Shown piece after piece: positions 1 through 53,216 of a stretch of 53,216 bases of DNA. The translations under genes and the position numbers were made by a program. Source of the DNA: Pirellulaceae bacterium (GTDB taxonomy: Bacteria; Planctomycetota; Planctomycetia; Pirellulales; Pirellulaceae); NCBI GenBank assembly GCA_030681235.1, contig JAUXWY010000493.1:1-53216 (forward strand), given 5' to 3'. The notes under the pieces are model-generated. The model was given only the letters and a program-made list of their open reading frames with translations. It had not been told where the DNA came from and did not search any database. Each line of letters opens with the position of its first letter. The stretch's first letter is position 1.

Positions 1-3000
1 TTGCCACCATTGGAAGACGTGAACAGGTACTGACCATTTGGACTAAATCGGACCACGGCGCGAAGCCCGAAATCAAAGCGACGTTCTTCTCGAGCTTGTT
101 TCAAGTCCCAGATCACAATTTCAGAGGCTTGGTCCCACGAACCAGTCGCGATTCGGCCGTTTACCAAGTCAAAGCTTGCAGAACGTACATCCGGTTGTGC
201 CCCCAAGAAGCGCAAGGGCTCGGAACCTGTAACGTCATAGAGATAAACACCAACGCTATCGCTACAAAGACCCCAGCGTCGATCCGCACTCACTTCGATC
301 AATCTAAGCCCAGGCGGTACGGGCCAGTTCCGAGGGCCCACCAAGCGACCGGAACTGAGACTCCAATGTTGGCAACCTCCACCTTGCAATAACATCAAGT
401 CACTGCCTTGCACCGCGAGGACTCCGGAATGGTCCAGTGGGCCAATGGGTATGCTTCCAACGGGGCGCCCTTGAATCGCGTCATAAATCTCGAGCCCGTG
501 TTCACCGTTGACGAACAGCCAACGGCCGCAACTGGATAACACGCAATGCGATCGTTGCTTCGCCGTCACTTGAGCCGGTTCAAGGAACGAAGTGACCAAT
601 TGATTTTCGATTCGCCACGTATCGAACGAACCTTGAATCGAGTTACTGAGCACAAGCGAGCTGCCGGATTCGTCTTCGCCGAAAGCGATTCCCGTATCTC
701 GCGGCAATTGGAGCAGTGAAGTCTGCGTTTCAAACTCGAAGATCTCGCGCGAACCACCCCAGAGGCCGGCGACTAACAGGTATTGTCCCGTCCGATCGAA
801 CTGCACATTGTGCATTTGCCCGCTGACACGAAATGTCTTGGCTTGATAACGAGTGGGCAGATGCCATACGGTGATTACGCGATCCGAATACAGGCCAGCG
901 GCCAGAAAGTCTCCCTGAGGATGCCAAGCCAACGTTTGTCCCATTTGACCCAGGTTCGGGCCCGGCAACTCGATGATCGGGCCGTTGGGATCCGTACTGA
1001 CAATCAACAATCGATGTTTGCTAACGATTGCCAATCGGGATCCATCCGGTGAAAACAACATGGGCATGCTGGGGCGAGGAATCCATGGAAATCTCATTGC
1101 GCGTTGTTCCCGAATGTTGTGTACAAACAAGCCCGACGCATCGTATCCGGCAATGAAATTGGAATCTTCCGAAAAGACAGTCCACTGAACATCATCGCCA
1201 ATGGTGCGTTGGTTCGCCGCATCATCGAGCCAATGCAGCACCGATTGGTCGTGGTTGACCAGCAGATATCGGCCGTCCGGACTAATCACAACCGAGTTCG
1301 CTTGGCCGGGAGGGATGTGCCGGAGCACGGTTTGTTCGGGGGACTGGATGACGTTCATCGCGCCATCGGTTTGCATGAGCGCCATTCGTTGGAATCTCCG
1401 ATCGGCCGACATAAACGATTGGTTGCCCGTGGGCGATGAGGTGAGCGGTACCTTTTGGACATCGATCAAGGGCAGGGCGGCGATGGCCGCATTGCGCAGA
1501 TGGAATTGACGCTCGGGAGTCGCACCCACAATGGGCAGAAGTTGTTGCGCTTTTTGTACGTTCTCCAAAGACCGGTAACGTTGCCCGATTTGTCGCGACG
1601 ACTGGATGGCCTGGGCTTCCGACAGCAGATTCTCCCATAACTGCTCACGCGAACTTTGTAAGGCGCGAGATTCTTGGAGCTTCGCCGCATCGGATTTTTC
1701 CAACATCTCTTGCAACGTCGCTCGACTCCACAAGCTGACGATCAACAAGGTGCAGAGAGTAAGACCGACGGCGGTGAGCAAGGACGCAACAGCCACGTTT
1801 CTTTTGGCCCATCGCACCAAACGCATCCAACCACCAACGCGTCTCGCGGCAATCGGGCGCCCTTGCAAAAAGAGGCCCAAATCGACCGCCAAGGCGGCCA
1901 TCGAACCATACCGATTGTCTGGCTCCTTTCGCAGGCACTTTTCACAGATCGTTCTTAAATCAGCTGGGATCTTCGAGGCCAACGATGGTGGCTCATGTTC
2001 CAAGACACACTGGACGGTTTCCCACGGTGTAGCTCGCTGGAAGGGTGGTGTGCCCGATAAGATCTCGTACAGGATCGAGCCCAGCGAGTAGATGTCCGTC
2101 GCCGGACGCACGACGTCGCCTCGGGCCTGCTCCGGTGACATGTAACACGGAGTCCCCAAAACATCGCCTTTAAGAGTCAGTGCCGTTTGGCCGACCTCGG
2201 CTGGATGCAATGATTTGGCGAGTCCAAAGTCGGTGATTTTGGGTTCGTAGTCACCAATACGACCCGTGCGAGCAACCTCGCTCCCTCGGTTGGCACTCGC
2301 GGAAAGCGTTGCGATCGCGGGCGAGGAATCTTCAGCTGCGTCCGACCGAAGGGCCAGCAACAGATTCCCGGGCTTCAAATCGCGATGCACAATGCCCGCC
2401 TGATGTGCGGCATGAACGGCCCAGGCAATTTGGCGAATGAACTGAGCGGCCTCACGCGGTGGAAGCCGGTGGCTTCGGAGAAACTCTTCCAGCGTTCCGC
2501 CCGCGACATACTCCATGACAATAAACGGTTGACCGTCGACTTCGCCGATGTCATCGACTTGGACGATGTTCGGGTGTCGCAAAGCGGCCGCTGCGCGAGC
2601 CTCGGCGCGAAAGCGTTGACGTTGTTCCTTGGACGCCAATTCGCCACCCAGCAACAGCTTGATGGCAACCAGCCGCCCGAGCTGGAGTTCTTTGGCCAAG
2701 AGAACGACCCCCATGCCACCACGTCCCAAAATCCGGAGAACCTCGAAGCCCGTTATCGCCGGCAAAACGTCGTCGTCAAACGCTTTTGATTGAACGCGTA
2801 TCGTGTTGTCTTGAGGAAGGAGCGACGGATGCGTTGAACGACTTGGACCGCTACTTTGAAACGCGCGGTGCAACATGATCTGTTGCTTCAACTCATCGGC
2901 TTGAGTCGGATATTGTGCGAGAATATTGTCTTGAGCCAGCGGATCGTCGCGGAGTTCGCGTTCCAAGAATTCGGCAAATATCAGATCGACAAACGTTTCG

Positions 3001-3125
3001 TCGGTCGTGCTCAAGTTTTGTTCGATCGCAAACTGTTGAGCCGTCAGTGACTCTCCCTGGGCCAACCGAGCGCGAAACTCACGTAGCCAACGAAGGGGAT
3101 CGGAATCTGCATTTGGCGATTTCAT
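1..3125 (-). CDS. Serine/threonine protein kinase with WD40-like C-terminal region (partial, runs off left edge)
   Basis: 1041 codons are visible without a stop, and the 3' end lies outside the window. A Hanks-type kinase domain starts near residue 125: glycine loop GRGGMGVV (135-141), catalytic lysine in VAIK (K156), HRDLKPGN (D249), then DFGLAK and a CYMSPEQARG-like segment. After it come a conserved AARR segment and one hydrophobic membrane span, then about 600 residues with repeated SPDG/FSPDG and W-x-L motifs, typical of WD40-like beta-propellers. This is the usual planctomycete kinase-sensor layout, with a cytoplasmic kinase and a propeller beyond the membrane. It starts 12 nt after the sigma-factor stop on the same strand, so co-transcription is likely. 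No clear Shine-Dalgarno precedes the ATG at 3125, so the exact start is less certain than the family. Substrate and signal are unknown. Confidence 0.93.
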   Translation of the reverse strand, partial: MKSPNADSDPLRWLREFRARLAQGESLTAQQFAIEQNLSTTDETFVDLIFAEFLERELRDDPLAQDNILAQYPTQADELKQQIMLHRAFQSSGPSRSTHPSLLPQDNTIRVQSKAFDDDVLPAITGFEVLRILGRGGMGVVLLAKELQLGRLVAIKLLLGGELASKEQRQRFRAEARAAAALRHPNIVQVDDIGEVDGQPFIVMEYVAGGTLEEFLRSHRLPPREAAQFIRQIAWAVHAAHQAGIVHRDLKPGNLLLALRSDAAEDSSPAIATLSASANRGSEVARTGRIGDYEPKITDFGLAKSLHPAEVGQTALTLKGDVLGTPCYMSPEQARGDVVRPATDIYSLGSILYEILSGTPPFQRATPWETVQCVLEHEPPSLASKIPADLRTICEKCLRKEPDNRYGSMAALAVDLGLFLQGRPIAARRVGGWMRLVRWAKRNVAVASLLTAVGLTLCTLLIVSLWSRATLQEMLEKSDAAKLQESRALQSSREQLWENLLSEAQAIQSSRQIGQRYRSLENVQKAQQLLPIVGATPERQFHLRNAAIAALPLIDVQKVPLTSSPTGNQSFMSADRRFQRMALMQTDGAMNVIQSPEQTVLRHIPPGQANSVVISPDGRYLLVNHDQSVLHWLDDAANQRTIGDDVQWTVFSEDSNFIAGYDASGLFVHNIREQRAMRFPWIPRPSMPMLFSPDGSRLAIVSKHRLLIVSTDPNGPIIELPGPNLGQMGQTLAWHPQGDFLAAGLYSDRVITVWHLPTRYQAKTFRVSGQMHNVQFDRTGQYLLVAGLWGGSREIFEFETQTSLLQLPRDTGIAFGEDESGSSLVLSNSIQGSFDTWRIENQLVTSFLEPAQVTAKQRSHCVLSSCGRWLFVNGEHGLEIYDAIQGRPVGSIPIGPLDHSGVLAVQGSDLMLLQGGGCQHWSLSSGRLVGPRNWPVPPGLRLIEVSADRRWGLCSDSVGVYLYDVTGSEPLRFLGAQPDVRSASFDLVNGRIATGSWDQASEIVIWDLKQAREERRFDFGLRAVVRFSPNGQYLFTSSNGG

Positions 3126-3137
3126 AGGAGTGACGGT

Positions 3138-3719
3138 TCATTCCGTTTGCAGATCCAAGGCTTCGGTCACTCGCTCCAAGGCTCGCGAGAATTGCATCCG
3201 TCGTGATTGAGCGGTCCCACCCAGCCGTTTGGCAATGTCGTCCCAGGACAGGCCTTCGCGGCGCAGTTCCGCCATGGCGAGTTCTTCCTCCGACATCTGA
3301 TGGCGTGCTTGATCCAACAACTCGCGAAACGACGCAACCTGACTCGGTGTATCTTCACGGTTTGGTGCTGCCAGAAAAACCTGACTGTCGGCGTCCCGGC
3401 GCGAACCATCTCGTTTGTCGCTCAAGAGCTTGCGAGCGCTGCTGGCGATCTTGTTTCGAGTCATCGTGACCAACAACCGCACGAGATCTTGCGGTTCGTT
3501 GAGATCGAATTGTCCATCGACCGCTCGCAGAAAGAAACTGGCAAAGACCGACTGGGAATAATCGACCGACTCGTACAATCGCGACATACGCGTATCGGAC
3601 AGCTTCATCCGCACTTGTCGACGTACCAAGGGCTCGTATTGACGCAGCAGTTCCTCGGCAGCGGTCGAATCGCCTCGGCGGATTCGTTCGATGAATGTTG
3701 AAAAATCTTGATCGTTCAT
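3138..3719 (-). CDS. ECF-type RNA polymerase sigma factor
   Basis: 193 residues, a normal length for an ECF sigma factor. The N-terminal half has region-2 character (AAEELLRQYEPLVRRQVR, then a SVFASFFLRA segment). The C-terminal half ends in a region-4 helix-turn-helix (LAMAELRREGLSWDDIAKRL, then SRRMQFSRALERV). It would direct RNA polymerase to a dedicated promoter set. The kinase gene follows after 12 nt, a sigma-then-kinase order common in planctomycetes, which suggests that phosphorylation controls the sigma factor (inference). A GGAG lies about 10 nt before the ATG. Confidence 0.9.
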   Translation of the reverse strand: MNDQDFSTFIERIRRGDSTAAEELLRQYEPLVRRQVRMKLSDTRMSRLYESVDYSQSVFASFFLRAVDGQFDLNEPQDLVRLLVTMTRNKIASSARKLLSDKRDGSRRDADSQVFLAAPNREDTPSQVASFRELLDQARHQMSEEELAMAELRREGLSWDDIAKRLGGTAQSRRMQFSRALERVTEALDLQTE

Positions 3720-3966
3720 AAGACGACGCTCCGTTGGTTCTAACGATCCGCACCACGGATTGTAATCGAAATAGGCACCGCTTGTCGATCATTGAACGGC
3801 TGGGACAGTCGAGGTTTTTTGGTAAGTTTACGGAAAGCGGACGTATTGTTATGCTTTTAACCTGTAAGCCGATGCGCAGTTCAGTTGCGAGCGATGGTAG
3901 CAAACTTCTTGTTATATTAGCGAGCAGTCCACACCGAAACACGAAAACCAATTTGTAAGGCCAAAC
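3720..3966. other. Divergent intergenic region
   Basis: This 247-base stretch lies between the leftward sigma factor gene and the rightward genes, so it must hold promoters for both directions. I see no convincing paired -35/-10 hexamers, strong hairpin or coding signal. It is more AT-rich than the flanking genes. Confidence 0.5.
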
Positions 3967-4101
3967 ATGATGCAACCGTTTCCGTTCAGTGACGAGGATT
4001 GGACCCGTGAACGACTCGATGAACGAACCACCTCGCCGAAGTGCCAGGCACTCCATTGCAATCATGAAAAACGACTGGGAGTATCGCAATGGCGAATCTA
4101 G
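3967..4101 (+). pseudogene. Short ORF, possible remnant of a planctomycete small-protein family
   Basis: A 44-codon frame opens with ATGATG and overlaps the start of the next gene by 13 nt. Its first residues (MMQPFPFSDEDWTRE) resemble the N terminus of planctomycete hypothetical proteins that, from memory, begin with PFSDEDW and run well over 100 residues. After about residue 16 the sequence stops looking like that family and ends soon. I read it as a decapitated remnant, or a leader ORF coupled to the membrane-protein gene. No clear ribosome binding site is visible. Confidence 0.3.
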
Positions 4102-5861
4102 CAAGTGAACCTTTGGACGATCCGGCGAAACGCGAGTATTTGCTGCCGTGTCTCTGTTCGGCCACGATTCTGATGGTGTTGCATTGGTTGTCGGCAGCCT
4201 TAGCGGGAAGCCTGTGGTTCGACTACCCCGGTATGGACCGCGACGGCAGAGACATTCTCGCGATCTTGTTGCTTGTAATAATCGGCTTTCAAGTCGCTTT
4301 GTGGTTTGCTAATGCCGAATATCTCGTGATCTGTCGCCGACTCGGAGTGAAACATAAGTGGATGTGGCTATGGGTGTTCTTGTTCTTGAGTGGCCTGTGG
4401 TTTGTTCCGTCACGGGTTGTCGAAGACGGTTCTTGGCCGCTTGAGGGCGATAGTTTTCTTGCAATGCTTGATGGTACAATTAGACCCGCTGTTGTACTGC
4501 TGTTGCTTTTTCTAACTTGTCATTTACCAGTCCTTTTTTGGTTTATGCCACCAGTGTTTCTTGAGAGGCTATGCCACGCAAGACCTATGGGGAAGCTATG
4601 GCGTGCGGAGCTACGTTTTACAATTCGGTCGATGATTTTCATGTCGACAATTGTATCGCTGGTCGTCGCAGCCGAAGTTCAATTGACTTTATTCAGTTAC
4701 TGGGCATCTGCGTGGGTTTTTGTTGCATGTTTTCTCTTTTCGGTTCTTGTTAAGCTCACAGCGATGGAACAATCGAGCGCCTGGAAGGCCAATACCATTC
4801 AGCTTGCCTTTTGGATTTGCACCGGGATTCTCTTCTATTTCATGCGGAACATTTGGAACGATCTACACCCGTTATTTCAATCGTTATTGGGGATGGAGAC
4901 GGTTGATGCGTTGCCAGTTCTGTTTATCGGATACTATTTTGGCCGACTTGTGATTGTTTTGGTCTACTTTCTGGATAGGTTCCCGGCGAATTTTAGTAGC
5001 GAGTTTTTCGCTGTCCAAGTTTCTCGGCGAGTATTTTCTGGACTACCTGCGATTGCATTGCTCTTGCTGATTTTGGTTGGCACGCAAGTTTCGTGGCACG
5101 TGTTTTCCAGTCGTTATCACCCGTCAGTGTTGATCCTCATGAAGGAGAAACGATGGGAGAAGGCGATGGTGGTAGCTCGGCTAATGCAGCTTCATCGTTC
5201 TGTACAGCCCGATGAATTGGACAAAAAGTACCGAGCCAGTACTGCTGGTCGATGTTTCCTTACCCAGGGTGGGCACTTTGCCTTGATCGTTACTAAAGCA
5301 ATTTCACGTGACCCACGTTGGCGTCTGCTTGTATCCCAAACCGATGTTGCAGCCCTCGATACGTATTGGGTTCATGACTATCCGCAAGATAACCCGGAAT
5401 TCTTTGAGTGGCCCCACTCTAGTCCCCTTATTGATCTTGATGAAATTCACCCCGGTGTTAGAGATTGGAGTGTCGTTGTCGAAAAACAAGCGAGTTCAAC
5501 GCTGCACCTCCACGGAGGTCGTTGGTCCGGCGAGATGGTCGAGGCCGTTCTTTCGGCAGGAATTCGAACAGTATATTTACATGAGCCGGGATTTGATCAA
5601 TCGTTTGCTTCAGATCATTTTCTGAAATTCGGTGAGGTAGTCGTCGTCTGTGAGTCCTTTGACCCGGTCATCGAACAACCAAATTTGTACGTCGCTATGA
5701 TTCGTAATGGGGTCACAGTTTGGCTGCCGAATCATGATGTCGAGTCTGTAAGACAGCAGATTCGTCAAGTGCCAGAGTTGCATGGCCGCGTTCTTGCGTC
5801 AACGTCTGACAGGCGACTTGTGACATTAAGTCCAGAAGTTGAAGCTTCGACTGGACAGTAG
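4089..5861 (+). CDS. Multi-pass membrane protein of unknown function with C-terminal soluble domain
   Basis: 590 residues. The start at 4089 has a GGGAG seven nt upstream. About nine hydrophobic spans fill residues 15-345 (for example ILAILLLVIIGFQVALWFA, VVLLLLFLTCHLPVLFWF and AIALLLLILVGTQV). Residues from about 350 to the end are soluble and mixed alpha/beta, with no motif I recognise. The gene is rich in T-ending codons and visibly more AT-rich than the kinase and treZ regions, like the cassette genes that follow. It lies directly left of the repeat bracketing cassette A; whether it belongs to that cassette is unknown. No equivalent gene sits beside cassette B. Confidence 0.8.
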   Translation: MANLASEPLDDPAKREYLLPCLCSATILMVLHWLSAALAGSLWFDYPGMDRDGRDILAILLLVIIGFQVALWFANAEYLVICRRLGVKHKWMWLWVFLFLSGLWFVPSRVVEDGSWPLEGDSFLAMLDGTIRPAVVLLLLFLTCHLPVLFWFMPPVFLERLCHARPMGKLWRAELRFTIRSMIFMSTIVSLVVAAEVQLTLFSYWASAWVFVACFLFSVLVKLTAMEQSSAWKANTIQLAFWICTGILFYFMRNIWNDLHPLFQSLLGMETVDALPVLFIGYYFGRLVIVLVYFLDRFPANFSSEFFAVQVSRRVFSGLPAIALLLLILVGTQVSWHVFSSRYHPSVLILMKEKRWEKAMVVARLMQLHRSVQPDELDKKYRASTAGRCFLTQGGHFALIVTKAISRDPRWRLLVSQTDVAALDTYWVHDYPQDNPEFFEWPHSSPLIDLDEIHPGVRDWSVVVEKQASSTLHLHGGRWSGEMVEAVLSAGIRTVYLHEPGFDQSFASDHFLKFGEVVVVCESFDPVIEQPNLYVAMIRNGVTVWLPNHDVESVRQQIRQVPELHGRVLASTSDRRLVTLSPEVEASTGQ

Positions 5862-5896
5862 ATAGATTCAACGGGCTGTCGATTTCCCGCCTCGAA

Positions 5897-6056
5897 TTAT
5901 TCCGTTTTTGGTGCCGGAGCTTCCGTCGCGTAGCGGGCTTTTAGACGTTCGAGCGATTGTTGTAGTTGAATGCTGAGGCTTTGATCGTAGTTGCCGGACA
6001 TCATGCGGTAGAACAGTGTGTTGGGCAAAGTGCCGGTGGCGGTCCATTGGACTTTG
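5897..6056 (-). pseudogene. Truncated SRPBCC gene, C-terminal fragment only
   Basis: This is a second copy of the last ~53 codons of the SRPBCC gene at 10443-10988. It includes the stretch encoding the TGTLPNTLFYRMMSGNYDQ segment and has its own TAA stop at 5897-5899. Bases 5912-6055 align with 10455-10598 with few differences. Instead of continuing upstream into the gene, the copy jumps at about 6055 to sequence matching 11002 onward, so about 403 bp of the gene, including its start, is missing. It has no start codon in context and should be dead. Confidence 0.85.
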
Positions 6057-6175
6057 GAGATGCTGTTTCGGTTGGCAAATAAACTTGTGTCGGCCCTCCG
6101 GGCCTTTTCAAAAGCCGAGTAACAAACCGGGGCCTGGCGACCCCGGCAGAGGCTGTTTCGGCCCTCCGGGCCTGT
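5912..6175. repeat. Left direct repeat bracketing cassette A
   Basis: A composite repeat: 5912-6055 matches 10455-10598 and 6055-6175 matches 11002-11122, in the same orientation. It is the right-hand copy with about 403 bp deleted. The 6055-6175 part holds hairpin-forming pieces: GGCCCTCCGGGCC twice, and CCGGGG-8 nt-CCCCGG. The repeat pair encloses the DUF1573-like, ten-cysteine and LolA-like genes, which suggests a duplication, or an insertion that copied its border. Confidence 0.85.
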
Positions 6176-6650
6176 GCCTGTCCCCGTGGGCCTTTTGCTT
6201 GTCCCCGTGGGCCTGTGTCTGTCCCTGTACCGCGCTCGTTGACGACTCGTGTTTGAATGGGCCTACTATTCAGCCGCTTTTGCAATTTAAGATTCGGCAG
6301 CTAGCCATAGGTGTCGTTCGGTGCATTTTCTCTTGTTTGTCGCGACTCATATATCGACATTTTCTGCAGCAACAAACCAACTGTCCCATTCGAATAATAA
6401 AATTTCTCCCTGAAGTTCGTGGCCCGCTAATGGAAACTTCTTGCCCGTTAGAGGTTGTTAGGTGGCATTAGTGGCGTTGCCGAGTCCATTGAGCGGTAAA
6501 ACAACAAAACAACAAAACAACAAAACAACAAAACAACAAAACAACAAAACAACAAAACAAGGTCGCCGGTACAATTGAGCCAGTTACCACAATCCCACGT
6601 GATGTGTGGGTCAATCATTTTTTCAATTGCTAACTTGGAGACGTTGTACG
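6176..6650. other. Intergenic region upstream of cassette A, with low-complexity DNA
   Basis: No gene is visible. The left end is a G/C-rich stretch with the repeated phrase GTCCCCGTGGGCC (6180-6230), continuing the hairpin repeat. The middle is ordinary AT-rich DNA, followed by the octanucleotide tract at 6498-6560. The region ends at the ribosome binding site of the DUF1573-like gene (GGAG near 6637) and presumably holds the cassette promoter, which I cannot pinpoint. Confidence 0.5.
6498..6560. repeat. Octanucleotide tandem repeat (AAAACAAC)x7.9
   Basis: An uninterrupted 63-nt tract of the 8-mer AAAACAAC, seven full units plus seven bases, 90 nt before the likely ATG of the DUF1573-like gene. 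Perfect short-unit tracts of this length are prone to slipped-strand length change. If it lies in the 5' leader or between promoter elements, unit number could tune cassette A expression. It is not a CRISPR: there are no spacers. Confidence 0.95.
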
Positions 6651-7943
6651 ATGATCGTTGATTCACGAAAAGTTCTTCCCCGTGATTTTCGGCTACAGCA
6701 TGGGCATACCAGAGCGTCTGCTATTAGCCCAAGGACTGCCAGCATTCTCGTGTGTTCTTTCTTCGCTGACGCGGTCTGTTTTTTTGGACTATTAGTTGCC
6801 GTCGTTAGCCGGATGTTTGGCGAAGAGAGTGGAAATACAGTATTGCCGAAGGTCGTGGGTTTAACTCAATTCAACAAGAACTATCGGTTGCTGGCCTCGC
6901 TTCCGGTCTGTTTCATTACAGCGTGCATCCAGGTTGATTTTGCAACGGCTCAAGATAAGCGCGCCGTTAGCGAGATTCGAATTCCCGAGCTTGACCAGAC
7001 GAAGATCGTTCGGTCACGGGCTTCTGAGTTAAGCCTAGCTGCTGGTGAAGAGACCTCGGTAGAGTTATCCATTATTAATCAAACTTCTAATGCAATTCAC
7101 TTTGATAAGGTGAAGACGAGCTGCAATTGCAGTCGCCCCGAGGTGACAAAGACGGTGTTTGAGCCGAATGTGTTGACGAAAACTCGTTTGGTCTGGCGGC
7201 CGGCTGCCAACGCCAGTGGTATTGCGTCGACAACCATCACGTTTTTTCACGAAGGGGCGTTAGTGCTCGATTTGATTGTTTACGCCAAGTTGGACGGCAT
7301 GTTGCTTTTGGAGTCACAAGGTATAGGGGAGCGCCAAACGGATGGTTTTGTCGTTTGGGGGATGCCGATAACTTGTACCGAACCGTTGTTGCTTGGACAG
7401 CTTGATGTGCAGTTGAGTACTAGTATGGAGGGGTTTGTAGCCGAAGTTTTAGCGGCGTCTAATCTGCCGGAAGATGTTTTGCATCCTGGACTGAAACGCG
7501 GCGTGGTCAAGTTCTCAGCCCCTCGGGTGTTGCTTGAAGAGAAGGGAGATGTGTTTGGAGAGTTCAAGTTGCTCGCGAGGACGTCTAATGTTGTTATAGA
7601 GCGGCGAACCGTATTTTCTTCGCGCCCGTTGTTAAAAATATCGCCTGCGATGGTTGTGTTTCGTGATGACGAGGAAGATTCTGATCGGGTTGTCGCAACC
7701 GTCATGGCACAGTTGGATCGCGCCTATTTTCCACCTGAACGGACAACGGAGATTAAGTTTGAGGCCTTCATGAATGGTCACGCTGTGCATGTTGAATCCA
7801 AACATCTTGGAAACAGTGTCTATCGATTCAAGTTGCATGCTTTGCGGAAGGAGGTGAAAGTCGACGAAGAGTACGAATTCGTTTTCGGTGCCGGTATTGA
7901 TGCTCGGCACGCAAAATTTGCTGGTGTTGCATACAGGGAATAG
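6651..7943 (+). CDS. Secreted or anchored DUF1573-like protein (cassette A, gene 1)
   Basis: 430 residues from the ATG at 6651, chosen for GGAG about 10 nt upstream; a GTG frame from 6606 has no such site. Two hydrophobic segments lie near the N terminus (around residues 30-55 and 80-100), the second ending in a signal-like FATAQ, so the protein is exported or anchored after an unusual N-terminal extension. Residues ~115-210 form an Ig-like domain with the DUF1573 hallmark (NQTSNAIHFDKVKTSCNCS), then a second beta-rich half. DUF1573 domains resemble ASH/PapD-like Ig folds, often in scaffold or chaperone roles. A diverged paralogue in the same gene order is at 43051. The last 24 codons were duplicated with the next gene. 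Function unknown. Confidence 0.82.
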   Translation: MIVDSRKVLPRDFRLQHGHTRASAISPRTASILVCSFFADAVCFFGLLVAVVSRMFGEESGNTVLPKVVGLTQFNKNYRLLASLPVCFITACIQVDFATAQDKRAVSEIRIPELDQTKIVRSRASELSLAAGEETSVELSIINQTSNAIHFDKVKTSCNCSRPEVTKTVFEPNVLTKTRLVWRPAANASGIASTTITFFHEGALVLDLIVYAKLDGMLLLESQGIGERQTDGFVVWGMPITCTEPLLLGQLDVQLSTSMEGFVAEVLAASNLPEDVLHPGLKRGVVKFSAPRVLLEEKGDVFGEFKLLARTSNVVIERRTVFSSRPLLKISPAMVVFRDDEEDSDRVVATVMAQLDRAYFPPERTTEIKFEAFMNGHAVHVESKHLGNSVYRFKLHALRKEVKVDEEYEFVFGAGIDARHAKFAGVAYRE

Positions 7944-8511
7944 TCGGGGCTCCGATTTTATTTGGTGAAAGGGTTTGATGATGAATTTATTGACCGGGTT
8001 GATGTTTTTGACAGTGTTTTTTACTCAAGATCCGGGGGGAGGGGATCCACCACCGCCTCCCGTACCGCCGCCAGATTGCTGGAAACCAGTTGGCAGTGTT
8101 CATTGTGCCGATGAAAGTGATTTCAACGACGGAACTCCTGTGACTCACGCGAATTGTAACTGGAATCCAGATGCTTCAAATTTTGAGGGATGCGTAGTAG
8201 TTACAGAAGAAGTGCTTGTCCGTTGTCCGAACGACTATGCGGAAGTCTACGCCGATGATCCGTTTGTATATGAAGGATTTGAGCAAGTCACGGATGGAAC
8301 TGGAAAGTCGACGCAAGGCACGAACCAAAAAAAATGCTACATTCGGTACGGTTGCGTCTGTATGCGGGTTGACTTGGAGCTTTACCCACAACACACGAAC
8401 GGAGTCTGCTGGACGTCCACCGAATTGTTTGGTTCGGAGCCACATGAGCATTATTTCTACCGCACACAACCAGTTCCTGTTGGAATTACCTGTGTAGTCG
8501 TACCCGAATGA
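7869..8511 (+). repeat. Tandem duplication, unit 1
   Basis: The unit runs from the last 24 codons of the DUF1573-like gene through the first ten-cysteine gene, and is repeated at 8513-9158 with an offset of 644 nt. Long stretches are identical, including the SD-bearing leader GAAAGGGTTTGA. Coding differences are scattered substitutions without frameshift. Confidence 0.92.
7981..8511 (+). CDS. Small secreted ten-cysteine protein (cassette A, gene 2a)
   Basis: 176 residues. The ATG at 7981 is preferred over 7978 because its spacing from GAAAGGG (7 nt) equals that of the duplicated gene. A short hydrophobic signal (LLTGLMFLTVFFTQ) is followed by a Gly/Pro-rich linker and a compact mature domain with exactly ten cysteines, beginning DCWKPVGSVHC and ending VGITCVVV. 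An even, high Cys count in an exported protein suggests five disulfides. It matches no family I know. It starts 37 nt after the DUF1573-like stop, so an operon is likely. Candidate roles are a surface structural protein, a binding protein or a toxin-like effector; the sequence does not decide. Confidence 0.82.
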   Translation: MNLLTGLMFLTVFFTQDPGGGDPPPPPVPPPDCWKPVGSVHCADESDFNDGTPVTHANCNWNPDASNFEGCVVVTEEVLVRCPNDYAEVYADDPFVYEGFEQVTDGTGKSTQGTNQKKCYIRYGCVCMRVDLELYPQHTNGVCWTSTELFGSEPHEHYFYRTQPVPVGITCVVVPE

Positions 8512-8512
8512 T

Positions 8513-8587
8513 GAGTACGAATTCGTTTTCGGTGCCAGTATTGATGCTCGGCATGCAAAATTTGCGGGTGTTGCCTATAGGGAATAG
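8513..8587 (+). pseudogene. Duplicated 3' tail of the DUF1573-like gene
   Basis: 24 codons plus TAG that repeat the end of the gene at 6651-7943, starting EYEFVFGASIDARHAKFAG, with a few substitutions (Gly to Ser is one). It lacks any start and lies between the two ten-cysteine genes. It marks the left border of the tandem duplication and has no function of its own, except possibly as leader sequence. Confidence 0.9.
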
Positions 8588-8624
8588 CTGGGGCCCCGAT
8601 TTGACTTAACGAAAGGGTTTGACG

Positions 8625-9158
8625 ATGCATTTATTGACCGGGTTGATGTTCTTGACAGTGTTTCTTACTCAAGAACCGGGGGGCGGGATGCCAGAACCGC
8701 CGCCGCCGCCGCCAGATTGCTGGAAACCAGTTGGCAGTGTTCATTGTGCCGATGATAGTGATTTCAATGACGGAACGCCGAGGACCCGCCCGAATTGTCA
8801 CTGGAATCCAGATCATTCTAATTTTGAGGGATGCGTGCCACTTCCAGAAGAAATGATTATTCGTTGTCCGAACGACTATGCGGAAATCTATGCCGATGAT
8901 CCGTTTGTAAATGAAGGACTTGAGCAAGTCACAGATGGAACTGGAAAGTCGACGCAAGGCTCGAACCAAAAAAAATGCTACATTCGGTACGGTTGCGTCT
9001 GTGAACCGGTTAACTTGGAGCTTTACCCACAATTCACGAATGGAGTCTGCTGGACATCCAGTGAATTATTTGGTTCGGAGCCGCATGATCACTATTTCTA
9101 CCGCACACAACCAGTTCCTGTTGGAATTACGTGTGTAGTCGTACCGCCTGGAGTCTGA
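8625..9158 (+). CDS. Small secreted ten-cysteine protein (cassette A, gene 2b)
   Basis: 177 residues, the tandem paralogue of the gene at 7981. GAAAGGG lies 7 nt before the ATG. Order: signal (LLTGLMFLTVFLTQ), Pro-rich linker with a run of prolines, then DCWKPVGSVHC. All ten mature cysteines are kept, while loop residues differ (DGTPRTRPNCHWNPDHSN here against DGTPVTHANCNWNPDASN). Preserved cysteines and reading frame argue that the second copy is functional, perhaps with a diversified surface. The next gene starts 144 nt downstream. Confidence 0.82.
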   Translation: MHLLTGLMFLTVFLTQEPGGGMPEPPPPPPDCWKPVGSVHCADDSDFNDGTPRTRPNCHWNPDHSNFEGCVPLPEEMIIRCPNDYAEIYADDPFVNEGLEQVTDGTGKSTQGSNQKKCYIRYGCVCEPVNLELYPQFTNGVCWTSSELFGSEPHDHYFYRTQPVPVGITCVVVPPGV

Positions 9159-9302
9159 CTAGGCAACGGTTGGGAAGTGAGCGGCAGAGCGTCAGCTTCG
9201 CGCCGCCCACCTTTCTACAAGCCACGCCTATAACGAAAGCCGCGTTGAAATGATTCGCTGCATGAGTGGCGATTCCTTCGAAGTTCATTTATGAGGTGCC
9301 GT

Positions 9303-10421
9303 ATGCGAATATTAATGTTGCGAATCAAAGAATATTGGGTAAATCGCTTGATCATTGCGTCATTTACATTTACATCGTTGTTTGTTTACATCGTTGCGTC
9401 TAACGGTCAAACCAACGAAGGATCAATGAGCCGTTCGCAGAGTTCGGATGAGAAACGGCTAGATCCGACGATTTCAAGCTTGATGGGCGTGTCTGTCGGT
9501 TACGCAGAAGCGCTGGATCGTATTGATGTTCTGGTGCGTTCCAGGACTTCTTTTGATAGTGTGGGGAAAAAATTTGATGTAGGTTTGTCGGGGTTAACGC
9601 GTGATACGGAGGCTTTCTATCGGCTTACATTGGACTTCCAATCGAAACGCGGGCAATGGATTGACGAAAAGTCTGTAAAACAAGTCTTTTTCCCTTCAGA
9701 GAACCTAGCGGAACCACAAAATTCTGATCAACGCTATTTTGCTGCAGGAGGTGTTGATCATGCTCTCAATGCCTATTTAGTTATTTCGAGCGATGGGGCT
9801 GCCGCCGGGCCGATATCTGAACTTCGAGACTCGGAACATGTGTTTTGGGGGCATTTACGTGTTAAAGATGTTCGTTCTTTGTTTGGCGGTCTCGCCGGAG
9901 GTTTGGGCCTGAGTTTTGAGGAATCCAAACGGCAGATCGGTACGGGAACTACGCAAGAAATACGTAGATCAAGACTGCCTAACGGAAACCAGTTGATGGA
10001 ATACTCGACCAAAGTCACTGAACGGGGGTATGTCGACCTTCGTTATGAATTTCAAGATAAAACTGACCTGATCGTAGGGTACAGCTATACTAGCCATCCA
10101 CCACTTGGTAGCGCTTCCGCTCCAATGTTACTGAACAGTATTGATCGGATCGACTGGAAGCAGATTAACGATATTTATGTTCCTATCTCAATCCGGGGAA
10201 AGAAAATGACTCAGTTTAGTGTCGGTGGTAAGAATGACGGGGGACTTGAGTCGTTCGTACACACGCTGCATTGGTTTTCCGTGAATGAGGAGGTTGCCCC
10301 CGAAGTATTTTTGCCCCATGAAGTTTTGCGGGACGAAATCCGATGCCGCGAACTATTGGATCCGAAGCTGACAGGCAGTGATAAAACTTTCTCGGCAAAG
10401 AAAGTGGGCACGCCTGACTAG
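9303..10421 (+). CDS. Secreted protein with LolA-like features (cassette A, gene 3)
   Basis: 372 residues from the ATG at 9303, chosen over 9291 because GAGG lies 6 nt upstream. A signal or anchor segment (RLIIASFTFTSLFVYIVAS) precedes a mature protein with alternating beta strands. It shares motifs in the same order with the 347-residue protein of cassette B: FYRLTLDF / LFRLVFDF, INDIYVPISIRGKKM / INNQYVPVSARYMNT, and LHWFSVNEEVAPEVF / LHWFSFGQDLPDDLF. An N-terminal helix followed by strands recalls LolA-type lipoprotein-binding folds, which is an impression only. Conserved position after the ten-cysteine gene suggests a shared task such as handling or anchoring the small protein (inference). 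Confidence 0.8.
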   Translation: MRILMLRIKEYWVNRLIIASFTFTSLFVYIVASNGQTNEGSMSRSQSSDEKRLDPTISSLMGVSVGYAEALDRIDVLVRSRTSFDSVGKKFDVGLSGLTRDTEAFYRLTLDFQSKRGQWIDEKSVKQVFFPSENLAEPQNSDQRYFAAGGVDHALNAYLVISSDGAAAGPISELRDSEHVFWGHLRVKDVRSLFGGLAGGLGLSFEESKRQIGTGTTQEIRRSRLPNGNQLMEYSTKVTERGYVDLRYEFQDKTDLIVGYSYTSHPPLGSASAPMLLNSIDRIDWKQINDIYVPISIRGKKMTQFSVGGKNDGGLESFVHTLHWFSVNEEVAPEVFLPHEVLRDEIRCRELLDPKLTGSDKTFSAKKVGTPD

Positions 10422-10442
10422 ATCGTAGTGAGCGGTTACAGA

Positions 10443-10988
10443 TTATTCGATTGATGCCGGAGCTTCCGTCGCGTAGCCGGCATGTAAGCGTTCGAGCGAT
10501 TGGTGGAGTTCAATGCTGTGTCTTTGATCGTAGTTGCCGGACATCATGCGGTAGAACAGTGTGTTGGGCAAAGTGCCGGTGGCGGTCCATTGGACTTTTG
10601 ATGTGGTCGGTGTGGTTGGAGTCGCAGTAAGAGTGCCACGCATGGGTGGAAAAATTGGGGAAATGAATTCGTAGTCGACCGTGCCGGCAGTGGCGTCCGC
10701 TCCGAGAAGCCGCAATTGTGCCGCGCCACCACGCGGGTCGGTCCATTGCAAGAGTGGGCCGGTTTCGTCCGCGACCAAGCTGACATCCGAGGCCGTCTGG
10801 CCGACGAAGGGCGACCATTGAGTCCAGTTTTCTAGGACTGCAAATTGCCGGTATACTTCGTCCGCAGGGGCCGCGATATCGCTCTCGGCTTGGGATTGAT
10901 AGTTGAGTTTTGCCCCCCAAATCATCGTGATCAACATGCCCGAGATGATCAGCACAAACACCAGGATAATGGTCCATATTGTTTTCAT
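10443..10988 (-). CDS. SRPBCC (START-like) family protein, membrane-anchored
   Basis: 181 residues. An N-terminal membrane span (TIWTIILVFVLIISGMLITM) is followed by a helix-grip domain: SDIAAPADEVYRQFAVLENW near residues 37-56, then WSPFVG, LQWTDPRGG, and a C-terminal helix region TLFYRMMSGNYDQRHSIELH. This matches polyketide cyclase/dehydrase-type SRPBCC proteins, which bind hydrophobic ligands; the ligand here is unknown. It is the intact parent of the fragment at 5897-6056. It is transcribed against cassette A and ends 21 nt after the cassette's last stop. Confidence 0.88.
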   Translation of the reverse strand: MKTIWTIILVFVLIISGMLITMIWGAKLNYQSQAESDIAAPADEVYRQFAVLENWTQWSPFVGQTASDVSLVADETGPLLQWTDPRGGAAQLRLLGADATAGTVDYEFISPIFPPMRGTLTATPTTPTTSKVQWTATGTLPNTLFYRMMSGNYDQRHSIELHQSLERLHAGYATEAPASIE

Positions 10989-11001
10989 CGAGCGGGTTAC
11001 C

Positions 11002-11122
11002 TGGAGCTGCTGTTTCGGTTGGCAAATAAACTTGTGTCGGCCCTCCGGGCCTTTTCAAAAGCCGAGTAACAAACCGGGGCCTAGCGACCCCGGCAAAGGT
11101 TGTTTCGGCCCTCCGGGCCTGT
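11002..11122. repeat. Right direct repeat bracketing cassette A (hairpin-rich part)
   Basis: Matches 6055-6175 in the same orientation. Contains GGCCCTCCGGGCC twice and the CCGGGG/CCCCGG arms. It lies just upstream of the SRPBCC start and just downstream of the treZ stop. Together with 10455-10598 it forms the right bracket of cassette A. Small, non-coding and self-folding, it looks like a REP/MITE-class intergenic element; other genomic copies would settle this. Confidence 0.85.
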
Positions 11123-11162
11123 ACTTGCCACCTGTCGGCCATTCAGTTAGTTGTATGCGACA

Positions 11163-13094
11163 CTAGCCCGGATTGGCAACCGCTGATCGCAGGGTGATGC
11201 GACAACACGAGCCGGTCGGTGGTTCGACCGTGGCCCACGATTGATGGACAATCCCCGATTCGAAGCCCGGTAGCTTCGTGTCGTCCGTTAGCAACCGCGA
11301 TTCACCCGGCGGGATCAACCAACTTTCAATTCGGCAATCAAGTTCCTTTTGGCCATATTCGATTCGATAATAGTGCCGAGACGGGTCGTGATACCACGTC
11401 GCCTTGTCTGGCTCCAACCAACCATCGCCCAATCCCGCGCAGCGAATCCGCAACAGCAACTGATACCAATCCCACACCGCGTGATCCCAGTCGGCAAAGC
11501 TCGGCAGGCGACTGGCTGTGAACGCCTCAGGATCTGACGGCAACCGAGCCTCCGCCCAATCATGATGCGGGTATTCGTGTTGCCGGCCACGATCCACGGA
11601 CTCGCGGAGCCCTGGATCGCCGAAATCCGTAAAGAAGCAGAACGCCGAACCGACGGCGCCTTCTTCGCCCATGAACAGTTGCGGGATTGTCGGCGAAAGC
11701 AATAACAAACCAACGGCCGCTTTTTGCAAGTTGATATTGGTCAACCGGTGGATGCGATGCCCATGCGGATGATTGCCGACACTATCGTGCGTCTGCAGCG
11801 AGACGACCAAGTGGGTGTGGACTTTTCCGTTCGTCGTCGCGGGCTCGACGCGAGCATATTCGCGAGCTTGACTGCCTTGATAAACAAAGCCACGCTCGAG
11901 TGCGATCAAGACATCGCCGCCGCCGCGATAGTCGCGATTGGTGAGTTTCACATGCGGTGCTGCGTGCGAATACACGGCGTGCATGAAACAATCGGCCCAT
12001 TGGGCGGAATACGAATTCACCAACTGCGGATCAAAGACGTTCGTCTCGGCGATCAAGTGAATCGGGCGGCGAGCTTCTGATTCCCAGGCGCGAACGACCC
12101 TTGCCACTTCTGCGGTGATGTTTGGGCTGGACCCATCAAATAAATAATGAATCGCGTCCAGACGCAAGCCATCAAAGTGATAGTCTTGTAGCCATTGACG
12201 CACGTTATCCAAGATCCAAGCACGGACTGGCTGACAGCGGCGGCCTGAATAGTTGAACGCCTCGCCCCACGGGGTTTGAGTTTTTGAAGTGAAGTACGGC
12301 GCGAACTCGCGGAGATAATTGCCCTCGGGCCCCAAATGGTTGTAGACCACATCCAAGAATACGGCCAAGCCCTGTCGATGACATTCGTTGATCAGTTCTT
12401 TAAGTTCCGCCGGCGTTCCATAAGCGGCTTTGGGCGCATACAAATGCACGCCATCGTAGCCCCAATTCCAGCGGCCTGGTGTCTCGGCCACAGGCAGCAA
12501 CTCGATCGCCGTCACGCCAAGTTCGCGCAGGCGAGGCAGTTGCGATACGAGCTCGTGATAGGTTCCACTGGCTGTGGCACAACCTACATGCAGTTCATAA
12601 ATCACCAAGTCGCGCGCAGTGACTCCGTTCCAATCTTGATCTGTCCAAGTGAACGGCGAATGGTCCACCAACTGGGACGGCCCGTGAACACCAAACGGTT
12701 GAAATCGGCTGCGCGGGTCGGGACGAGCGTCGCGATGATTCAAGCGATAAAGATAAAAGCCGATGTCGCCAATGTCCGGAACAACCGCCGCGAAGTACTC
12801 GGGTGACGTGGCTCTCGTGACTTGAGCCGTATTCGTATCGTCGGCCAACGTCGTCGGTGCCAGCGGAACGATCGTTCCTCCCGCAACCGACCAGTGTGCT
12901 TGGTGGGAACGCTTGGCAAACGTCGCCGCCATGGACTTGGGGAAGAGGATCAGGTCGACTGATTGGCAACGCGGCGCCCACACTTTGAAGCCGACTGAAT
13001 TTGACGCAAGAAACGTCGTGCCAACGGGCAACTGTTCCAAAGAAGTAGTCGATGGACAAGGACCGAGAATGGTTTGCTGAACTTCGTGATTCAC
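11163..13094 (-). CDS. treZ: Malto-oligosyltrehalose trehalohydrolase
   Basis: 643 residues from the GTG at 13094. A TTG at 13148 is also open but lies inside a dispersed repeat, so I prefer GTG. An N-terminal carbohydrate-binding-type domain (GFKVWAPRCQSVDL) is followed by a GH13 barrel: AIELLPV, DVVYNHLGPEGNYL, GLRLDAIH (nucleophile Asp about 313), HLIAETN (acid/base Glu about 350) and QTHDSVGNH (Asp about 437). The enzyme releases trehalose from maltooligosyl-trehalose, the step after TreY. No treY is in the window, so its partner must be elsewhere. Length fits the family. Cytoplasmic. Confidence 0.94.
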   Translation of the reverse strand: MNHEVQQTILGPCPSTTSLEQLPVGTTFLASNSVGFKVWAPRCQSVDLILFPKSMAATFAKRSHQAHWSVAGGTIVPLAPTTLADDTNTAQVTRATSPEYFAAVVPDIGDIGFYLYRLNHRDARPDPRSRFQPFGVHGPSQLVDHSPFTWTDQDWNGVTARDLVIYELHVGCATASGTYHELVSQLPRLRELGVTAIELLPVAETPGRWNWGYDGVHLYAPKAAYGTPAELKELINECHRQGLAVFLDVVYNHLGPEGNYLREFAPYFTSKTQTPWGEAFNYSGRRCQPVRAWILDNVRQWLQDYHFDGLRLDAIHYLFDGSSPNITAEVARVVRAWESEARRPIHLIAETNVFDPQLVNSYSAQWADCFMHAVYSHAAPHVKLTNRDYRGGGDVLIALERGFVYQGSQAREYARVEPATTNGKVHTHLVVSLQTHDSVGNHPHGHRIHRLTNINLQKAAVGLLLLSPTIPQLFMGEEGAVGSAFCFFTDFGDPGLRESVDRGRQHEYPHHDWAEARLPSDPEAFTASRLPSFADWDHAVWDWYQLLLRIRCAGLGDGWLEPDKATWYHDPSRHYYRIEYGQKELDCRIESWLIPPGESRLLTDDTKLPGFESGIVHQSWATVEPPTGSCCRITLRSAVANPG

Positions 13095-13142
13095 AAGCGG
13101 TTGCTTCGTTCCTGGGCCGACGAAAAATAGAAGCCGTTCACA

Positions 13143-13253
13143 GCCCAAACGCGGGCCGCCGCAAATTTGGCGGTTAGCACAGTTTTCAACGCCCAGTTGG
13201 AATTCGCCAAATCTGCTCTGGCCACGCGGTTAACCAACTTTGTTTCGCTCGTG
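13143..13253. repeat. Dispersed repeat copy 1 with inverted arms
   Basis: Shares a patchwork of near-identical blocks with 48313-48427: the AAACGCGGGCCG block, GCAAATTTGGCG (13161-13172), CGCCAAATCTGC (13205-13216), and a GGCCACGCGGTTAACCAACT-like block. The two 12-mers are inverted repeats with one mismatch, so the element can fold back on itself across about 32 nt. It lies directly upstream of treZ. It encodes nothing obvious and looks like a REP/MITE-type element. Confidence 0.75.
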
Positions 13254-13303
13254 AACGGCTACGGAAAATACATGGCAAGTTGGCTCGCCATCCGGATCTG
13301 CGG

Positions 13304-13600
13304 TCAGGATATCGAAGTGACTCGCAAGTCGTCGATCACTTCTACCAATTCGAAAGCGTATCGAATGGACTCGAGCACCAGTTGCTTGTGGTAATAAGAG
13401 TCCAAGATTCCATTAAGAACAATCCGGGGGCCCAACGCATCCACGGTGATTTGGCGCATGTCCGAGTAAGCCGCCACTGCCAGAATCTCGCGAAATTCTC
13501 GCGCGATGTGATCCACCAATCGTTCGGTTTCGAACGTTTGGCTCTCCGAGATGGCCACAGACGAGTTGGTAAAGGGTGAAGTTAGAAGTTCGGTATTCAT
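13304..13600 (-). CDS. BON-domain-like small protein
   Basis: 98 residues with a strong GGAGGGA site before the ATG. The second half has the BON pattern: ITVDALGPRIVLNGILDSYY, then KQLVLESIRYAFELVEVIDD and LRV. BON domains bind phospholipid or periplasmic partners, but no signal peptide is visible, so this protein is probably cytoplasmic or exported in another way. It is monocistronic, between treZ and ftsH. Confidence 0.7.
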   Translation of the reverse strand: MNTELLTSPFTNSSVAISESQTFETERLVDHIAREFREILAVAAYSDMRQITVDALGPRIVLNGILDSYYHKQLVLESIRYAFELVEVIDDLRVTSIS

Positions 13601-13810
13601 GGTGTTCCCTCCGTGTGTGGTTGCCGTGAACCGAGGTCATCCATGACGCGGCTTGCCATGAACGACCGTTTGATTGTTGACCATATCCGGCCGTTTGTCA
13701 ACAAAACATTGGCTTTTTAAGAGCAAACTATTGTATCTGCTAGCACTGTTTTGGTCCCGGGATGTTCGGTGCCCAGTGCTACGCGGCGAAAACGCACGAA
13801 GTTCAAGAAT

Positions 13811-15961
13811 TCACTCGGGCTTGGTGTCGAGCAGAAACGGCTTGTTGGTTTGGGCAGCCGGGCCGATTAGGGCAACGAGTTCGTGATGGTCCAATTCTTC
13901 TTTTTCCACGAGTGCTCGAGTGATCGCTTCCAGTTTTTCCCGCTCGCTTTCCAGCAGTTTGTCGGCTTGTTCGCTCGCGCTTCGCAGGATTTTAGTGATT
14001 TCGTCATCAATAACCTCGAGCGTATGCTCGCTGAACTGTCGAGCTTGGTGCATTTCGCGGCCCAAGAAAGGATCGTCATCCGACAGTTTGAAGCTTACTG
14101 GGCCCAAGCGTTCGCTCATGCCCCAGGCCGTGACCATGCGTCTGGCCAAGGAAGTTGCTTGTTCCAGGTCTTGTTGGGCTCCGGCGGACATCTCTTTATA
14201 GATGATTTTTTCAGCCGACCGTCCGGCGAGCATCACGACCAGCAGTTGTTCCATCTCGGATCGCGAGTAATCCAATCGATCTTCGGCGGGGGACATAAAC
14301 GTTTGGCCGAGCGAACGACCGCGCGGAATGACCGTCACTTTCGAGACGGGGTTGGCTTTAGGTAACAACCACGCAGCTAATGTATGTCCGGCCTCATGGT
14401 AGGCCGTCTTTTCTTTGTTCTCTGGATTGAGGACTTCTTCGCGTCGCGGACCCATGCGAACTCGATCGAGGGCGTAGGAAAACGATCGCTTGTTGACCGT
14501 GGAAAAACCTTCGCGCGCGGCGTGCAGCGCGGCCTCGTTGACCAAATTTTTGATATCGGCACCGGTCATGCCAGCAGTTGCGGAAGCCAAGTCTCGGAGA
14601 TCGACATCTTCGCCCAAAGGAACTTTCCGCACGTGCACTTTGAAGATGGCCAAGCGGCCATCGCGGGTCGGGCGGTTGACGGTAATGTGGCGATCAAATC
14701 GACCGGGTCGGAGCAGGGCGGGATCCAGTACATCGGGGCGATTGGTCGCCGCAATGACGATGACCGAGTCGCCACCGCCGAAACCATCCATTTCGCTGAG
14801 GATTTGATTGAGCGTTTGTTCGCGTTCGTCGTGGCCACCGCCCAAACCGGCACCCCGTTGACGTCCGACCGCATCTATTTCGTCGATGAAGATGATGCTT
14901 GGTGCTGTATCTTTGGCGTTCTGAAACAGGTCGCGCACACGACTGGCGCCGACACCCACGAACATTTGGATAAACTCGGAGCCGTTGACGCTATAAAACG
15001 GAGCGTTGGCTTCACCAGCCACGGCTTTTGCGAGCAGCGTTTTGCCAGTTCCGGGAGCCCCGTTGAGCAAGACACCTTTCGGGACGTTGCCGCCCAGTCG
15101 TTGATATTTCTCGGGCGACTTCAAGAAATCGACGATCTCTTCGAGTTCGGCTTTCACGCCATCGGCACCGGCAACATCGCCAAACGTGGTGACTTTGTCG
15201 TCGGCTTCGAATTTTTTGGCTGTGCTTTTGGAGAAGCTGTTGAGGAAGCTTCCGCCGCCAAACATTTGGCTCTGGGTTCGGCGCAACATGAACCACATCA
15301 AGACGATCATCAACACCGTGATTCCCAGGATGAACACGGTTTGTAACCAACCGGAGTCGGTGGGCTTTTCGTTCACCAAACGCACGCCACGCTCGTTCAA
15401 GAGGCGGTTCAGTTCGCCATCACGCAGGTCGCTGGTGTCTAGCGTTACGCGGAGATAGAGTTCCAGCGGCTTGTCATTCAAGCCGATGGGTTGCCGCCAT
15501 TTTTCAGCTTCCGATTTGGGCTCGGCGGGAGCTGCGACTCGGCAGAAGGCTTGCAATGAAAGTCCCGATCTTTTCACTTCAACGATGTTCGAGGGAACGG
15601 TTTGCTCGACGCCATCGGGCCCCTTCCCCAGCGAATTCGTTACCTGTTGGCCGTCTTTGTCGAGGATCGGGTTGCCGTTGTAGTCGACGCCATCCAAGAG
15701 CTTTCGAAAGTAAGTGTAGCTAACCTCCGAGTGAGGCACGGGCATCAGCACGGAACTGAAGAACCAAGCCAAGATCGCGATCAACGCCAGAATCATCAGC
15801 AACGTCGTCGGGCTGGTGGGTGGTCGCTTTTCGGTTCGTTGCTCGGGGCCCTGGCCGGACCTGGATTTTTTTCCGGCGGTTGAGTCCGGCGAAGGGTCAT
15901 TTCCTTTGAGTGGAGAATTCGGCCCGTCCGACGGTGGATCTTGATTTGGCTTATTGATCAC
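13811..15961 (-). CDS. ftsH: ATP-dependent zinc metalloprotease FtsH
   Basis: 716 residues from the GTG at 15961. The frame is open to a TTG at 16063, but the extra 34 residues look non-native and have no SD, so the start is tentative. Two membrane spans (about 54-71 and 205-226) flank an extracytoplasmic domain. Then come Walker A GAPGTGKT (301-308), Walker B IIFIDEID (356-363), the SRH arginines in LRPGRFDRH, and the zinc motif HEAGH (522-526). FtsH degrades misfolded membrane proteins and short-lived regulators. The N terminus is rich in Pro, Ser and Lys. The lipoate-ligase-like gene lies upstream on the same strand. Confidence 0.95.
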
Positions 15962-16140
15962 AAAACAATTCTTCAAACACAACAAGTGACGAAACTGCCC
16001 GGAACACAAGCCCCGGAACACAAGCATTGCGGTGTGTACCAGAAAACTTGGCGGCAACCCCAAAGCGGTCGGCCCTGGGGAGCCCTGTATTGTAACGCGG
16101 CTCCGGATTTTCTGCGACGGTCCTTCCGTTGGCTACCCGG

Positions 16141-16902
16141 CTACCGAGCCCGTGTCCAATCGGAAGATTCGTATTTTTCTGTCGCCAAGCGACCAACCGC
16201 AATCTGGTCCTCGGGCGTCACGGTCAGCGGACCGTTGCCGGAGACTCTCCACCCTTTCTTCAATTGCTGCCGCCACTGGCTCCACAGTTCGTCCGCCGCA
16301 TCGCTGCAACCGCAGGCTAGGTTCGCGACAAATTGTCCATGCGGCCGTTGTTGCCGATACTCAGGTTGACGGGGAGGGGTCCGTAAACAGCCCGCCAACA
16401 GCCGCAAGTCGAAGTCGACCAAAAGAGTGCCGTGATACAATAGGTGGTCGCGAACCACCCGCAGACTGTTGCCCGAGCATTTTTGACCGTCGACCGTCAA
16501 GTCGCAGATTCCTTGGACTTGGATTTTGGTTTTTGGCGTTAGTACTTGAGCTGCCCGTTGCATTTGCTCCATCACTGTTTGATGGGCCGCATGAAGATCG
16601 CGAAGTTCAGGCCGCAGGCTCAGGTCCAGAACGACCGAATACATCCAACAGCCGGGGCCCGTCACAATGGCAGCCCCGCCACTGTGCCGGCGGAAAACAG
16701 GAATATGGTGCTCGGCGCAAAATCTCGTGTCGACCTCGTTGTCAAACTTCGAACCTCGGCCGATGACGACCGCATGGGTCTGCGGTCGCCAAATCCGTAG
16801 CGTTTCCGTTCCGCCCCGCCGTTCGACAGCCCGTCCGAGCAACCATTCGTCGAACGCCAGGTTCTCGGAGAAACGCGGGGAGATATATTCCGAAAATTCC
16901 AA
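16141..16902 (-). CDS. Lipoate-protein ligase A-like (BPL/LplA/LipB fold) protein
   Basis: 253 residues. N-terminal FSENLAFDEWLL (family NLALDE-type motif), then WRPQTHAVVIGRGSKFDNEV, RRHSGGAAIVTGPGCW (family RRxSGGGAVxHxxG, here with Thr-Gly instead of His), and DLTVDGQKCSGNSLRV with the lysine that contacts the acyl-adenylate. YHGTLLVDFDL follows. It should attach lipoate or a related acyl group to a lysine of an acceptor protein, or act as an octanoyltransferase. The His replacement leaves the exact reaction open. It is divergent from the YTV gene across a 289-base gap. Confidence 0.83.
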   Translation of the reverse strand: MEFSEYISPRFSENLAFDEWLLGRAVERRGGTETLRIWRPQTHAVVIGRGSKFDNEVDTRFCAEHHIPVFRRHSGGAAIVTGPGCWMYSVVLDLSLRPELRDLHAAHQTVMEQMQRAAQVLTPKTKIQVQGICDLTVDGQKCSGNSLRVVRDHLLYHGTLLVDFDLRLLAGCLRTPPRQPEYRQQRPHGQFVANLACGCSDAADELWSQWRQQLKKGWRVSGNGPLTVTPEDQIAVGRLATEKYESSDWTRAR

Positions 16903-17191
16903 TTGTTCCGTTCCCTAGCAAAATCACCAATTCGCCGAAACTTTCGGCCATTGGGCGAGGCCAAGGCTGTCGAGGCAGCCCAACCGTCCCCAAGTGACCA
17001 GACATTATTTGCGAATTCTAAGTCCTTGGCCAGCCGAGGTTTTCGGGGGCTTGCCGTTAAATCCTACCAAGAATCCATTTGCAAACCGACCGTTTATAGG
17101 ACAAACTTGAGTAGTCCTTCGAATAATTTCGAAATCGGTCGTAATTCTCGGCGGTTGAATGATCGCGGGAAAGTCCTGTTGGAGTTAAAAC
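16903..17191. other. Divergent promoter region, lplA-like / YTV protein
   Basis: 289 bases between two divergent genes. It must contain both promoters, but I could not pick -35/-10 pairs with confidence. An AAAGTCCTGTTGGAG stretch ahead of 17192 supplies the YTV ribosome binding site (GGAG about 9 nt upstream). No other structure seen. Confidence 0.45.
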
Positions 17192-18736
17192 ATGCGAACA
17201 TCGGTTCCTGGAATCCGTCGAGTTGGGGTCACTATCGCCACCTGTTTGTTTGGATGGGTTGTCCTCCAAGCATCGGCAGCGGCTCAGATTTGTGCCCCAT
17301 CATGGGCGCCCACCACTCAGCCGACGAGGTCTTTTCGCTTGACGCCGCAAACCGTGGTTGAACCGCAAGAGGTGACCGTGTTCAAAGAGGTCGAAGAGAC
17401 CTCGGTTCAGAAACGGCAAGTCACCGAACTGAAGCCGGTGGTGCGAACGGAGACTCGCGAGCGCCGCAGCACGGTCCTGAAGCCGGTCGTCGAGACCGAA
17501 ATGAAGACGGAGCGTTATTCGGTATTCGAGCCAGTGACCGAAACCTCTTACGAAACTCGGCAACGTCAGGTTACCGAATACGTCGAGGAGACTCTCTATC
17601 GCGACGAACAGATCATGGTTCCCAAGGTAATCCAACAGACGCAGTATCAAGATCGGCAAACCGTTGTTCGTCGCCCGGTCACGGAAACCCAGTACCGACA
17701 AACTCCGGTCACTTCGTATGTGCCGGTGACTCAGTATCGTCCCCAACTGGTCGATCAAGGTGTGGTTGTCAACCAATTGGTGACTCAGCCCGGATACGAT
17801 CGGAATAGATTGCAGTATTTGCCTCGTACGACCTACACGGACCCGGTAACGCAACAACAAGTCTATCGCCGCCCGGGATTGTATTGGACCAATCAGGGTC
17901 AACCCGCTTCCGCATCGCTGGTGCCGACCTATGTTCCGAATTATCAAGTTCAGCAGGTCCAGCAAACGGCGATCGTACCACAAACCACGATGCAGACCGA
18001 AGCGGTTCAAGTCACTCGGTACGTCGATGAAGTGGTCACAGAAAAAGTTCCCGTGACGACTCAGATGGTGCAGAATGAGGTTGTGACCAACCGGGTGCCC
18101 TACACAGTTCGCACACCGGTCACCAAGATGGTCGAGGAAACCGTTCCTGTGCAACGAACGGTCCAGCAAGAACGCGTGGTCGAACGTCAAGTCCCAGTGC
18201 AACGCACCGTGATGCAACGCGTGGAAACGGTCGAGCCGTATGATGTTCAGATTCGTGAGATGGTCCCCGAAACTCGCACCGAAGAAGTTCCCGTGACACG
18301 GCGAAGCCTGATGCCCTCCAAGGAACTGCGCAACGTTCCCAGGACCATGTGGGTTCGCGAAGAGCTCGATCTTTGGGGAAATCCAGTTCCAGGCACGGCC
18401 ACTGCGGTCGGTGGATCGATGTACCGCGAGGCGACACCGTCGACGACAGCAACTGGCCAGTCAGTCGACAACCAAACCCTAAGCCAATCGACCGGTGTCG
18501 AAGGCTCGACATTGGCGAAGTCCTCGACCATCGGCCAATCGCCAGTGGGTGGCTCGGTGGCGGACCAAGCCCCAGTCATGCGATCGCTGAAGCCCTATTT
18601 GGGCGATACTCCAGAACTAAGACTGCGGCCTTCTCCGGCCCAGTTGCATCCCCTGCGATCAGGTAGCACAACCGGCGCAACGGGCGAAGACTCAAGTTCT
18701 ACTCCGGCTAAGGAAAGTGGTCGGATTTCTACCTGA
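17192..18736 (+). CDS. Secreted planctomycete repeat protein with YTV-type motifs
   Basis: 514 residues. The signal peptide (VGVTIATCLFGWVVLQASAAA) ends at about residue 32. The mature protein is made almost entirely of degenerate V-P-V/T-x-T-Q-x-Y and R-x-V-x-E repeats, such as VPYTVRTPVTKMVEETVPV, VPVQRTVMQRVETVEPYDV and TQYRPQLVDQGVV. Such VPYTV/YTV repeats are a hallmark of planctomycete secreted proteins, thought to be envelope or matrix components. The C-terminal ~110 residues are Ser/Thr-rich and non-repetitive. No catalytic motif. A long open frame on the opposite strand is a compositional shadow. Confidence 0.86.
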   Translation: MRTSVPGIRRVGVTIATCLFGWVVLQASAAAQICAPSWAPTTQPTRSFRLTPQTVVEPQEVTVFKEVEETSVQKRQVTELKPVVRTETRERRSTVLKPVVETEMKTERYSVFEPVTETSYETRQRQVTEYVEETLYRDEQIMVPKVIQQTQYQDRQTVVRRPVTETQYRQTPVTSYVPVTQYRPQLVDQGVVVNQLVTQPGYDRNRLQYLPRTTYTDPVTQQQVYRRPGLYWTNQGQPASASLVPTYVPNYQVQQVQQTAIVPQTTMQTEAVQVTRYVDEVVTEKVPVTTQMVQNEVVTNRVPYTVRTPVTKMVEETVPVQRTVQQERVVERQVPVQRTVMQRVETVEPYDVQIREMVPETRTEEVPVTRRSLMPSKELRNVPRTMWVREELDLWGNPVPGTATAVGGSMYREATPSTTATGQSVDNQTLSQSTGVEGSTLAKSSTIGQSPVGGSVADQAPVMRSLKPYLGDTPELRLRPSPAQLHPLRSGSTTGATGEDSSSTPAKESGRIST

Positions 18737-18938
18737 GGGCGTTTGGGTTGATATTTAGCAAATTGGATCTTGTTCGCACATTCGAACCGGCTGACAATTT
18801 CAGGCGGTTTTTTCGTTGGCGTGCGACGATTTAACCCGCAGGTTTCTGGCGAATGAGTTGAATCGTATATTTTGGGGTGTAGAATAGGGGGGCTTGTTTG
18901 GGGGCCCCCGCCGGTTTTCATTTTGGAGTCTGTTGCAC

Positions 18939-19361
18939 ATGGTTTGTTGCAGTTTGTTGCACACAGTTCGTCGCAGTTTTTTGATTGTTGCATTTGGTTG
19001 TTTAGGTTTGTCCGGAACGACCGCCAGTGCTCACACCGAAATCAAGAATATGTTTGAGAAGGAAAATCCGCATTTGAAGGTCACTTGCAATGCTTGCCAC
19101 GTGCAAGGCAAGGGCAAGGAAGTTCGCAACGAGTTCGGCGAAGCAATTCATTCCAAAGTTGCCGATCAAGGATTCAGCAAAGCATTCAAAGAGATCAAGG
19201 ACAAGGACGAGAAGAAGAAGTTCATGGAAGAGACCATTTTGCCGGCTGTGAAGAAATCTGTGGCGGAAGTGGTCGACAAGGAGTGCAATAAAGCCGGCGA
19301 GAAATGGGCGGACCTGATCAAGAACGCCACCCTGCCAGGAGTAACTCCCAAGAAGGACTGA
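18939..19361 (+). CDS. Small exported CXXCH protein, possible monohaem cytochrome
   Basis: 140 residues from the ATG at 18939 (GGAG upstream). The signal peptide ends at TASA (about residue 31). CNACH at residues 50-54 is a haem c attachment motif, followed by a lysine-rich helical region (GKGKEVRNEFGEAIHSKVAD) and a conserved-looking WADLIKNATLPG end. A methionine suited as distal ligand is not obvious, so the haem could be bis-His (HLK or IHS) or the motif incidental. A role in periplasmic electron transfer is plausible. It is convergent with the TPR gene 22 nt away. Confidence 0.68.
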   Translation: MVCCSLLHTVRRSFLIVAFGCLGLSGTTASAHTEIKNMFEKENPHLKVTCNACHVQGKGKEVRNEFGEAIHSKVADQGFSKAFKEIKDKDEKKKFMEETILPAVKKSVAEVVDKECNKAGEKWADLIKNATLPGVTPKKD

Positions 19362-19383
19362 TCGGACAGATCCCGCCGATCCG

Positions 19384-19713
19384 CTACCGCATTTGGGCCC
19401 GTGCCTTTGCGTCTTCTGCGCGTTGGATGTAGGTTTGGTCCCGGGTCCCTTCGAACGCACGTTGGTAGGTGACGCTCATCGCGACATGATTGAAGGGGTC
19501 GTTGGGTTCCAACTCAACGGCCTTTTCACCATGAGCCACAGATTTTTCAAAGTCTTGCAAGTTGTAATAAACAACGGCCAGTGCCAAATGAGCACGCACG
19601 AAGTTGGGGTCTTTGGCTAAGATGGCTGCGCATTTCTCGGCCGCCTCGGCGTAGCGTTTCTCGGTCCGCAGCTGTTCGGCTTCGTTTTCCCAGGTCAGGA
19701 TTTCTTTGTCCAT
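19384..19713 (-). CDS. TPR-repeat protein
   Basis: 109 residues forming about three tetratricopeptide units: AEQLRTEKRYAEAAEKCAAI (residues 12-31), DPNFVRAHLALAVVYYNLQD (35-54), then FEKSVAHGEKAVELEPNDPF. This is a protein-interaction scaffold, probably cytoplasmic because no signal is seen. It lies 59 nt after the oxidoreductase stop on the same strand, so the two may be co-transcribed. Partner unknown. Confidence 0.85.
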   Translation of the reverse strand: MDKEILTWENEAEQLRTEKRYAEAAEKCAAILAKDPNFVRAHLALAVVYYNLQDFEKSVAHGEKAVELEPNDPFNHVAMSVTYQRAFEGTRDQTYIQRAEDAKARAQMR

Positions 19714-19772
19714 CGTTCTTTAATTCCATCGTAAAAAGGATTGCTTGAAGTTCAGGCACTCACCTGCCAGCA

Positions 19773-20804
19773 TCAAATGGTTGGCAGTTCGACCACGCAC
19801 CGCCCGCTGTGGCGATTCTCGATCAAAGCGAACACTCGGTCGGGCACTTGATCCAGGCCAATGGTTTGCGTTTCTTGCAAGACTTGCGAGGGCAGCCAGT
19901 CACTCGCCAACCGCTGCCACATGACCGTCTTTTCGGGCTGCGAGTAACGAGTGCAGTCAATACCGTACAGGATGACGCCCCGCAAGATAAAGGGGTAGAC
20001 CGACAAAATCAAATCCGTGCCGCCAGCCATTCCGCACGCAGCCACACAACCGGCGTCGGCCGTCGAGCGAACCAAGGTATTCAGTCCGGTGCCGCCGACC
20101 GTGTCGATGCCACCTGCCCAACGCATCGAGAGCAGGGATCGAGTCGTGTTGTCCTCGAAGTCAGCTCGCAGGAGAACGTTTTCCGCACCCAAACCCAAGA
20201 GTCGCGATTCTTGCAAAATTTTGCTGGTGACCGCGGTCACTCGCTGCCCAAGTCTTTTTGCCAAAATCTCGATCGCCAACGAACCAACGCCCCCTGAAGC
20301 GCCGGTCACGAGCAGCGGATACTCGCGGTTCAAGCTCCGGTGTTCGATCAAGGCTTGGATCGACCATGCGGCCGTGATTCCCGCAGTTCCCAAGCCACAG
20401 GCCTGAGCGGGCGTCATCCCGGGCGGGAGCGGCAGTAGCCAATCGTGGGGGACCCAAGCCAATTGCCGCCATCCGCCATCCTGGGTCGTGCCAAAGGATT
20501 CGTCGCTGATCATCACGGGAGTGCCGATCGCCCATCGAGTCGACTTCGAGGCCACCACCGTTCCTGCAGCGTCGATCCCAGGCACCAAAGGTAACTTCCG
20601 AGCCACACCGGGATGGGCGACTGCTGCCAAGGCGTCTTTGTAATTGATCGAAGAATGCGAGATCGCGACCAAGACTTGTCCGTCCGGAACTTGGTCCGGA
20701 GTCGGGACCGGCAATTCTAGCACGCGTTGCTGAACGATCGCTTCGGGATCGTTGCGATCTGTATTGACTTCAAAGCTGACCGAAACTTGGGGTATCTGAC
20801 TCAT
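19773..20804 (-). CDS. YhdH/AcuI-type NADPH-dependent quinone or acrylyl-CoA reductase
   Basis: 343 residues, medium-chain dehydrogenase/reductase fold. SSINYKDALA, then LVPGIDAAGTVVAS, are the YhdH/YhfP signature segments. The nucleotide-binding loop is LLVTGASGGVGSLAIEILAK, and the tail carries IENRHSGRCVVE. Zinc-binding residues of alcohol dehydrogenases are absent, as expected for this branch. AcuI members reduce acryloyl-CoA to propionyl-CoA; others reduce quinones or enones, so the substrate is not fixed. It is divergent from the gene at 20993. Confidence 0.9.
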   Translation of the reverse strand: MSQIPQVSVSFEVNTDRNDPEAIVQQRVLELPVPTPDQVPDGQVLVAISHSSINYKDALAAVAHPGVARKLPLVPGIDAAGTVVASKSTRWAIGTPVMISDESFGTTQDGGWRQLAWVPHDWLLPLPPGMTPAQACGLGTAGITAAWSIQALIEHRSLNREYPLLVTGASGGVGSLAIEILAKRLGQRVTAVTSKILQESRLLGLGAENVLLRADFEDNTTRSLLSMRWAGGIDTVGGTGLNTLVRSTADAGCVAACGMAGGTDLILSVYPFILRGVILYGIDCTRYSQPEKTVMWQRLASDWLPSQVLQETQTIGLDQVPDRVFALIENRHSGRCVVELPTI

Positions 20805-20992
20805 GCGACTTTGAGAGTGTTTCTAAAATATGGGGGTAAGTGCGGTTACATTTCTTATTTCTTCTAGCTGTGTGCGTCAGAACATGGAGTTTATTTGGGC
20901 AAACCACCGTCTGGAAGTGACAGCATCGAATAGAAAGATATCAGAGTTTCTGCTACGATTCGATGGTGGCAGAAGTTTCCAAGGACGAAGAG

Positions 20993-23900
20993 ATGCGATC
21001 AATCCAACGAGCCAACAACCGGCGAATGCTATCGGCATTTGTCGCAGCATGTGTCTGCTTTCCTTTTTTCTTGCCCAATGCCGCTTTGGCGAAATGGCAA
21101 GTGCTGCAGCGCCCGCGTCTACTCGATCGCCTGCGTCCGCCCCAACCGCCGCAGGATGGTCCGGTGCCGCCACAGGAAGCGCGCCCGCGTTTGTTCCAAC
21201 CCGGCGGTCTGTTGGGCGAACGTCCGAACTCGGACCAGCCGCTTGGTGATCGTTTGTCGAACTTGGTTGACGCCGTTGAGAAACGCATCGAGATGGGGCA
21301 ACGGATCGCGGGGATGTTTGGCGGTGCACCATCCGCTCAAATCGTCACTTCCGAGGCCGTCATTGGCCAGACGTACAATGTGGGTCATGTGGTTTATCGG
21401 CTGACTCCGGAAGACTCACTTCGATGGCAAGCTCGGGCGATTTTCGTTAGCGATCCCGAAAATCGCGTGCTGTACCCCAGCATCATGCCGACGTTTTTGC
21501 AGCGACTCGGTAGCCAGTTTACGGACAAACCAACGGACCCGCCGCGCGATATCGATATCTGGTTTGTCTTTGTCGGTCGCCAACCGATCAACCTTACGAT
21601 CCACGCGGCTCAAGATCATCGGCTGACGATTGAACCCGCCAACGTGGGGCGAGTTCGTCAGAATTCGATGATGCAAACTTGGTGGCAGCAATTCGAATTG
21701 ATGTTGAAAGAACAAGTGGCGGCCAGCGACTATCCGCCGCTGGCTCAAGCCTACTTGGAGACGATGATCCAACAGCGTATGGGTTTGGCCAACAGCGGTA
21801 TCTTGCCTCCGAAAGCCGAGGCCAAGATCAACCCTTTGACCGAGACGTGGAATCTGCTGACATCGGCTGAATCGTTGCAAGTTGACAATCTGAAAGCCAT
21901 GATGCGCGATCGTTCCTTGCAACTGGAACCAGCCAATCAGCCATTGCCCGCCAACATTGCGTGGCAACCGCATCAGTTCACGCAAGTCGATCCTGCCGTG
22001 GTCATCGAACCGATTGCCATGTGCGTGCCACACGAGTGTTTTTATTTGCGGTTCGGAAATTGGGGGAATCAAGTTTGGCTCAAGCAGTTGCTGGATGAAC
22101 ATGGCGGCGACTTGGGGCGAATGGTCCGGTTGCGTGGCTATCAATCGTTGGTCGGTGATCTGTTTCGCGATCAATTGGCGATGGAGTCCAGTCAATTGGA
22201 TGATTTGTTGGGCGGAACTTTGATTCAAGATGTTGCCGTGATTGGCTTGGATACGTTTTTGTCGGAGGGAGCCGCGGCGGGCCTTGTGTTGCACTCGCGA
22301 AATGGCTTGCTGTTGGCTAGTCTGGCCGGTAAACGCAAAGACTACGCTGCTAAGAATGCGAACTGGGGCGTGACGCTCAACGAAATCCCGATCGGCGACA
22401 CGACGTCCACGATCTTGCAATCGCCGGATGGCCGAGTCCGATCGATCTTGGTAAGCGCCGGCGAGTTTCACCTGGTCACTACTTCATACGTGTTGGCGCA
22501 ACGTTTTCTGCAGGCTGCTGCAGGTCAGGCCTCGTTGGGTCAATCGGCCGAATTCCGTCAAGCGCGGACGCAGATGCCGTTGACTCGCGACGATACGATT
22601 TTTGCCTATCTGTCGACGGCATTTTTAGAAAATATGTTGTCGCCCCAATATCAGATCGAACTGCGGCGCCGGCAACGCAGCATTACCGAGATTCAAATGC
22701 TGCAAATGGCAACTTGGTCGGCGGCCGCTCATCAGGCGCCCGTACCTGGTGGCTTTGCCGATTGGGAGCAAGTGCCATTGGACCTGCGGATTCAAGGACT
22801 CAAGGAATCAGGCTTTCTGCCTAACAACTTCAACCGCCGATCAGATGCGTCCCAGGTCGGCTTGTTGGCGGTTCCAAAAATGAAATCGAACGAGAGCCCG
22901 CCGAACGAAATCGGTGCGCCCAAATCGAGCGATTCTAGTGCACCGGATGCGGTGTCCAAAGAGAAAAGCGGAGCCAATTTATTGAACTCGGTAGTGGGCA
23001 GCTTCTTCGGCAATCGCCGAATCGACAACTCGAACGACGGTTCCGCGGTACAACCAGCGAGTGGATCGGCGACCGGTGAGTCGCAACCCGGCGAAATTTT
23101 GCCTCCGCCTAAAAATCAACCTGCCACAGCCCGCGTCGCGCCGCCCAAGGTGTTGTGGAAGGACCTGCCGGTCGGCGAATACCTTTACGGCGACACGCTG
23201 CGCGGCGTGCGAGGTTGGATGATTCCCGTGGCCGACATGAAAGTCGATCGCGTGACGGTCGAGGAAAGCCAATGGTACCAAGAACGAGCGAAATATTTTG
23301 AAGCAGAGTGGCGTCAGACGGATCCGCTGATGATTGGTGTCAAACGATTTGCGATGAAAGGTGCCCGCGAACGTGTGGTGTTTGATGCCCGAGTGGCTCC
23401 GTTTGCCAGCCAACGGTACGGGTGGTTGATGGATCGGATTGGTCCGCCGTTGACGGTTCGCCCGGCCGCGAACCCCGACGATGTGATTCGCTTGGAGTTG
23501 AGCATGGCGCCATCATCCTTCTTGCAGAACATTCCAGCTCACCTTTTGTTTGCGGCTGTTCAACGGGATGCCCAGCAGTTGCAAAACCTTGACCCGTCCG
23601 AGTGGTGGACGACGCTCAAGTTGTTGAAGTCGACCCCAGGGTATATCGCCACATGGCCAGCGTCGGGTTTGCTCAATATGTTCCCGATGTTGGCAAGTAA
23701 GCCGGACGCGCAGGGATTTAATCGTTCGCAGGCATTGGGGATTTGGCGGCTCCAACAGGATGGGTTTAGTGCCGTGGCCGCCGACCGTGAACGATTAGAA
23801 CGTCTCAAGCCGTATTTGCAGATGGTCGAATCCGAAACGCCGGCTCAAGCCCGCTTGGAGATCGGCGATTTGGCTCAATCGCAGTTGGAAGGGTGGGTCA

Positions 23901-24451
23901 ACACCTTGTGGCGTCAGCGATCGTGGCAAGCGTCGTTAGCGAACACCCGCCTGTTGCATCTCTTGATGCAGCATTTTCATTTGGAGCCCGGAACTGCCAG
24001 ACAACGGGCCCAGTCATTGCTCAATGCCGAGCTGGTTTGTTCATTGGATGGGAATTACTTGCTGTGGGGCCCGCAAGGGCCGGTCGGAGACATGGCGCCG
24101 GAGGCTTCCTGGACAGCTCCGGCTCGGACGCCGCCTATGGAAGAAGACCGCAACTTCGAAGCCTTGCCGGCACTGCCACCTCCGCCGCCTCAGCCAGTCG
24201 CGTTTGCGGGCCTGCATCCGTTTTCGTATTACTGGATCAGCGATCGTTGGCCAGCGGATACTCGAGTAGCCGCCCAAGCGTGGGGCACCGAGACGTCACC
24301 GTTGTTGAGTTGGTTTCGCGGAGCCATGGTCGAAGTGAACCAAGAAGATTCCAGGTTTTTGTTGCATGGTTACCTGGATATCAATCGCAAAGAGAAAGAC
24401 ACGGCGGCATTGCCCGGCATCGAACTGTTTAAAGGCTTCTCGTGGAAGTAG
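20993..24451 (+). CDS. Large secreted protein of unknown function
   Basis: 1152 residues. The ATG at 20993 is preferred over 20963 because AAGGA sits 7 nt upstream. The signal peptide (MLSAFVAACVCFPFFLPNAALA) ends near residue 32 and is followed by a proline-rich stretch. The rest is soluble. Residues around 660-720 are a low-complexity Ser/Asn/Pro linker, dividing an N-terminal half (with an IAMCVPHECFYLRFGNWGN segment) from a C-terminal half (WSAVAADRERL-type helices). The C terminus has a Pro run (PALPPPPPQPV). I know no family for it; length and layout suggest a periplasmic or surface protein. No neighbour on the same strand hints at a role. Confidence 0.85.
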   Translation: MRSIQRANNRRMLSAFVAACVCFPFFLPNAALAKWQVLQRPRLLDRLRPPQPPQDGPVPPQEARPRLFQPGGLLGERPNSDQPLGDRLSNLVDAVEKRIEMGQRIAGMFGGAPSAQIVTSEAVIGQTYNVGHVVYRLTPEDSLRWQARAIFVSDPENRVLYPSIMPTFLQRLGSQFTDKPTDPPRDIDIWFVFVGRQPINLTIHAAQDHRLTIEPANVGRVRQNSMMQTWWQQFELMLKEQVAASDYPPLAQAYLETMIQQRMGLANSGILPPKAEAKINPLTETWNLLTSAESLQVDNLKAMMRDRSLQLEPANQPLPANIAWQPHQFTQVDPAVVIEPIAMCVPHECFYLRFGNWGNQVWLKQLLDEHGGDLGRMVRLRGYQSLVGDLFRDQLAMESSQLDDLLGGTLIQDVAVIGLDTFLSEGAAAGLVLHSRNGLLLASLAGKRKDYAAKNANWGVTLNEIPIGDTTSTILQSPDGRVRSILVSAGEFHLVTTSYVLAQRFLQAAAGQASLGQSAEFRQARTQMPLTRDDTIFAYLSTAFLENMLSPQYQIELRRRQRSITEIQMLQMATWSAAAHQAPVPGGFADWEQVPLDLRIQGLKESGFLPNNFNRRSDASQVGLLAVPKMKSNESPPNEIGAPKSSDSSAPDAVSKEKSGANLLNSVVGSFFGNRRIDNSNDGSAVQPASGSATGESQPGEILPPPKNQPATARVAPPKVLWKDLPVGEYLYGDTLRGVRGWMIPVADMKVDRVTVEESQWYQERAKYFEAEWRQTDPLMIGVKRFAMKGARERVVFDARVAPFASQRYGWLMDRIGPPLTVRPAANPDDVIRLELSMAPSSFLQNIPAHLLFAAVQRDAQQLQNLDPSEWWTTLKLLKSTPGYIATWPASGLLNMFPMLASKPDAQGFNRSQALGIWRLQQDGFSAVAADRERLERLKPYLQMVESETPAQARLEIGDLAQSQLEGWVNTLWRQRSWQASLANTRLLHLLMQHFHLEPGTARQRAQSLLNAELVCSLDGNYLLWGPQGPVGDMAPEASWTAPARTPPMEEDRNFEALPALPPPPPQPVAFAGLHPFSYYWISDRWPADTRVAAQAWGTETSPLLSWFRGAMVEVNQEDSRFLLHGYLDINRKEKDTAALPGIELFKGFSWK

Positions 24452-24467
24452 GACAGTCGTAGAGCCA

Positions 24468-24536
24468 GTTCTCCGAAACGACTCGCGATTTCTATTGTGA
24501 CGTTGAGCAAAACACACGAGAACCAGTTCGGAGAAC
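24468..24536. repeat. Widely spaced inverted repeat between genes
   Basis: A perfect 10-base inverted repeat, GTTCTCCGAA (24468-24477) and TTCGGAGAAC (24527-24536), with a 49-nt spacer, between the large secreted protein and the inositol monophosphatase gene. Both arms are preceded by CCA. The long spacer and lack of a T-tract argue against a simple terminator; an operator pair or mRNA hairpin is possible. Confidence 0.6.
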
Positions 24537-24568
24537 GGGTTCTTCGATCTGCTATGGAAAGAAATTGA

Positions 24569-25363
24569 ATGCAACTGCCCGAGTCCTTGTTGAGTGATGT
24601 CTCCGAATTGGCTCGTGAGGCGGGTCGGTTTCTGCTGGCGCGTCGCGCCGGGATCACGATCGCCGAAAAAGATGGGGCGCACAACTTGGTGACACAGGCC
24701 GATTTGGAATGCGAACAGTTGGTCTGTGATCGCTTGGCCATGCTGCTGCCTAACTCGCAGTTTTTGCGCGAGGAGGGTGGAGCCGCCGGAGATCCAACCT
24801 CATTGGCGCTGTGGGTGATCGATCCACTGGATGGGACCAATAATTACGTTCATGGCATCCCCCAGTTCTGCGTTTCAATCGGTTTGGCTTTGGGTGGTGA
24901 ATTGGCGTTGGGGGTCGTGTACGATCCCAATCGCGATGAACTGTTTACGGCCCAGCGCGGGCGTGGAGCCCAACTGAACGGCCAAGCGATTCGCGTCTCG
25001 GACCGACCCGACCTGCAGCATAGTGTGATCGGCACCGGGTTCTATTACGACCGTGGCGACTTGGTCAAACGCACCTTGGCCGCGATCGGTCGCTTGTTTG
25101 ATGAACCGATTCGTGGTGTTCGTCGTTTTGGCAGCGCGGCTTTGGATTTATGTTGGGTTGCGTGTGGACGTTACGATGGTTACTTCGAATATCGCTTGGG
25201 ACCGTGGGACTATGCCGCCGGCGCTGTGATCGTGCGCGAGGCCGGCGGGCAATGCAGCGATCGTGAAGGAAAATCACTCGAAGTCCTCACCGGCAATGTC
25301 ATCGCTTCCAGTCCACAAATTCATGCCGATTTGGTGCGAATTGTGAAGTGGCAGTCGTTGTAG
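24569..25363 (+). CDS. Inositol monophosphatase family protein
   Basis: 264 residues, a standard length. The metal-binding motifs are all present: the Glu in LREEGG, WVIDPLDGTNNYVHG (both Asp), and the second metal site GPWDYAAGAVIVREAGG. GSAALDLCWVACGRYDGYFE is the usual substrate-site segment. The enzyme hydrolyses phosphate monoesters (inositol-1-phosphate, or 3'-phosphoadenosine or sugar phosphates in other members) with Mg2+. Cytoplasmic. It is convergent with the broken gene at 25378. Confidence 0.92.
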   Translation: MQLPESLLSDVSELAREAGRFLLARRAGITIAEKDGAHNLVTQADLECEQLVCDRLAMLLPNSQFLREEGGAAGDPTSLALWVIDPLDGTNNYVHGIPQFCVSIGLALGGELALGVVYDPNRDELFTAQRGRGAQLNGQAIRVSDRPDLQHSVIGTGFYYDRGDLVKRTLAAIGRLFDEPIRGVRRFGSAALDLCWVACGRYDGYFEYRLGPWDYAAGAVIVREAGGQCSDREGKSLEVLTGNVIASSPQIHADLVRIVKWQSL

Positions 25364-25377
25364 GCGAGCCCCTTGGC

Positions 25378-25823
25378 TTAGAAGTCGTCCTCAATTGGAA
25401 TGATCAACCCCTCGTTGCCGTCTTTGGACAAACAGGCAACAAATCCCGCCACTTTGCTAAAGTCGAGGTTATTTGTTCTTCTTGTTTCCATTGTCCGCAC
25501 ATGGGTCTTACAAATTCGTTTGGCGACGACCCGTAGTTATTCGGAATGAACAGTTCGGTATGCCGAGCTTTGAACGATCCGTCGGGTAAGAACTTGATTC
25601 GGAGCTTCACAAGTCCCATTGAAGCTTCTGCGGTGCCTGTCCACGTACCAACAAGTCGCGAGACCGCCGATGTCGAATCCACTAGTAAGTACGTGGTATC
25701 GACCCACTGAAGGTTACCTTTTTCAGGCGAGAATTGTGCCGAGGCCGTCGTTAGACTTGTGGCCGTCGCCGCCAGGATAAGGGCGGCAATGGTTCTGCCG
25801 AATTGGGAGAGCATACGTTTCAT
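25378..25823 (-). pseudogene. Broken secreted protein, paralogue of the gene at 26096
   Basis: The frame starts at ATG 25823 (AGGA 8 nt upstream, the same AGGAACCCA leader as the neighbour) with a signal peptide (TIAALILAATATSLTTASAQ). It encodes one VGTW domain up to CGQWK. There about 22 codons found in the paralogue are missing and the frame shifts. Read as is, it ends at 25404; in another frame the true tail continues as NLDFSKVAGFVACLSKDG and stops at 25378, matching the paralogue's LDYSEDAGIIAILSKTPG. A small deletion is the simplest cause. It may still give a shortened exported protein. Confidence 0.75.
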
Positions 25824-26016
25824 CGTTGGGTTCCTGTAAATCAGAGTGAGGTAAATATGCCGGGTTGGCACCATCAATACGCACTTGCCGAGTCGTGTGA
25901 CAGGAAAATCTACGACCGTTTCGAAGTTGCATCATGGAGATTCCCGATGGGTCGTTTGGCGAAGCCCGTGGTGGCTGAAGCCGCGGACCATTCTTTTCGC
26001 CACACATCAACAAACA

Positions 26017-26046
26017 AGACGCCGACCTTTGTTCAAGGCGGCGTCT
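26017..26046 (-). terminator. Probable terminator of the 26096-27076 gene
   Basis: AGACGCCG (26017-26024) pairs perfectly with CGGCGTCT (26039-26046) across a 14-nt loop. Read on the minus strand it follows the stop of the secreted-protein gene by 50 nt, and a T-rich run (TTGTTTGTTG) comes next. Good position and stem, imperfect T-tract. Confidence 0.55.
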
Positions 26047-26095
26047 CGTGCGGTTGTCGTTCTTGTCGATCGCGTTGAATCAACTTCCGTATCGT

Positions 26096-27076
26096 TTAGT
26101 AGCCGTAGTCTTCCTCGATTTGGCGGATTTGTCCTTGGCCTGGGGTTTTAGACAGGATCGCGATGATCCCGGCGTCTTCGCTATAGTCCAGGATCAAGGT
26201 GTTGCCTTCGACTTTGAACGGGATGTAAGTCGATTCTTCTTCGGTTTCGAACACGATCTTGCGACCACGCAGTTTCCAAGTCCCTTGCTCTGAAATTTGG
26301 TTGCTCACGCGGCCGTTGCGGATATTGATCTGGGATTGGTAGGTACCGTTTGGCAGAATTTCAACTTTGCATTCCATCTGCACGCCTTCCACGTTGCCCG
26401 AACCGTACCAAGTCCCAACCACAGGTGCTGGTGCTGGACCATGCCGTTCCGGTTGCGGATTGGGGCCTGGTCCGTTCGGATTGACTGGACCGTTAGGATC
26501 AAACCCCGAGGGGCGTGGGGGAATTGGCCCTGGGCCGTTGGGGCCGACCGGGCCGTTGGGGCCTACTGGACCGTTGGGCCCAACGTTTGGATGGACACGT
26601 TGCATGACCATGTCCCCGACGTTGGGTATGATGCCTTTCAACACGAGTTTATCGTCGCTCAATTCGATTTCTGTACGCTCGACCGATTGGTCGGCTTCAT
26701 TAGTGAGGACCAATTCGCGTCCTTCAATTTTCCACTGGCCGCCGAATTGGGTAACGGTTGGTTCGGCGGGCCTGTTGTTCGACCCTGGAGCGGTTTCGAC
26801 CACGAGCCGAGCCTTGTAGAGTCCGTCCGGGAAGATCATCATTTGGAACAGCATGCGTTGTTGCGGGCCTTGGGCGCCGTATTGCCAGGCACCTACGATC
26901 GGCGAAACAACGGCAGGCATTTGGCCAGCTGGTCCGGGGACGTTTTCCGCTGGCTTGGGAGCACTTTTGAGGGCCGAAAGTTGGGCCGAAGCCGGTGCGG
27001 CTGCCAAAGTAGCGGCCACAGCGGCCAGCGTTAGGGTTGTGATGGTCTGGCAGATTTGGTTCAGGAAAAGTTTCAC
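26096..27076 (-). CDS. Secreted two-domain protein with collagen-like linker
   Basis: 326 residues from the GTG at 27076, chosen for AAAGGA 8 nt upstream. The signal peptide (LTLAAVAATLAAAPASAQ) is followed by two copies of a beta-rich domain: first VGAWQYGAQGPQQ to GQWKIEGRELVL, second VVGTWYGSGNVEG to GTWKLRGRKIVF. Between them lies a G-P-N/G-P-V triplet run (GPNGPVGPNGPVGPNGPGP), collagen-like in periodicity but short. The W-G-x-G / G-x-WK pattern recalls small lipocalin-like or Ig-like secreted domains; I cannot name the family. The downstream neighbour is a damaged single-domain relative. Confidence 0.8.
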   Translation of the reverse strand: MKLFLNQICQTITTLTLAAVAATLAAAPASAQLSALKSAPKPAENVPGPAGQMPAVVSPIVGAWQYGAQGPQQRMLFQMMIFPDGLYKARLVVETAPGSNNRPAEPTVTQFGGQWKIEGRELVLTNEADQSVERTEIELSDDKLVLKGIIPNVGDMVMQRVHPNVGPNGPVGPNGPVGPNGPGPIPPRPSGFDPNGPVNPNGPGPNPQPERHGPAPAPVVGTWYGSGNVEGVQMECKVEILPNGTYQSQINIRNGRVSNQISEQGTWKLRGRKIVFETEEESTYIPFKVEGNTLILDYSEDAGIIAILSKTPGQGQIRQIEEDYGY

Positions 27077-27171
27077 GTCTGGGTTCCTTTTGAATGTCTG
27101 TGTGGAGTGGATTTGTCGGTCTGACACCAACCATACAGACGGGCTCGAACCCTGTGACAGCCTCGATGCAA

Positions 27172-29778
27172 CTATTTCAAAGAATCCAATCGATACCGGA
27201 GCGTTATTGCCGCGCCCATCGCTTCATTCAAATGGTAATGCTGGCCAAATATCACGCGGCTGCTAACCCAATCCCCGTACCACATTCGATCGTCGTGGCG
27301 GTAAATCGAAATCTCACCCGGCAATTGGTTGGCGTTCCAAAACCGATAGTCGTAGCTAATCTCGCGACGATATCGTTCATCTTCCCACGAATTGTAGAAA
27401 TCCTGCGGCAGCATTGCTTTCGTCAATTCCATTCGGGAATTGGTGTTAAATCGCGACCGGAAAAGCAGCGAGAGCCAGCGGTCACTTTCAGCGATCCGAC
27501 TTCCGGGAGCGCTCGACGGATCTAGTTCGGATCTGCCTTTCCGCACGAGGTAGGAAGCTTGGCTGGCAATGCTCTGATTTATTTGCCTCATAGATTGCTC
27601 CGAATCACCGCCCAATAGTGGCTGTCCCTGAGCCAAGAGATCCTTGAGTAACCGGAGAGCCGAGTCGCTCGAATGATCGGCCAGCGACCGCAAGAACGTG
27701 TTTTGAACCGAGTCCAGCTTGAGCAAGCCCGCGATCGGGCGAAGATCGAGCAATAGCTGCGTTCGGATTTCTAGTACCATCCTCGCCGTCTCTCCATCAC
27801 CAATCTCCAATGCCACACACGCTGCTTTGCCCAACGCAACGAGATTCGTCTTGACGTTTTCCAGGTCCTGAACGGTTGCGGTCGAACCGGTCAATGGTTC
27901 CGCAGCGATTGTCCGGTTCAACTCCTGCAACTTTTCGCGAAACGATTCTGCCGAAGCCTTCAACATCGCGACGGTTTCGTCAGGAAGCACTAGGGGTGAG
28001 TTTTCCTGTCCGCACGTAACAAACGAATGTTGCAGCCATACGTTCGAATCGGGTTCGGCACCCGGTAGCTTCGGAACGCGGAACGGAGGAAGTTCACGTG
28101 CCTGGAGCAATTCAGGTAGCGTCGACGGCAAGACCCATACTCGCAACGTTGGCAGACCGACGATTGCGGCCAAGAAAACCACGACCACAAACACAGGAAA
28201 TACCCAGTCCAAGTTCGCCCGCCAGAAGACCAAATTTGTCTTGGTCAGCCACCAAGACAAAGGCACCGCGAACCAAACTAAACTCAAGGAAACCCAGACA
28301 GCCAACAGGCCGGCATTGTCGATTTGAACGGAAATAACGAGCGAATAAATGAACACACTGAAAAACACTGCGAAAGCGGCCATTGGCCAGTTCCGAAATG
28401 TTTGCCCTGCCAACAGGCTGACAACACTCAATGCGTGGGCAGCCAACAAAAACAACACCAACTCGCTATAGACGGGTGGAAATCGATACAGCCTTCCGGC
28501 GCCAATCTCTAACCCGATGATGCTGAAACACACCCCAATCAAAATGCCGTGGCCGACCAGAACCATCAGAAAACGACTCAGCCAATACTTGGTGGGAGAA
28601 ATGCCGCGTTCGGCGAAGAACGTTTCGCTTTCCCCGGCTCGCTCTCCTGTAAAACTCCACAAGGCACCCGAGCTGAAGAAAACTGCCATCAATAACACGC
28701 CCAGGGGTAGCAAAACTCGCACGGCTGGCGAATTCGCCTGGCCACCCAAACCAAACGCAGCCAGACCCACCGGGAGCAACAGCCAAGTCAGCCACGTTCG
28801 TCGTAACGAGAGCCAGGCCAATACTTTAAACGACGATGGCCGCGACCAAGTAGTCGCCCATGTTCGGTCCAGTGATCGAACCGAAGATGTCGCAGCGGTA
28901 TTGAGAGAAGTACGCCAAGCCCAGTCTGTAAAGTGGCCTGAGTACCATCGCCAGCGATACATCAACGCAGCAACAACCGCGCAAAGTACAGAAATGGCAA
29001 CGGTCCAAAACAACCAGTGAGTGGTTGGTACATATCGCTCTGGAAAACGGAATTCCTGAGTCGCAAAAAATCCAATTTGCCAACCGATGATCGCCACGAA
29101 CAAAACAGAAACAGTCAGAATGACTCCTTGTGCCTGATGGCGAACCGCTAAGATACAAATCATGGACAACGGGAAACAGAGGAAAAACTGAGAGTAAAAA
29201 TAGAAACTGGCGATTGCGGATATCAACTGCACATCCCTAGACACTTCCGTTTCAGGAGTCCGAATTGCCTCCAATCGTGGTAATCGTAGTAGTGTCGCGT
29301 CCATCAGAGGGATCAAGAGCCAGGCAATACCCAAGCACAAAATCGACCCAGCCAAAACGCAAAACGATTTGACCAATAGCGTGTGCCACCAACGCACGGG
29401 GAGACCTGTGGACCAAGCAAACGCCGGGTCATTCCGATCATTTACAAAACTAGCGACCCACGCTCCTATCAGAAACATCAACGGAGCAAGTATCGCGAGG
29501 AACGTGAGGTATGCCTTGGTTTGGTGGTAAACGATACTGGGGTTTTCGTTTTTGTTTAAATCCGACGACAATGCCAACCAAACGCTCAAGGTCCCGATAG
29601 TCAGCGTCAATACAACCGTCGCTAACAGCCACCACCGCAGCAACATCCACTCTCGCCAGAGCAAGTGCTGGATCGGCTTCCACGAGATCCAACGGAGCGA
29701 AGTTGATTCCCGCAACCCGCGCTCGGAGGCCGGAGTCAATTGCTGCTCGGCCGATGTTTCGGATAATGCGACGCTCAT
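27172..29778 (-). CDS. ABC-2-like membrane protein of a GntR-regulated transporter
   Basis: 868 residues from the ATG at 29778, with GAGAG 8 nt upstream; a GTG three codons earlier is also possible. The first ~545 residues hold about a dozen hydrophobic spans in two sets (LLATVVLTLTIGTLSVWLAL, ILAPLMFLIGAWVASFVND, then LLPLGVLLMAVFFSSGALW onward). The last ~320 residues are soluble and helical (AMLKASAESFREKLQELNR). It follows the ABC ATPase gene by 83 nt on the same strand, so it is probably the membrane partner. It is long for an ABC-2 permease, as if two permease halves and a soluble tail were fused. Substrate unknown. Confidence 0.8.
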   Translation of the reverse strand: MSVALSETSAEQQLTPASERGLRESTSLRWISWKPIQHLLWREWMLLRWWLLATVVLTLTIGTLSVWLALSSDLNKNENPSIVYHQTKAYLTFLAILAPLMFLIGAWVASFVNDRNDPAFAWSTGLPVRWWHTLLVKSFCVLAGSILCLGIAWLLIPLMDATLLRLPRLEAIRTPETEVSRDVQLISAIASFYFYSQFFLCFPLSMICILAVRHQAQGVILTVSVLFVAIIGWQIGFFATQEFRFPERYVPTTHWLFWTVAISVLCAVVAALMYRWRWYSGHFTDWAWRTSLNTAATSSVRSLDRTWATTWSRPSSFKVLAWLSLRRTWLTWLLLPVGLAAFGLGGQANSPAVRVLLPLGVLLMAVFFSSGALWSFTGERAGESETFFAERGISPTKYWLSRFLMVLVGHGILIGVCFSIIGLEIGAGRLYRFPPVYSELVLFLLAAHALSVVSLLAGQTFRNWPMAAFAVFFSVFIYSLVISVQIDNAGLLAVWVSLSLVWFAVPLSWWLTKTNLVFWRANLDWVFPVFVVVVFLAAIVGLPTLRVWVLPSTLPELLQARELPPFRVPKLPGAEPDSNVWLQHSFVTCGQENSPLVLPDETVAMLKASAESFREKLQELNRTIAAEPLTGSTATVQDLENVKTNLVALGKAACVALEIGDGETARMVLEIRTQLLLDLRPIAGLLKLDSVQNTFLRSLADHSSDSALRLLKDLLAQGQPLLGGDSEQSMRQINQSIASQASYLVRKGRSELDPSSAPGSRIAESDRWLSLLFRSRFNTNSRMELTKAMLPQDFYNSWEDERYRREISYDYRFWNANQLPGEISIYRHDDRMWYGDWVSSRVIFGQHYHLNEAMGAAITLRYRLDSLK

Positions 29779-29861
29779 TTTTGCCACTCTCTTCCGGCGT
29801 TGGTTTGCCTAATACGTCAGTGCACTTCACTGCAATATTGTCATGTCTGCCAACCGATCAA

Positions 29862-30806
29862 TTAAACTGGTACGGCGTTTCCCGCAGGTTCTTGGCTACG
29901 TGCCCAAGAAGCATGTTCGCACTTGGGGTCCACGTAGGCGTGGTACAGGTCTTCCAAGCTGGGACGACGGACTTGGATGTCCAATAAGTTGGTGTCCGTC
30001 GCAAATTGGGGCGTGTTGGCGTCCGTCCAATCTCGCACGACACACTCCCATTGCCGACCGGTGCGAGTGGAAGACAGCACCGTAACCGATGCGGGCATGT
30101 GGATCGGCAACAGAATGTCTTGCTGAGCAAAGCTGATTACCGAACACGCCGCTTTCAAGTCCTCTAGCGGTGACGCGACTTGCAACTTGCCACCGTGAAT
30201 GATCGCGACCCAGTCCGCGACTCGTTCAACTTCATGAATCTGATGACTGCTCAACAGCACGGTTTTACCACCCGCCGCTCGGTCCACCATGCTCTCTAAA
30301 AAGGAGCGCCGTACCGCCGGGTCCAGGCCAGAGGTCGGTTCGTCCATGATCAACAACTCGGGGTCAAAAGCCAATGCGCAGGATAAAGCGACCTTGGCTT
30401 TCATGCCTTTGGACAAGTCCCGGATTTTGGTTTTGGGAGGCAGGTCGAATTCTTTGGCCAATTGCACAAAACGTTCGGCATAACCCTCGGGATAAAATCC
30501 TGAAGCAAACCATCCCACTTGTTGCACGGTCATCCAAGGGTACATCCCCGGTTGGTCCGCTACATAGCCTACTCGGCGCCGTATCTCCAATGGCTGCTTC
30601 GCCGGGTTCATGCCCAAGACTTCAATCGAGCCCGATTGCAGGCGATAGTAGCCCAGCAGACTGCGAATCAATGTGGTCTTGCCCGCGCCGTTTTCGCCCA
30701 ACAGGGCGTAGACCACGCCCGGCGGGATCGACAACGAGACATTGTCCAACGCCAGTTTCCGAAAGAATTTCTTGCGAGCGTTCGTCACTTGAATGATGGG
30801 TTGCAT
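29862..30806 (-). CDS. ABC transporter ATP-binding protein
   Basis: 314 residues from the ATG at 30806 (AAGGAG 6 nt upstream); a TTG at 30839 lacks a site. Walker A is GENGAGKTT, the Q-loop region RVGYVADQPGMYPWM, the signature LSKGMKAKVAL (LSKGM instead of LSGGQ), Walker B LLIMDEPTSGLDP and the switch His in LLSSHQIHE. LSKGM-type signatures fit the CcmA/YtrB-like branch that pairs with GntR regulators and ABC-2 permeases. It lies in the middle of a GntR-ATPase-permease operon and would energise the permease at 27172. Confidence 0.93.
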   Translation of the reverse strand: MQPIIQVTNARKKFFRKLALDNVSLSIPPGVVYALLGENGAGKTTLIRSLLGYYRLQSGSIEVLGMNPAKQPLEIRRRVGYVADQPGMYPWMTVQQVGWFASGFYPEGYAERFVQLAKEFDLPPKTKIRDLSKGMKAKVALSCALAFDPELLIMDEPTSGLDPAVRRSFLESMVDRAAGGKTVLLSSHQIHEVERVADWVAIIHGGKLQVASPLEDLKAACSVISFAQQDILLPIHMPASVTVLSSTRTGRQWECVVRDWTDANTPQFATDTNLLDIQVRRPSLEDLYHAYVDPKCEHASWARSQEPAGNAVPV

Positions 30807-30840
30807 GCTTTGCTCCTTGGATGAGTGAGGATTATTCAAG

Positions 30841-31233
30841 CTAGGACTTCAGGGACGACAGGTACCGTCGCACCACCGATTCAAAACTCTCGCGTAACTC
30901 GGCCGGTTCCAAACCCGCCTGCAACGCTTCTTCCACAACCAACTCCAAACGTTCGCGAATCAAGTTCGCCCGCTGACTCACACACGAGCGTTTGGCCCCG
31001 GCACTCACATGTTGCCCCCGGCCGCGCACCGTTTCCAGGACGCCATCGCTTTGCAGGAGCTGATAGGCACGCTGAATGGTGTTGGGGTTGATCGTCAACA
31101 TCTTGGCCAGGTCTCGAACTGAAGGCACTTGTTGTCCGGAGACCAAGGCCCCATTGGCTACGTTGTACTTGACTTGACGAACAATCTGTTCGTAAATCGG
31201 AATCCCATTGCTGGGATCAATCGAAATCAGCAT
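30841..31233 (-). CDS. GntR-family (YtrA-type) transcriptional regulator
   Basis: 130 residues from the ATG at 31233, fixed by GGAGG 8 nt upstream; the longer frame is spurious. The N-terminal winged helix holds IPIYEQIVRQVKYNVANGAL, GQQVPSVRDLAKMLTINPNT (recognition helix) and QRAYQLLQSDGVLETVRGRG. The C-terminal ~50 residues form a short helical dimerisation tail, the YtrA layout, too small for a ligand-binding domain. It probably represses its own operon with the ABC transporter genes 34 nt downstream; the operator should lie near 31235-31290. Confidence 0.92.
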   Translation of the reverse strand: MLISIDPSNGIPIYEQIVRQVKYNVANGALVSGQQVPSVRDLAKMLTINPNTIQRAYQLLQSDGVLETVRGRGQHVSAGAKRSCVSQRANLIRERLELVVEEALQAGLEPAELRESFESVVRRYLSSLKS

Positions 31234-31410
31234 CGCGAAACCTCCTTTCGGCTCTGAGGCTTTTTGTGTTCTGATGAAATAGTACACGTGGACGCAGGGG
31301 ATGTCAAGAGGCTTTTTGAGTCGGATAAAACAGCCACTTACGGAGCAGAAACAACAGGCCCCACGGGTAGCCGTTGCCATCCGCAAGCATTTCATTGCAG
31401 AAACCGGTAT

Positions 31411-31935
31411 CTACCGTCGTTCGAAGTTGAATTTCGAAAAGACGACATCGCGGATTTCACGAGTCTTTAGCATCTTGCTCAAGTTGCCGATGATTTCCGA
31501 CTTGAGCCAAGCCTGATGGGGGTCTGTAATATTGTTCGCTGAAAGCGTTTGGGCCGAAGCCAAGATCATGTCGCGAATACGCGTCTTGTATTCTTCCAGC
31601 AGAGGCTTGAGTTTAACGGCCGTCGCCTTGGGTGCAATCGCTGCCGCTTGAAACTCGATTCGATATTGATCGACACTGTTGGGGATCGCAATCGCGACAT
31701 CAAATTCCCCCAAGTCCAATTCGACGAAGTCGTGTGGATGATGACGCGCGGTACTGGTTTGTTGGTCGGCGAACAAAGCCAACGGGTCCAAGGCCGTGTC
31801 CTGCGATTTTGAACCGCAACCCAGACCCATCAAGATCAATGCCGCCAACAATATCAGCCACCATCCTTGCGTGGCTCTCTGAAACGAAGCCGCGATTTCA
31901 CCGATGGAACCGCACGAAACTAACTTGGCTGACAT
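31411..31935 (-). CDS. FliL-like lipoprotein
   Basis: 174 residues from the ATG at 31935 (GAGGAGGG 7 nt upstream). A membrane segment (WWLILLAALILMGLGC) ends in Cys40, in a lipobox-like context. The rest resembles FliL: FVELDLGEFDVAIAIPNS, a central helix LKPLLEEYKTRIRDMILASA, LKSEIIGNLSKML and the family-like end IRDVVFSKFNFER. FliL controls flagellar stator function at the basal body, but no flagellar gene is near, and an orphan FliL-like lipoprotein could serve another envelope role. The family call is by pattern only. Confidence 0.6.
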   Translation of the reverse strand: MSAKLVSCGSIGEIAASFQRATQGWWLILLAALILMGLGCGSKSQDTALDPLALFADQQTSTARHHPHDFVELDLGEFDVAIAIPNSVDQYRIEFQAAAIAPKATAVKLKPLLEEYKTRIRDMILASAQTLSANNITDPHQAWLKSEIIGNLSKMLKTREIRDVVFSKFNFERR

Positions 31936-32260
31936 GGTACGACCCTCCTCATTCCCCTCGACTTGACCACACTCATTTAGGTCGCAAAATCGCCCCGCCT
32001 GCCTATGGGGTGTCTTGTAATCGGGATTTAAGTGCTCCCGCAACCCGCGATACCGATCGTAACGGTTGTGAGGTTCGAGTCGACTCCCCGAGTGACGCGA
32101 TATTCCGGCGCCAGCAAACGTCTGGCAGCCGTAGTGCGGCGTAGTTCCTGTGAGCCAAGCAACAGCCCAGAACAACAAGAGCGTGATCGCACGAACCTCG
32201 CACGATCACGCTCCGCTGTTGGATCTAGTGGTAACTGACCGCTAGGTCGTCGTCTCTAGC
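31936..32260. other. Intergenic region with terminator
   Basis: 325 bases between the CBS gene and the FliL-like gene, both leftward. It contains the hairpin at 32180-32212 and presumably the promoter of the FliL-like gene. Nothing else coding or repeated seen. Confidence 0.5.
32180..32212 (-). terminator. Strong hairpin, probable terminator after the CBS gene
   Basis: AGCGTGATCG (32180-32189) pairs perfectly with CGATCACGCT (32203-32212), a 10-bp stem with a 13-nt loop. It lies about 50 nt past the CBS stop in the direction of transcription and is followed on the minus strand by a CTTGTTGTTCT stretch. Confidence 0.7.
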
Positions 32261-32677
32261 TTAAAGTTCCGCCAAGAACCGAATCAAATCTGTCGAGGTC
32301 ACAATGCCGACCAACTTTTTTCCATCGACAACGGGCAAGGCATGGAAGTTGCCCTCGCCCAGTACCCTTGCCGCATCACGGACGGTGCCATGCACTGAAA
32401 CCGATACTGGATTGGCCGACATCAAGCCGGTGACGGTATAGGTGTGATCCAACAGCGCGTCCAATTGCCGACCGTCTTGATTACCAAATTCACCAAACGA
32501 AACTCGCAACAAATCCGACCAACTAACAATGCCGATCAAATCGCCGCCGCTGACAACCGGAACGTGATGAATTCCATTGTCCTCGATAAGCTGTTTGACC
32601 TTGGAAACCGGATCACCTTCATGGACACTGATCGGCGAAGTGCTCATCACTTTGCTAATGGGTTCGTTCTTCTTCAT
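32261..32677 (-). CDS. Two-CBS-domain protein
   Basis: 138 residues from the ATG at 32677 (AAAGG upstream); the much longer open frame is an artefact. CBS 1: VMSTSPISVHEGDPVSKVKQ to GIVSWSDLLR; CBS 2: LMSANPVSVSVHGTVRDAAR to GIVTSTDLIR. Stand-alone CBS pairs bind adenosine nucleotides and act as energy sensors on partner proteins. The gene follows dctM by 242 nt on the same strand, so it may be a separate unit. Partner unknown. Confidence 0.92.
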   Translation of the reverse strand: MKKNEPISKVMSTSPISVHEGDPVSKVKQLIEDNGIHHVPVVSGGDLIGIVSWSDLLRVSFGEFGNQDGRQLDALLDHTYTVTGLMSANPVSVSVHGTVRDAARVLGEGNFHALPVVDGKKLVGIVTSTDLIRFLAEL

Positions 32678-32919
32678 TCGAGCCTTTCTAATTCCAGGAA
32701 ATGCAGTTGCTTCACAACGACTGGACATTAGTGCAATTTCAGTGCCAGCCTCGAACCACATCAGGGCCCTAGTTTTCGCAGTGAATCGGGGGTGTTTTCG
32801 GCACGCCGTTGCAGCCCTCAGACGCTCTGGACGTGCGGATTCGCTCGGCACTGTGCGATCGAAGTATTTCCAAGTGAATGACAGATCGGTGCGAACGGAC
32901 GCTCGAATAATCAAGGCTG

Positions 32920-34197
32920 CTACTTTAGCAACAAATTCGGCAGCCAAAGACTGAGGGCCGGGACATAGGTCACGATCACCAATGTCACAAACAGTGGGAG
33001 GAGAAACGGCAACGTCCCCAACACGACGCGTTGCACCGACGCGCCAGTCACCGAACTCAACACAAACAACACGAGCCCAATGGGTGGTGTCAACAAGCCG
33101 ATCACCAGATTCAGAATCATGACGACACCTAAATGCAACGGATCCACACCGTACTCGCGGGCCACAGGCAGCAGGATCGGAACCATGATTAAAAGCGCTG
33201 CGACAGGCTCCAACAGCATTCCGACGATCAACAACGTGATGTTGACCAACAGCAAGAACACGTACGGATTGTCGGTCAGATGGGTCAACAGGTATGTCAC
33301 GGCTTGCGGACCTTGCTCGCGAGCGATAATCCAACCAAATAAACTAGCCGCCGCGACGATCAACATGATCGAGCCGGTCGTGGTGGCGGTTGCCTGCAAC
33401 GAGGCGCGTAGTGATTGCCACGATAGGGACCGAAACATACCACCCAAGAACATGACGTAAGCCGCAGCAACTGCGGCTGCTTCCGTCGGCGTCGTGACGC
33501 CTCCTAATATACCGCCCAAAATAATCACGGGAGTCAACAAGACGGGTGCAGCCTGGTAGGCGGTAGTCGCCAATCGAGCGCCGGTCACGTCATCCGTTTC
33601 GGGCAAGGGATGTCGAGACGCATAGATCGCCACCGCCACACACAAGATTACCGTGAGCAAAAGCGCCGGCAGGATACTGGCAAAGAACAACCCGCCCACC
33701 GACACGCCCGCCGCGACCGCATAGATGATGGCCGGAATACTAGGCGGCATCATGGGACCAATCAGCGACGATGCGCCCGTTAGTCCAAGTGCAAATCCTT
33801 CGTCATAGCCTCGCTTCTTCATCGCTGGTACCAACACCGAACCCAAGCCGGCCGCGTCGGCCACCGCCGCTCCGCTCATCCAGGAAAACAACAAGCTACT
33901 GAGCACATTGACGTAACCCAAGCTGCCCGGAACCTGCTTTAGCAAACACAACAAGAACCGAAACAAACGATCCGCTAACCCACCGGCATTGCTCACGTAT
34001 CCCGTCAGAATAAACAACGGCACGGCCAGCAACGGAAAGGAATCCAAACCTGCCGTCGTCCGCTGCAACGCCACGCCCAGTGTAATGTCCGGTGACCAGG
34101 AGACATAAAACAAACACGGCAACAACATGCTGAACGCCACCGGCACGCGGAGAAACAACAGGACTAGCATCGCCAGAATAAGCAGGCCCAGAGTCAT
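32920..34197 (-). CDS. dctM: TRAP transporter large permease subunit
   Basis: 425 residues from the ATG at 34197, which overlaps the dctQ stop as ATGA. It has about twelve membrane spans, with family motifs LFLRVPVAFSMLL at the N terminus, FILTGYVSNAGGLADRLFRF, SSLLFSWMSGAAVADAAGLG, the PxMPPSIPAI-like GPMMPPSIPAIIYA, GGVTTPTEAAAVAAAY and the terminal LTPPIGLVLFV. This is the ion-motive-force-driven channel of a TRAP transporter for an organic acid or similar solute. It is encoded after dctP and dctQ. Confidence 0.95.
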   Translation of the reverse strand: MTLGLLILAMLVLLFLRVPVAFSMLLPCLFYVSWSPDITLGVALQRTTAGLDSFPLLAVPLFILTGYVSNAGGLADRLFRFLLCLLKQVPGSLGYVNVLSSLLFSWMSGAAVADAAGLGSVLVPAMKKRGYDEGFALGLTGASSLIGPMMPPSIPAIIYAVAAGVSVGGLFFASILPALLLTVILCVAVAIYASRHPLPETDDVTGARLATTAYQAAPVLLTPVIILGGILGGVTTPTEAAAVAAAYVMFLGGMFRSLSWQSLRASLQATATTTGSIMLIVAAASLFGWIIAREQGPQAVTYLLTHLTDNPYVFLLLVNITLLIVGMLLEPVAALLIMVPILLPVAREYGVDPLHLGVVMILNLVIGLLTPPIGLVLFVLSSVTGASVQRVVLGTLPFLLPLFVTLVIVTYVPALSLWLPNLLLK

Positions 34198-34757
34198 GAT
34201 TGGCCTGCCTTCGCCGAGTCTGTTTCTTCGTCGCTCCAACTCAACCGCACCGAGTCGTCCGTCTGCAAATGGGAGCTTGCCGAAGTCAACTGTCCGGACC
34301 ATGCCGACCAAGCATGGACCAATGAATGAAAAGCCATCAGCAATAGCCCTAGACTCACCCCGCCGTACCAATAGCTCTTGGCGATTCCCAGCGCGGGCGA
34401 GCCCACCGGATGCACATACCACACAAACCGGAGACTACCCAAACACAACAGCAAACACGTCAACGCCGTCAAACCAAACACAAACAAATCGGCTCTCGCT
34501 CGCCAAAGGGGTCGCACGCGGTCCGACCACAGATCGACCGCCAAATGCTTTCGCTGGGCCATGATGTACGCCGCCGCCAAAAACGTCATCCAGATCAACG
34601 CCAAACGGCACAGCTCTTCGCTCCACGAAAACGGGGCCCGAAAGAGATACCTCGCGACGACCTGAGCGAACATCGTGCCCAGAATTCCGACCAAGATCAA
34701 CACGGCCAACAGCTGCTCGACCCACATTAGACTGCGGTTCAACCGTTCCATGGTCAT
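34194..34757 (-). CDS. dctQ: TRAP transporter small permease subunit
   Basis: 187 residues, four membrane spans: LLAVLILVGILGTMFAQVVA, SEELCRLALIWMTFLAAAYI (with the typical RYLF...FSWSEEL motif before it), LTALTCLLLCLGSLRFVWY and GVSLGLLLMAFHSLVHAW. It pairs with DctM. ATG and the dctP stop overlap (ATGA), as do its stop and the dctM start, so the three genes are translationally coupled. Confidence 0.94.
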   Translation of the reverse strand: MTMERLNRSLMWVEQLLAVLILVGILGTMFAQVVARYLFRAPFSWSEELCRLALIWMTFLAAAYIMAQRKHLAVDLWSDRVRPLWRARADLFVFGLTALTCLLLCLGSLRFVWYVHPVGSPALGIAKSYWYGGVSLGLLLMAFHSLVHAWSAWSGQLTSASSHLQTDDSVRLSWSDEETDSAKAGQS

Positions 34758-35797
34758 TGCCCTTCCGGTGGTGAGATAACGGGAGGCTCGGCGGAAGGAA
34801 ACTGGTTCGCGGGCATCGCCGAGATCTCTTGATACAAATCGCTAAACGGAAATCCTGATTGGAAATGCTCGCGGCATCGAGCGCGAAACGCTGCCAAATC
34901 GACATCGGCGACGATCGTCATCGTCTGGTCGGTTCGCCACTGGGCCAATAACTCGGCCTCCTCGGCCAAGCTGTCGCGGTGGACTTCATCTCCCAATTGC
35001 ATGATCGCCGTTTGTAGCGATTCTTGCTCGGCAACGCTCATTCGATTCCATGTTCGTTCGTTGATCAAGATTTGGATCGACGATTGGATATGACCGGTCA
35101 GGCTAAGATAGCCTTGGACCTCTTGGAAGCCCATGGCGCGAATCACGGCAATCGGATTCTCTTGTCCGTCGGCGATTCCTTGCTGGAGTGCCAAATACAC
35201 TTCACCAAACGGAACCGGTAGTGGTCGTGCACCCAAAGCTCGGCCGGATTCCTGCCAGACCTTTGCCCCCGGCAGTCGCAAGCGGAAATCCGCCAAATCG
35301 GCCGGCGCGCGGATCGGTCGATTCGCAGTGATGTGCCGTGAACCATACGCCCAAGTATCCAGCACCCGGACACCGTATTTCAGCCGTAACTGTTCCCAAT
35401 GCGGCGCCATGATCGGGCCTTTGGCGACTTCCAGCATGTGATCCAAGTCGCGGAACACGTACGCCGCGTCAAAAACGCCGATCGGAGGATGCCACATCCC
35501 CAAGAACGATGGACCGGCGATCGCCAGTTCCAATTCTCCGGCCACCAATTGTTCGAGCAGTTCCGCTTCGTTTCCCAATTGAGCGGCAGGGAAGATCGTG
35601 ACCTTGAGCGGAGTGCCCGACTCTTCCAAGCGTTGCTGCAACGCCGCCGTGCCGTATCGATGCGTCGGCGAATGAACCTCGTAGACGTGCGCCAACTTCA
35701 GCGACGGCGCACTCGTGCCGGAATGTTCGGTGTCACAACCACACAGCGCAGCAACGATCCACGGAAGCAGCAGACACGGCCAAACGGAATGCTTCAT
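34754..35797 (-). CDS. dctP: TRAP transporter solute-binding lipoprotein
   Basis: 347 residues. A lipoprotein signal with LCGC gives Cys21 as the lipidated residue, so the protein is membrane-tethered. DctP-family segments: LAHVYEVHSPTHRYGTAALQ, VTIFPAAQLGNEAELLEQL, PADLADFRLRLPGAKVWQES and QQGIADGQENPIAVIRAM with the conserved solute-carboxylate Arg earlier (RLRLPG). It binds solute outside the inner membrane and delivers it to DctQM. The ligand is not predictable by eye. Confidence 0.94.
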   Translation of the reverse strand: MKHSVWPCLLLPWIVAALCGCDTEHSGTSAPSLKLAHVYEVHSPTHRYGTAALQQRLEESGTPLKVTIFPAAQLGNEAELLEQLVAGELELAIAGPSFLGMWHPPIGVFDAAYVFRDLDHMLEVAKGPIMAPHWEQLRLKYGVRVLDTWAYGSRHITANRPIRAPADLADFRLRLPGAKVWQESGRALGARPLPVPFGEVYLALQQGIADGQENPIAVIRAMGFQEVQGYLSLTGHIQSSIQILINERTWNRMSVAEQESLQTAIMQLGDEVHRDSLAEEAELLAQWRTDQTMTIVADVDLAAFRARCREHFQSGFPFSDLYQEISAMPANQFPSAEPPVISPPEGQ

Positions 35798-35803
35798 CAG
35801 TGA

Positions 35804-36418
35804 TTATTGGTCACGTGTCGCCAATGGATTACGCACCGTTCCCGCAAACACCAGTTTCATCGGGCCTTGTTGTCCGGCGCCGCGGGCCGCCATCGGCTGA
35901 GCCCAACTGAACGAAAACCCGCCGACCTTGCCCGAATTTCCTTCCGCAACATAAACCACACATTGAGCTGGCCGAGCGTTCCCGGCTTGTCCAGCCCGAT
36001 TCGGCAGCATACCGGTCGTCATGACAAAATCAAATTCGCCGCCAATACCCAATCCCAATTGGACTGGGACATTCGTCGCGTACTCCGCCATCAACACCAT
36101 TGTTCGCGGATCCAATACCCAACAAAACATGGTCCCAGTTTGATGATCCAAAGCAAAGATCCCTTCCACGCCATCGCTGACCATTCCAGACGCCAGCGAA
36201 ACTTTGTTCCCACGTGAAGCCGAATCCAACCAAGCCGGAGTACTGGCGATTCCCGACGATTCCACAACGTTCAACAATCGATTGGAGTCCAGCACGGACG
36301 ACGGCGTCTGGGCGTTCCCGCCAAACTGAGCGATTCCGTAGCCGCCCACGACACCCGTCAATACCAAACCCCAAACCGCCAACCGACTTTGCCAACGAGC
36401 CGAAAGTTCTAACTTCAT
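35804..36418 (-). CDS. Membrane-anchored protein of unknown function, head of the TRAP operon
   Basis: 204 residues from the ATG at 36418; the longer frame back to 36796 is unlikely. One N-terminal membrane span (SRLAVWGLVLTGVVGGYGIA) is followed by a soluble domain: GIFALDHQTGTMFCWVLDPR, then GEFDFVMTTGMLPNRAGQAG and CVVYVAEGNSGKVGGFSFSW. It ends 6 nt before the dctP ATG, so it is co-transcribed with the TRAP genes. I recognise no family. Confidence 0.7.
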   Translation of the reverse strand: MKLELSARWQSRLAVWGLVLTGVVGGYGIAQFGGNAQTPSSVLDSNRLLNVVESSGIASTPAWLDSASRGNKVSLASGMVSDGVEGIFALDHQTGTMFCWVLDPRTMVLMAEYATNVPVQLGLGIGGEFDFVMTTGMLPNRAGQAGNARPAQCVVYVAEGNSGKVGGFSFSWAQPMAARGAGQQGPMKLVFAGTVRNPLATRDQ

Positions 36419-36933
36419 CCGAGATCTCACTTCAAAAAACGTTCCAACAGGAAAATATCCAACCGCGCCGGGTGACCGTGCCAATAGAATTCTATTTCCG
36501 CAACACCAAAAATGCAAGTTATCGAGCCGGCAATGGGTGGAACCGAATGTGTCCTGGTCCACGAACGACACGAAAGGCACGAAAACGAAGAAAAGCGACG
36601 AAATTGCGAATCGACGTGATTGGTTCGAACGAGCAATCGTCGCAAATCTGTCGCTGCCCCTAATGCCTAACTCAGCTCCGATCGACGGTTTTCCAACAGA
36701 TTCAGGGATGCCAACAGATTTAAGAAACTTGCGGCACGGCACATCAAGCGTATTCCAGCGTTCTATTCCTTTGCCAACCATTCCTCTGCCAATCACGCAG
36801 TCCGACCTCGACCGGAAGCAACACCGTCAGCGCTCGGCGATTAAAAATCAGTTGGCGACAAAGTGACCTTAAGTGTATACTGAGGAGGACCCGAAACGAC
36901 GTCGCGAAAAGTCGTCACTTGGAGCTGAAACGA
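36419..36933. other. Intergenic region
   Basis: 515 bases upstream of the TRAP operon without a convincing gene; the open frames crossing it have poor composition and no starts with sites. It contains a copy of a short dispersed repeat (36765-36791). The promoter of the leftward operon should lie near 36420-36500. Confidence 0.5.
36765..36791. repeat. 27-nt repeat, left of the Uma2 pseudogene
   Basis: Two ATTCCTYTGCCA-type 12-mers separated by three bases. The whole 27-nt block recurs at 37550-37576 with two mismatches in the same orientation, so the pair brackets the broken Uma2 gene. Confidence 0.8.
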
Positions 36934-37403
36934 ATGAAAGTTCCCCAATTCACGACGGTTCACTAGCCCGAATCGGATGGGCGACCGATGGCGGAGTCCG
37001 ACGATCATCGCCAGGCCATGACTCGGATTATTGAATTACTCCAGCGACACTTTGCCAATCAACAGGTTTACGTCAGCGGCGACTTGTTGCTCTACTACGA
37101 ACAAGGCAATCCGAAGAAATTTGTCGTGCCAGATGCCTTCATTGTCAAAGGGAAGTCACCGATCAACCGTTGCAGGGCCAACGATTGGTCGATGGCCATT
37201 ATCAAGCCATTCCCAACGAACCGACCGGCGGGCTCTACAGTGAAGAACTGGGGATGGAACTTCGCTGCGAAAATTCGCAACTGCAGTTCTTCCATCGCGG
37301 CACAAAAGACCGGCTCTTGACCGAAGCCGAAGCGCATCAGGTGGCCCAAACAGAAATCGAACGCCTTCGCGCGGAACTGGCTGAACTTCGCGGAGAGAAA
37401 TAG
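36934..37403 (+). pseudogene. Broken Uma2-family (PD-(D/E)XK-type) endonuclease gene
   Basis: The frame from ATG 36934 reads MKVPQFTTVH, then hits TAG (36964-36966) where the family has an aromatic before PESDGRPMAESDDHRQAM, the characteristic Uma2 start. It continues through LYYEQGNPKKFVVPDAFIVK at about 37150, where roughly 60 codons of the catalytic core are absent and the frame changes. The tail then appears as QGQRLVDGHYQAIPNEPTGG, GLYSEELGMELRCE and RLLTEAEAHQVAQTEIERLR, ending at 37403. One nonsense mutation plus one frameshifting deletion make a functional product very unlikely. Uma2 genes are abundant in planctomycetes and cyanobacteria. Confidence 0.88.
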
Positions 37404-37549
37404 ACTTGCCCAGTATCCCCAAACCAGCCAACCAAGCCGAAATACAAGAAAGCACAAGGAATCGCTGATTTATCAATCATCGTTTGTGTGATTCGTGGCT
37501 TTCGTGAATATGAAAACTGAGATATGAGATATGAAATTTGAGATCGGAA

Positions 37550-37576
37550 ATTCCCTTGCCATCCATTCCTCTGCCA
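37550..37576. repeat. 27-nt repeat, right of the Uma2 pseudogene
   Basis: Second copy of the block at 36765-36791 (two mismatches), preceded by the simple-sequence run GATATGAGATATGAAATTTG. The stretch 37404-37659 around it holds no gene. Confidence 0.8.
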
Positions 37577-37659
37577 TGATCGATCCAGGCGGCCTGCAAT
37601 TCTGCACTTTCGATTTTTTTTCCGATCATGTCGTTCATGTTGACCCGACCGACAACTCG

Positions 37660-38682
37660 TTACACATTCCGCCAATGGGCTTGGTAGCTGAGGCCGAGGT
37701 TGAGGATGCGGGCGAGGAGTTCTTCGTATTCGATGCCGTCCGAATCGGCGGACTCGGCGAAGTCTTCTCCAAAACTCAAGTTGGGATTCGGGTTCGCTTC
37801 CAACACATAGACTTTGCCCTCCGCATTGCAGCGCAAGTCAATCCGCGCGTAGCCGCTCAAGTCCAAGGCTTTGTAAACTCGTTTGCACAGCGCAATGATC
37901 CGAGCCCGCAATTCGTCCGGCAGTTCCGCTGCACTGGTCTCGACGCCTAAGCGTTCTTGAGTCGCAGCGTCCCATTTGACTTTCGCCGTGGCGATCGTGG
38001 GCTTCTTCGGTGCCTTCGTAAATTTCATTTCCCAGATCGGCAACACTTTCAATCGCTGATTGCCCAGCATTCCGACGTAAAACTCGCGGCCGGCAATGTA
38101 CTCCTCCACCAACGCATCGCTACGCAAGGTCTCGTGCAAATACGTCACTTGCCGATTCAAGCCTTCTTCATCGTGGACCAACGACGATTCGGAAATCCCC
38201 AACGACGCGTCTTCAATCACGCTTTTGACCAATAGCGGATAGTCCAGCTTCCCGCGATACCGCACTCGCTTCCCACGTGGGATCACCGTGAACCGCGGCG
38301 TCGAAATCCGATGGTAGGTCATGATCTTCTTGGCCAAGTACTTGTCGTGCGACAACATCAGGCCGCGCGGATTGCAACCTGTGTAATGTTGTTTGCACAG
38401 TTCCAAGTAACTCACGACGTGCTGGTCGTACGTTCCCACGCCGTGAAATTCTTCCAACAGATTAAAACAAACATGGGGGCGAAGTTCGGTGATGGCGTCG
38501 CGGATCTTGCTCAAGTCGTCCGAGGCTCCCACCGGAGTCGCCTCGTGCCCCATGTACCTGAGGGTTTGCACGACATCAAATTCGGTCTTCCACTCCATCA
38601 TCTCGGCATCGGTCACGCCCTCCAACGTCTCGGGCGGGATCAATTCCTGATGCATCAAAACCATGATTCGCCGTTTTCTCAT
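37660..38682 (-). CDS. ATP-grasp ligase (D-Ala-D-Ala ligase-like)
   Basis: 340 residues. An N-terminal Rossmann-like region (FDVVQTLRYMGHEATPVGAS, RPHVCFNLLEEFHGVGTYDQ) precedes the ATP-grasp core: LLVKSVIEDASLGIS, ALVEEYIAGREFYVGMLG, and the metal-binding end LDLSGYARIDLRCNAEGKVY with VLEANPNPNLS. It forms an amide or ester between two carboxylate or amine substrates using ATP. The D-Ala ligase fold is clear, but true Ddl signatures are only partly present, so the substrates are unknown. It overlaps the upstream metallopeptidase gene by 4 nt (ATGA), indicating a functional pair. Confidence 0.88.
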   Translation of the reverse strand: MRKRRIMVLMHQELIPPETLEGVTDAEMMEWKTEFDVVQTLRYMGHEATPVGASDDLSKIRDAITELRPHVCFNLLEEFHGVGTYDQHVVSYLELCKQHYTGCNPRGLMLSHDKYLAKKIMTYHRISTPRFTVIPRGKRVRYRGKLDYPLLVKSVIEDASLGISESSLVHDEEGLNRQVTYLHETLRSDALVEEYIAGREFYVGMLGNQRLKVLPIWEMKFTKAPKKPTIATAKVKWDAATQERLGVETSAAELPDELRARIIALCKRVYKALDLSGYARIDLRCNAEGKVYVLEANPNPNLSFGEDFAESADSDGIEYEELLARILNLGLSYQAHWRNV

Positions 38683-39974
38683 AAGGCCACTCGATGCAAC
38701 CCGCTGTGGAGATAATTCATGGTCTGAACCGTAATAAAGATCGTGACATCACGTACCAGTCGCGATTCACTGCCCACGGCTCGCAGTTTGAGTTCGCGGC
38801 AACGATCGATCACCTCGCGGACGACCAAGGAGACCGTATATCGATTCTCGCCCGTCCAGCTGGTCACTTGCCGTTCGATCTCGGTTTTGTGCTTTCGCAA
38901 GAGCGCCGATGCTTGCTGCTCGACAAAGTCGTCCAATTTGCCTTCTTGCCGCCGGATCTCCTTGACAGACGCATCCTCGTTCTTTTCCGGAAAGAACAAT
39001 CGTAGCAGGTCGCGGTCGAACGGCGAGGGCAGGTCCATCTCGTACCGAGCCCGTCGCTGTTCGTAATGTTCGCGCAGCGTGCGTTTGATTTGCTTCAGCG
39101 GCTCGATCGTTTTTCGCGAGACGACCTTGGGCTTGGCTCCCGCAATCGAGCCCATCAGTTCGTCGACGTACTCCAGTTTCTTCAACGCCGGCCATCCGCG
39201 ATACTGGGCCCGCCAGCGACCACCCGGCTTGAGCCATACCGCAAAAGTTTCCGCAAAATCTTCCGCCGGATGGCTTTGGGCATACCAGGGCTCCAAATGC
39301 ACGACGTAACGGCGGCTCTTGGGATGCGGGCGATAATATTCGGGATAGGGATCGCTGTAGCTGCCGAACACCTCGCGGTATCGCTTGCGACGATGTAGCC
39401 AATAAGCCGTATCCAGGGCATGCCCCGTCTCGTGCCGCAAGATCTTCATGCACCACTCGTCGGAACCGCCCTCGACCTCCAGCATCAGCTTGCGTTCCAA
39501 TTGGCACAGCCGAGGATGAGCCAGATAAAACGGAACCGCGATCCCCGGTATGCCATCGGGAGCGAACCATTCGTCGCTGAGCCAAAAATGCGGTTTGAAG
39601 TCCAATCCGCGAGCCGCCATTTCCTCGTAGAGTCGCTCGATCTTGGCCACCAGCGAGGATTTTTCGAGATGCAATGGCAGATCGCACATCCGGCAATCCA
39701 GCAGTTGGTCGTCGGTCAAATGGTCCCAATCCAGCTTTTTCCCAGCCGTCCACCAAAGGTCCAGCTTGCCGTTTTCGGTAGTGCGGCGACCAGGCGAGCT
39801 TCCGTGGGTGGGTGTTTTACCCGCTGGCTTCAGGGCCGCTGCTGCACCACCGCCGGGACTAGAACTGCGGGGACCCGAACGCTTTTTCTTCGCGACGGAC
39901 GCCGCCACAGTCGCGCGGCTGGCCCGCTTGGGCGACGCGCTACTAAGTTTCGGCTTCCGTTGCGATTTGGCCAC
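38679..39974 (-). CDS. Putative zinc metallopeptidase
   Basis: 431 residues. The first ~70 residues are low-complexity Ala/Ser/Lys/Pro, followed by a folded domain. CDLPL and the Cys pairs near 94-99 may bind zinc. The active-site helix is HETGH (181-185) in KILRHETGHALDTAY, with the third ligand probably in HPAEDFAETFAVWL; the layout fits the putative zinc-binding peptidase (Mx) type. RRYVVHLEPWYAQSHPAEDF sits before it. It is coupled by ATGA to the ATP-grasp gene, suggesting joint work on a peptide, perhaps making then trimming it (inference). Confidence 0.82.
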   Translation of the reverse strand: MAKSQRKPKLSSASPKRASRATVAASVAKKKRSGPRSSSPGGGAAAALKPAGKTPTHGSSPGRRTTENGKLDLWWTAGKKLDWDHLTDDQLLDCRMCDLPLHLEKSSLVAKIERLYEEMAARGLDFKPHFWLSDEWFAPDGIPGIAVPFYLAHPRLCQLERKLMLEVEGGSDEWCMKILRHETGHALDTAYWLHRRKRYREVFGSYSDPYPEYYRPHPKSRRYVVHLEPWYAQSHPAEDFAETFAVWLKPGGRWRAQYRGWPALKKLEYVDELMGSIAGAKPKVVSRKTIEPLKQIKRTLREHYEQRRARYEMDLPSPFDRDLLRLFFPEKNEDASVKEIRRQEGKLDDFVEQQASALLRKHKTEIERQVTSWTGENRYTVSLVVREVIDRCRELKLRAVGSESRLVRDVTIFITVQTMNYLHSGLHRVAL

Positions 39975-40179
39975 GCCAGCACTCGCTCATGGTACAGGAA
40001 CACAATTGAACCTCTTGACTCTAGCACGTTTTGATGAGAATTCAATTTGCCGTCCGGTAATTTGCGCGGATTGCGAAGACTCGTCGAATTGCCAATTGGC
40101 GGTTTCCCCTGAAACTCGGTCGGTTACAATAAGTCGGGGTGCTGTATGTCGCGATAACAGAAGTGAGGGAGCTTGAATA

Positions 40180-40452
40180 ATGGTTCAAAACACAATCAAC
40201 ACCTCAACGGCCATATTGGTTCGTGCGTTCAATACGGGACGGGCGGAAATGAGCCCGGAACTTGCGGCCTATTTGCTGACCGTAAAACTTGATCCCGGCG
40301 ACGCGGAGCGGGCGAACCAACTAGCTCAGAAAGCTCGCACTGGCACATTAACGCCCAGTGAAGAATGCGAGATTGATGAATATCGCCGAGTTGGCCGAGT
40401 TATCGAGACACTAAAGCTGCGTGCTCTAAATGCAATAAAAGCATCACGATGA
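40180..40452 (+). CDS. Small protein of the HNH-nuclease pair (decayed copy)
   Basis: 90 residues; GAGGGAG lies 8 nt before the ATG. Mostly helical and charged: RAEMSPELAAYLLTVKLDPG, then NQLAQKARTGTLTPSEECEI and DEYRRVGRVIETLKLRALNA. The same plan (hydrophobic N-terminal part, L-T/A-x-x-E-E-x-E-x-D-x motif, then a helix with KxRAxxA) is seen in the 80-residue protein at 47809. Its stop overlaps the ATG of an HNH stub as ATGA. A partner or immunity-like protein for the nuclease is the working idea; function unproven. Confidence 0.65.
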   Translation: MVQNTINTSTAILVRAFNTGRAEMSPELAAYLLTVKLDPGDAERANQLAQKARTGTLTPSEECEIDEYRRVGRVIETLKLRALNAIKASR

Positions 40453-40517
40453 ATCAGGCCTTGTTGGATTTGATTTACCACCGAGCGGGTGGTTATTGCG
40501 AATACTGTCACTTATGA
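40449..40517 (+). pseudogene. HNH endonuclease stub (first 22 codons)
   Basis: Starts at the ATGA overlap with the small gene and reads MNQALLDLIYHRAGGYCEYCHL, then TGA. This is the usual start of an HNH nuclease, with the CxxC of the zinc ribbon (CEYC; CAYC in the intact gene at 47393). The rest of the gene, including the His-Asn-His core, is absent; the TGA overlaps the ribD start. Probably a deletion joined the HNH start to ribD. Confidence 0.75.
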
Positions 40518-41650
40518 ACCACGATCATGAAATCTGGATGCGACGGGCCTTGAGTTTAGCGGCTCAAGGACAAGGCCGAGTCGAACCGAACCCGATGGTC
40601 GGCTGCGTCTTGGTCCTCGATGGCGAAATGATCGGCCAGGGTTTTCATCGGCAATTCGGGCAAGCCCACGCCGAAGTCGAAGCCATCAACGATGCGAAAG
40701 AGCGAGGCCACGACCCACGCGGCGCGACGGCCTATGTGACCTTGGAGCCGTGCAGCCACTACGGCAAGACGCCACCTTGCTGCTTGGCTTTGATCGAAGC
40801 CCAGGTCCGTCAAGTCGTGCTGGCGACCGTCGACCCCTCTCCACATGTCGCTGGCCAAGGGATCAAACAACTGCAAGCGGCCGGGATCGAGGTGCAGGTT
40901 GGGGTGCTGGAGGCCGAAGCTCAAGTGCTGCTGGGACCATTCCTCAAGCGTCTACGCACCGGTCTACCATGGGTGATTGCCAAATGGGCGATGAGCTTGG
41001 ATGGGAAGATCGCCACTCGGACGGGTCACAGCCAATGGATCAGCGGCCCACCCGCTCGTGCCTTTGTCCATCAACTGCGTGGCCGGATGGATGGGATCAT
41101 GGTCGGCATTGGCACGGCGCTGGCAGATGATCCGGCGCTCACGGCTCGTGTGGAAAACGGCAAGACGCCGGCCCGTGTTGCGACGAGGATTGTGGTGGAT
41201 CGTCATTTGCGATTGCCACTGGACTCGCAGTTGGTCCGCACCGCTTGTGAAGTTCCGGTCTTGATCGCTTGCGAATCCGGCGTGAATCCAAGTCATCGCC
41301 AGCAACTTGCAGCGGCGGGTGTAGAAGTCTGGTCAGCTCCCACCGCAGCGAACAGCGTTTTTGATTATTCCGACTTCGTGCGAACTTTGCTAATCGAACT
41401 CTCTTCGTGTGGCATGACGAACATCTTGGTCGAGGGCGGCGCGTCGCTGTTAGGAAACTTGTTCGATCAGAACTTGGTTGACGAACAATACGTCTTCGTC
41501 GCCCCGATCATCCTCGGCGGAACCAACGCCATTTCCCCAGTCGGCGGACTGGGGCTTGAAACAGTGCCCCAGACGGGTTCCGCGAACACCAAGCCCCATC
41601 GCGTCTCCCATCAAGTCTTGGGGAACGATGTTTTGATTCACGTTCATTGA
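40514..41650 (+). CDS. ribD: Bifunctional riboflavin biosynthesis deaminase/reductase
   Basis: 378 residues from the ATG at 40514; an alternative Met at residue 9 precedes RRALSLAAQG, the common RibD start. Deaminase half: NPMVGCVLV, zinc site HAEVEAI (H52, E54), PCSHYGKTPPCC (C80, C89). Reductase half: KWAMSLDGKIATRTGHSQWI, GIGTALADDPALTAR, ILVEGGASLLGNL. It converts the pyrimidine intermediate of riboflavin synthesis in two steps. The only rib gene here. Its start overlaps the HNH stub (ATGA), and it has no clear ribosome binding site of its own, so it may depend on coupling. Confidence 0.95.
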   Translation: MNHDHEIWMRRALSLAAQGQGRVEPNPMVGCVLVLDGEMIGQGFHRQFGQAHAEVEAINDAKERGHDPRGATAYVTLEPCSHYGKTPPCCLALIEAQVRQVVLATVDPSPHVAGQGIKQLQAAGIEVQVGVLEAEAQVLLGPFLKRLRTGLPWVIAKWAMSLDGKIATRTGHSQWISGPPARAFVHQLRGRMDGIMVGIGTALADDPALTARVENGKTPARVATRIVVDRHLRLPLDSQLVRTACEVPVLIACESGVNPSHRQQLAAAGVEVWSAPTAANSVFDYSDFVRTLLIELSSCGMTNILVEGGASLLGNLFDQNLVDEQYVFVAPIILGGTNAISPVGGLGLETVPQTGSANTKPHRVSHQVLGNDVLIHVH

Positions 41651-42147
41651 GTCGTTGGCCCGCGTCACCGCTCAATACTCGTTACTTGGTAAACTAAACT
41701 GTGCCGCAACATAACATTCCCTTTCGGAAAACAGTACAATTAGGGTACACCGCCGCGATCATGTGCACCCTGATAAACCAAGCGGCAATAATAATAAGGT
41801 TGTCAATGACTGTTTCGTAATTCTCTCAGATTTGGGGGCCCGCCAGGGTTTGCGAGGCCCTCGACGTTAGTGCTCTTGGGTACAGAGCGTCCGGGCTTGC
41901 GCGCGTGAGTCGTTGCGGTCTCGGTTGAATTCACTTGCTAAAAAAGTCTATTCCTCGACCGCTTCCTCTGGGGCTGACGCGTGCGTCTAGTGGTGAATCC
42001 TGGGCTCCACCCAGATGAACTCGGTGGCGGCCAGGTCTGTGCCTCGACCGCATTCCAAGCAGAGGTGTTCTGTTCCGCCACCGCCGACCTTGTTGTCGAC
42101 CTTGGTGACGGTGGGGCGATGATTCATCACTACGCGCGAGACGCAGG
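41651..42147. other. Intergenic region after ribD
   Basis: About 500 bases without a convincing gene. It contains one copy of a 47-nt imperfect repeat (41873-41919; CTCTTGGGTACAGAG start) found again at 42273-42319. On the minus strand a 46-codon frame (about 41987-42126) ending in CLECGRGTDLAATEF has a CxxC and looks almost protein-like, but it lacks a ribosome binding site and I do not call it. Confidence 0.5.
41873..41919. repeat. 47-nt imperfect direct repeat, copy 1
   Basis: Begins CTCTTGGGTACAGAG and continues with a CCGGRCTTGCG block to GTTGCGGT. It recurs 400 nt later at 42273-42319 in the same orientation with scattered mismatches. Non-coding. Confidence 0.7.
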
Positions 42148-42180
42148 AAAATCCCGCCGATTGACTCGGCGGATTTTTTC
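42148..42180 (+). terminator. Intrinsic terminator
   Basis: CGCCGA (42155-42160) and TCGGCG (42166-42171) pair with a TTGAC loop, extended by flanking bases (AAATCC/GGATTT with a bulge), and are followed by six T. This is the most textbook terminator in the window. It lies 500 nt after ribD and may end a transcript now lacking its gene. Confidence 0.78.
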
Positions 42181-42272
42181 GGTTTCTCGCTACATCAGCG
42201 GGCCCGGGATTTGAAGGCCGTAGAATTGGGCTTGCTTCAGACACGTCCGCAAGTAGGCCGAACGGGGGCTGA

Positions 42273-42319
42273 CTCTTGGGTACAGAGTGGCCGGACTTGC
42301 GGGGGTAAACTGTTGCGGT
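42273..42319. repeat. 47-nt imperfect direct repeat, copy 2
   Basis: Second copy of the block at 41873-41919. It runs straight into the left bracket of cassette B. Confidence 0.7.
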
Positions 42320-42342
42320 TCCCAGATTGGCCATCGTATTTG

Positions 42343-42540
42343 GAATTGTCGGAGTCGCAGCGTGAAACTTGGCAGGAAATCCATCAGGAAATGGAAACCC
42401 GCTACTGGGAACTCATGAAATCACACGCCGAATCCGTGCAAAAACATTCGGAAGAACTCTCGGGGATGAACGCAGTCCTTAACGACACCCAGCGCACGAA
42501 GCTCGATGTGATATTTGGCCCATTTGTGAACGATCGTTGA
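42343..42540 (+). pseudogene. Truncated helical gene, Spy/LTXXQ-like end (left copy)
   Basis: An open frame encodes LSESQRETWQEIHQEMETRY, MKSHAESVQKHSEELSGMNA and VLNDTQRTKLDVIFGPFVND, then TGA. The paired Q-R/E helices and the LNDTQRxKL segment recall periplasmic Spy/CpxP-type (LTXXQ) proteins. The normal N terminus and signal peptide are missing; upstream codons have poor composition. It is repeated, more damaged, at 46010-46200. Confidence 0.6.
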
Positions 42541-42570
42541 CGTCGCGTTCGTCGAGCCCATCATTGCGTG

Positions 42571-42657
42571 ATGGTTCATATCCAAGACAAAACCCTAGAA
42601 CTTCGCTCGTTCACGTTGGAAGATCAGTTGTTTGACACGGTCAGGTTGCAGAAGTAG
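42571..42657 (+). CDS. Short conserved ORF in the left repeat
   Basis: 28 codons, MVHIQDKTLELRSFTLEDQL and a short tail, then TAG. The right repeat encodes nearly the same peptide (29 codons), and several differences are synonymous or conservative (TTC/TTT, CGG/AGG). It could be a gene end or a real micro-ORF. Too short to be sure. Confidence 0.3.
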   Translation: MVHIQDKTLELRSFTLEDQLFDTVRLQK

Positions 42658-43050
42658 TAGACAATATTCAATTGAATCAAATAGACCCGACATGATTGGT
42701 CGGGATTCCGTTTGAACTTCGAACCTTACTTGGTCCACATAACAGCACAAACGAGATTCCAGTCCACGTCACGTTTCTCAAATAACCAAGTGTCCAGTCC
42801 GGTACCACACTTTTTCGGTGCGGTGTTTTCGGGCGAATGGCGCGAGGAACGGCGTCCAATTACGGGGGATTTCGTGGAGTTTTCGCATCATCGTCCCGTT
42901 GGGCCGGATCGCACGTATCGCAGACCTCGTTTAGTCGGGCGGTTTGAAGCCTTGACTTTCATGTTCTATCGGTAAAAAATTCAACGGGTTAAGAGCTCTC
43001 AGGTTGTTCGAGCTCTCAGGTTGTTCGAGAATTCGCAGTGAGGAGCAGGT
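42658..43050. other. Upstream region of cassette B
   Basis: 393 bases with no gene I can support. An AT-rich left part is followed by a stretch with mixed frames, then the 17-nt tandem repeat at 42993-43026 and the ribosome binding site GAGGAG at about 43039. It presumably holds the cassette B promoter. Confidence 0.5.
42993..43026. repeat. 17-nt perfect tandem repeat
   Basis: GAGCTCTCAGGTTGTTC occurs twice in a row and is followed by a third GAG, ending 24 nt before the ATG of the cassette B DUF1573-like gene. It could be a protein-binding site in the leader, or a simple duplication. Confidence 0.92.
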
Positions 43051-44310
43051 ATGAATCGCATTAGAGTTGATCTGGAAGCGGTTTCCTTGGTTAGTATCGT
43101 GTGTCAGGGTATCATGCTCGCGAGGTATCGCTTGCGTGTACTTACCGTTACCGCTTTGTGTTTGTGGGCGTTGAATTCTGTTGAGCAGGACACTTCTGAA
43201 CTGCCGAAGAAGTCCGACGGAGTCGAGTCACGCGACAATGAAAAAAAGGCCGCTGAAGAAGAAATTGCGATTGATTGCCATGCGCTGATCGAGCATCGTC
43301 CGACTAACTTTGATCCGGATTTTTTGGTCGCAAAATTGGACTTGCCGTCTTTGGATGGCGGTAAGAAATACCGCTTGAACATCACACTTGTAAATCCATT
43401 TGAATCGTCAATTCAATTTTCTGGAGTTAGCGTCAGCTGTGGTTGCGCGAAATTTGTCGCGGAAGGCAGGGAGATCCCTGCAAACGGTCAAGCGGAATTT
43501 GTGATGCACCTCGACGTACCGAATCAGATTCCAACAGGTCGCGGAGTTCAAGCGGCAAAATTCTCGGGACTTGATCCATCTAAAGACGTGCTAATGCTCC
43601 GAATCGAATACGACGTCAGGAATGTCTTCGCGTTCACACGAGATCGCGTTCTTGTTGAAGTCCCGAAAGCACAGGATATTGTCGTTGTCAGTTTACCATT
43701 TAGGATTATCGCGCCGATCACTCAGAACGACTTAAAATTAGAACTAGGCAAAGAATTAAGCGATTTCAGCGCCAAACTTCTTTTTGACGACAAAAATTCG
43801 GAGATCGGATATGTTCAAATTGAGGCCGCTCGTAAAGTTATTCCTCGGCTTGGGATAGTTGAGGAAATTGTGTTGCGGCACGCCGGAGGAAAGATTGAAT
43901 CTCGAACAGTTCTTCATCTCACTCACCGGGCGATTTTTACACTTCGCCCGGAGTCACTTCGCTTAATCTACGATAGTGAGTCTGAAACTTACCAAGCGAT
44001 GGCAATGCTGAAGGTTCCGGTAGCCGAGGAGTCTGAGGCGAATGATTCGGAAAAACTAGTCGATGGAGCTGACCGGAAAGGAGGAGTCGTCAGGGAGCGT
44101 GTCCCGCCAAAGGTCGGTCTCAGGATTGGAGATGAGGTTGCCAACGTCGTCGTAACACGACGCGGCACTACCGATATTTACCAATTGACTATCCGCTACG
44201 ATAGTCCTGAGAGAAAGAGCTCAAGCGATAAATTGGATTTACGATGGAAGATCGATGTGAATGGTGTGGAGCAAGTTATTGAGTCCTACGCCATTTTTTC
44301 AAACCGTTAG
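43051..44310 (+). CDS. Secreted or anchored DUF1573-like protein (cassette B, gene 1)
   Basis: 419 residues from the ATG at 43051 (GAGGAG upstream). About 22 residues precede the hydrophobic signal (RLRVLTVTALCLWALNSV), an extension also seen in the cassette A protein. An acidic/lysine-rich linker (ESRDNEKKAAEEE) is followed by a DUF1573-type Ig-like domain with NPFESSIQFSGVSVSCGCAK, where cassette A has SCNC. Further beta-rich segments follow (FRIIAPITQNDLKLELGKEL; LRLIYDSESETYQAMAMLKV). It is the same type and position as the gene at 6651 but too diverged for nucleotide similarity by eye. Role unknown; scaffold or chaperone for the next product is an inference. Confidence 0.83.
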   Translation: MNRIRVDLEAVSLVSIVCQGIMLARYRLRVLTVTALCLWALNSVEQDTSELPKKSDGVESRDNEKKAAEEEIAIDCHALIEHRPTNFDPDFLVAKLDLPSLDGGKKYRLNITLVNPFESSIQFSGVSVSCGCAKFVAEGREIPANGQAEFVMHLDVPNQIPTGRGVQAAKFSGLDPSKDVLMLRIEYDVRNVFAFTRDRVLVEVPKAQDIVVVSLPFRIIAPITQNDLKLELGKELSDFSAKLLFDDKNSEIGYVQIEAARKVIPRLGIVEEIVLRHAGGKIESRTVLHLTHRAIFTLRPESLRLIYDSESETYQAMAMLKVPVAEESEANDSEKLVDGADRKGGVVRERVPPKVGLRIGDEVANVVVTRRGTTDIYQLTIRYDSPERKSSSDKLDLRWKIDVNGVEQVIESYAIFSNR

Positions 44311-44326
44311 GATGAGGAGAAGTGAT

Positions 44327-44752
44327 ATGTTGAAGTATTTGGTTATTTTGCTGCTAGTTTTTTCACCTACGATGGTTGCTGCGCAAACGTGTTGGGTCGA
44401 TGTAACTGCCAGTTGTGACGATTTGGCGATTAAACAAATAGGAATTGTCGGGGGCTCATGCGGTAGTAAAAACTGCATTCCAATCGGCGCTGGCTTCTTT
44501 TGTCCACTCGGTGTGGGGCTAGACGTTAGCATCCCGGGTAACGTCTTCCAGGACGTTAAAAAGGCTGGGGCGATGGTTGCAGGCTTCACCGGCACTTCGG
44601 TCCTGATGAATCCTTTTGAATGCGGGAGAGTTCATGTATGCCAATGCACGGGTGCAGGAGCTTGCACAAATAGTCCTCCTGGCATTGGAGGTCAATTCAA
44701 ACCAACCGAGACTTCGACAAATCCTAACAGTACACCGTGCACGGGTATTTAG
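44327..44752 (+). CDS. Small secreted ten-cysteine protein (cassette B, gene 2)
   Basis: 141 residues from the ATG at 44327 (GAGGAG upstream), 16 nt after the DUF1573-like stop. A clean signal peptide (YLVILLLVFSPTMVAAQ) is followed by a mature domain starting TCWVDVTASC. It carries exactly ten cysteines, as do the two cassette A proteins, and the first is likewise followed by Trp. Beyond that the sequences differ (GGSCGSKNCIPIGAGFFCPL, ECGRVHVCQCTGAGAC), so the cysteine count and position in the operon are shared rather than the fold being proven. Probably disulfide-rich and exported. Confidence 0.8.
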   Translation: MLKYLVILLLVFSPTMVAAQTCWVDVTASCDDLAIKQIGIVGGSCGSKNCIPIGAGFFCPLGVGLDVSIPGNVFQDVKKAGAMVAGFTGTSVLMNPFECGRVHVCQCTGAGACTNSPPGIGGQFKPTETSTNPNSTPCTGI

Positions 44753-44895
44753 GCGTTTCTTGTTTGCTTACATCAGTCCGAACCAGCCATCATCGAACGA
44801 GTTATCAGGTGATGGTTGGTTTTCGCTACAATACTCCAACGCTGGGCAGGGACAATCCGTTTCGCCTATTATTACTTTATTACTCCGAGGTTTCT

Positions 44896-45939
44896 ATGTA
44901 CTCGTTCTGCTTGGCCATTTTCGCGTGTTGCTTTAGTTTGATCCAATGCACTATTTCGTTTTCGCAAGAGCTTTCTGCGGATCGCGAGCATGCCGCCGGA
45001 GTGATCGAGTCCTATCTTGCAAATTTAGAGAGTTGGGAAAAAGGCGATGTGTTAGTTCGCATGACGTCGAACGGTTCTGGTCGATATTTTAGAGTGGAAG
45101 ACCAAGGTGGATTTAATGTTCCTCCCAAGTTTGTAGAAGGCCCTGACTCTAGTAGTCTAACCGTTCAAGAGGACCTTCTTTTCCGGTTGGTTTTTGATTT
45201 CGAAAAGCAGAAGACGTTGATTATTCACCGGAATCGAAGCGAACGTCAAGTCTTCGATGGCTTGGACAAAGAGTCGATACCACGCAAGGTTGCAGGCGAC
45301 GCTCAAGTACTTCTAAATGATCCAAGCCGCGGTATGCTGTCCCGGGTTACTAATGGGCGAGTTCAATCGTTTGAAGCAATCAACACGGTTTCCAAGGTAC
45401 TCCAAATGCAAGCACCCGATATAAGAATTTTAGGAATTGAACCGATTTCAAGGAGTTGGGATACGGAATATCTTCAAGATCGACTCAATGGACTAGCAGT
45501 CGTTGATAAGATTTCCGAAATCACTAACGTCGCTAAGCAATCCTATCAATTGACGTACCTTGGCGAAGGTGAAGAAAAGGGATTGATCCGGAGATTTGAT
45601 TGGGATCTTGAGCGGAATCTCCCTGTCAAGTTTTGGCGAGGTACACTTGAATGTGGAACATGGTGTGAAGGGGCTGTTCGTTGGCAATCGATTAATAATC
45701 AATATGTACCCGTGTCAGCCCGATACATGAACACCAGTGGCGATTCTCAAGACAGTCGATTCTACTTGGTCGAAACTGAAACTACGGTTGATCTCCATTG
45801 GTTTTCATTTGGCCAAGATTTGCCCGACGATTTGTTCGAAGACTCCGTTCTTGACGACCATAAGAAACTAAACGAAATGCTAGACGAAGACGTATTTAAG
45901 GACATGGGTGGGGACCGAGGTGAAGAGAGTCGGAAGTAG
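44896..45939 (+). CDS. Secreted protein with LolA-like features (cassette B, gene 3)
   Basis: 347 residues from the ATG at 44896 (GAGG 6 nt upstream); the longer open frame to 44737 overlaps the previous gene and is spurious. The signal (CLAIFACCFSLIQCTISFS) ends near SQE. The mature part begins with a helix (ADREHAAGVIESYLANLESW), then KGDVLVRMTSNGSGRYFRVE-type strands and QVFDGLDKE, a layout like LolA-family proteins. It shares ordered motifs with the protein at 9303 (LFRLVFDF, INNQYVPVSARYMNT, LHWFSFGQDLPDDLF), which makes homology secure despite low overall identity. Confidence 0.82.
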   Translation: MYSFCLAIFACCFSLIQCTISFSQELSADREHAAGVIESYLANLESWEKGDVLVRMTSNGSGRYFRVEDQGGFNVPPKFVEGPDSSSLTVQEDLLFRLVFDFEKQKTLIIHRNRSERQVFDGLDKESIPRKVAGDAQVLLNDPSRGMLSRVTNGRVQSFEAINTVSKVLQMQAPDIRILGIEPISRSWDTEYLQDRLNGLAVVDKISEITNVAKQSYQLTYLGEGEEKGLIRRFDWDLERNLPVKFWRGTLECGTWCEGAVRWQSINNQYVPVSARYMNTSGDSQDSRFYLVETETTVDLHWFSFGQDLPDDLFEDSVLDDHKKLNEMLDEDVFKDMGGDRGEESRK

Positions 45940-46009
45940 GTGCGGATCTCCTGTGGGGGGGAAACTTATCCGCACCGCTCCGGTATCCGAAAGTCCTGAC
46001 CTCTCGCAG

Positions 46010-46322
46010 GACTGTCCGAGTCACAGTGTGAAACTCGCAGGAAGTTTATCAGGAAATGGAAAAACGCTACTGGGAACTCATGAATGCACACGCCGAATCC
46101 TTGCAAAAACATTCGGAAGAACTCTCGGGGATGAACGCGGTCCTTGACGACACCTAGCGCGCGAAGCTCCAACTGATATTTGGCCCTTTTGCGAACGATC
46201 GTTAACATCGCGTTCGTCGAGCCCATCATTACGTGATGGTTCACCTTCAAGACAAAACCCTAGAACTTCGCTCGTTCACTTTGGAAGATCAGTTGTTCGA
46301 CACGGTCCGGTTGCAGAAACCG
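46010..46322. repeat. Right direct repeat bracketing cassette B, with dead gene remnant
   Basis: Matches 42343-42657. The helical remnant here has lost one base near 46034 and has a TAG at 46155-46157 where the left copy has CAG, so it is the more decayed copy. The CCATCA/TGATGG hairpin is kept, and the short ORF follows at 46236. Confidence 0.88.
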
Positions 46323-46325
46323 TAA
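46236..46325 (+). CDS. Short conserved ORF in the right repeat
   Basis: 29 codons, MVHLQDKTLELRSFTLEDQL and a short tail ending in Pro, then TAA. Counterpart of 42571-42657. It has stayed open while the neighbouring remnant in the same repeat decayed, which is weak support for function. Confidence 0.3.
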   Translation: MVHLQDKTLELRSFTLEDQLFDTVRLQKP

Positions 46326-46515
46326 CGCTGTTGTTTATTCGCTAATTCTTGCATATCGCTCGCTCAGGTGTTTTAATAGGGATGCTGTAAGACGTGATCC
46401 ATGGTCGTCGCGTCGCGGACTGAGATATTGGCGGGGCTTGCCAACTATTGGAACGCGGAGGACTAGCAGCAGTTTTGGGGCGAGGACAATGGCGAACAAC
46501 TGAAAGAGCATTCGA
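46326..46515. other. Intergenic region before the DUF1080 gene
   Basis: 190 bases between the right repeat and the DUF1080 gene; together with the repeat, 576 bases (45940-46515) lack a major gene. I see no strong promoter or hairpin. Confidence 0.45.
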
Positions 46516-47292
46516 ATGTGGCGTAAGACGATGACTTGGGGTTTGGCAGTGGCGGTTTTGGCAGGGACTTCTTACGCGGCGATTCGGACTGTAATGGACG
46601 AATACAAGAGCGGAGTCGTGTGGCCCGAGCCTCCAAAAATAACAGCGGGTGAAGCCTCTGAAAATTCGTTCCGTTTGCCACCGTCCGACGCCATCGTTTT
46701 GTTTGATGGCACGAATCTGGATCAGTGGACTGGTGGAGACCGTTGGGAGATCAAAGATGGTTACGCGATCACTCGGCATGGTGACATTTCCTCCAAGCAA
46801 GCCTTTGGTGATTGCCAATTGCATATCGAGTTTGCGACTCCCGACAAGATTGAAGGGGAAGGCCAAGGCCGCGGGAATAGCGGTGTGTACTTCATGGGCC
46901 AATACGAAGTTCAGGTGTTGGACTCGTGGGAGAACGTCACATATTTCGATGGTCAATGTGGCGCGATCTACAAGCAGAGCCCGCCGATGGTCAACGCCTC
47001 GCGGGGACCCGGGCAATGGCAGGAGTACGATATCGTGTTTACCGCTCCTCGGTTTAATGAAGACGGTTCGCTCCAGTCACCCGCTTACTTGACCGTGTTC
47101 CACAATGGTGTGTTGGTGCAGAACCATTTTCCGTTGACCGGCAAAACGTTATGGCATGCCGCACCTTTCTATGAAGCCCATGGCGACAAGCTGCCGATCA
47201 GTTTGCAGTTTCATGGCAATGAGACTCGCTTTCGAAATATTTGGGTGCGAGAAAACGTCAACAACATGGTTGGCACACCGCCGCAAGGTTAG
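46516..47292 (+). CDS. Exported 3-keto-disaccharide hydrolase-like (DUF1080) protein
   Basis: 258 residues. An N-terminal signal or anchor ([18 protein letters not shown]) is followed by a concanavalin-like fold: [20 protein letters not shown] (the family FDGKxLxxW motif), [77 protein letters not shown] and the end RNIWVR. Members act on glycoside or keto-sugar substrates outside the cytoplasm and are heavily expanded in planctomycetes. It appears monocistronic. Confidence 0.92.
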
Positions 47293-47392
47293 AAGCAAGA
47301 TGGGATTATGTCGGCCCGATGGGTTTGCGGGCGATCATCGGTTTGGCACGATATCGTTGGGGCAACGCCAAAATCTCCCTAGTTTGAGGCAG

Positions 47393-47812
47393 CTAATTGG
47401 GTGGGTGCATCCCCAAAAGACGCCAGTAGGATCGAACCTCGACAAGTTGCGGGCGATTCATTTTGAGAAGTTCAATGGTTGCAGTGGCCACGTCTGAAAG
47501 CCCCACGATAATGGTGCCATTGATCGACCAATCAAAATGATCCAGCCAAACATCCAATTGTGGGTGAAAAATTCGTGTTTCAATTCCTGGGGAGGTTAGT
47601 ACACTGATGCGGTTGGATTTATGACGATTGCAGCTCGGGCAGGCGAGGCATAGGTTCTCGAACTCGGTTTGTCCACCTCTCGAAACCGGGATAATGTGCT
47701 CCACTTCGAACGTCACCACAGAAAGGGACTCACGCGACTGACAGTACGCACATCGATCTTCAAATCGTCTACGAACCTTCCGTCGAATTTCAACGGCGAT
47801 GTATTCGCTCAA
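47393..47812 (-). CDS. HNH endonuclease (intact copy of the pair)
   Basis: 139 residues. Zinc ribbon C21/C24 (CAYC) and C58/C61 (CPSC), and the catalytic core EVEHIIPVSRGGQTEFENLC with H39, N53 and H64 (NRHKSN). The C-terminal ~65 residues are of mixed character and hold no known domain. It cuts DNA, probably double-stranded; specificity unknown. Its ATG overlaps the stop of the 80-residue gene by 4 nt, and the same order is seen, decayed, at 40180-40517. Confidence 0.93.
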   Translation of the reverse strand: MSEYIAVEIRRKVRRRFEDRCAYCQSRESLSVVTFEVEHIIPVSRGGQTEFENLCLACPSCNRHKSNRISVLTSPGIETRIFHPQLDVWLDHFDWSINGTIIVGLSDVATATIELLKMNRPQLVEVRSYWRLLGMHPPN

Positions 47813-48051
47813 GATTCTTCTTCCGCACGTAAGTTTTTTAAGGCGACGACGGCACGGGCCTTCACCAGATTGAGTTCGTCGATTTGTTTTAGGAGTTGAT
47901 CCAGTTCACGCTCCTCGTGGGCAGCCAGTTCTCCGGCAGAACACTTTTCTAAAAGTGCGTCCAACTCCAATTGTCTCTTGGGTGCGATTGCCATTTCGGA
48001 CAATGCCGACAACCCACTCGTGCTGATCGAGAAATTCATTTCGTTGGGCAT
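47809..48051 (-). CDS. Small protein of the HNH-nuclease pair (intact copy)
   Basis: 80 residues, helical: FSISTSGLSALSEMAIAPKR, then ELDALLEKCSAGELAAHEER and ELDQLLKQIDELNLVKARAV. It shares the charged LxxxEExExDxx / KxRAxxA plan with the 90-residue protein at 40180. It has no signal peptide. Being upstream of and translationally coupled to the nuclease, it is a candidate partner, inhibitor or DNA-targeting factor; I know no family for it. Confidence 0.7.
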   Translation of the reverse strand: MPNEMNFSISTSGLSALSEMAIAPKRQLELDALLEKCSAGELAAHEERELDQLLKQIDELNLVKARAVVALKNLRAEEES

Positions 48052-48455
48052 CTGACCGTCTCAAAAAGGGGAGGAGTTCACGGTCTAATAATAACGAGTT
48101 CAACAAAGTAATTCCAGATTGAATGCCACACTTCGGGCCGAAGAATCGCTGCCGCCGTCACAACCGGAATCTGGGCTTGCTGGGCTGCTGCGGCATCCAC
48201 TTCGGCAACCGATCATGGCATGTAAGGCTGCAAATTACTTGGCATTTTTTGGGCCTTTGGGATTTATTCCGTAAGCTATGTTCTTCGACTCGCAAGGTCT
48301 GTCGCCGCCCCAGGCCGAAACGCGGGCCGTCGCAAATCTGGCGATTGGAGTTCCTGCATTGGCGGCAAGTTGAAGTACGCCAAATTTGCTTTAGCCACGC
48401 GATTAACGAACTCCGCTTGTGAGCGTCACCCGACTTTTAACAGGATTTCACTTTT
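48052..48455. other. Intergenic region with dispersed repeat
   Basis: 404 bases without a gene. Its right half is copy 2 of the dispersed repeat (48313-48427). The leftward nuclease operon and the rightward YjfB-like gene must both be started from here. Confidence 0.5.
48313..48427. repeat. Dispersed repeat copy 2 with inverted arms
   Basis: Counterpart of 13143-13253 in the same orientation: the AAACGCGGGCCG block, GCAAATCTGGCG (48332-48343), CGCCAAATTTGC (48378-48389), then GCCACGCGATTAACGAACT. Here too the 12-mers are inverted repeats with a single mismatch, and the mismatch is on the opposite arm from copy 1, as if the stem is kept. Confidence 0.75.
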
Positions 48456-48653
48456 ATGTCCTCCTGCGATGCTTGCTCTAGCGTGATTGCCGCTCAATCC
48501 GAGGCCCTGACGCATCAAATCAACTTCGCCGTGCTCCGGAAGCAACAAGAAGCCTCCAAGGCCCAGGGAGCCGCCGCCGTCCAACTCCTGCAATCGGCCG
48601 CCAGCCTTGGCAAAGCAGTTGGCAAAGGCCAGCACTTCGATGCGTTTGCCTAG
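48456..48653 (+). CDS. YjfB-like putative motility protein
   Basis: 65 residues. The segment ALTHQINFAVLRKQQEASKA with GAAAVQLLQSA fits the short YjfB motility family (Q-x-x-I-x-x-x-V-L-K-K helices followed by a G-x-x-L-L). An N-terminal CDAC is unusual for the family. AGGA precedes the ATG. The last bases of the gene and of the caspase-like gene form one CTAG, so the two convergent genes share their stop. No other motility gene is near except the FliL-like gene 17 kb away. Confidence 0.6.
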   Translation: MSSCDACSSVIAAQSEALTHQINFAVLRKQQEASKAQGAAAVQLLQSAASLGKAVGKGQHFDAFA

Positions 48654-49282
48654 CTGAACATGCTGGTGATTTTGTGGTTCTCGTGAAAGTAGATGTTGAA
48701 GCCGTATTTGGTGTGGGCACCGGTGATGAGGGCCACCAGACGAGTCGCGGCTTCATGAGCCATCTTACGCGGCGATAATTTATCTTTGCGGCGGCCGCGA
48801 TTCGCCAAGTACAATGCCGTCAACTTGCTGACAAAAACCATGTCGATCGCACTGCCATCCACCCAGTCCACCGTATTCGAATACCCCGCGACCCACTCGA
48901 GTTTTGTCGTGGGGTCTTGTAATAAGAACCGAGCGGTTTCCGTGTTGCCCGTATGGCAAGTGCCCAAGAACAACCCTTTGATCTGGCCACCGGCATTGCA
49001 GTTCTTAAAGATATTTCGAAACTCCGTGCGACTGATGGCGGTGGTTGGCGTCGGCGAAATGCAATTCGAATCCCCATGGCTGGCGACATAAATCACTTCC
49101 GAAACGCCGTCCTGCGAACGAGCTTGCAGGATCGTTTGCAACGACGAGCGATCGGCGAACATGTCGTAGTAAAACGCGGAGGGATTCTCGTAGTGAATCG
49201 CGGCCACCGCTTCAAACAACTGCCGAACACTATGGTTCCCGGTTCGCCACCACCGCGACTCCACGACAGCCATTGGTCCCAT
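48650..49282 (-). CDS. Caspase/CHAT-like cysteine peptidase, stand-alone
   Basis: 210 residues with the two motifs of the caspase fold: beta strand plus His in VIYVASHGDSN (H69), and beta strand plus Cys in GLFLGTCHTGN (C109). DWVDGSAIDMVFVSKLTALY follows as in CHAT/metacaspase-type proteins. No signal peptide and no prodomain, unlike classic metacaspases, so activity would need a partner or ligand. Neighbours give no clue about activation. It is convergent with the YjfB-like gene. Confidence 0.72.
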   Translation of the reverse strand: MGPMAVVESRWWRTGNHSVRQLFEAVAAIHYENPSAFYYDMFADRSSLQTILQARSQDGVSEVIYVASHGDSNCISPTPTTAISRTEFRNIFKNCNAGGQIKGLFLGTCHTGNTETARFLLQDPTTKLEWVAGYSNTVDWVDGSAIDMVFVSKLTALYLANRGRRKDKLSPRKMAHEAATRLVALITGAHTKYGFNIYFHENHKITSMFS

Positions 49283-49359
49283 ACAAAAATCCTCTTACGC
49301 GTCTCGCCACTTCATCTTCCGGGAACCCATTTTAGTTCAAGTCCGTTGGATTGTGAGAA

Positions 49360-52128
49360 CTATCCCACGGTTTGTAATCCCGCCGCGATTCCGTTGACCG
49401 AGAGCGTGATTGCCTTGAGAAGTTCGTCGGTGCGCGATGGATCGGTATTGTCGCGCAATTCCCGGAGCAACGCCACTTGAATGATGTTCAGAGGATCGAC
49501 GTAAGGGTTGCGGACCTTGATCGAATGCTGCAGCCAGGGTTCGGTTTCCAAAACTTGCTTCGAATCGGTCACCACGAGGACCAAACGCCGTGTGGCTTGA
49601 AACTCTTCCTCGATCAACTTGAAGACCTTGTCGGCCAAATCACCGGGGGCCAACCCCGAGTAGAGCCGAGCGATGCCCATGTCGGCCCGTGCCAATCCCA
49701 AATGCACATTATGCAACAGTGTGCGGAAGAACGGCCATTGGCGATACATCTCGCGCAGTTGATTCAGTCGTTGTCGTTCGTCGGTCGCGATCCACTGCGA
49801 GATTCCGCTACCCACCCCAAACCAACTGGCGATATTTGCCCGCGTCTGGGTCCAGGCAAAGACCCAAGGAATCGCCCGCAGATCATCCAACTTGAGCGTC
49901 GTCGAACGACGGGAGGGACGTGAACCCAGCTTCAAGTGATCGATCAGATCGATCGGCGTGGTCGCTTGGAAATAATCAACGAAGCCGGGAAGTTCGACCA
50001 ACGCACGGTACTTCTTGTACGCGTGATCGGCCAACTCTTCCATGACGCCAAACCAATGCGGCTGCTTTTCGAAAGTCGGCCGCGAGCCGGTCGTGCAAAT
50101 CACGGCGTGAACCAACTGTTCCAAGTGTCGATGAGCAATCGCAGGTTCGCTGTAACGCGAACTAACGACTTCGCCTTGTTCGGTAATGCGAATGCGGCCA
50201 CGAATGGAGTCGGGCGGCTGAGCCAAAATGGCGCGGTTGGTTGGCCCTCCGCCGCGGCCCAAAGATCCACCTCGTCCGTGGAACAGCGTCATCTTGATTC
50301 CGGCCGCTTTACAAACTTCGGCCAAAGCCTGCTGGCCTTGATAAAGCTGCCAATTGGCTTGCAGATAGCCGCCGTCTTTGTTGCTGTCGCTATAGCCGAT
50401 CATGATTTGCTGTTGCTTGCCACATTGCTGCAAGTGCTCCACATATTCAGGAATCTGGAACAGCTCTTGCATGAATCGTGGGGCGTTTTGCAAATCTTGA
50501 ATGGTTTCAAACAGCGGGACGAGATTCAATTGACCAAACAGCCCGGCATCTTTAGCTAACAGCAGGACTTCCAAGATTTGGCTGACATCATGAGTCATGC
50601 TGATGATGTAGTTGCGAATCGCGCGCGGACCGACCACTTCATGCACTTGGCGAATCACTCGGAACAATTCCAACGTTTCATTAACCGGTTCACTGAATTG
50701 TAGCCGCGACGTCAACGGACGAGGACTGGCGATTTCGCGGCAGAGGATTTCGCGTTTGGTTGGTTCAGGCAATTCACCGTAGTTGTCCGCCAACTTGTAT
50801 GCGGCGAAAAGTTCGGCAATCGTTGCGCGGTGAACTGCGGAATGCTGCCGGACATCCAGGGATGCCAAATGAAATCCAAAGACTTCCACCGAGCGAATCA
50901 AGGTTTCTAATCGGCCCGTCACCAAGCGTTGTCCGTTGTTGGCCAGCAAGCTGTCGCGAATCATCAACAGGTCGGCCAAGAATGCGTCGGCATTGCGATA
51001 CGCGCGAGGGTTCTCGACCGATCGATCCCAAGAACCCGAGTTCTGTTCCCGAGTGGCTCGCAGCCGCCGAAACATGATGATCAGCTTCTGCCGATAGGGC
51101 TCCTGATCAAAGCGACTAAAGACTTCCGTTTCGGTTGTTGGGATCAGCTTGCGATCCAACTCCAAACTGGTCAGTAACGCATCGCTGAACCCCGTGCGAG
51201 TTCGCGACGGGCTCAACAAGTGATAGAGGTAATCGATTTCGAAATTGTAATGCTTGAGAATCGCCTCTTTCTGTTCGCGCAGCGTTTCTCGCGTGATCTC
51301 CGGTGTCACGTTCGGGTTGCCATCGCGATCCCCCCCGATCCAGGAGCCGTATTCCAAGAACGCTGGGATCTCGAATGAATGCCCCGGATAATACGTCGCC
51401 AGTGCGGCCTTGAGTTCTTGATAAATCTGCGGGATCACACGGAATAAGGTGTTTTCGAAGAAATAGAGTCCGCTGTTGCGGACCTCATCCATGACCGTGG
51501 GTTTGCGTTCGCGAGTTTCATCGCTTTGCCACAGCAAGACGATGTAGCCGTGGATTTCGTCGAGCCGTTGTTGTTTGACTCGCTGCGAGTGTCCTGGCTG
51601 GTGCAGTTGGTGCAATCGCTCGGCAATTTCTTTGAGGATTTGCCGAATGGTGCGACGCTTGGATTCCGTCGGATGAGCCGTGAACACGGGCATGATTTGC
51701 AGGAGGTGCAAATTGTCTTGCACTTGCCGGGCAGTTAGGCCTTCTTTATGCAGAATGCGAATGGAATCCGCGATGGTCTCGCTAATGGGAACACCGGCCT
51801 CGTCGGCTTCGGTCATTCGTTCGGACAGAACCCGAACTCGATGCTGCTCTTCCGCCAAATTGACCAATTGAAAGTAGGTCGAGAACGCCTTCAAGTTGGC
51901 GTCGGTCATGCGCAGGTCTTGCAGCACCTTGGGGATCTGGTCCAAGAGCCGTTGGAACGCTTCGGAATCTCCGCTGCGCCAGGCTTTGGCGAGACTGCGG
52001 ATTTTTTCTTCTTGTTGGTAGACTTCAGGACCGGCCTGTTCCAACAGTACTTGGCCCAACAATCCTCCCAACAGCCGAATCGAACGGCTGAGATCGGCAG
52101 GAGTTTCGGGACCGGTGGTGGTATCCAT
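49360..52128 (-). CDS. ppc: Phosphoenolpyruvate carboxylase
   Basis: 922 residues from the ATG at 52128; the frame is open upstream to 52212 but that overlaps the previous gene. Catalytic His152 is in VFTAHPTESKRRT. GYSDSNKDGGYLQANW carries the essential Lys, and FHGRGGSLGRGGGPTNRAIL holds the glycine loop and Arg. QNPY-type ending is RNPYVDPLNIIQ. It carboxylates phosphoenolpyruvate to oxaloacetate, replenishing the TCA cycle. Full length. It starts 5 nt after the stop of the gene at 52134. Confidence 0.96.
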   Translation of the reverse strand: MDTTTGPETPADLSRSIRLLGGLLGQVLLEQAGPEVYQQEEKIRSLAKAWRSGDSEAFQRLLDQIPKVLQDLRMTDANLKAFSTYFQLVNLAEEQHRVRVLSERMTEADEAGVPISETIADSIRILHKEGLTARQVQDNLHLLQIMPVFTAHPTESKRRTIRQILKEIAERLHQLHQPGHSQRVKQQRLDEIHGYIVLLWQSDETRERKPTVMDEVRNSGLYFFENTLFRVIPQIYQELKAALATYYPGHSFEIPAFLEYGSWIGGDRDGNPNVTPEITRETLREQKEAILKHYNFEIDYLYHLLSPSRTRTGFSDALLTSLELDRKLIPTTETEVFSRFDQEPYRQKLIIMFRRLRATREQNSGSWDRSVENPRAYRNADAFLADLLMIRDSLLANNGQRLVTGRLETLIRSVEVFGFHLASLDVRQHSAVHRATIAELFAAYKLADNYGELPEPTKREILCREIASPRPLTSRLQFSEPVNETLELFRVIRQVHEVVGPRAIRNYIISMTHDVSQILEVLLLAKDAGLFGQLNLVPLFETIQDLQNAPRFMQELFQIPEYVEHLQQCGKQQQIMIGYSDSNKDGGYLQANWQLYQGQQALAEVCKAAGIKMTLFHGRGGSLGRGGGPTNRAILAQPPDSIRGRIRITEQGEVVSSRYSEPAIAHRHLEQLVHAVICTTGSRPTFEKQPHWFGVMEELADHAYKKYRALVELPGFVDYFQATTPIDLIDHLKLGSRPSRRSTTLKLDDLRAIPWVFAWTQTRANIASWFGVGSGISQWIATDERQRLNQLREMYRQWPFFRTLLHNVHLGLARADMGIARLYSGLAPGDLADKVFKLIEEEFQATRRLVLVVTDSKQVLETEPWLQHSIKVRNPYVDPLNIIQVALLRELRDNTDPSRTDELLKAITLSVNGIAAGLQTVG

Positions 52129-52133
52129 GTCGA

Positions 52134-53216
52134 TTATTGATCTGATTCTGCGGGTACTGGATTGGAGACGACCGGATCTGGCTTGGGCAAGATCACGCCG
52201 ACAAAGAACCAACCGTCCGCTTCCGTTTCAATCGACCAACCGCTGATACCAAGATGAGGCGCGATGACGTTTTCAAAATCTTGTGGCAGCTTTGAACCAT
52301 CCACCTTGCGTGTGATACCACCTTCCTGCATTTCTTTCAGCATTCGGGCCAACAAGCTGTTGTCGCGGGGAACCTTGTTTTTCCGCAGCAGTTCATAAAT
52401 GAATTTGATCGATCGATCGACACGTCCAAACTGTCGAATGCTGTCTGGGGCGGGCGATAATTGATCCAGCTTTTCACCGATGAGTTTAAAATCATTAGCC
52501 TCGGTCAGTGAATTCGCTTCGCCGTTGGCGACTCTTTTAAGAAACTCGACGTTGTTGGAGAAAAAGATGTTACCTGAAGCGACGACAACAAACTGGTCCG
52601 GGAACAACGGTGGTTCGGTTTCGGCCGGGGCTTCCTGTTCTTCTCCCGCCAGCAACTTGTCCAAATCCAACTCGTCCGAATCATCGATGCGTTCCGACTT
52701 CCAAATGGTACGTCCATCCTGGAAGGGCAATGCCTTCCAATTACTTTTTTGCGGCTTGAAGAAGCCTTCCAAGTCGTTGGCGATCCATTGTTCATTTTCG
52801 GCGCCTTCGGCAATCTTTAGTCCGACGACCATCCGTTCACTACCTTCTTCGATCGGTTCTTCAAAGTCCGAGACAAATGTGATCTTGCCATCCAGACGCT
52901 GGGCAATGCCCTTGATATCAAACTTGATGCTCTGGCGTCCCTTTTTCCAACCATCCACCATGGTCTCCCAGTTCCCAGGTTGCGTGAATTCGTCGACCAA
53001 TAGGCCGACCGAATCAATGCCAGTCGCAAAATTCCAGTGGAACGTTGCGGCGGTGGCGGCATGATCGGGAACCCAAGACTCCCAAGTTACTTCTGGATTC
53101 GGGTTGGTGAAATCCAATAGTTGAGCGGCTTTTTCAAAACGGGGGCCTTCCGAATTTCCGGGCGCATAGATAAAGAACCGATGCAGCATCTCCATGTTTT
53201 TGTGGGCGAACATAAA
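52134..53216 (-). CDS. Protein of unknown function (partial, runs off right edge)
   Basis: 361 codons to the edge. A Met codon at 53213 is probably internal, since the sequence before it stays open. No membrane span or signal is visible in this part. Recognisable segments are LDGKITFVSDFEEP, FVVVASGNIFFSNNVEFLKR, SIKFIYELLRKNKVPRDNSL and the C-terminal WSIETEADGWFFVGVILPKP. It resembles planctomycete DUF3352-type secreted proteins in outline, without proof. It ends 5 nt before ppc on the same strand, so the two are co-transcribed. Confidence 0.75.
   Translation of the reverse strand, partial: FMFAHKNMEMLHRFFIYAPGNSEGPRFEKAAQLLDFTNPNPEVTWESWVPDHAATAATFHWNFATGIDSVGLLVDEFTQPGNWETMVDGWKKGRQSIKFDIKGIAQRLDGKITFVSDFEEPIEEGSERMVVGLKIAEGAENEQWIANDLEGFFKPQKSNWKALPFQDGRTIWKSERIDDSDELDLDKLLAGEEQEAPAETEPPLFPDQFVVVASGNIFFSNNVEFLKRVANGEANSLTEANDFKLIGEKLDQLSPAPDSIRQFGRVDRSIKFIYELLRKNKVPRDNSLLARMLKEMQEGGITRKVDGSKLPQDFENVIAPHLGISGWSIETEADGWFFVGVILPKPDPVVSNPVPAESDQ

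Follow-up and report, generated by a model that had tools for sequence, protein, structure and literature searches.

The described systems closest to the genes analysed here each resemble them only in part. The DUF1573 family has a CxC motif as its hallmark; for a link between this family and the NVEALA peptides of Bacteroidetes we found no support in the openly licensed PubMed Central literature. The YTV domain of Planctomycete cell-wall proteins has its own model in Pfam. A table in the available part of the source places DUF1573 among the selenoproteins, its motif being UGC, and candidate peptide clusters in which small cysteine-rich precursor candidates accompany MauE appear in the available part of PMC7794033. 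Among openly licensed PubMed Central papers we found no description of a three-gene unit composed of a DUF1573-type gene, a gene for a small cysteine-rich protein and a gene for a LolA-like protein.

The window, that is, the whole stretch of 53,216 nucleotides that was analysed, contains two such cassettes with the same gene order on the same strand, as the initial annotation had described, and in both all genes lie on the plus strand with short gaps between them. Cassette A begins with a DUF1573-type protein, predicted to be exported like the other cassette products, whose CxC motif reads SCNC (gene 1, 6651..7943, longest ORF from 6606). It continues with a ten-cysteine exported protein (gene 2a, 7975..8511) and its tandem copy (gene 2b, 8619..9158), both with a TTG start and 83% identical, and ends with an exported homologue of the LolA-fold protein of cassette B (gene 3, 9291..10421). 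Cassette B is made of a DUF1573-type exported protein with the motif SCGC (gene 1, 43051..44310), a single ten-cysteine exported protein (gene 2, about 44327..44752, longest ORF from 44261) and an exported protein with a predicted LolA fold (gene 3, about 44896..45939, longest ORF from 44737). The small proteins had been said to contain exactly ten cysteines each, which is correct when the count starts at the first conserved cysteine, and the motifs quoted for the gene-3 products were found in both proteins. These two products are homologous (E=1e-6 in one pairwise comparison) rather than unrelated. Between A and B the three proteins show 16–19% identity in multiple alignments, and the cassette DNA matches listed above 100 bp include none between A and B. 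The initial annotation had called the two unrelated by eye at the nucleotide level; a recent duplication is ruled out. The statement that the cassette occurs twice holds for the window but not for the source genome, where we found six three-gene units, one that lacks a cysteine-rich gene and two that are truncated at the end of a contig.

We then looked at the distribution of the unit. Relatives of the third gene were present in at least 31 of 242 genomes of the family Pirellulaceae, and the unit in at least 13 of its 68 genera; the genome-wide counts are lower bounds, the best 8, 15 or 5 first-look candidates per genome having been scored, depending on the search. Among the matches listed, a DUF1573-type gene lay upstream of 36 of the 42 near-full-length third genes; of the other six, one is perhaps fused to DUF1573 and five have no such gene. 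Cassette members made up part of the training set for the profile that located the upstream genes; Pfam's own DUF1573 model, an independent check, matched 25 of the 36 at E<=0.01. This adjacency count left out third-gene homologues with E above 1e-5 or with fewer than 220 profile positions covered, a filter that dropped L114, L115 and L118 even though DUF1573 lies upstream in them, as well as L099 and L101, which have less than 1.2 kb of upstream sequence. It includes the near-duplicates L029, L081 and L082, removed for the distance test, and L084, whose unit is interrupted by a transposase gene (here and below, the labels ribD, clpC, kdsA, signal peptide and transposase were assigned by reading the sequence, without a family search). 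Two fused LolA-like/DUF1573 proteins (L040 and L043) were considered as members of the third family and set aside, since profile comparison gave a probability of only 3.9%.

Distances of gene 1 mirrored those of gene 3 (r=0.78 over 33 units), also within the genus of the source genome (r=0.94 over 9 units), and those of gene 3 mirrored those of gene 2 (r=0.60 over 20 units), each correlation being matched by 0 of 2000 shuffles. Such genomes contain many DUF1573 and LolA-like genes, the source genome alone giving 15 DUF1573 matches, and the genes of the unit might thus be chance neighbours drawn from large exported protein families. The adjacency and the mirrored distances make this hardly credible, as does a look beyond the family: at six loci there with weak relatives of the third gene, the same strand had no DUF1573-type gene within 5 kb upstream or 2.5 kb downstream. 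The families had been expected to occur together rather than apart, as a conserved unit and not a recent duplication; adjacency, mirrored distances and the spread over genera all bear this out.

For gene 1, the Pfam DUF1573 model (PF07610) gave E=1.9e-4 in cassette A and E=0.012 in cassette B, both under the curated cut-off. The N-terminal extension attributed to these proteins, which had been described as DUF1573-like, depends on the choice of start codon. The CxC motif is kept in 32 of the 36 cassette homologues: it is present in all 25 units that have a cysteine-rich gene or a remnant of one and, among the 11 units without a recognisable one, is kept in seven and lost in four (p=0.064 for the association once three units of one genus count as one).

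The small proteins form a family with a common cysteine scaffold, usually of ten cysteines: C-x5-C occurs in 24 of 25 sequences, and 19 of 25 have exactly ten cysteines when the count begins at C1. Their alignment (A9) holds 16 of 22 sequences, short, near-identical and some other sequences being left out. A search with it listed 21 matches at E<=1e-3, of which 16 are the alignment members, matching by construction, and the other five also adjoin a DUF1573 gene. By sequence the family matched no Pfam family or solved structure, and structure prediction (pLDDT 35) gave no usable fold. A simple pattern check found a lipobox-like string near the N-terminus in 4 of 21 small proteins and in none of those tested from the window. 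Being small, cysteine-rich and presumably exported, the product might be a building block of the cell envelope like the YTV-domain wall proteins, with the other two proteins cross-linking or placing it. None of the 16 members, however, matched the Pfam YTV domain at E<=1, and the patchy presence, the decaying copies and the one move between species (see below) are unlike a structural component; we regard this explanation as unlikely. Far less probable still is a metal-handling system. Cysteines and CxC motifs can bind soft metals, but in an exported protein with an even number of mostly well-spaced cysteines, as here, disulfides fit better.

The model of the gene-3 protein of cassette B is LolA-like, with the half-barrel of the LolA fold, in agreement with the initial annotation; the LolA structures matched it with low TM-scores (0.27–0.46) and good E-values, and RseB and MucB were among the structural matches. 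Ten third-gene members gave no match to Pfam LolA. Since a recognisable cysteine-rich gene is missing between genes 1 and 3 in 11 of 36 units, and in some others is broken next to an apparently intact pair, the DUF1573–third pair may also act alone. It could be the functional core, acting in the envelope as a carrier or sensor (RseB and MucB have the same fold), with the cysteine-rich protein as an optional client, ligand or regulator. Nevertheless, the remaining 25 pairs do have a cysteine-rich gene or remnant, its distances run parallel to the pair's (r about 0.6), and cassette A and C302 each have two copies of the gene, so that this reading seems to us rather improbable.

The unit is co-inherited, has moved horizontally at least once and belongs to one Planctomycete family. 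One unit and a copy from a different species share 97.8% identity across 3 kb; for the clpC and ribD of that species, identity is 84% and 72%. A congener has no unit at locus B. The cassette is mobile, fast-evolving, multicopy, often decayed, variably placed and exchanged between species. Its mobility is absent from the initial annotation. Both window cassettes are bracketed by direct repeats. To the left of cassette A, two adjoining pieces (148 + 121 bp, 5908..6175) are 92.6% and 96.7% identical to right-hand pieces at 10451..10598 and 11002..11122. Cassette B has a 307-bp repeat on its left (42347..42653), which partly matches DNA close to a 455-residue gene that occupies this locus in G003, and an 89.9% identical copy on its right (46013..46318). 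A random interval of either cassette's length is bracketed in this way about 2.4% of the time. Direct pairs of at least 100 bp bracket just 4 of 37 other loci (L029, L030, L097 and L103), and such repeats are therefore not a general mark of the unit. For a mobile element with terminal repeats there was little sign either: by eye, no common signal was apparent where the exchanged segment begins and ends. We also discarded a plasmid, phage or defence origin: the DNA of cassette A had no match in plasmids, the third protein of cassette B had none in phages or plasmids, and none of six cassette proteins matched PADLOC or PHROGs models at E<=0.01.

C39-type peptidase genes occur at three related loci, two above the cut-off and one just below it, and there the small protein has a GG before its first cysteine. 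Two other DUF1573 genes of the source genome have MauE-family genes nearby. These C39 and MauE links come from loci other than the window cassettes, whose seven genes include no Pfam match to a C39-type peptidase, a transporter family or MauE.

The initial annotation had proposed for the first and third proteins a part in folding, carrying or anchoring the disulfide-rich product outside the cell, a role that would fit the CxC motif, the C39-type genes at related loci and the MauE-family neighbours. That the cassette exports a disulfide-rich product by means of dedicated partners is, in our judgement, about evenly balanced. Ordinary signal peptides would take all three proteins across the inner membrane; the small protein would be the product, with its cysteines forming about five disulfides. 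Its dedicated thiol-disulfide or holding factor would be the DUF1573 protein, working through CxC, and the LolA-fold protein would bind it and pass it on, toward either the outer membrane or the medium. In a sister type, a leader with a terminal GG is probably cleaved by the C39-type peptidase. The unit occurs in several copies that diverge fast and often decay, sits at variable loci and is exchanged between species; for these reasons its product is most likely directed at other organisms or at the environment, as an effector or bacteriocin-like protein, rather than serving a housekeeping role. More tentatively, the cassette could be an undescribed mobile exported-peptide system, in which a fast-evolving disulfide-rich effector has its own two-protein maturation apparatus: an Ig-like, not thioredoxin-fold, DUF1573 protein performing disulfide chemistry through CxC, at which its selenocysteine relatives hint, and a LolA-fold carrier of a non-lipoprotein client. 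If gene 1 turned out to encode a thiol-disulfide enzyme that lacks a thioredoxin fold, it would solve an old problem in a new way, and a product active on other cells would represent secreted effectors of a new class, from a little-explored phylum.

The cassette adds a disulfide-candidate protein family with a common cysteine scaffold, and gives a concrete genomic context to Planctomycete LolA-like proteins and to DUF1573, a family of unknown function named in just three of the openly licensed PubMed Central papers searched. It resembles C39 peptide export in the three related loci with their C39-type gene and GG, and differs from it in that the window genes lack both the peptidase and a transporter family. 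With the MauE clusters, as the available part of PMC7794033 presents them, it shares the MauE-family neighbours of other DUF1573 genes in the source genome, whereas the window cassettes have other partners and no MauE match. Like the YTV-domain proteins, its products are cysteine-rich, Planctomycete and, by prediction, exported; unlike them, they have no YTV match in 16 members and are cassette-borne, patchy and mobile. From the LolA/LolB/RseB superfamily the third genes differ in having no Pfam LolA match in ten members, and from Lol lipoprotein sorting in that no lipoprotein client is evident, lipobox-like strings being confined to the few small proteins noted above. Finally, gene 1 matches the DUF1573 domain and has its CxC, the UGC selenoprotein form being on record in the available part of the source, and differs from the family at large in that the window's two members score below the Pfam cut-off and the gene belongs to a defined three-gene unit.

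Cassettes A (6651-10421) and B (43051-45939) lie where the initial annotation had placed them, with the same gene order on the plus strand: a DUF1573-type gene (gene 1), a gene for a small exported ten-cysteine protein (gene 2) and a third gene (gene 3), whose product is predicted to adopt a LolA-like fold. Gene 2 is doubled in A, the tandem products being 83% identical to each other. The Pfam DUF1573 match of gene 1 was weak in A (1.9e-4) and marginal in B (0.012). The third proteins are related, as had been proposed (E=1e-6 in a single pairwise comparison), and no A-B pair stands among the listed DNA matches longer than 100 bp. A cassette occurring twice is correct for the window; the genome as a whole holds six full units, namely A, B and those on contigs C364, C78, C302 (with two small genes, as in A) and C116. 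In addition, contig C278 carries genes 1 and 3 only, C511 a gene 1 near its end and C298 a gene 3 fragment at its start. A profile built from the two third proteins gave nine matches in this genome; counting it, 4 of 60 genomes had a match. With a ten-member profile, at least 31 of 242 Pirellulaceae genomes and at least 13 of 68 genera were found to match; across the phylum the figure was at least 6 of 392 drawn genomes, our own counted, and the four outside the family gave weak matches. At six loci with weak third-gene relatives outside Pirellulaceae, no DUF1573-type gene was found on the same strand.

The three genes form a unit. We looked at the surroundings of the third-gene matches in the family, where 42 near-full-length third genes had at least 1.2 kb upstream. 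A same-strand DUF1573-type gene preceded 36 of them, which bears out the adjacency of the families; five had none, and for one a weak match points to a possible fusion. At E<=0.01, the Pfam DUF1573 model matched 25 of these 36 proteins. Distances for gene 1 and gene 3 were correlated (r=0.78 across 33 units; within the genus, r=0.94 across nine units, a test made for this pair only), as were those for gene 2 with gene 3 (r=0.60) and with gene 1 (r=0.59; both 20 units); for each correlation, none of 2000 shuffles reached the observed r. It is not uncommon for the pair of genes 1 and 3 to lack a recognisable Cys-rich gene in between (11/36). The CxC motif of gene 1 was kept in all 25 units having a Cys-rich gene or a recognisable remnant (judged by eye at L093, L095 and L097), and was present in seven and absent in four of the 11 units without one. 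This association (Fisher p=0.006; p=0.064 once three same-genus units of the four lacking CxC count as one) is only suggestive. Table passages of PMC9312934 and PMC13188914 give DUF1573 as a selenoprotein family with a UGC motif, a hint that CxC has a redox role.

The small proteins share a cysteine scaffold. C-x5-C occurs in 24 of 25, with another cysteine one to three residues further in 23 (counted by hand); the start is mostly C-x7-C (x8 in A). Counted from the first conserved one, 19/25 have exactly ten cysteines and the rest 6, 7 or 12, and an alignment of 16 sequences has nine invariant cysteine columns. By eye, the stretch before the first cysteine resembles a signal peptide, in many cases ending A-Q or G-Q. 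Searches gave no convincing Pfam family match and, by sequence, no solved structure. In the syntenic pair C78/C21, identity was 31% for the small protein, 49% for gene 1, 43% for gene 3 and 83% for the adjoining kdsA.

In the related ARRANGEMENTS (L104, L114 and L115), gene 1 is followed by a C39-type peptidase gene and then by the small gene; two of the peptidases scored above the Pfam cut-off and one just below. The third proteins of these loci match the family profile at 96% probability and have a transmembrane-like C-terminal segment. Their small proteins carry GG a little ahead of the first cysteine; on its own the motif says little, as several small proteins that lack a C39 gene have GG in their linkers too. 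Other DUF1573 genes of the genome adjoin Cys-rich exported ORFs (C401, C202, C402) or lie near MauE-family genes (C191, C202); passages of PMC7794033 speculate on a MauE contribution to disulfide formation and place it in candidate peptide clusters. The cluster at L036 (C191) combines a 12-cysteine exported ORF, a MauE-family gene and a DUF1573 protein with an additional N-terminal domain, C39-like by eye and without a Pfam C39 match. Family 2 glycosyltransferase-DUF1573 fusions were seen at L046:5725-7416 (minus; C338), where a weak MauE-like stretch separates the two domains, and at L114:450-2546. Proteins of 679-727 residues at L040:5118-7154 (minus), L043:2687-4822 and L041:4160-6343 (C513, C491 and C176) have a C-terminal half containing DUF1573, preceded by an exported half that may be LolA-like (relation to LolA unproven); two have a prepilin-like gene immediately upstream. 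Repeated LTPEQ-like helical motifs mark a set of large exported proteins (L131, a 455-residue gene; L036_7502; L042_4571; L045_6807) that recur close to DUF1573 or Cys-rich genes, and part of one resembles the repeats flanking cassette B.

The unit is mobile. That of C364 is 97.8% identical over 2,983 bp to one on contig C112 of isolate M30B19 (G001), with further stretches at 98.4% over 386 bp and 92.9% over 238 bp, and unlike flanks; in C112 a transposase-like insertion separates the 2,983-bp and 386-bp stretches. Across the three genes, synonymous divergence is 0.02-0.06. Background genes of these genomes, labelled from their sequence, are 84% (clpC, 2.5 kb) and 72% (ribD, 635 bp) identical. 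At locus B, G001 has ribD, about 60 bp and then the gene right of the cassette, and two genomes of the genus (G002, G003) have other genes there; at locus A, the genes of either flank are present in G003 with other genes in between. Above 100 bp, the window's only repeats are the two small genes of A and the pair that brackets each cassette; bracketing repeats are uncommon at other loci (4/37). Fragments, frame-broken copies and interrupted copies account for several of the units. In the decayed unit at L031 (G001 contig C1), the small gene has been lost and the end of gene 1 leads directly into the final third of gene 3. Left of cassette A, a 590-residue membrane-protein-like ORF (4089-5861) had no match in Pfam, NCBIfam or the G003 stretch at locus A, and a short tandem repeat (6498-6560; self-matches of 39 and 31 bp) lies directly upstream of the cassette. 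A stretch of about 90 bp (~41871-41965) is a dispersed repeat of the genus, with dozens of copies at 70-84% identity in G002 and G003.

Altogether, the best reading is that the cassette would be a dedicated export and folding apparatus for a disulfide-rich product facing outside. The data establish the unit, its mobility, the shared cysteine scaffold and the predicted fold of protein 3; we infer that the cysteines pair into disulfides, what proteins 1 and 3 do, how the product leaves the cell and that it acts as an effector. The pairs without a Cys-rich gene in the gap are the strongest point against this reading. This composition was not described in the openly licensed papers searched. The cassette differs from both Lol sorting and C39-type export in lacking the tested defining features of either whole system, and no YTV match was seen in the 16 members scanned; individually, its components fall within, or look like, known folds and families. 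We call it categorically new in composition, with a proposed mechanism of a more familiar sort and a putative function.
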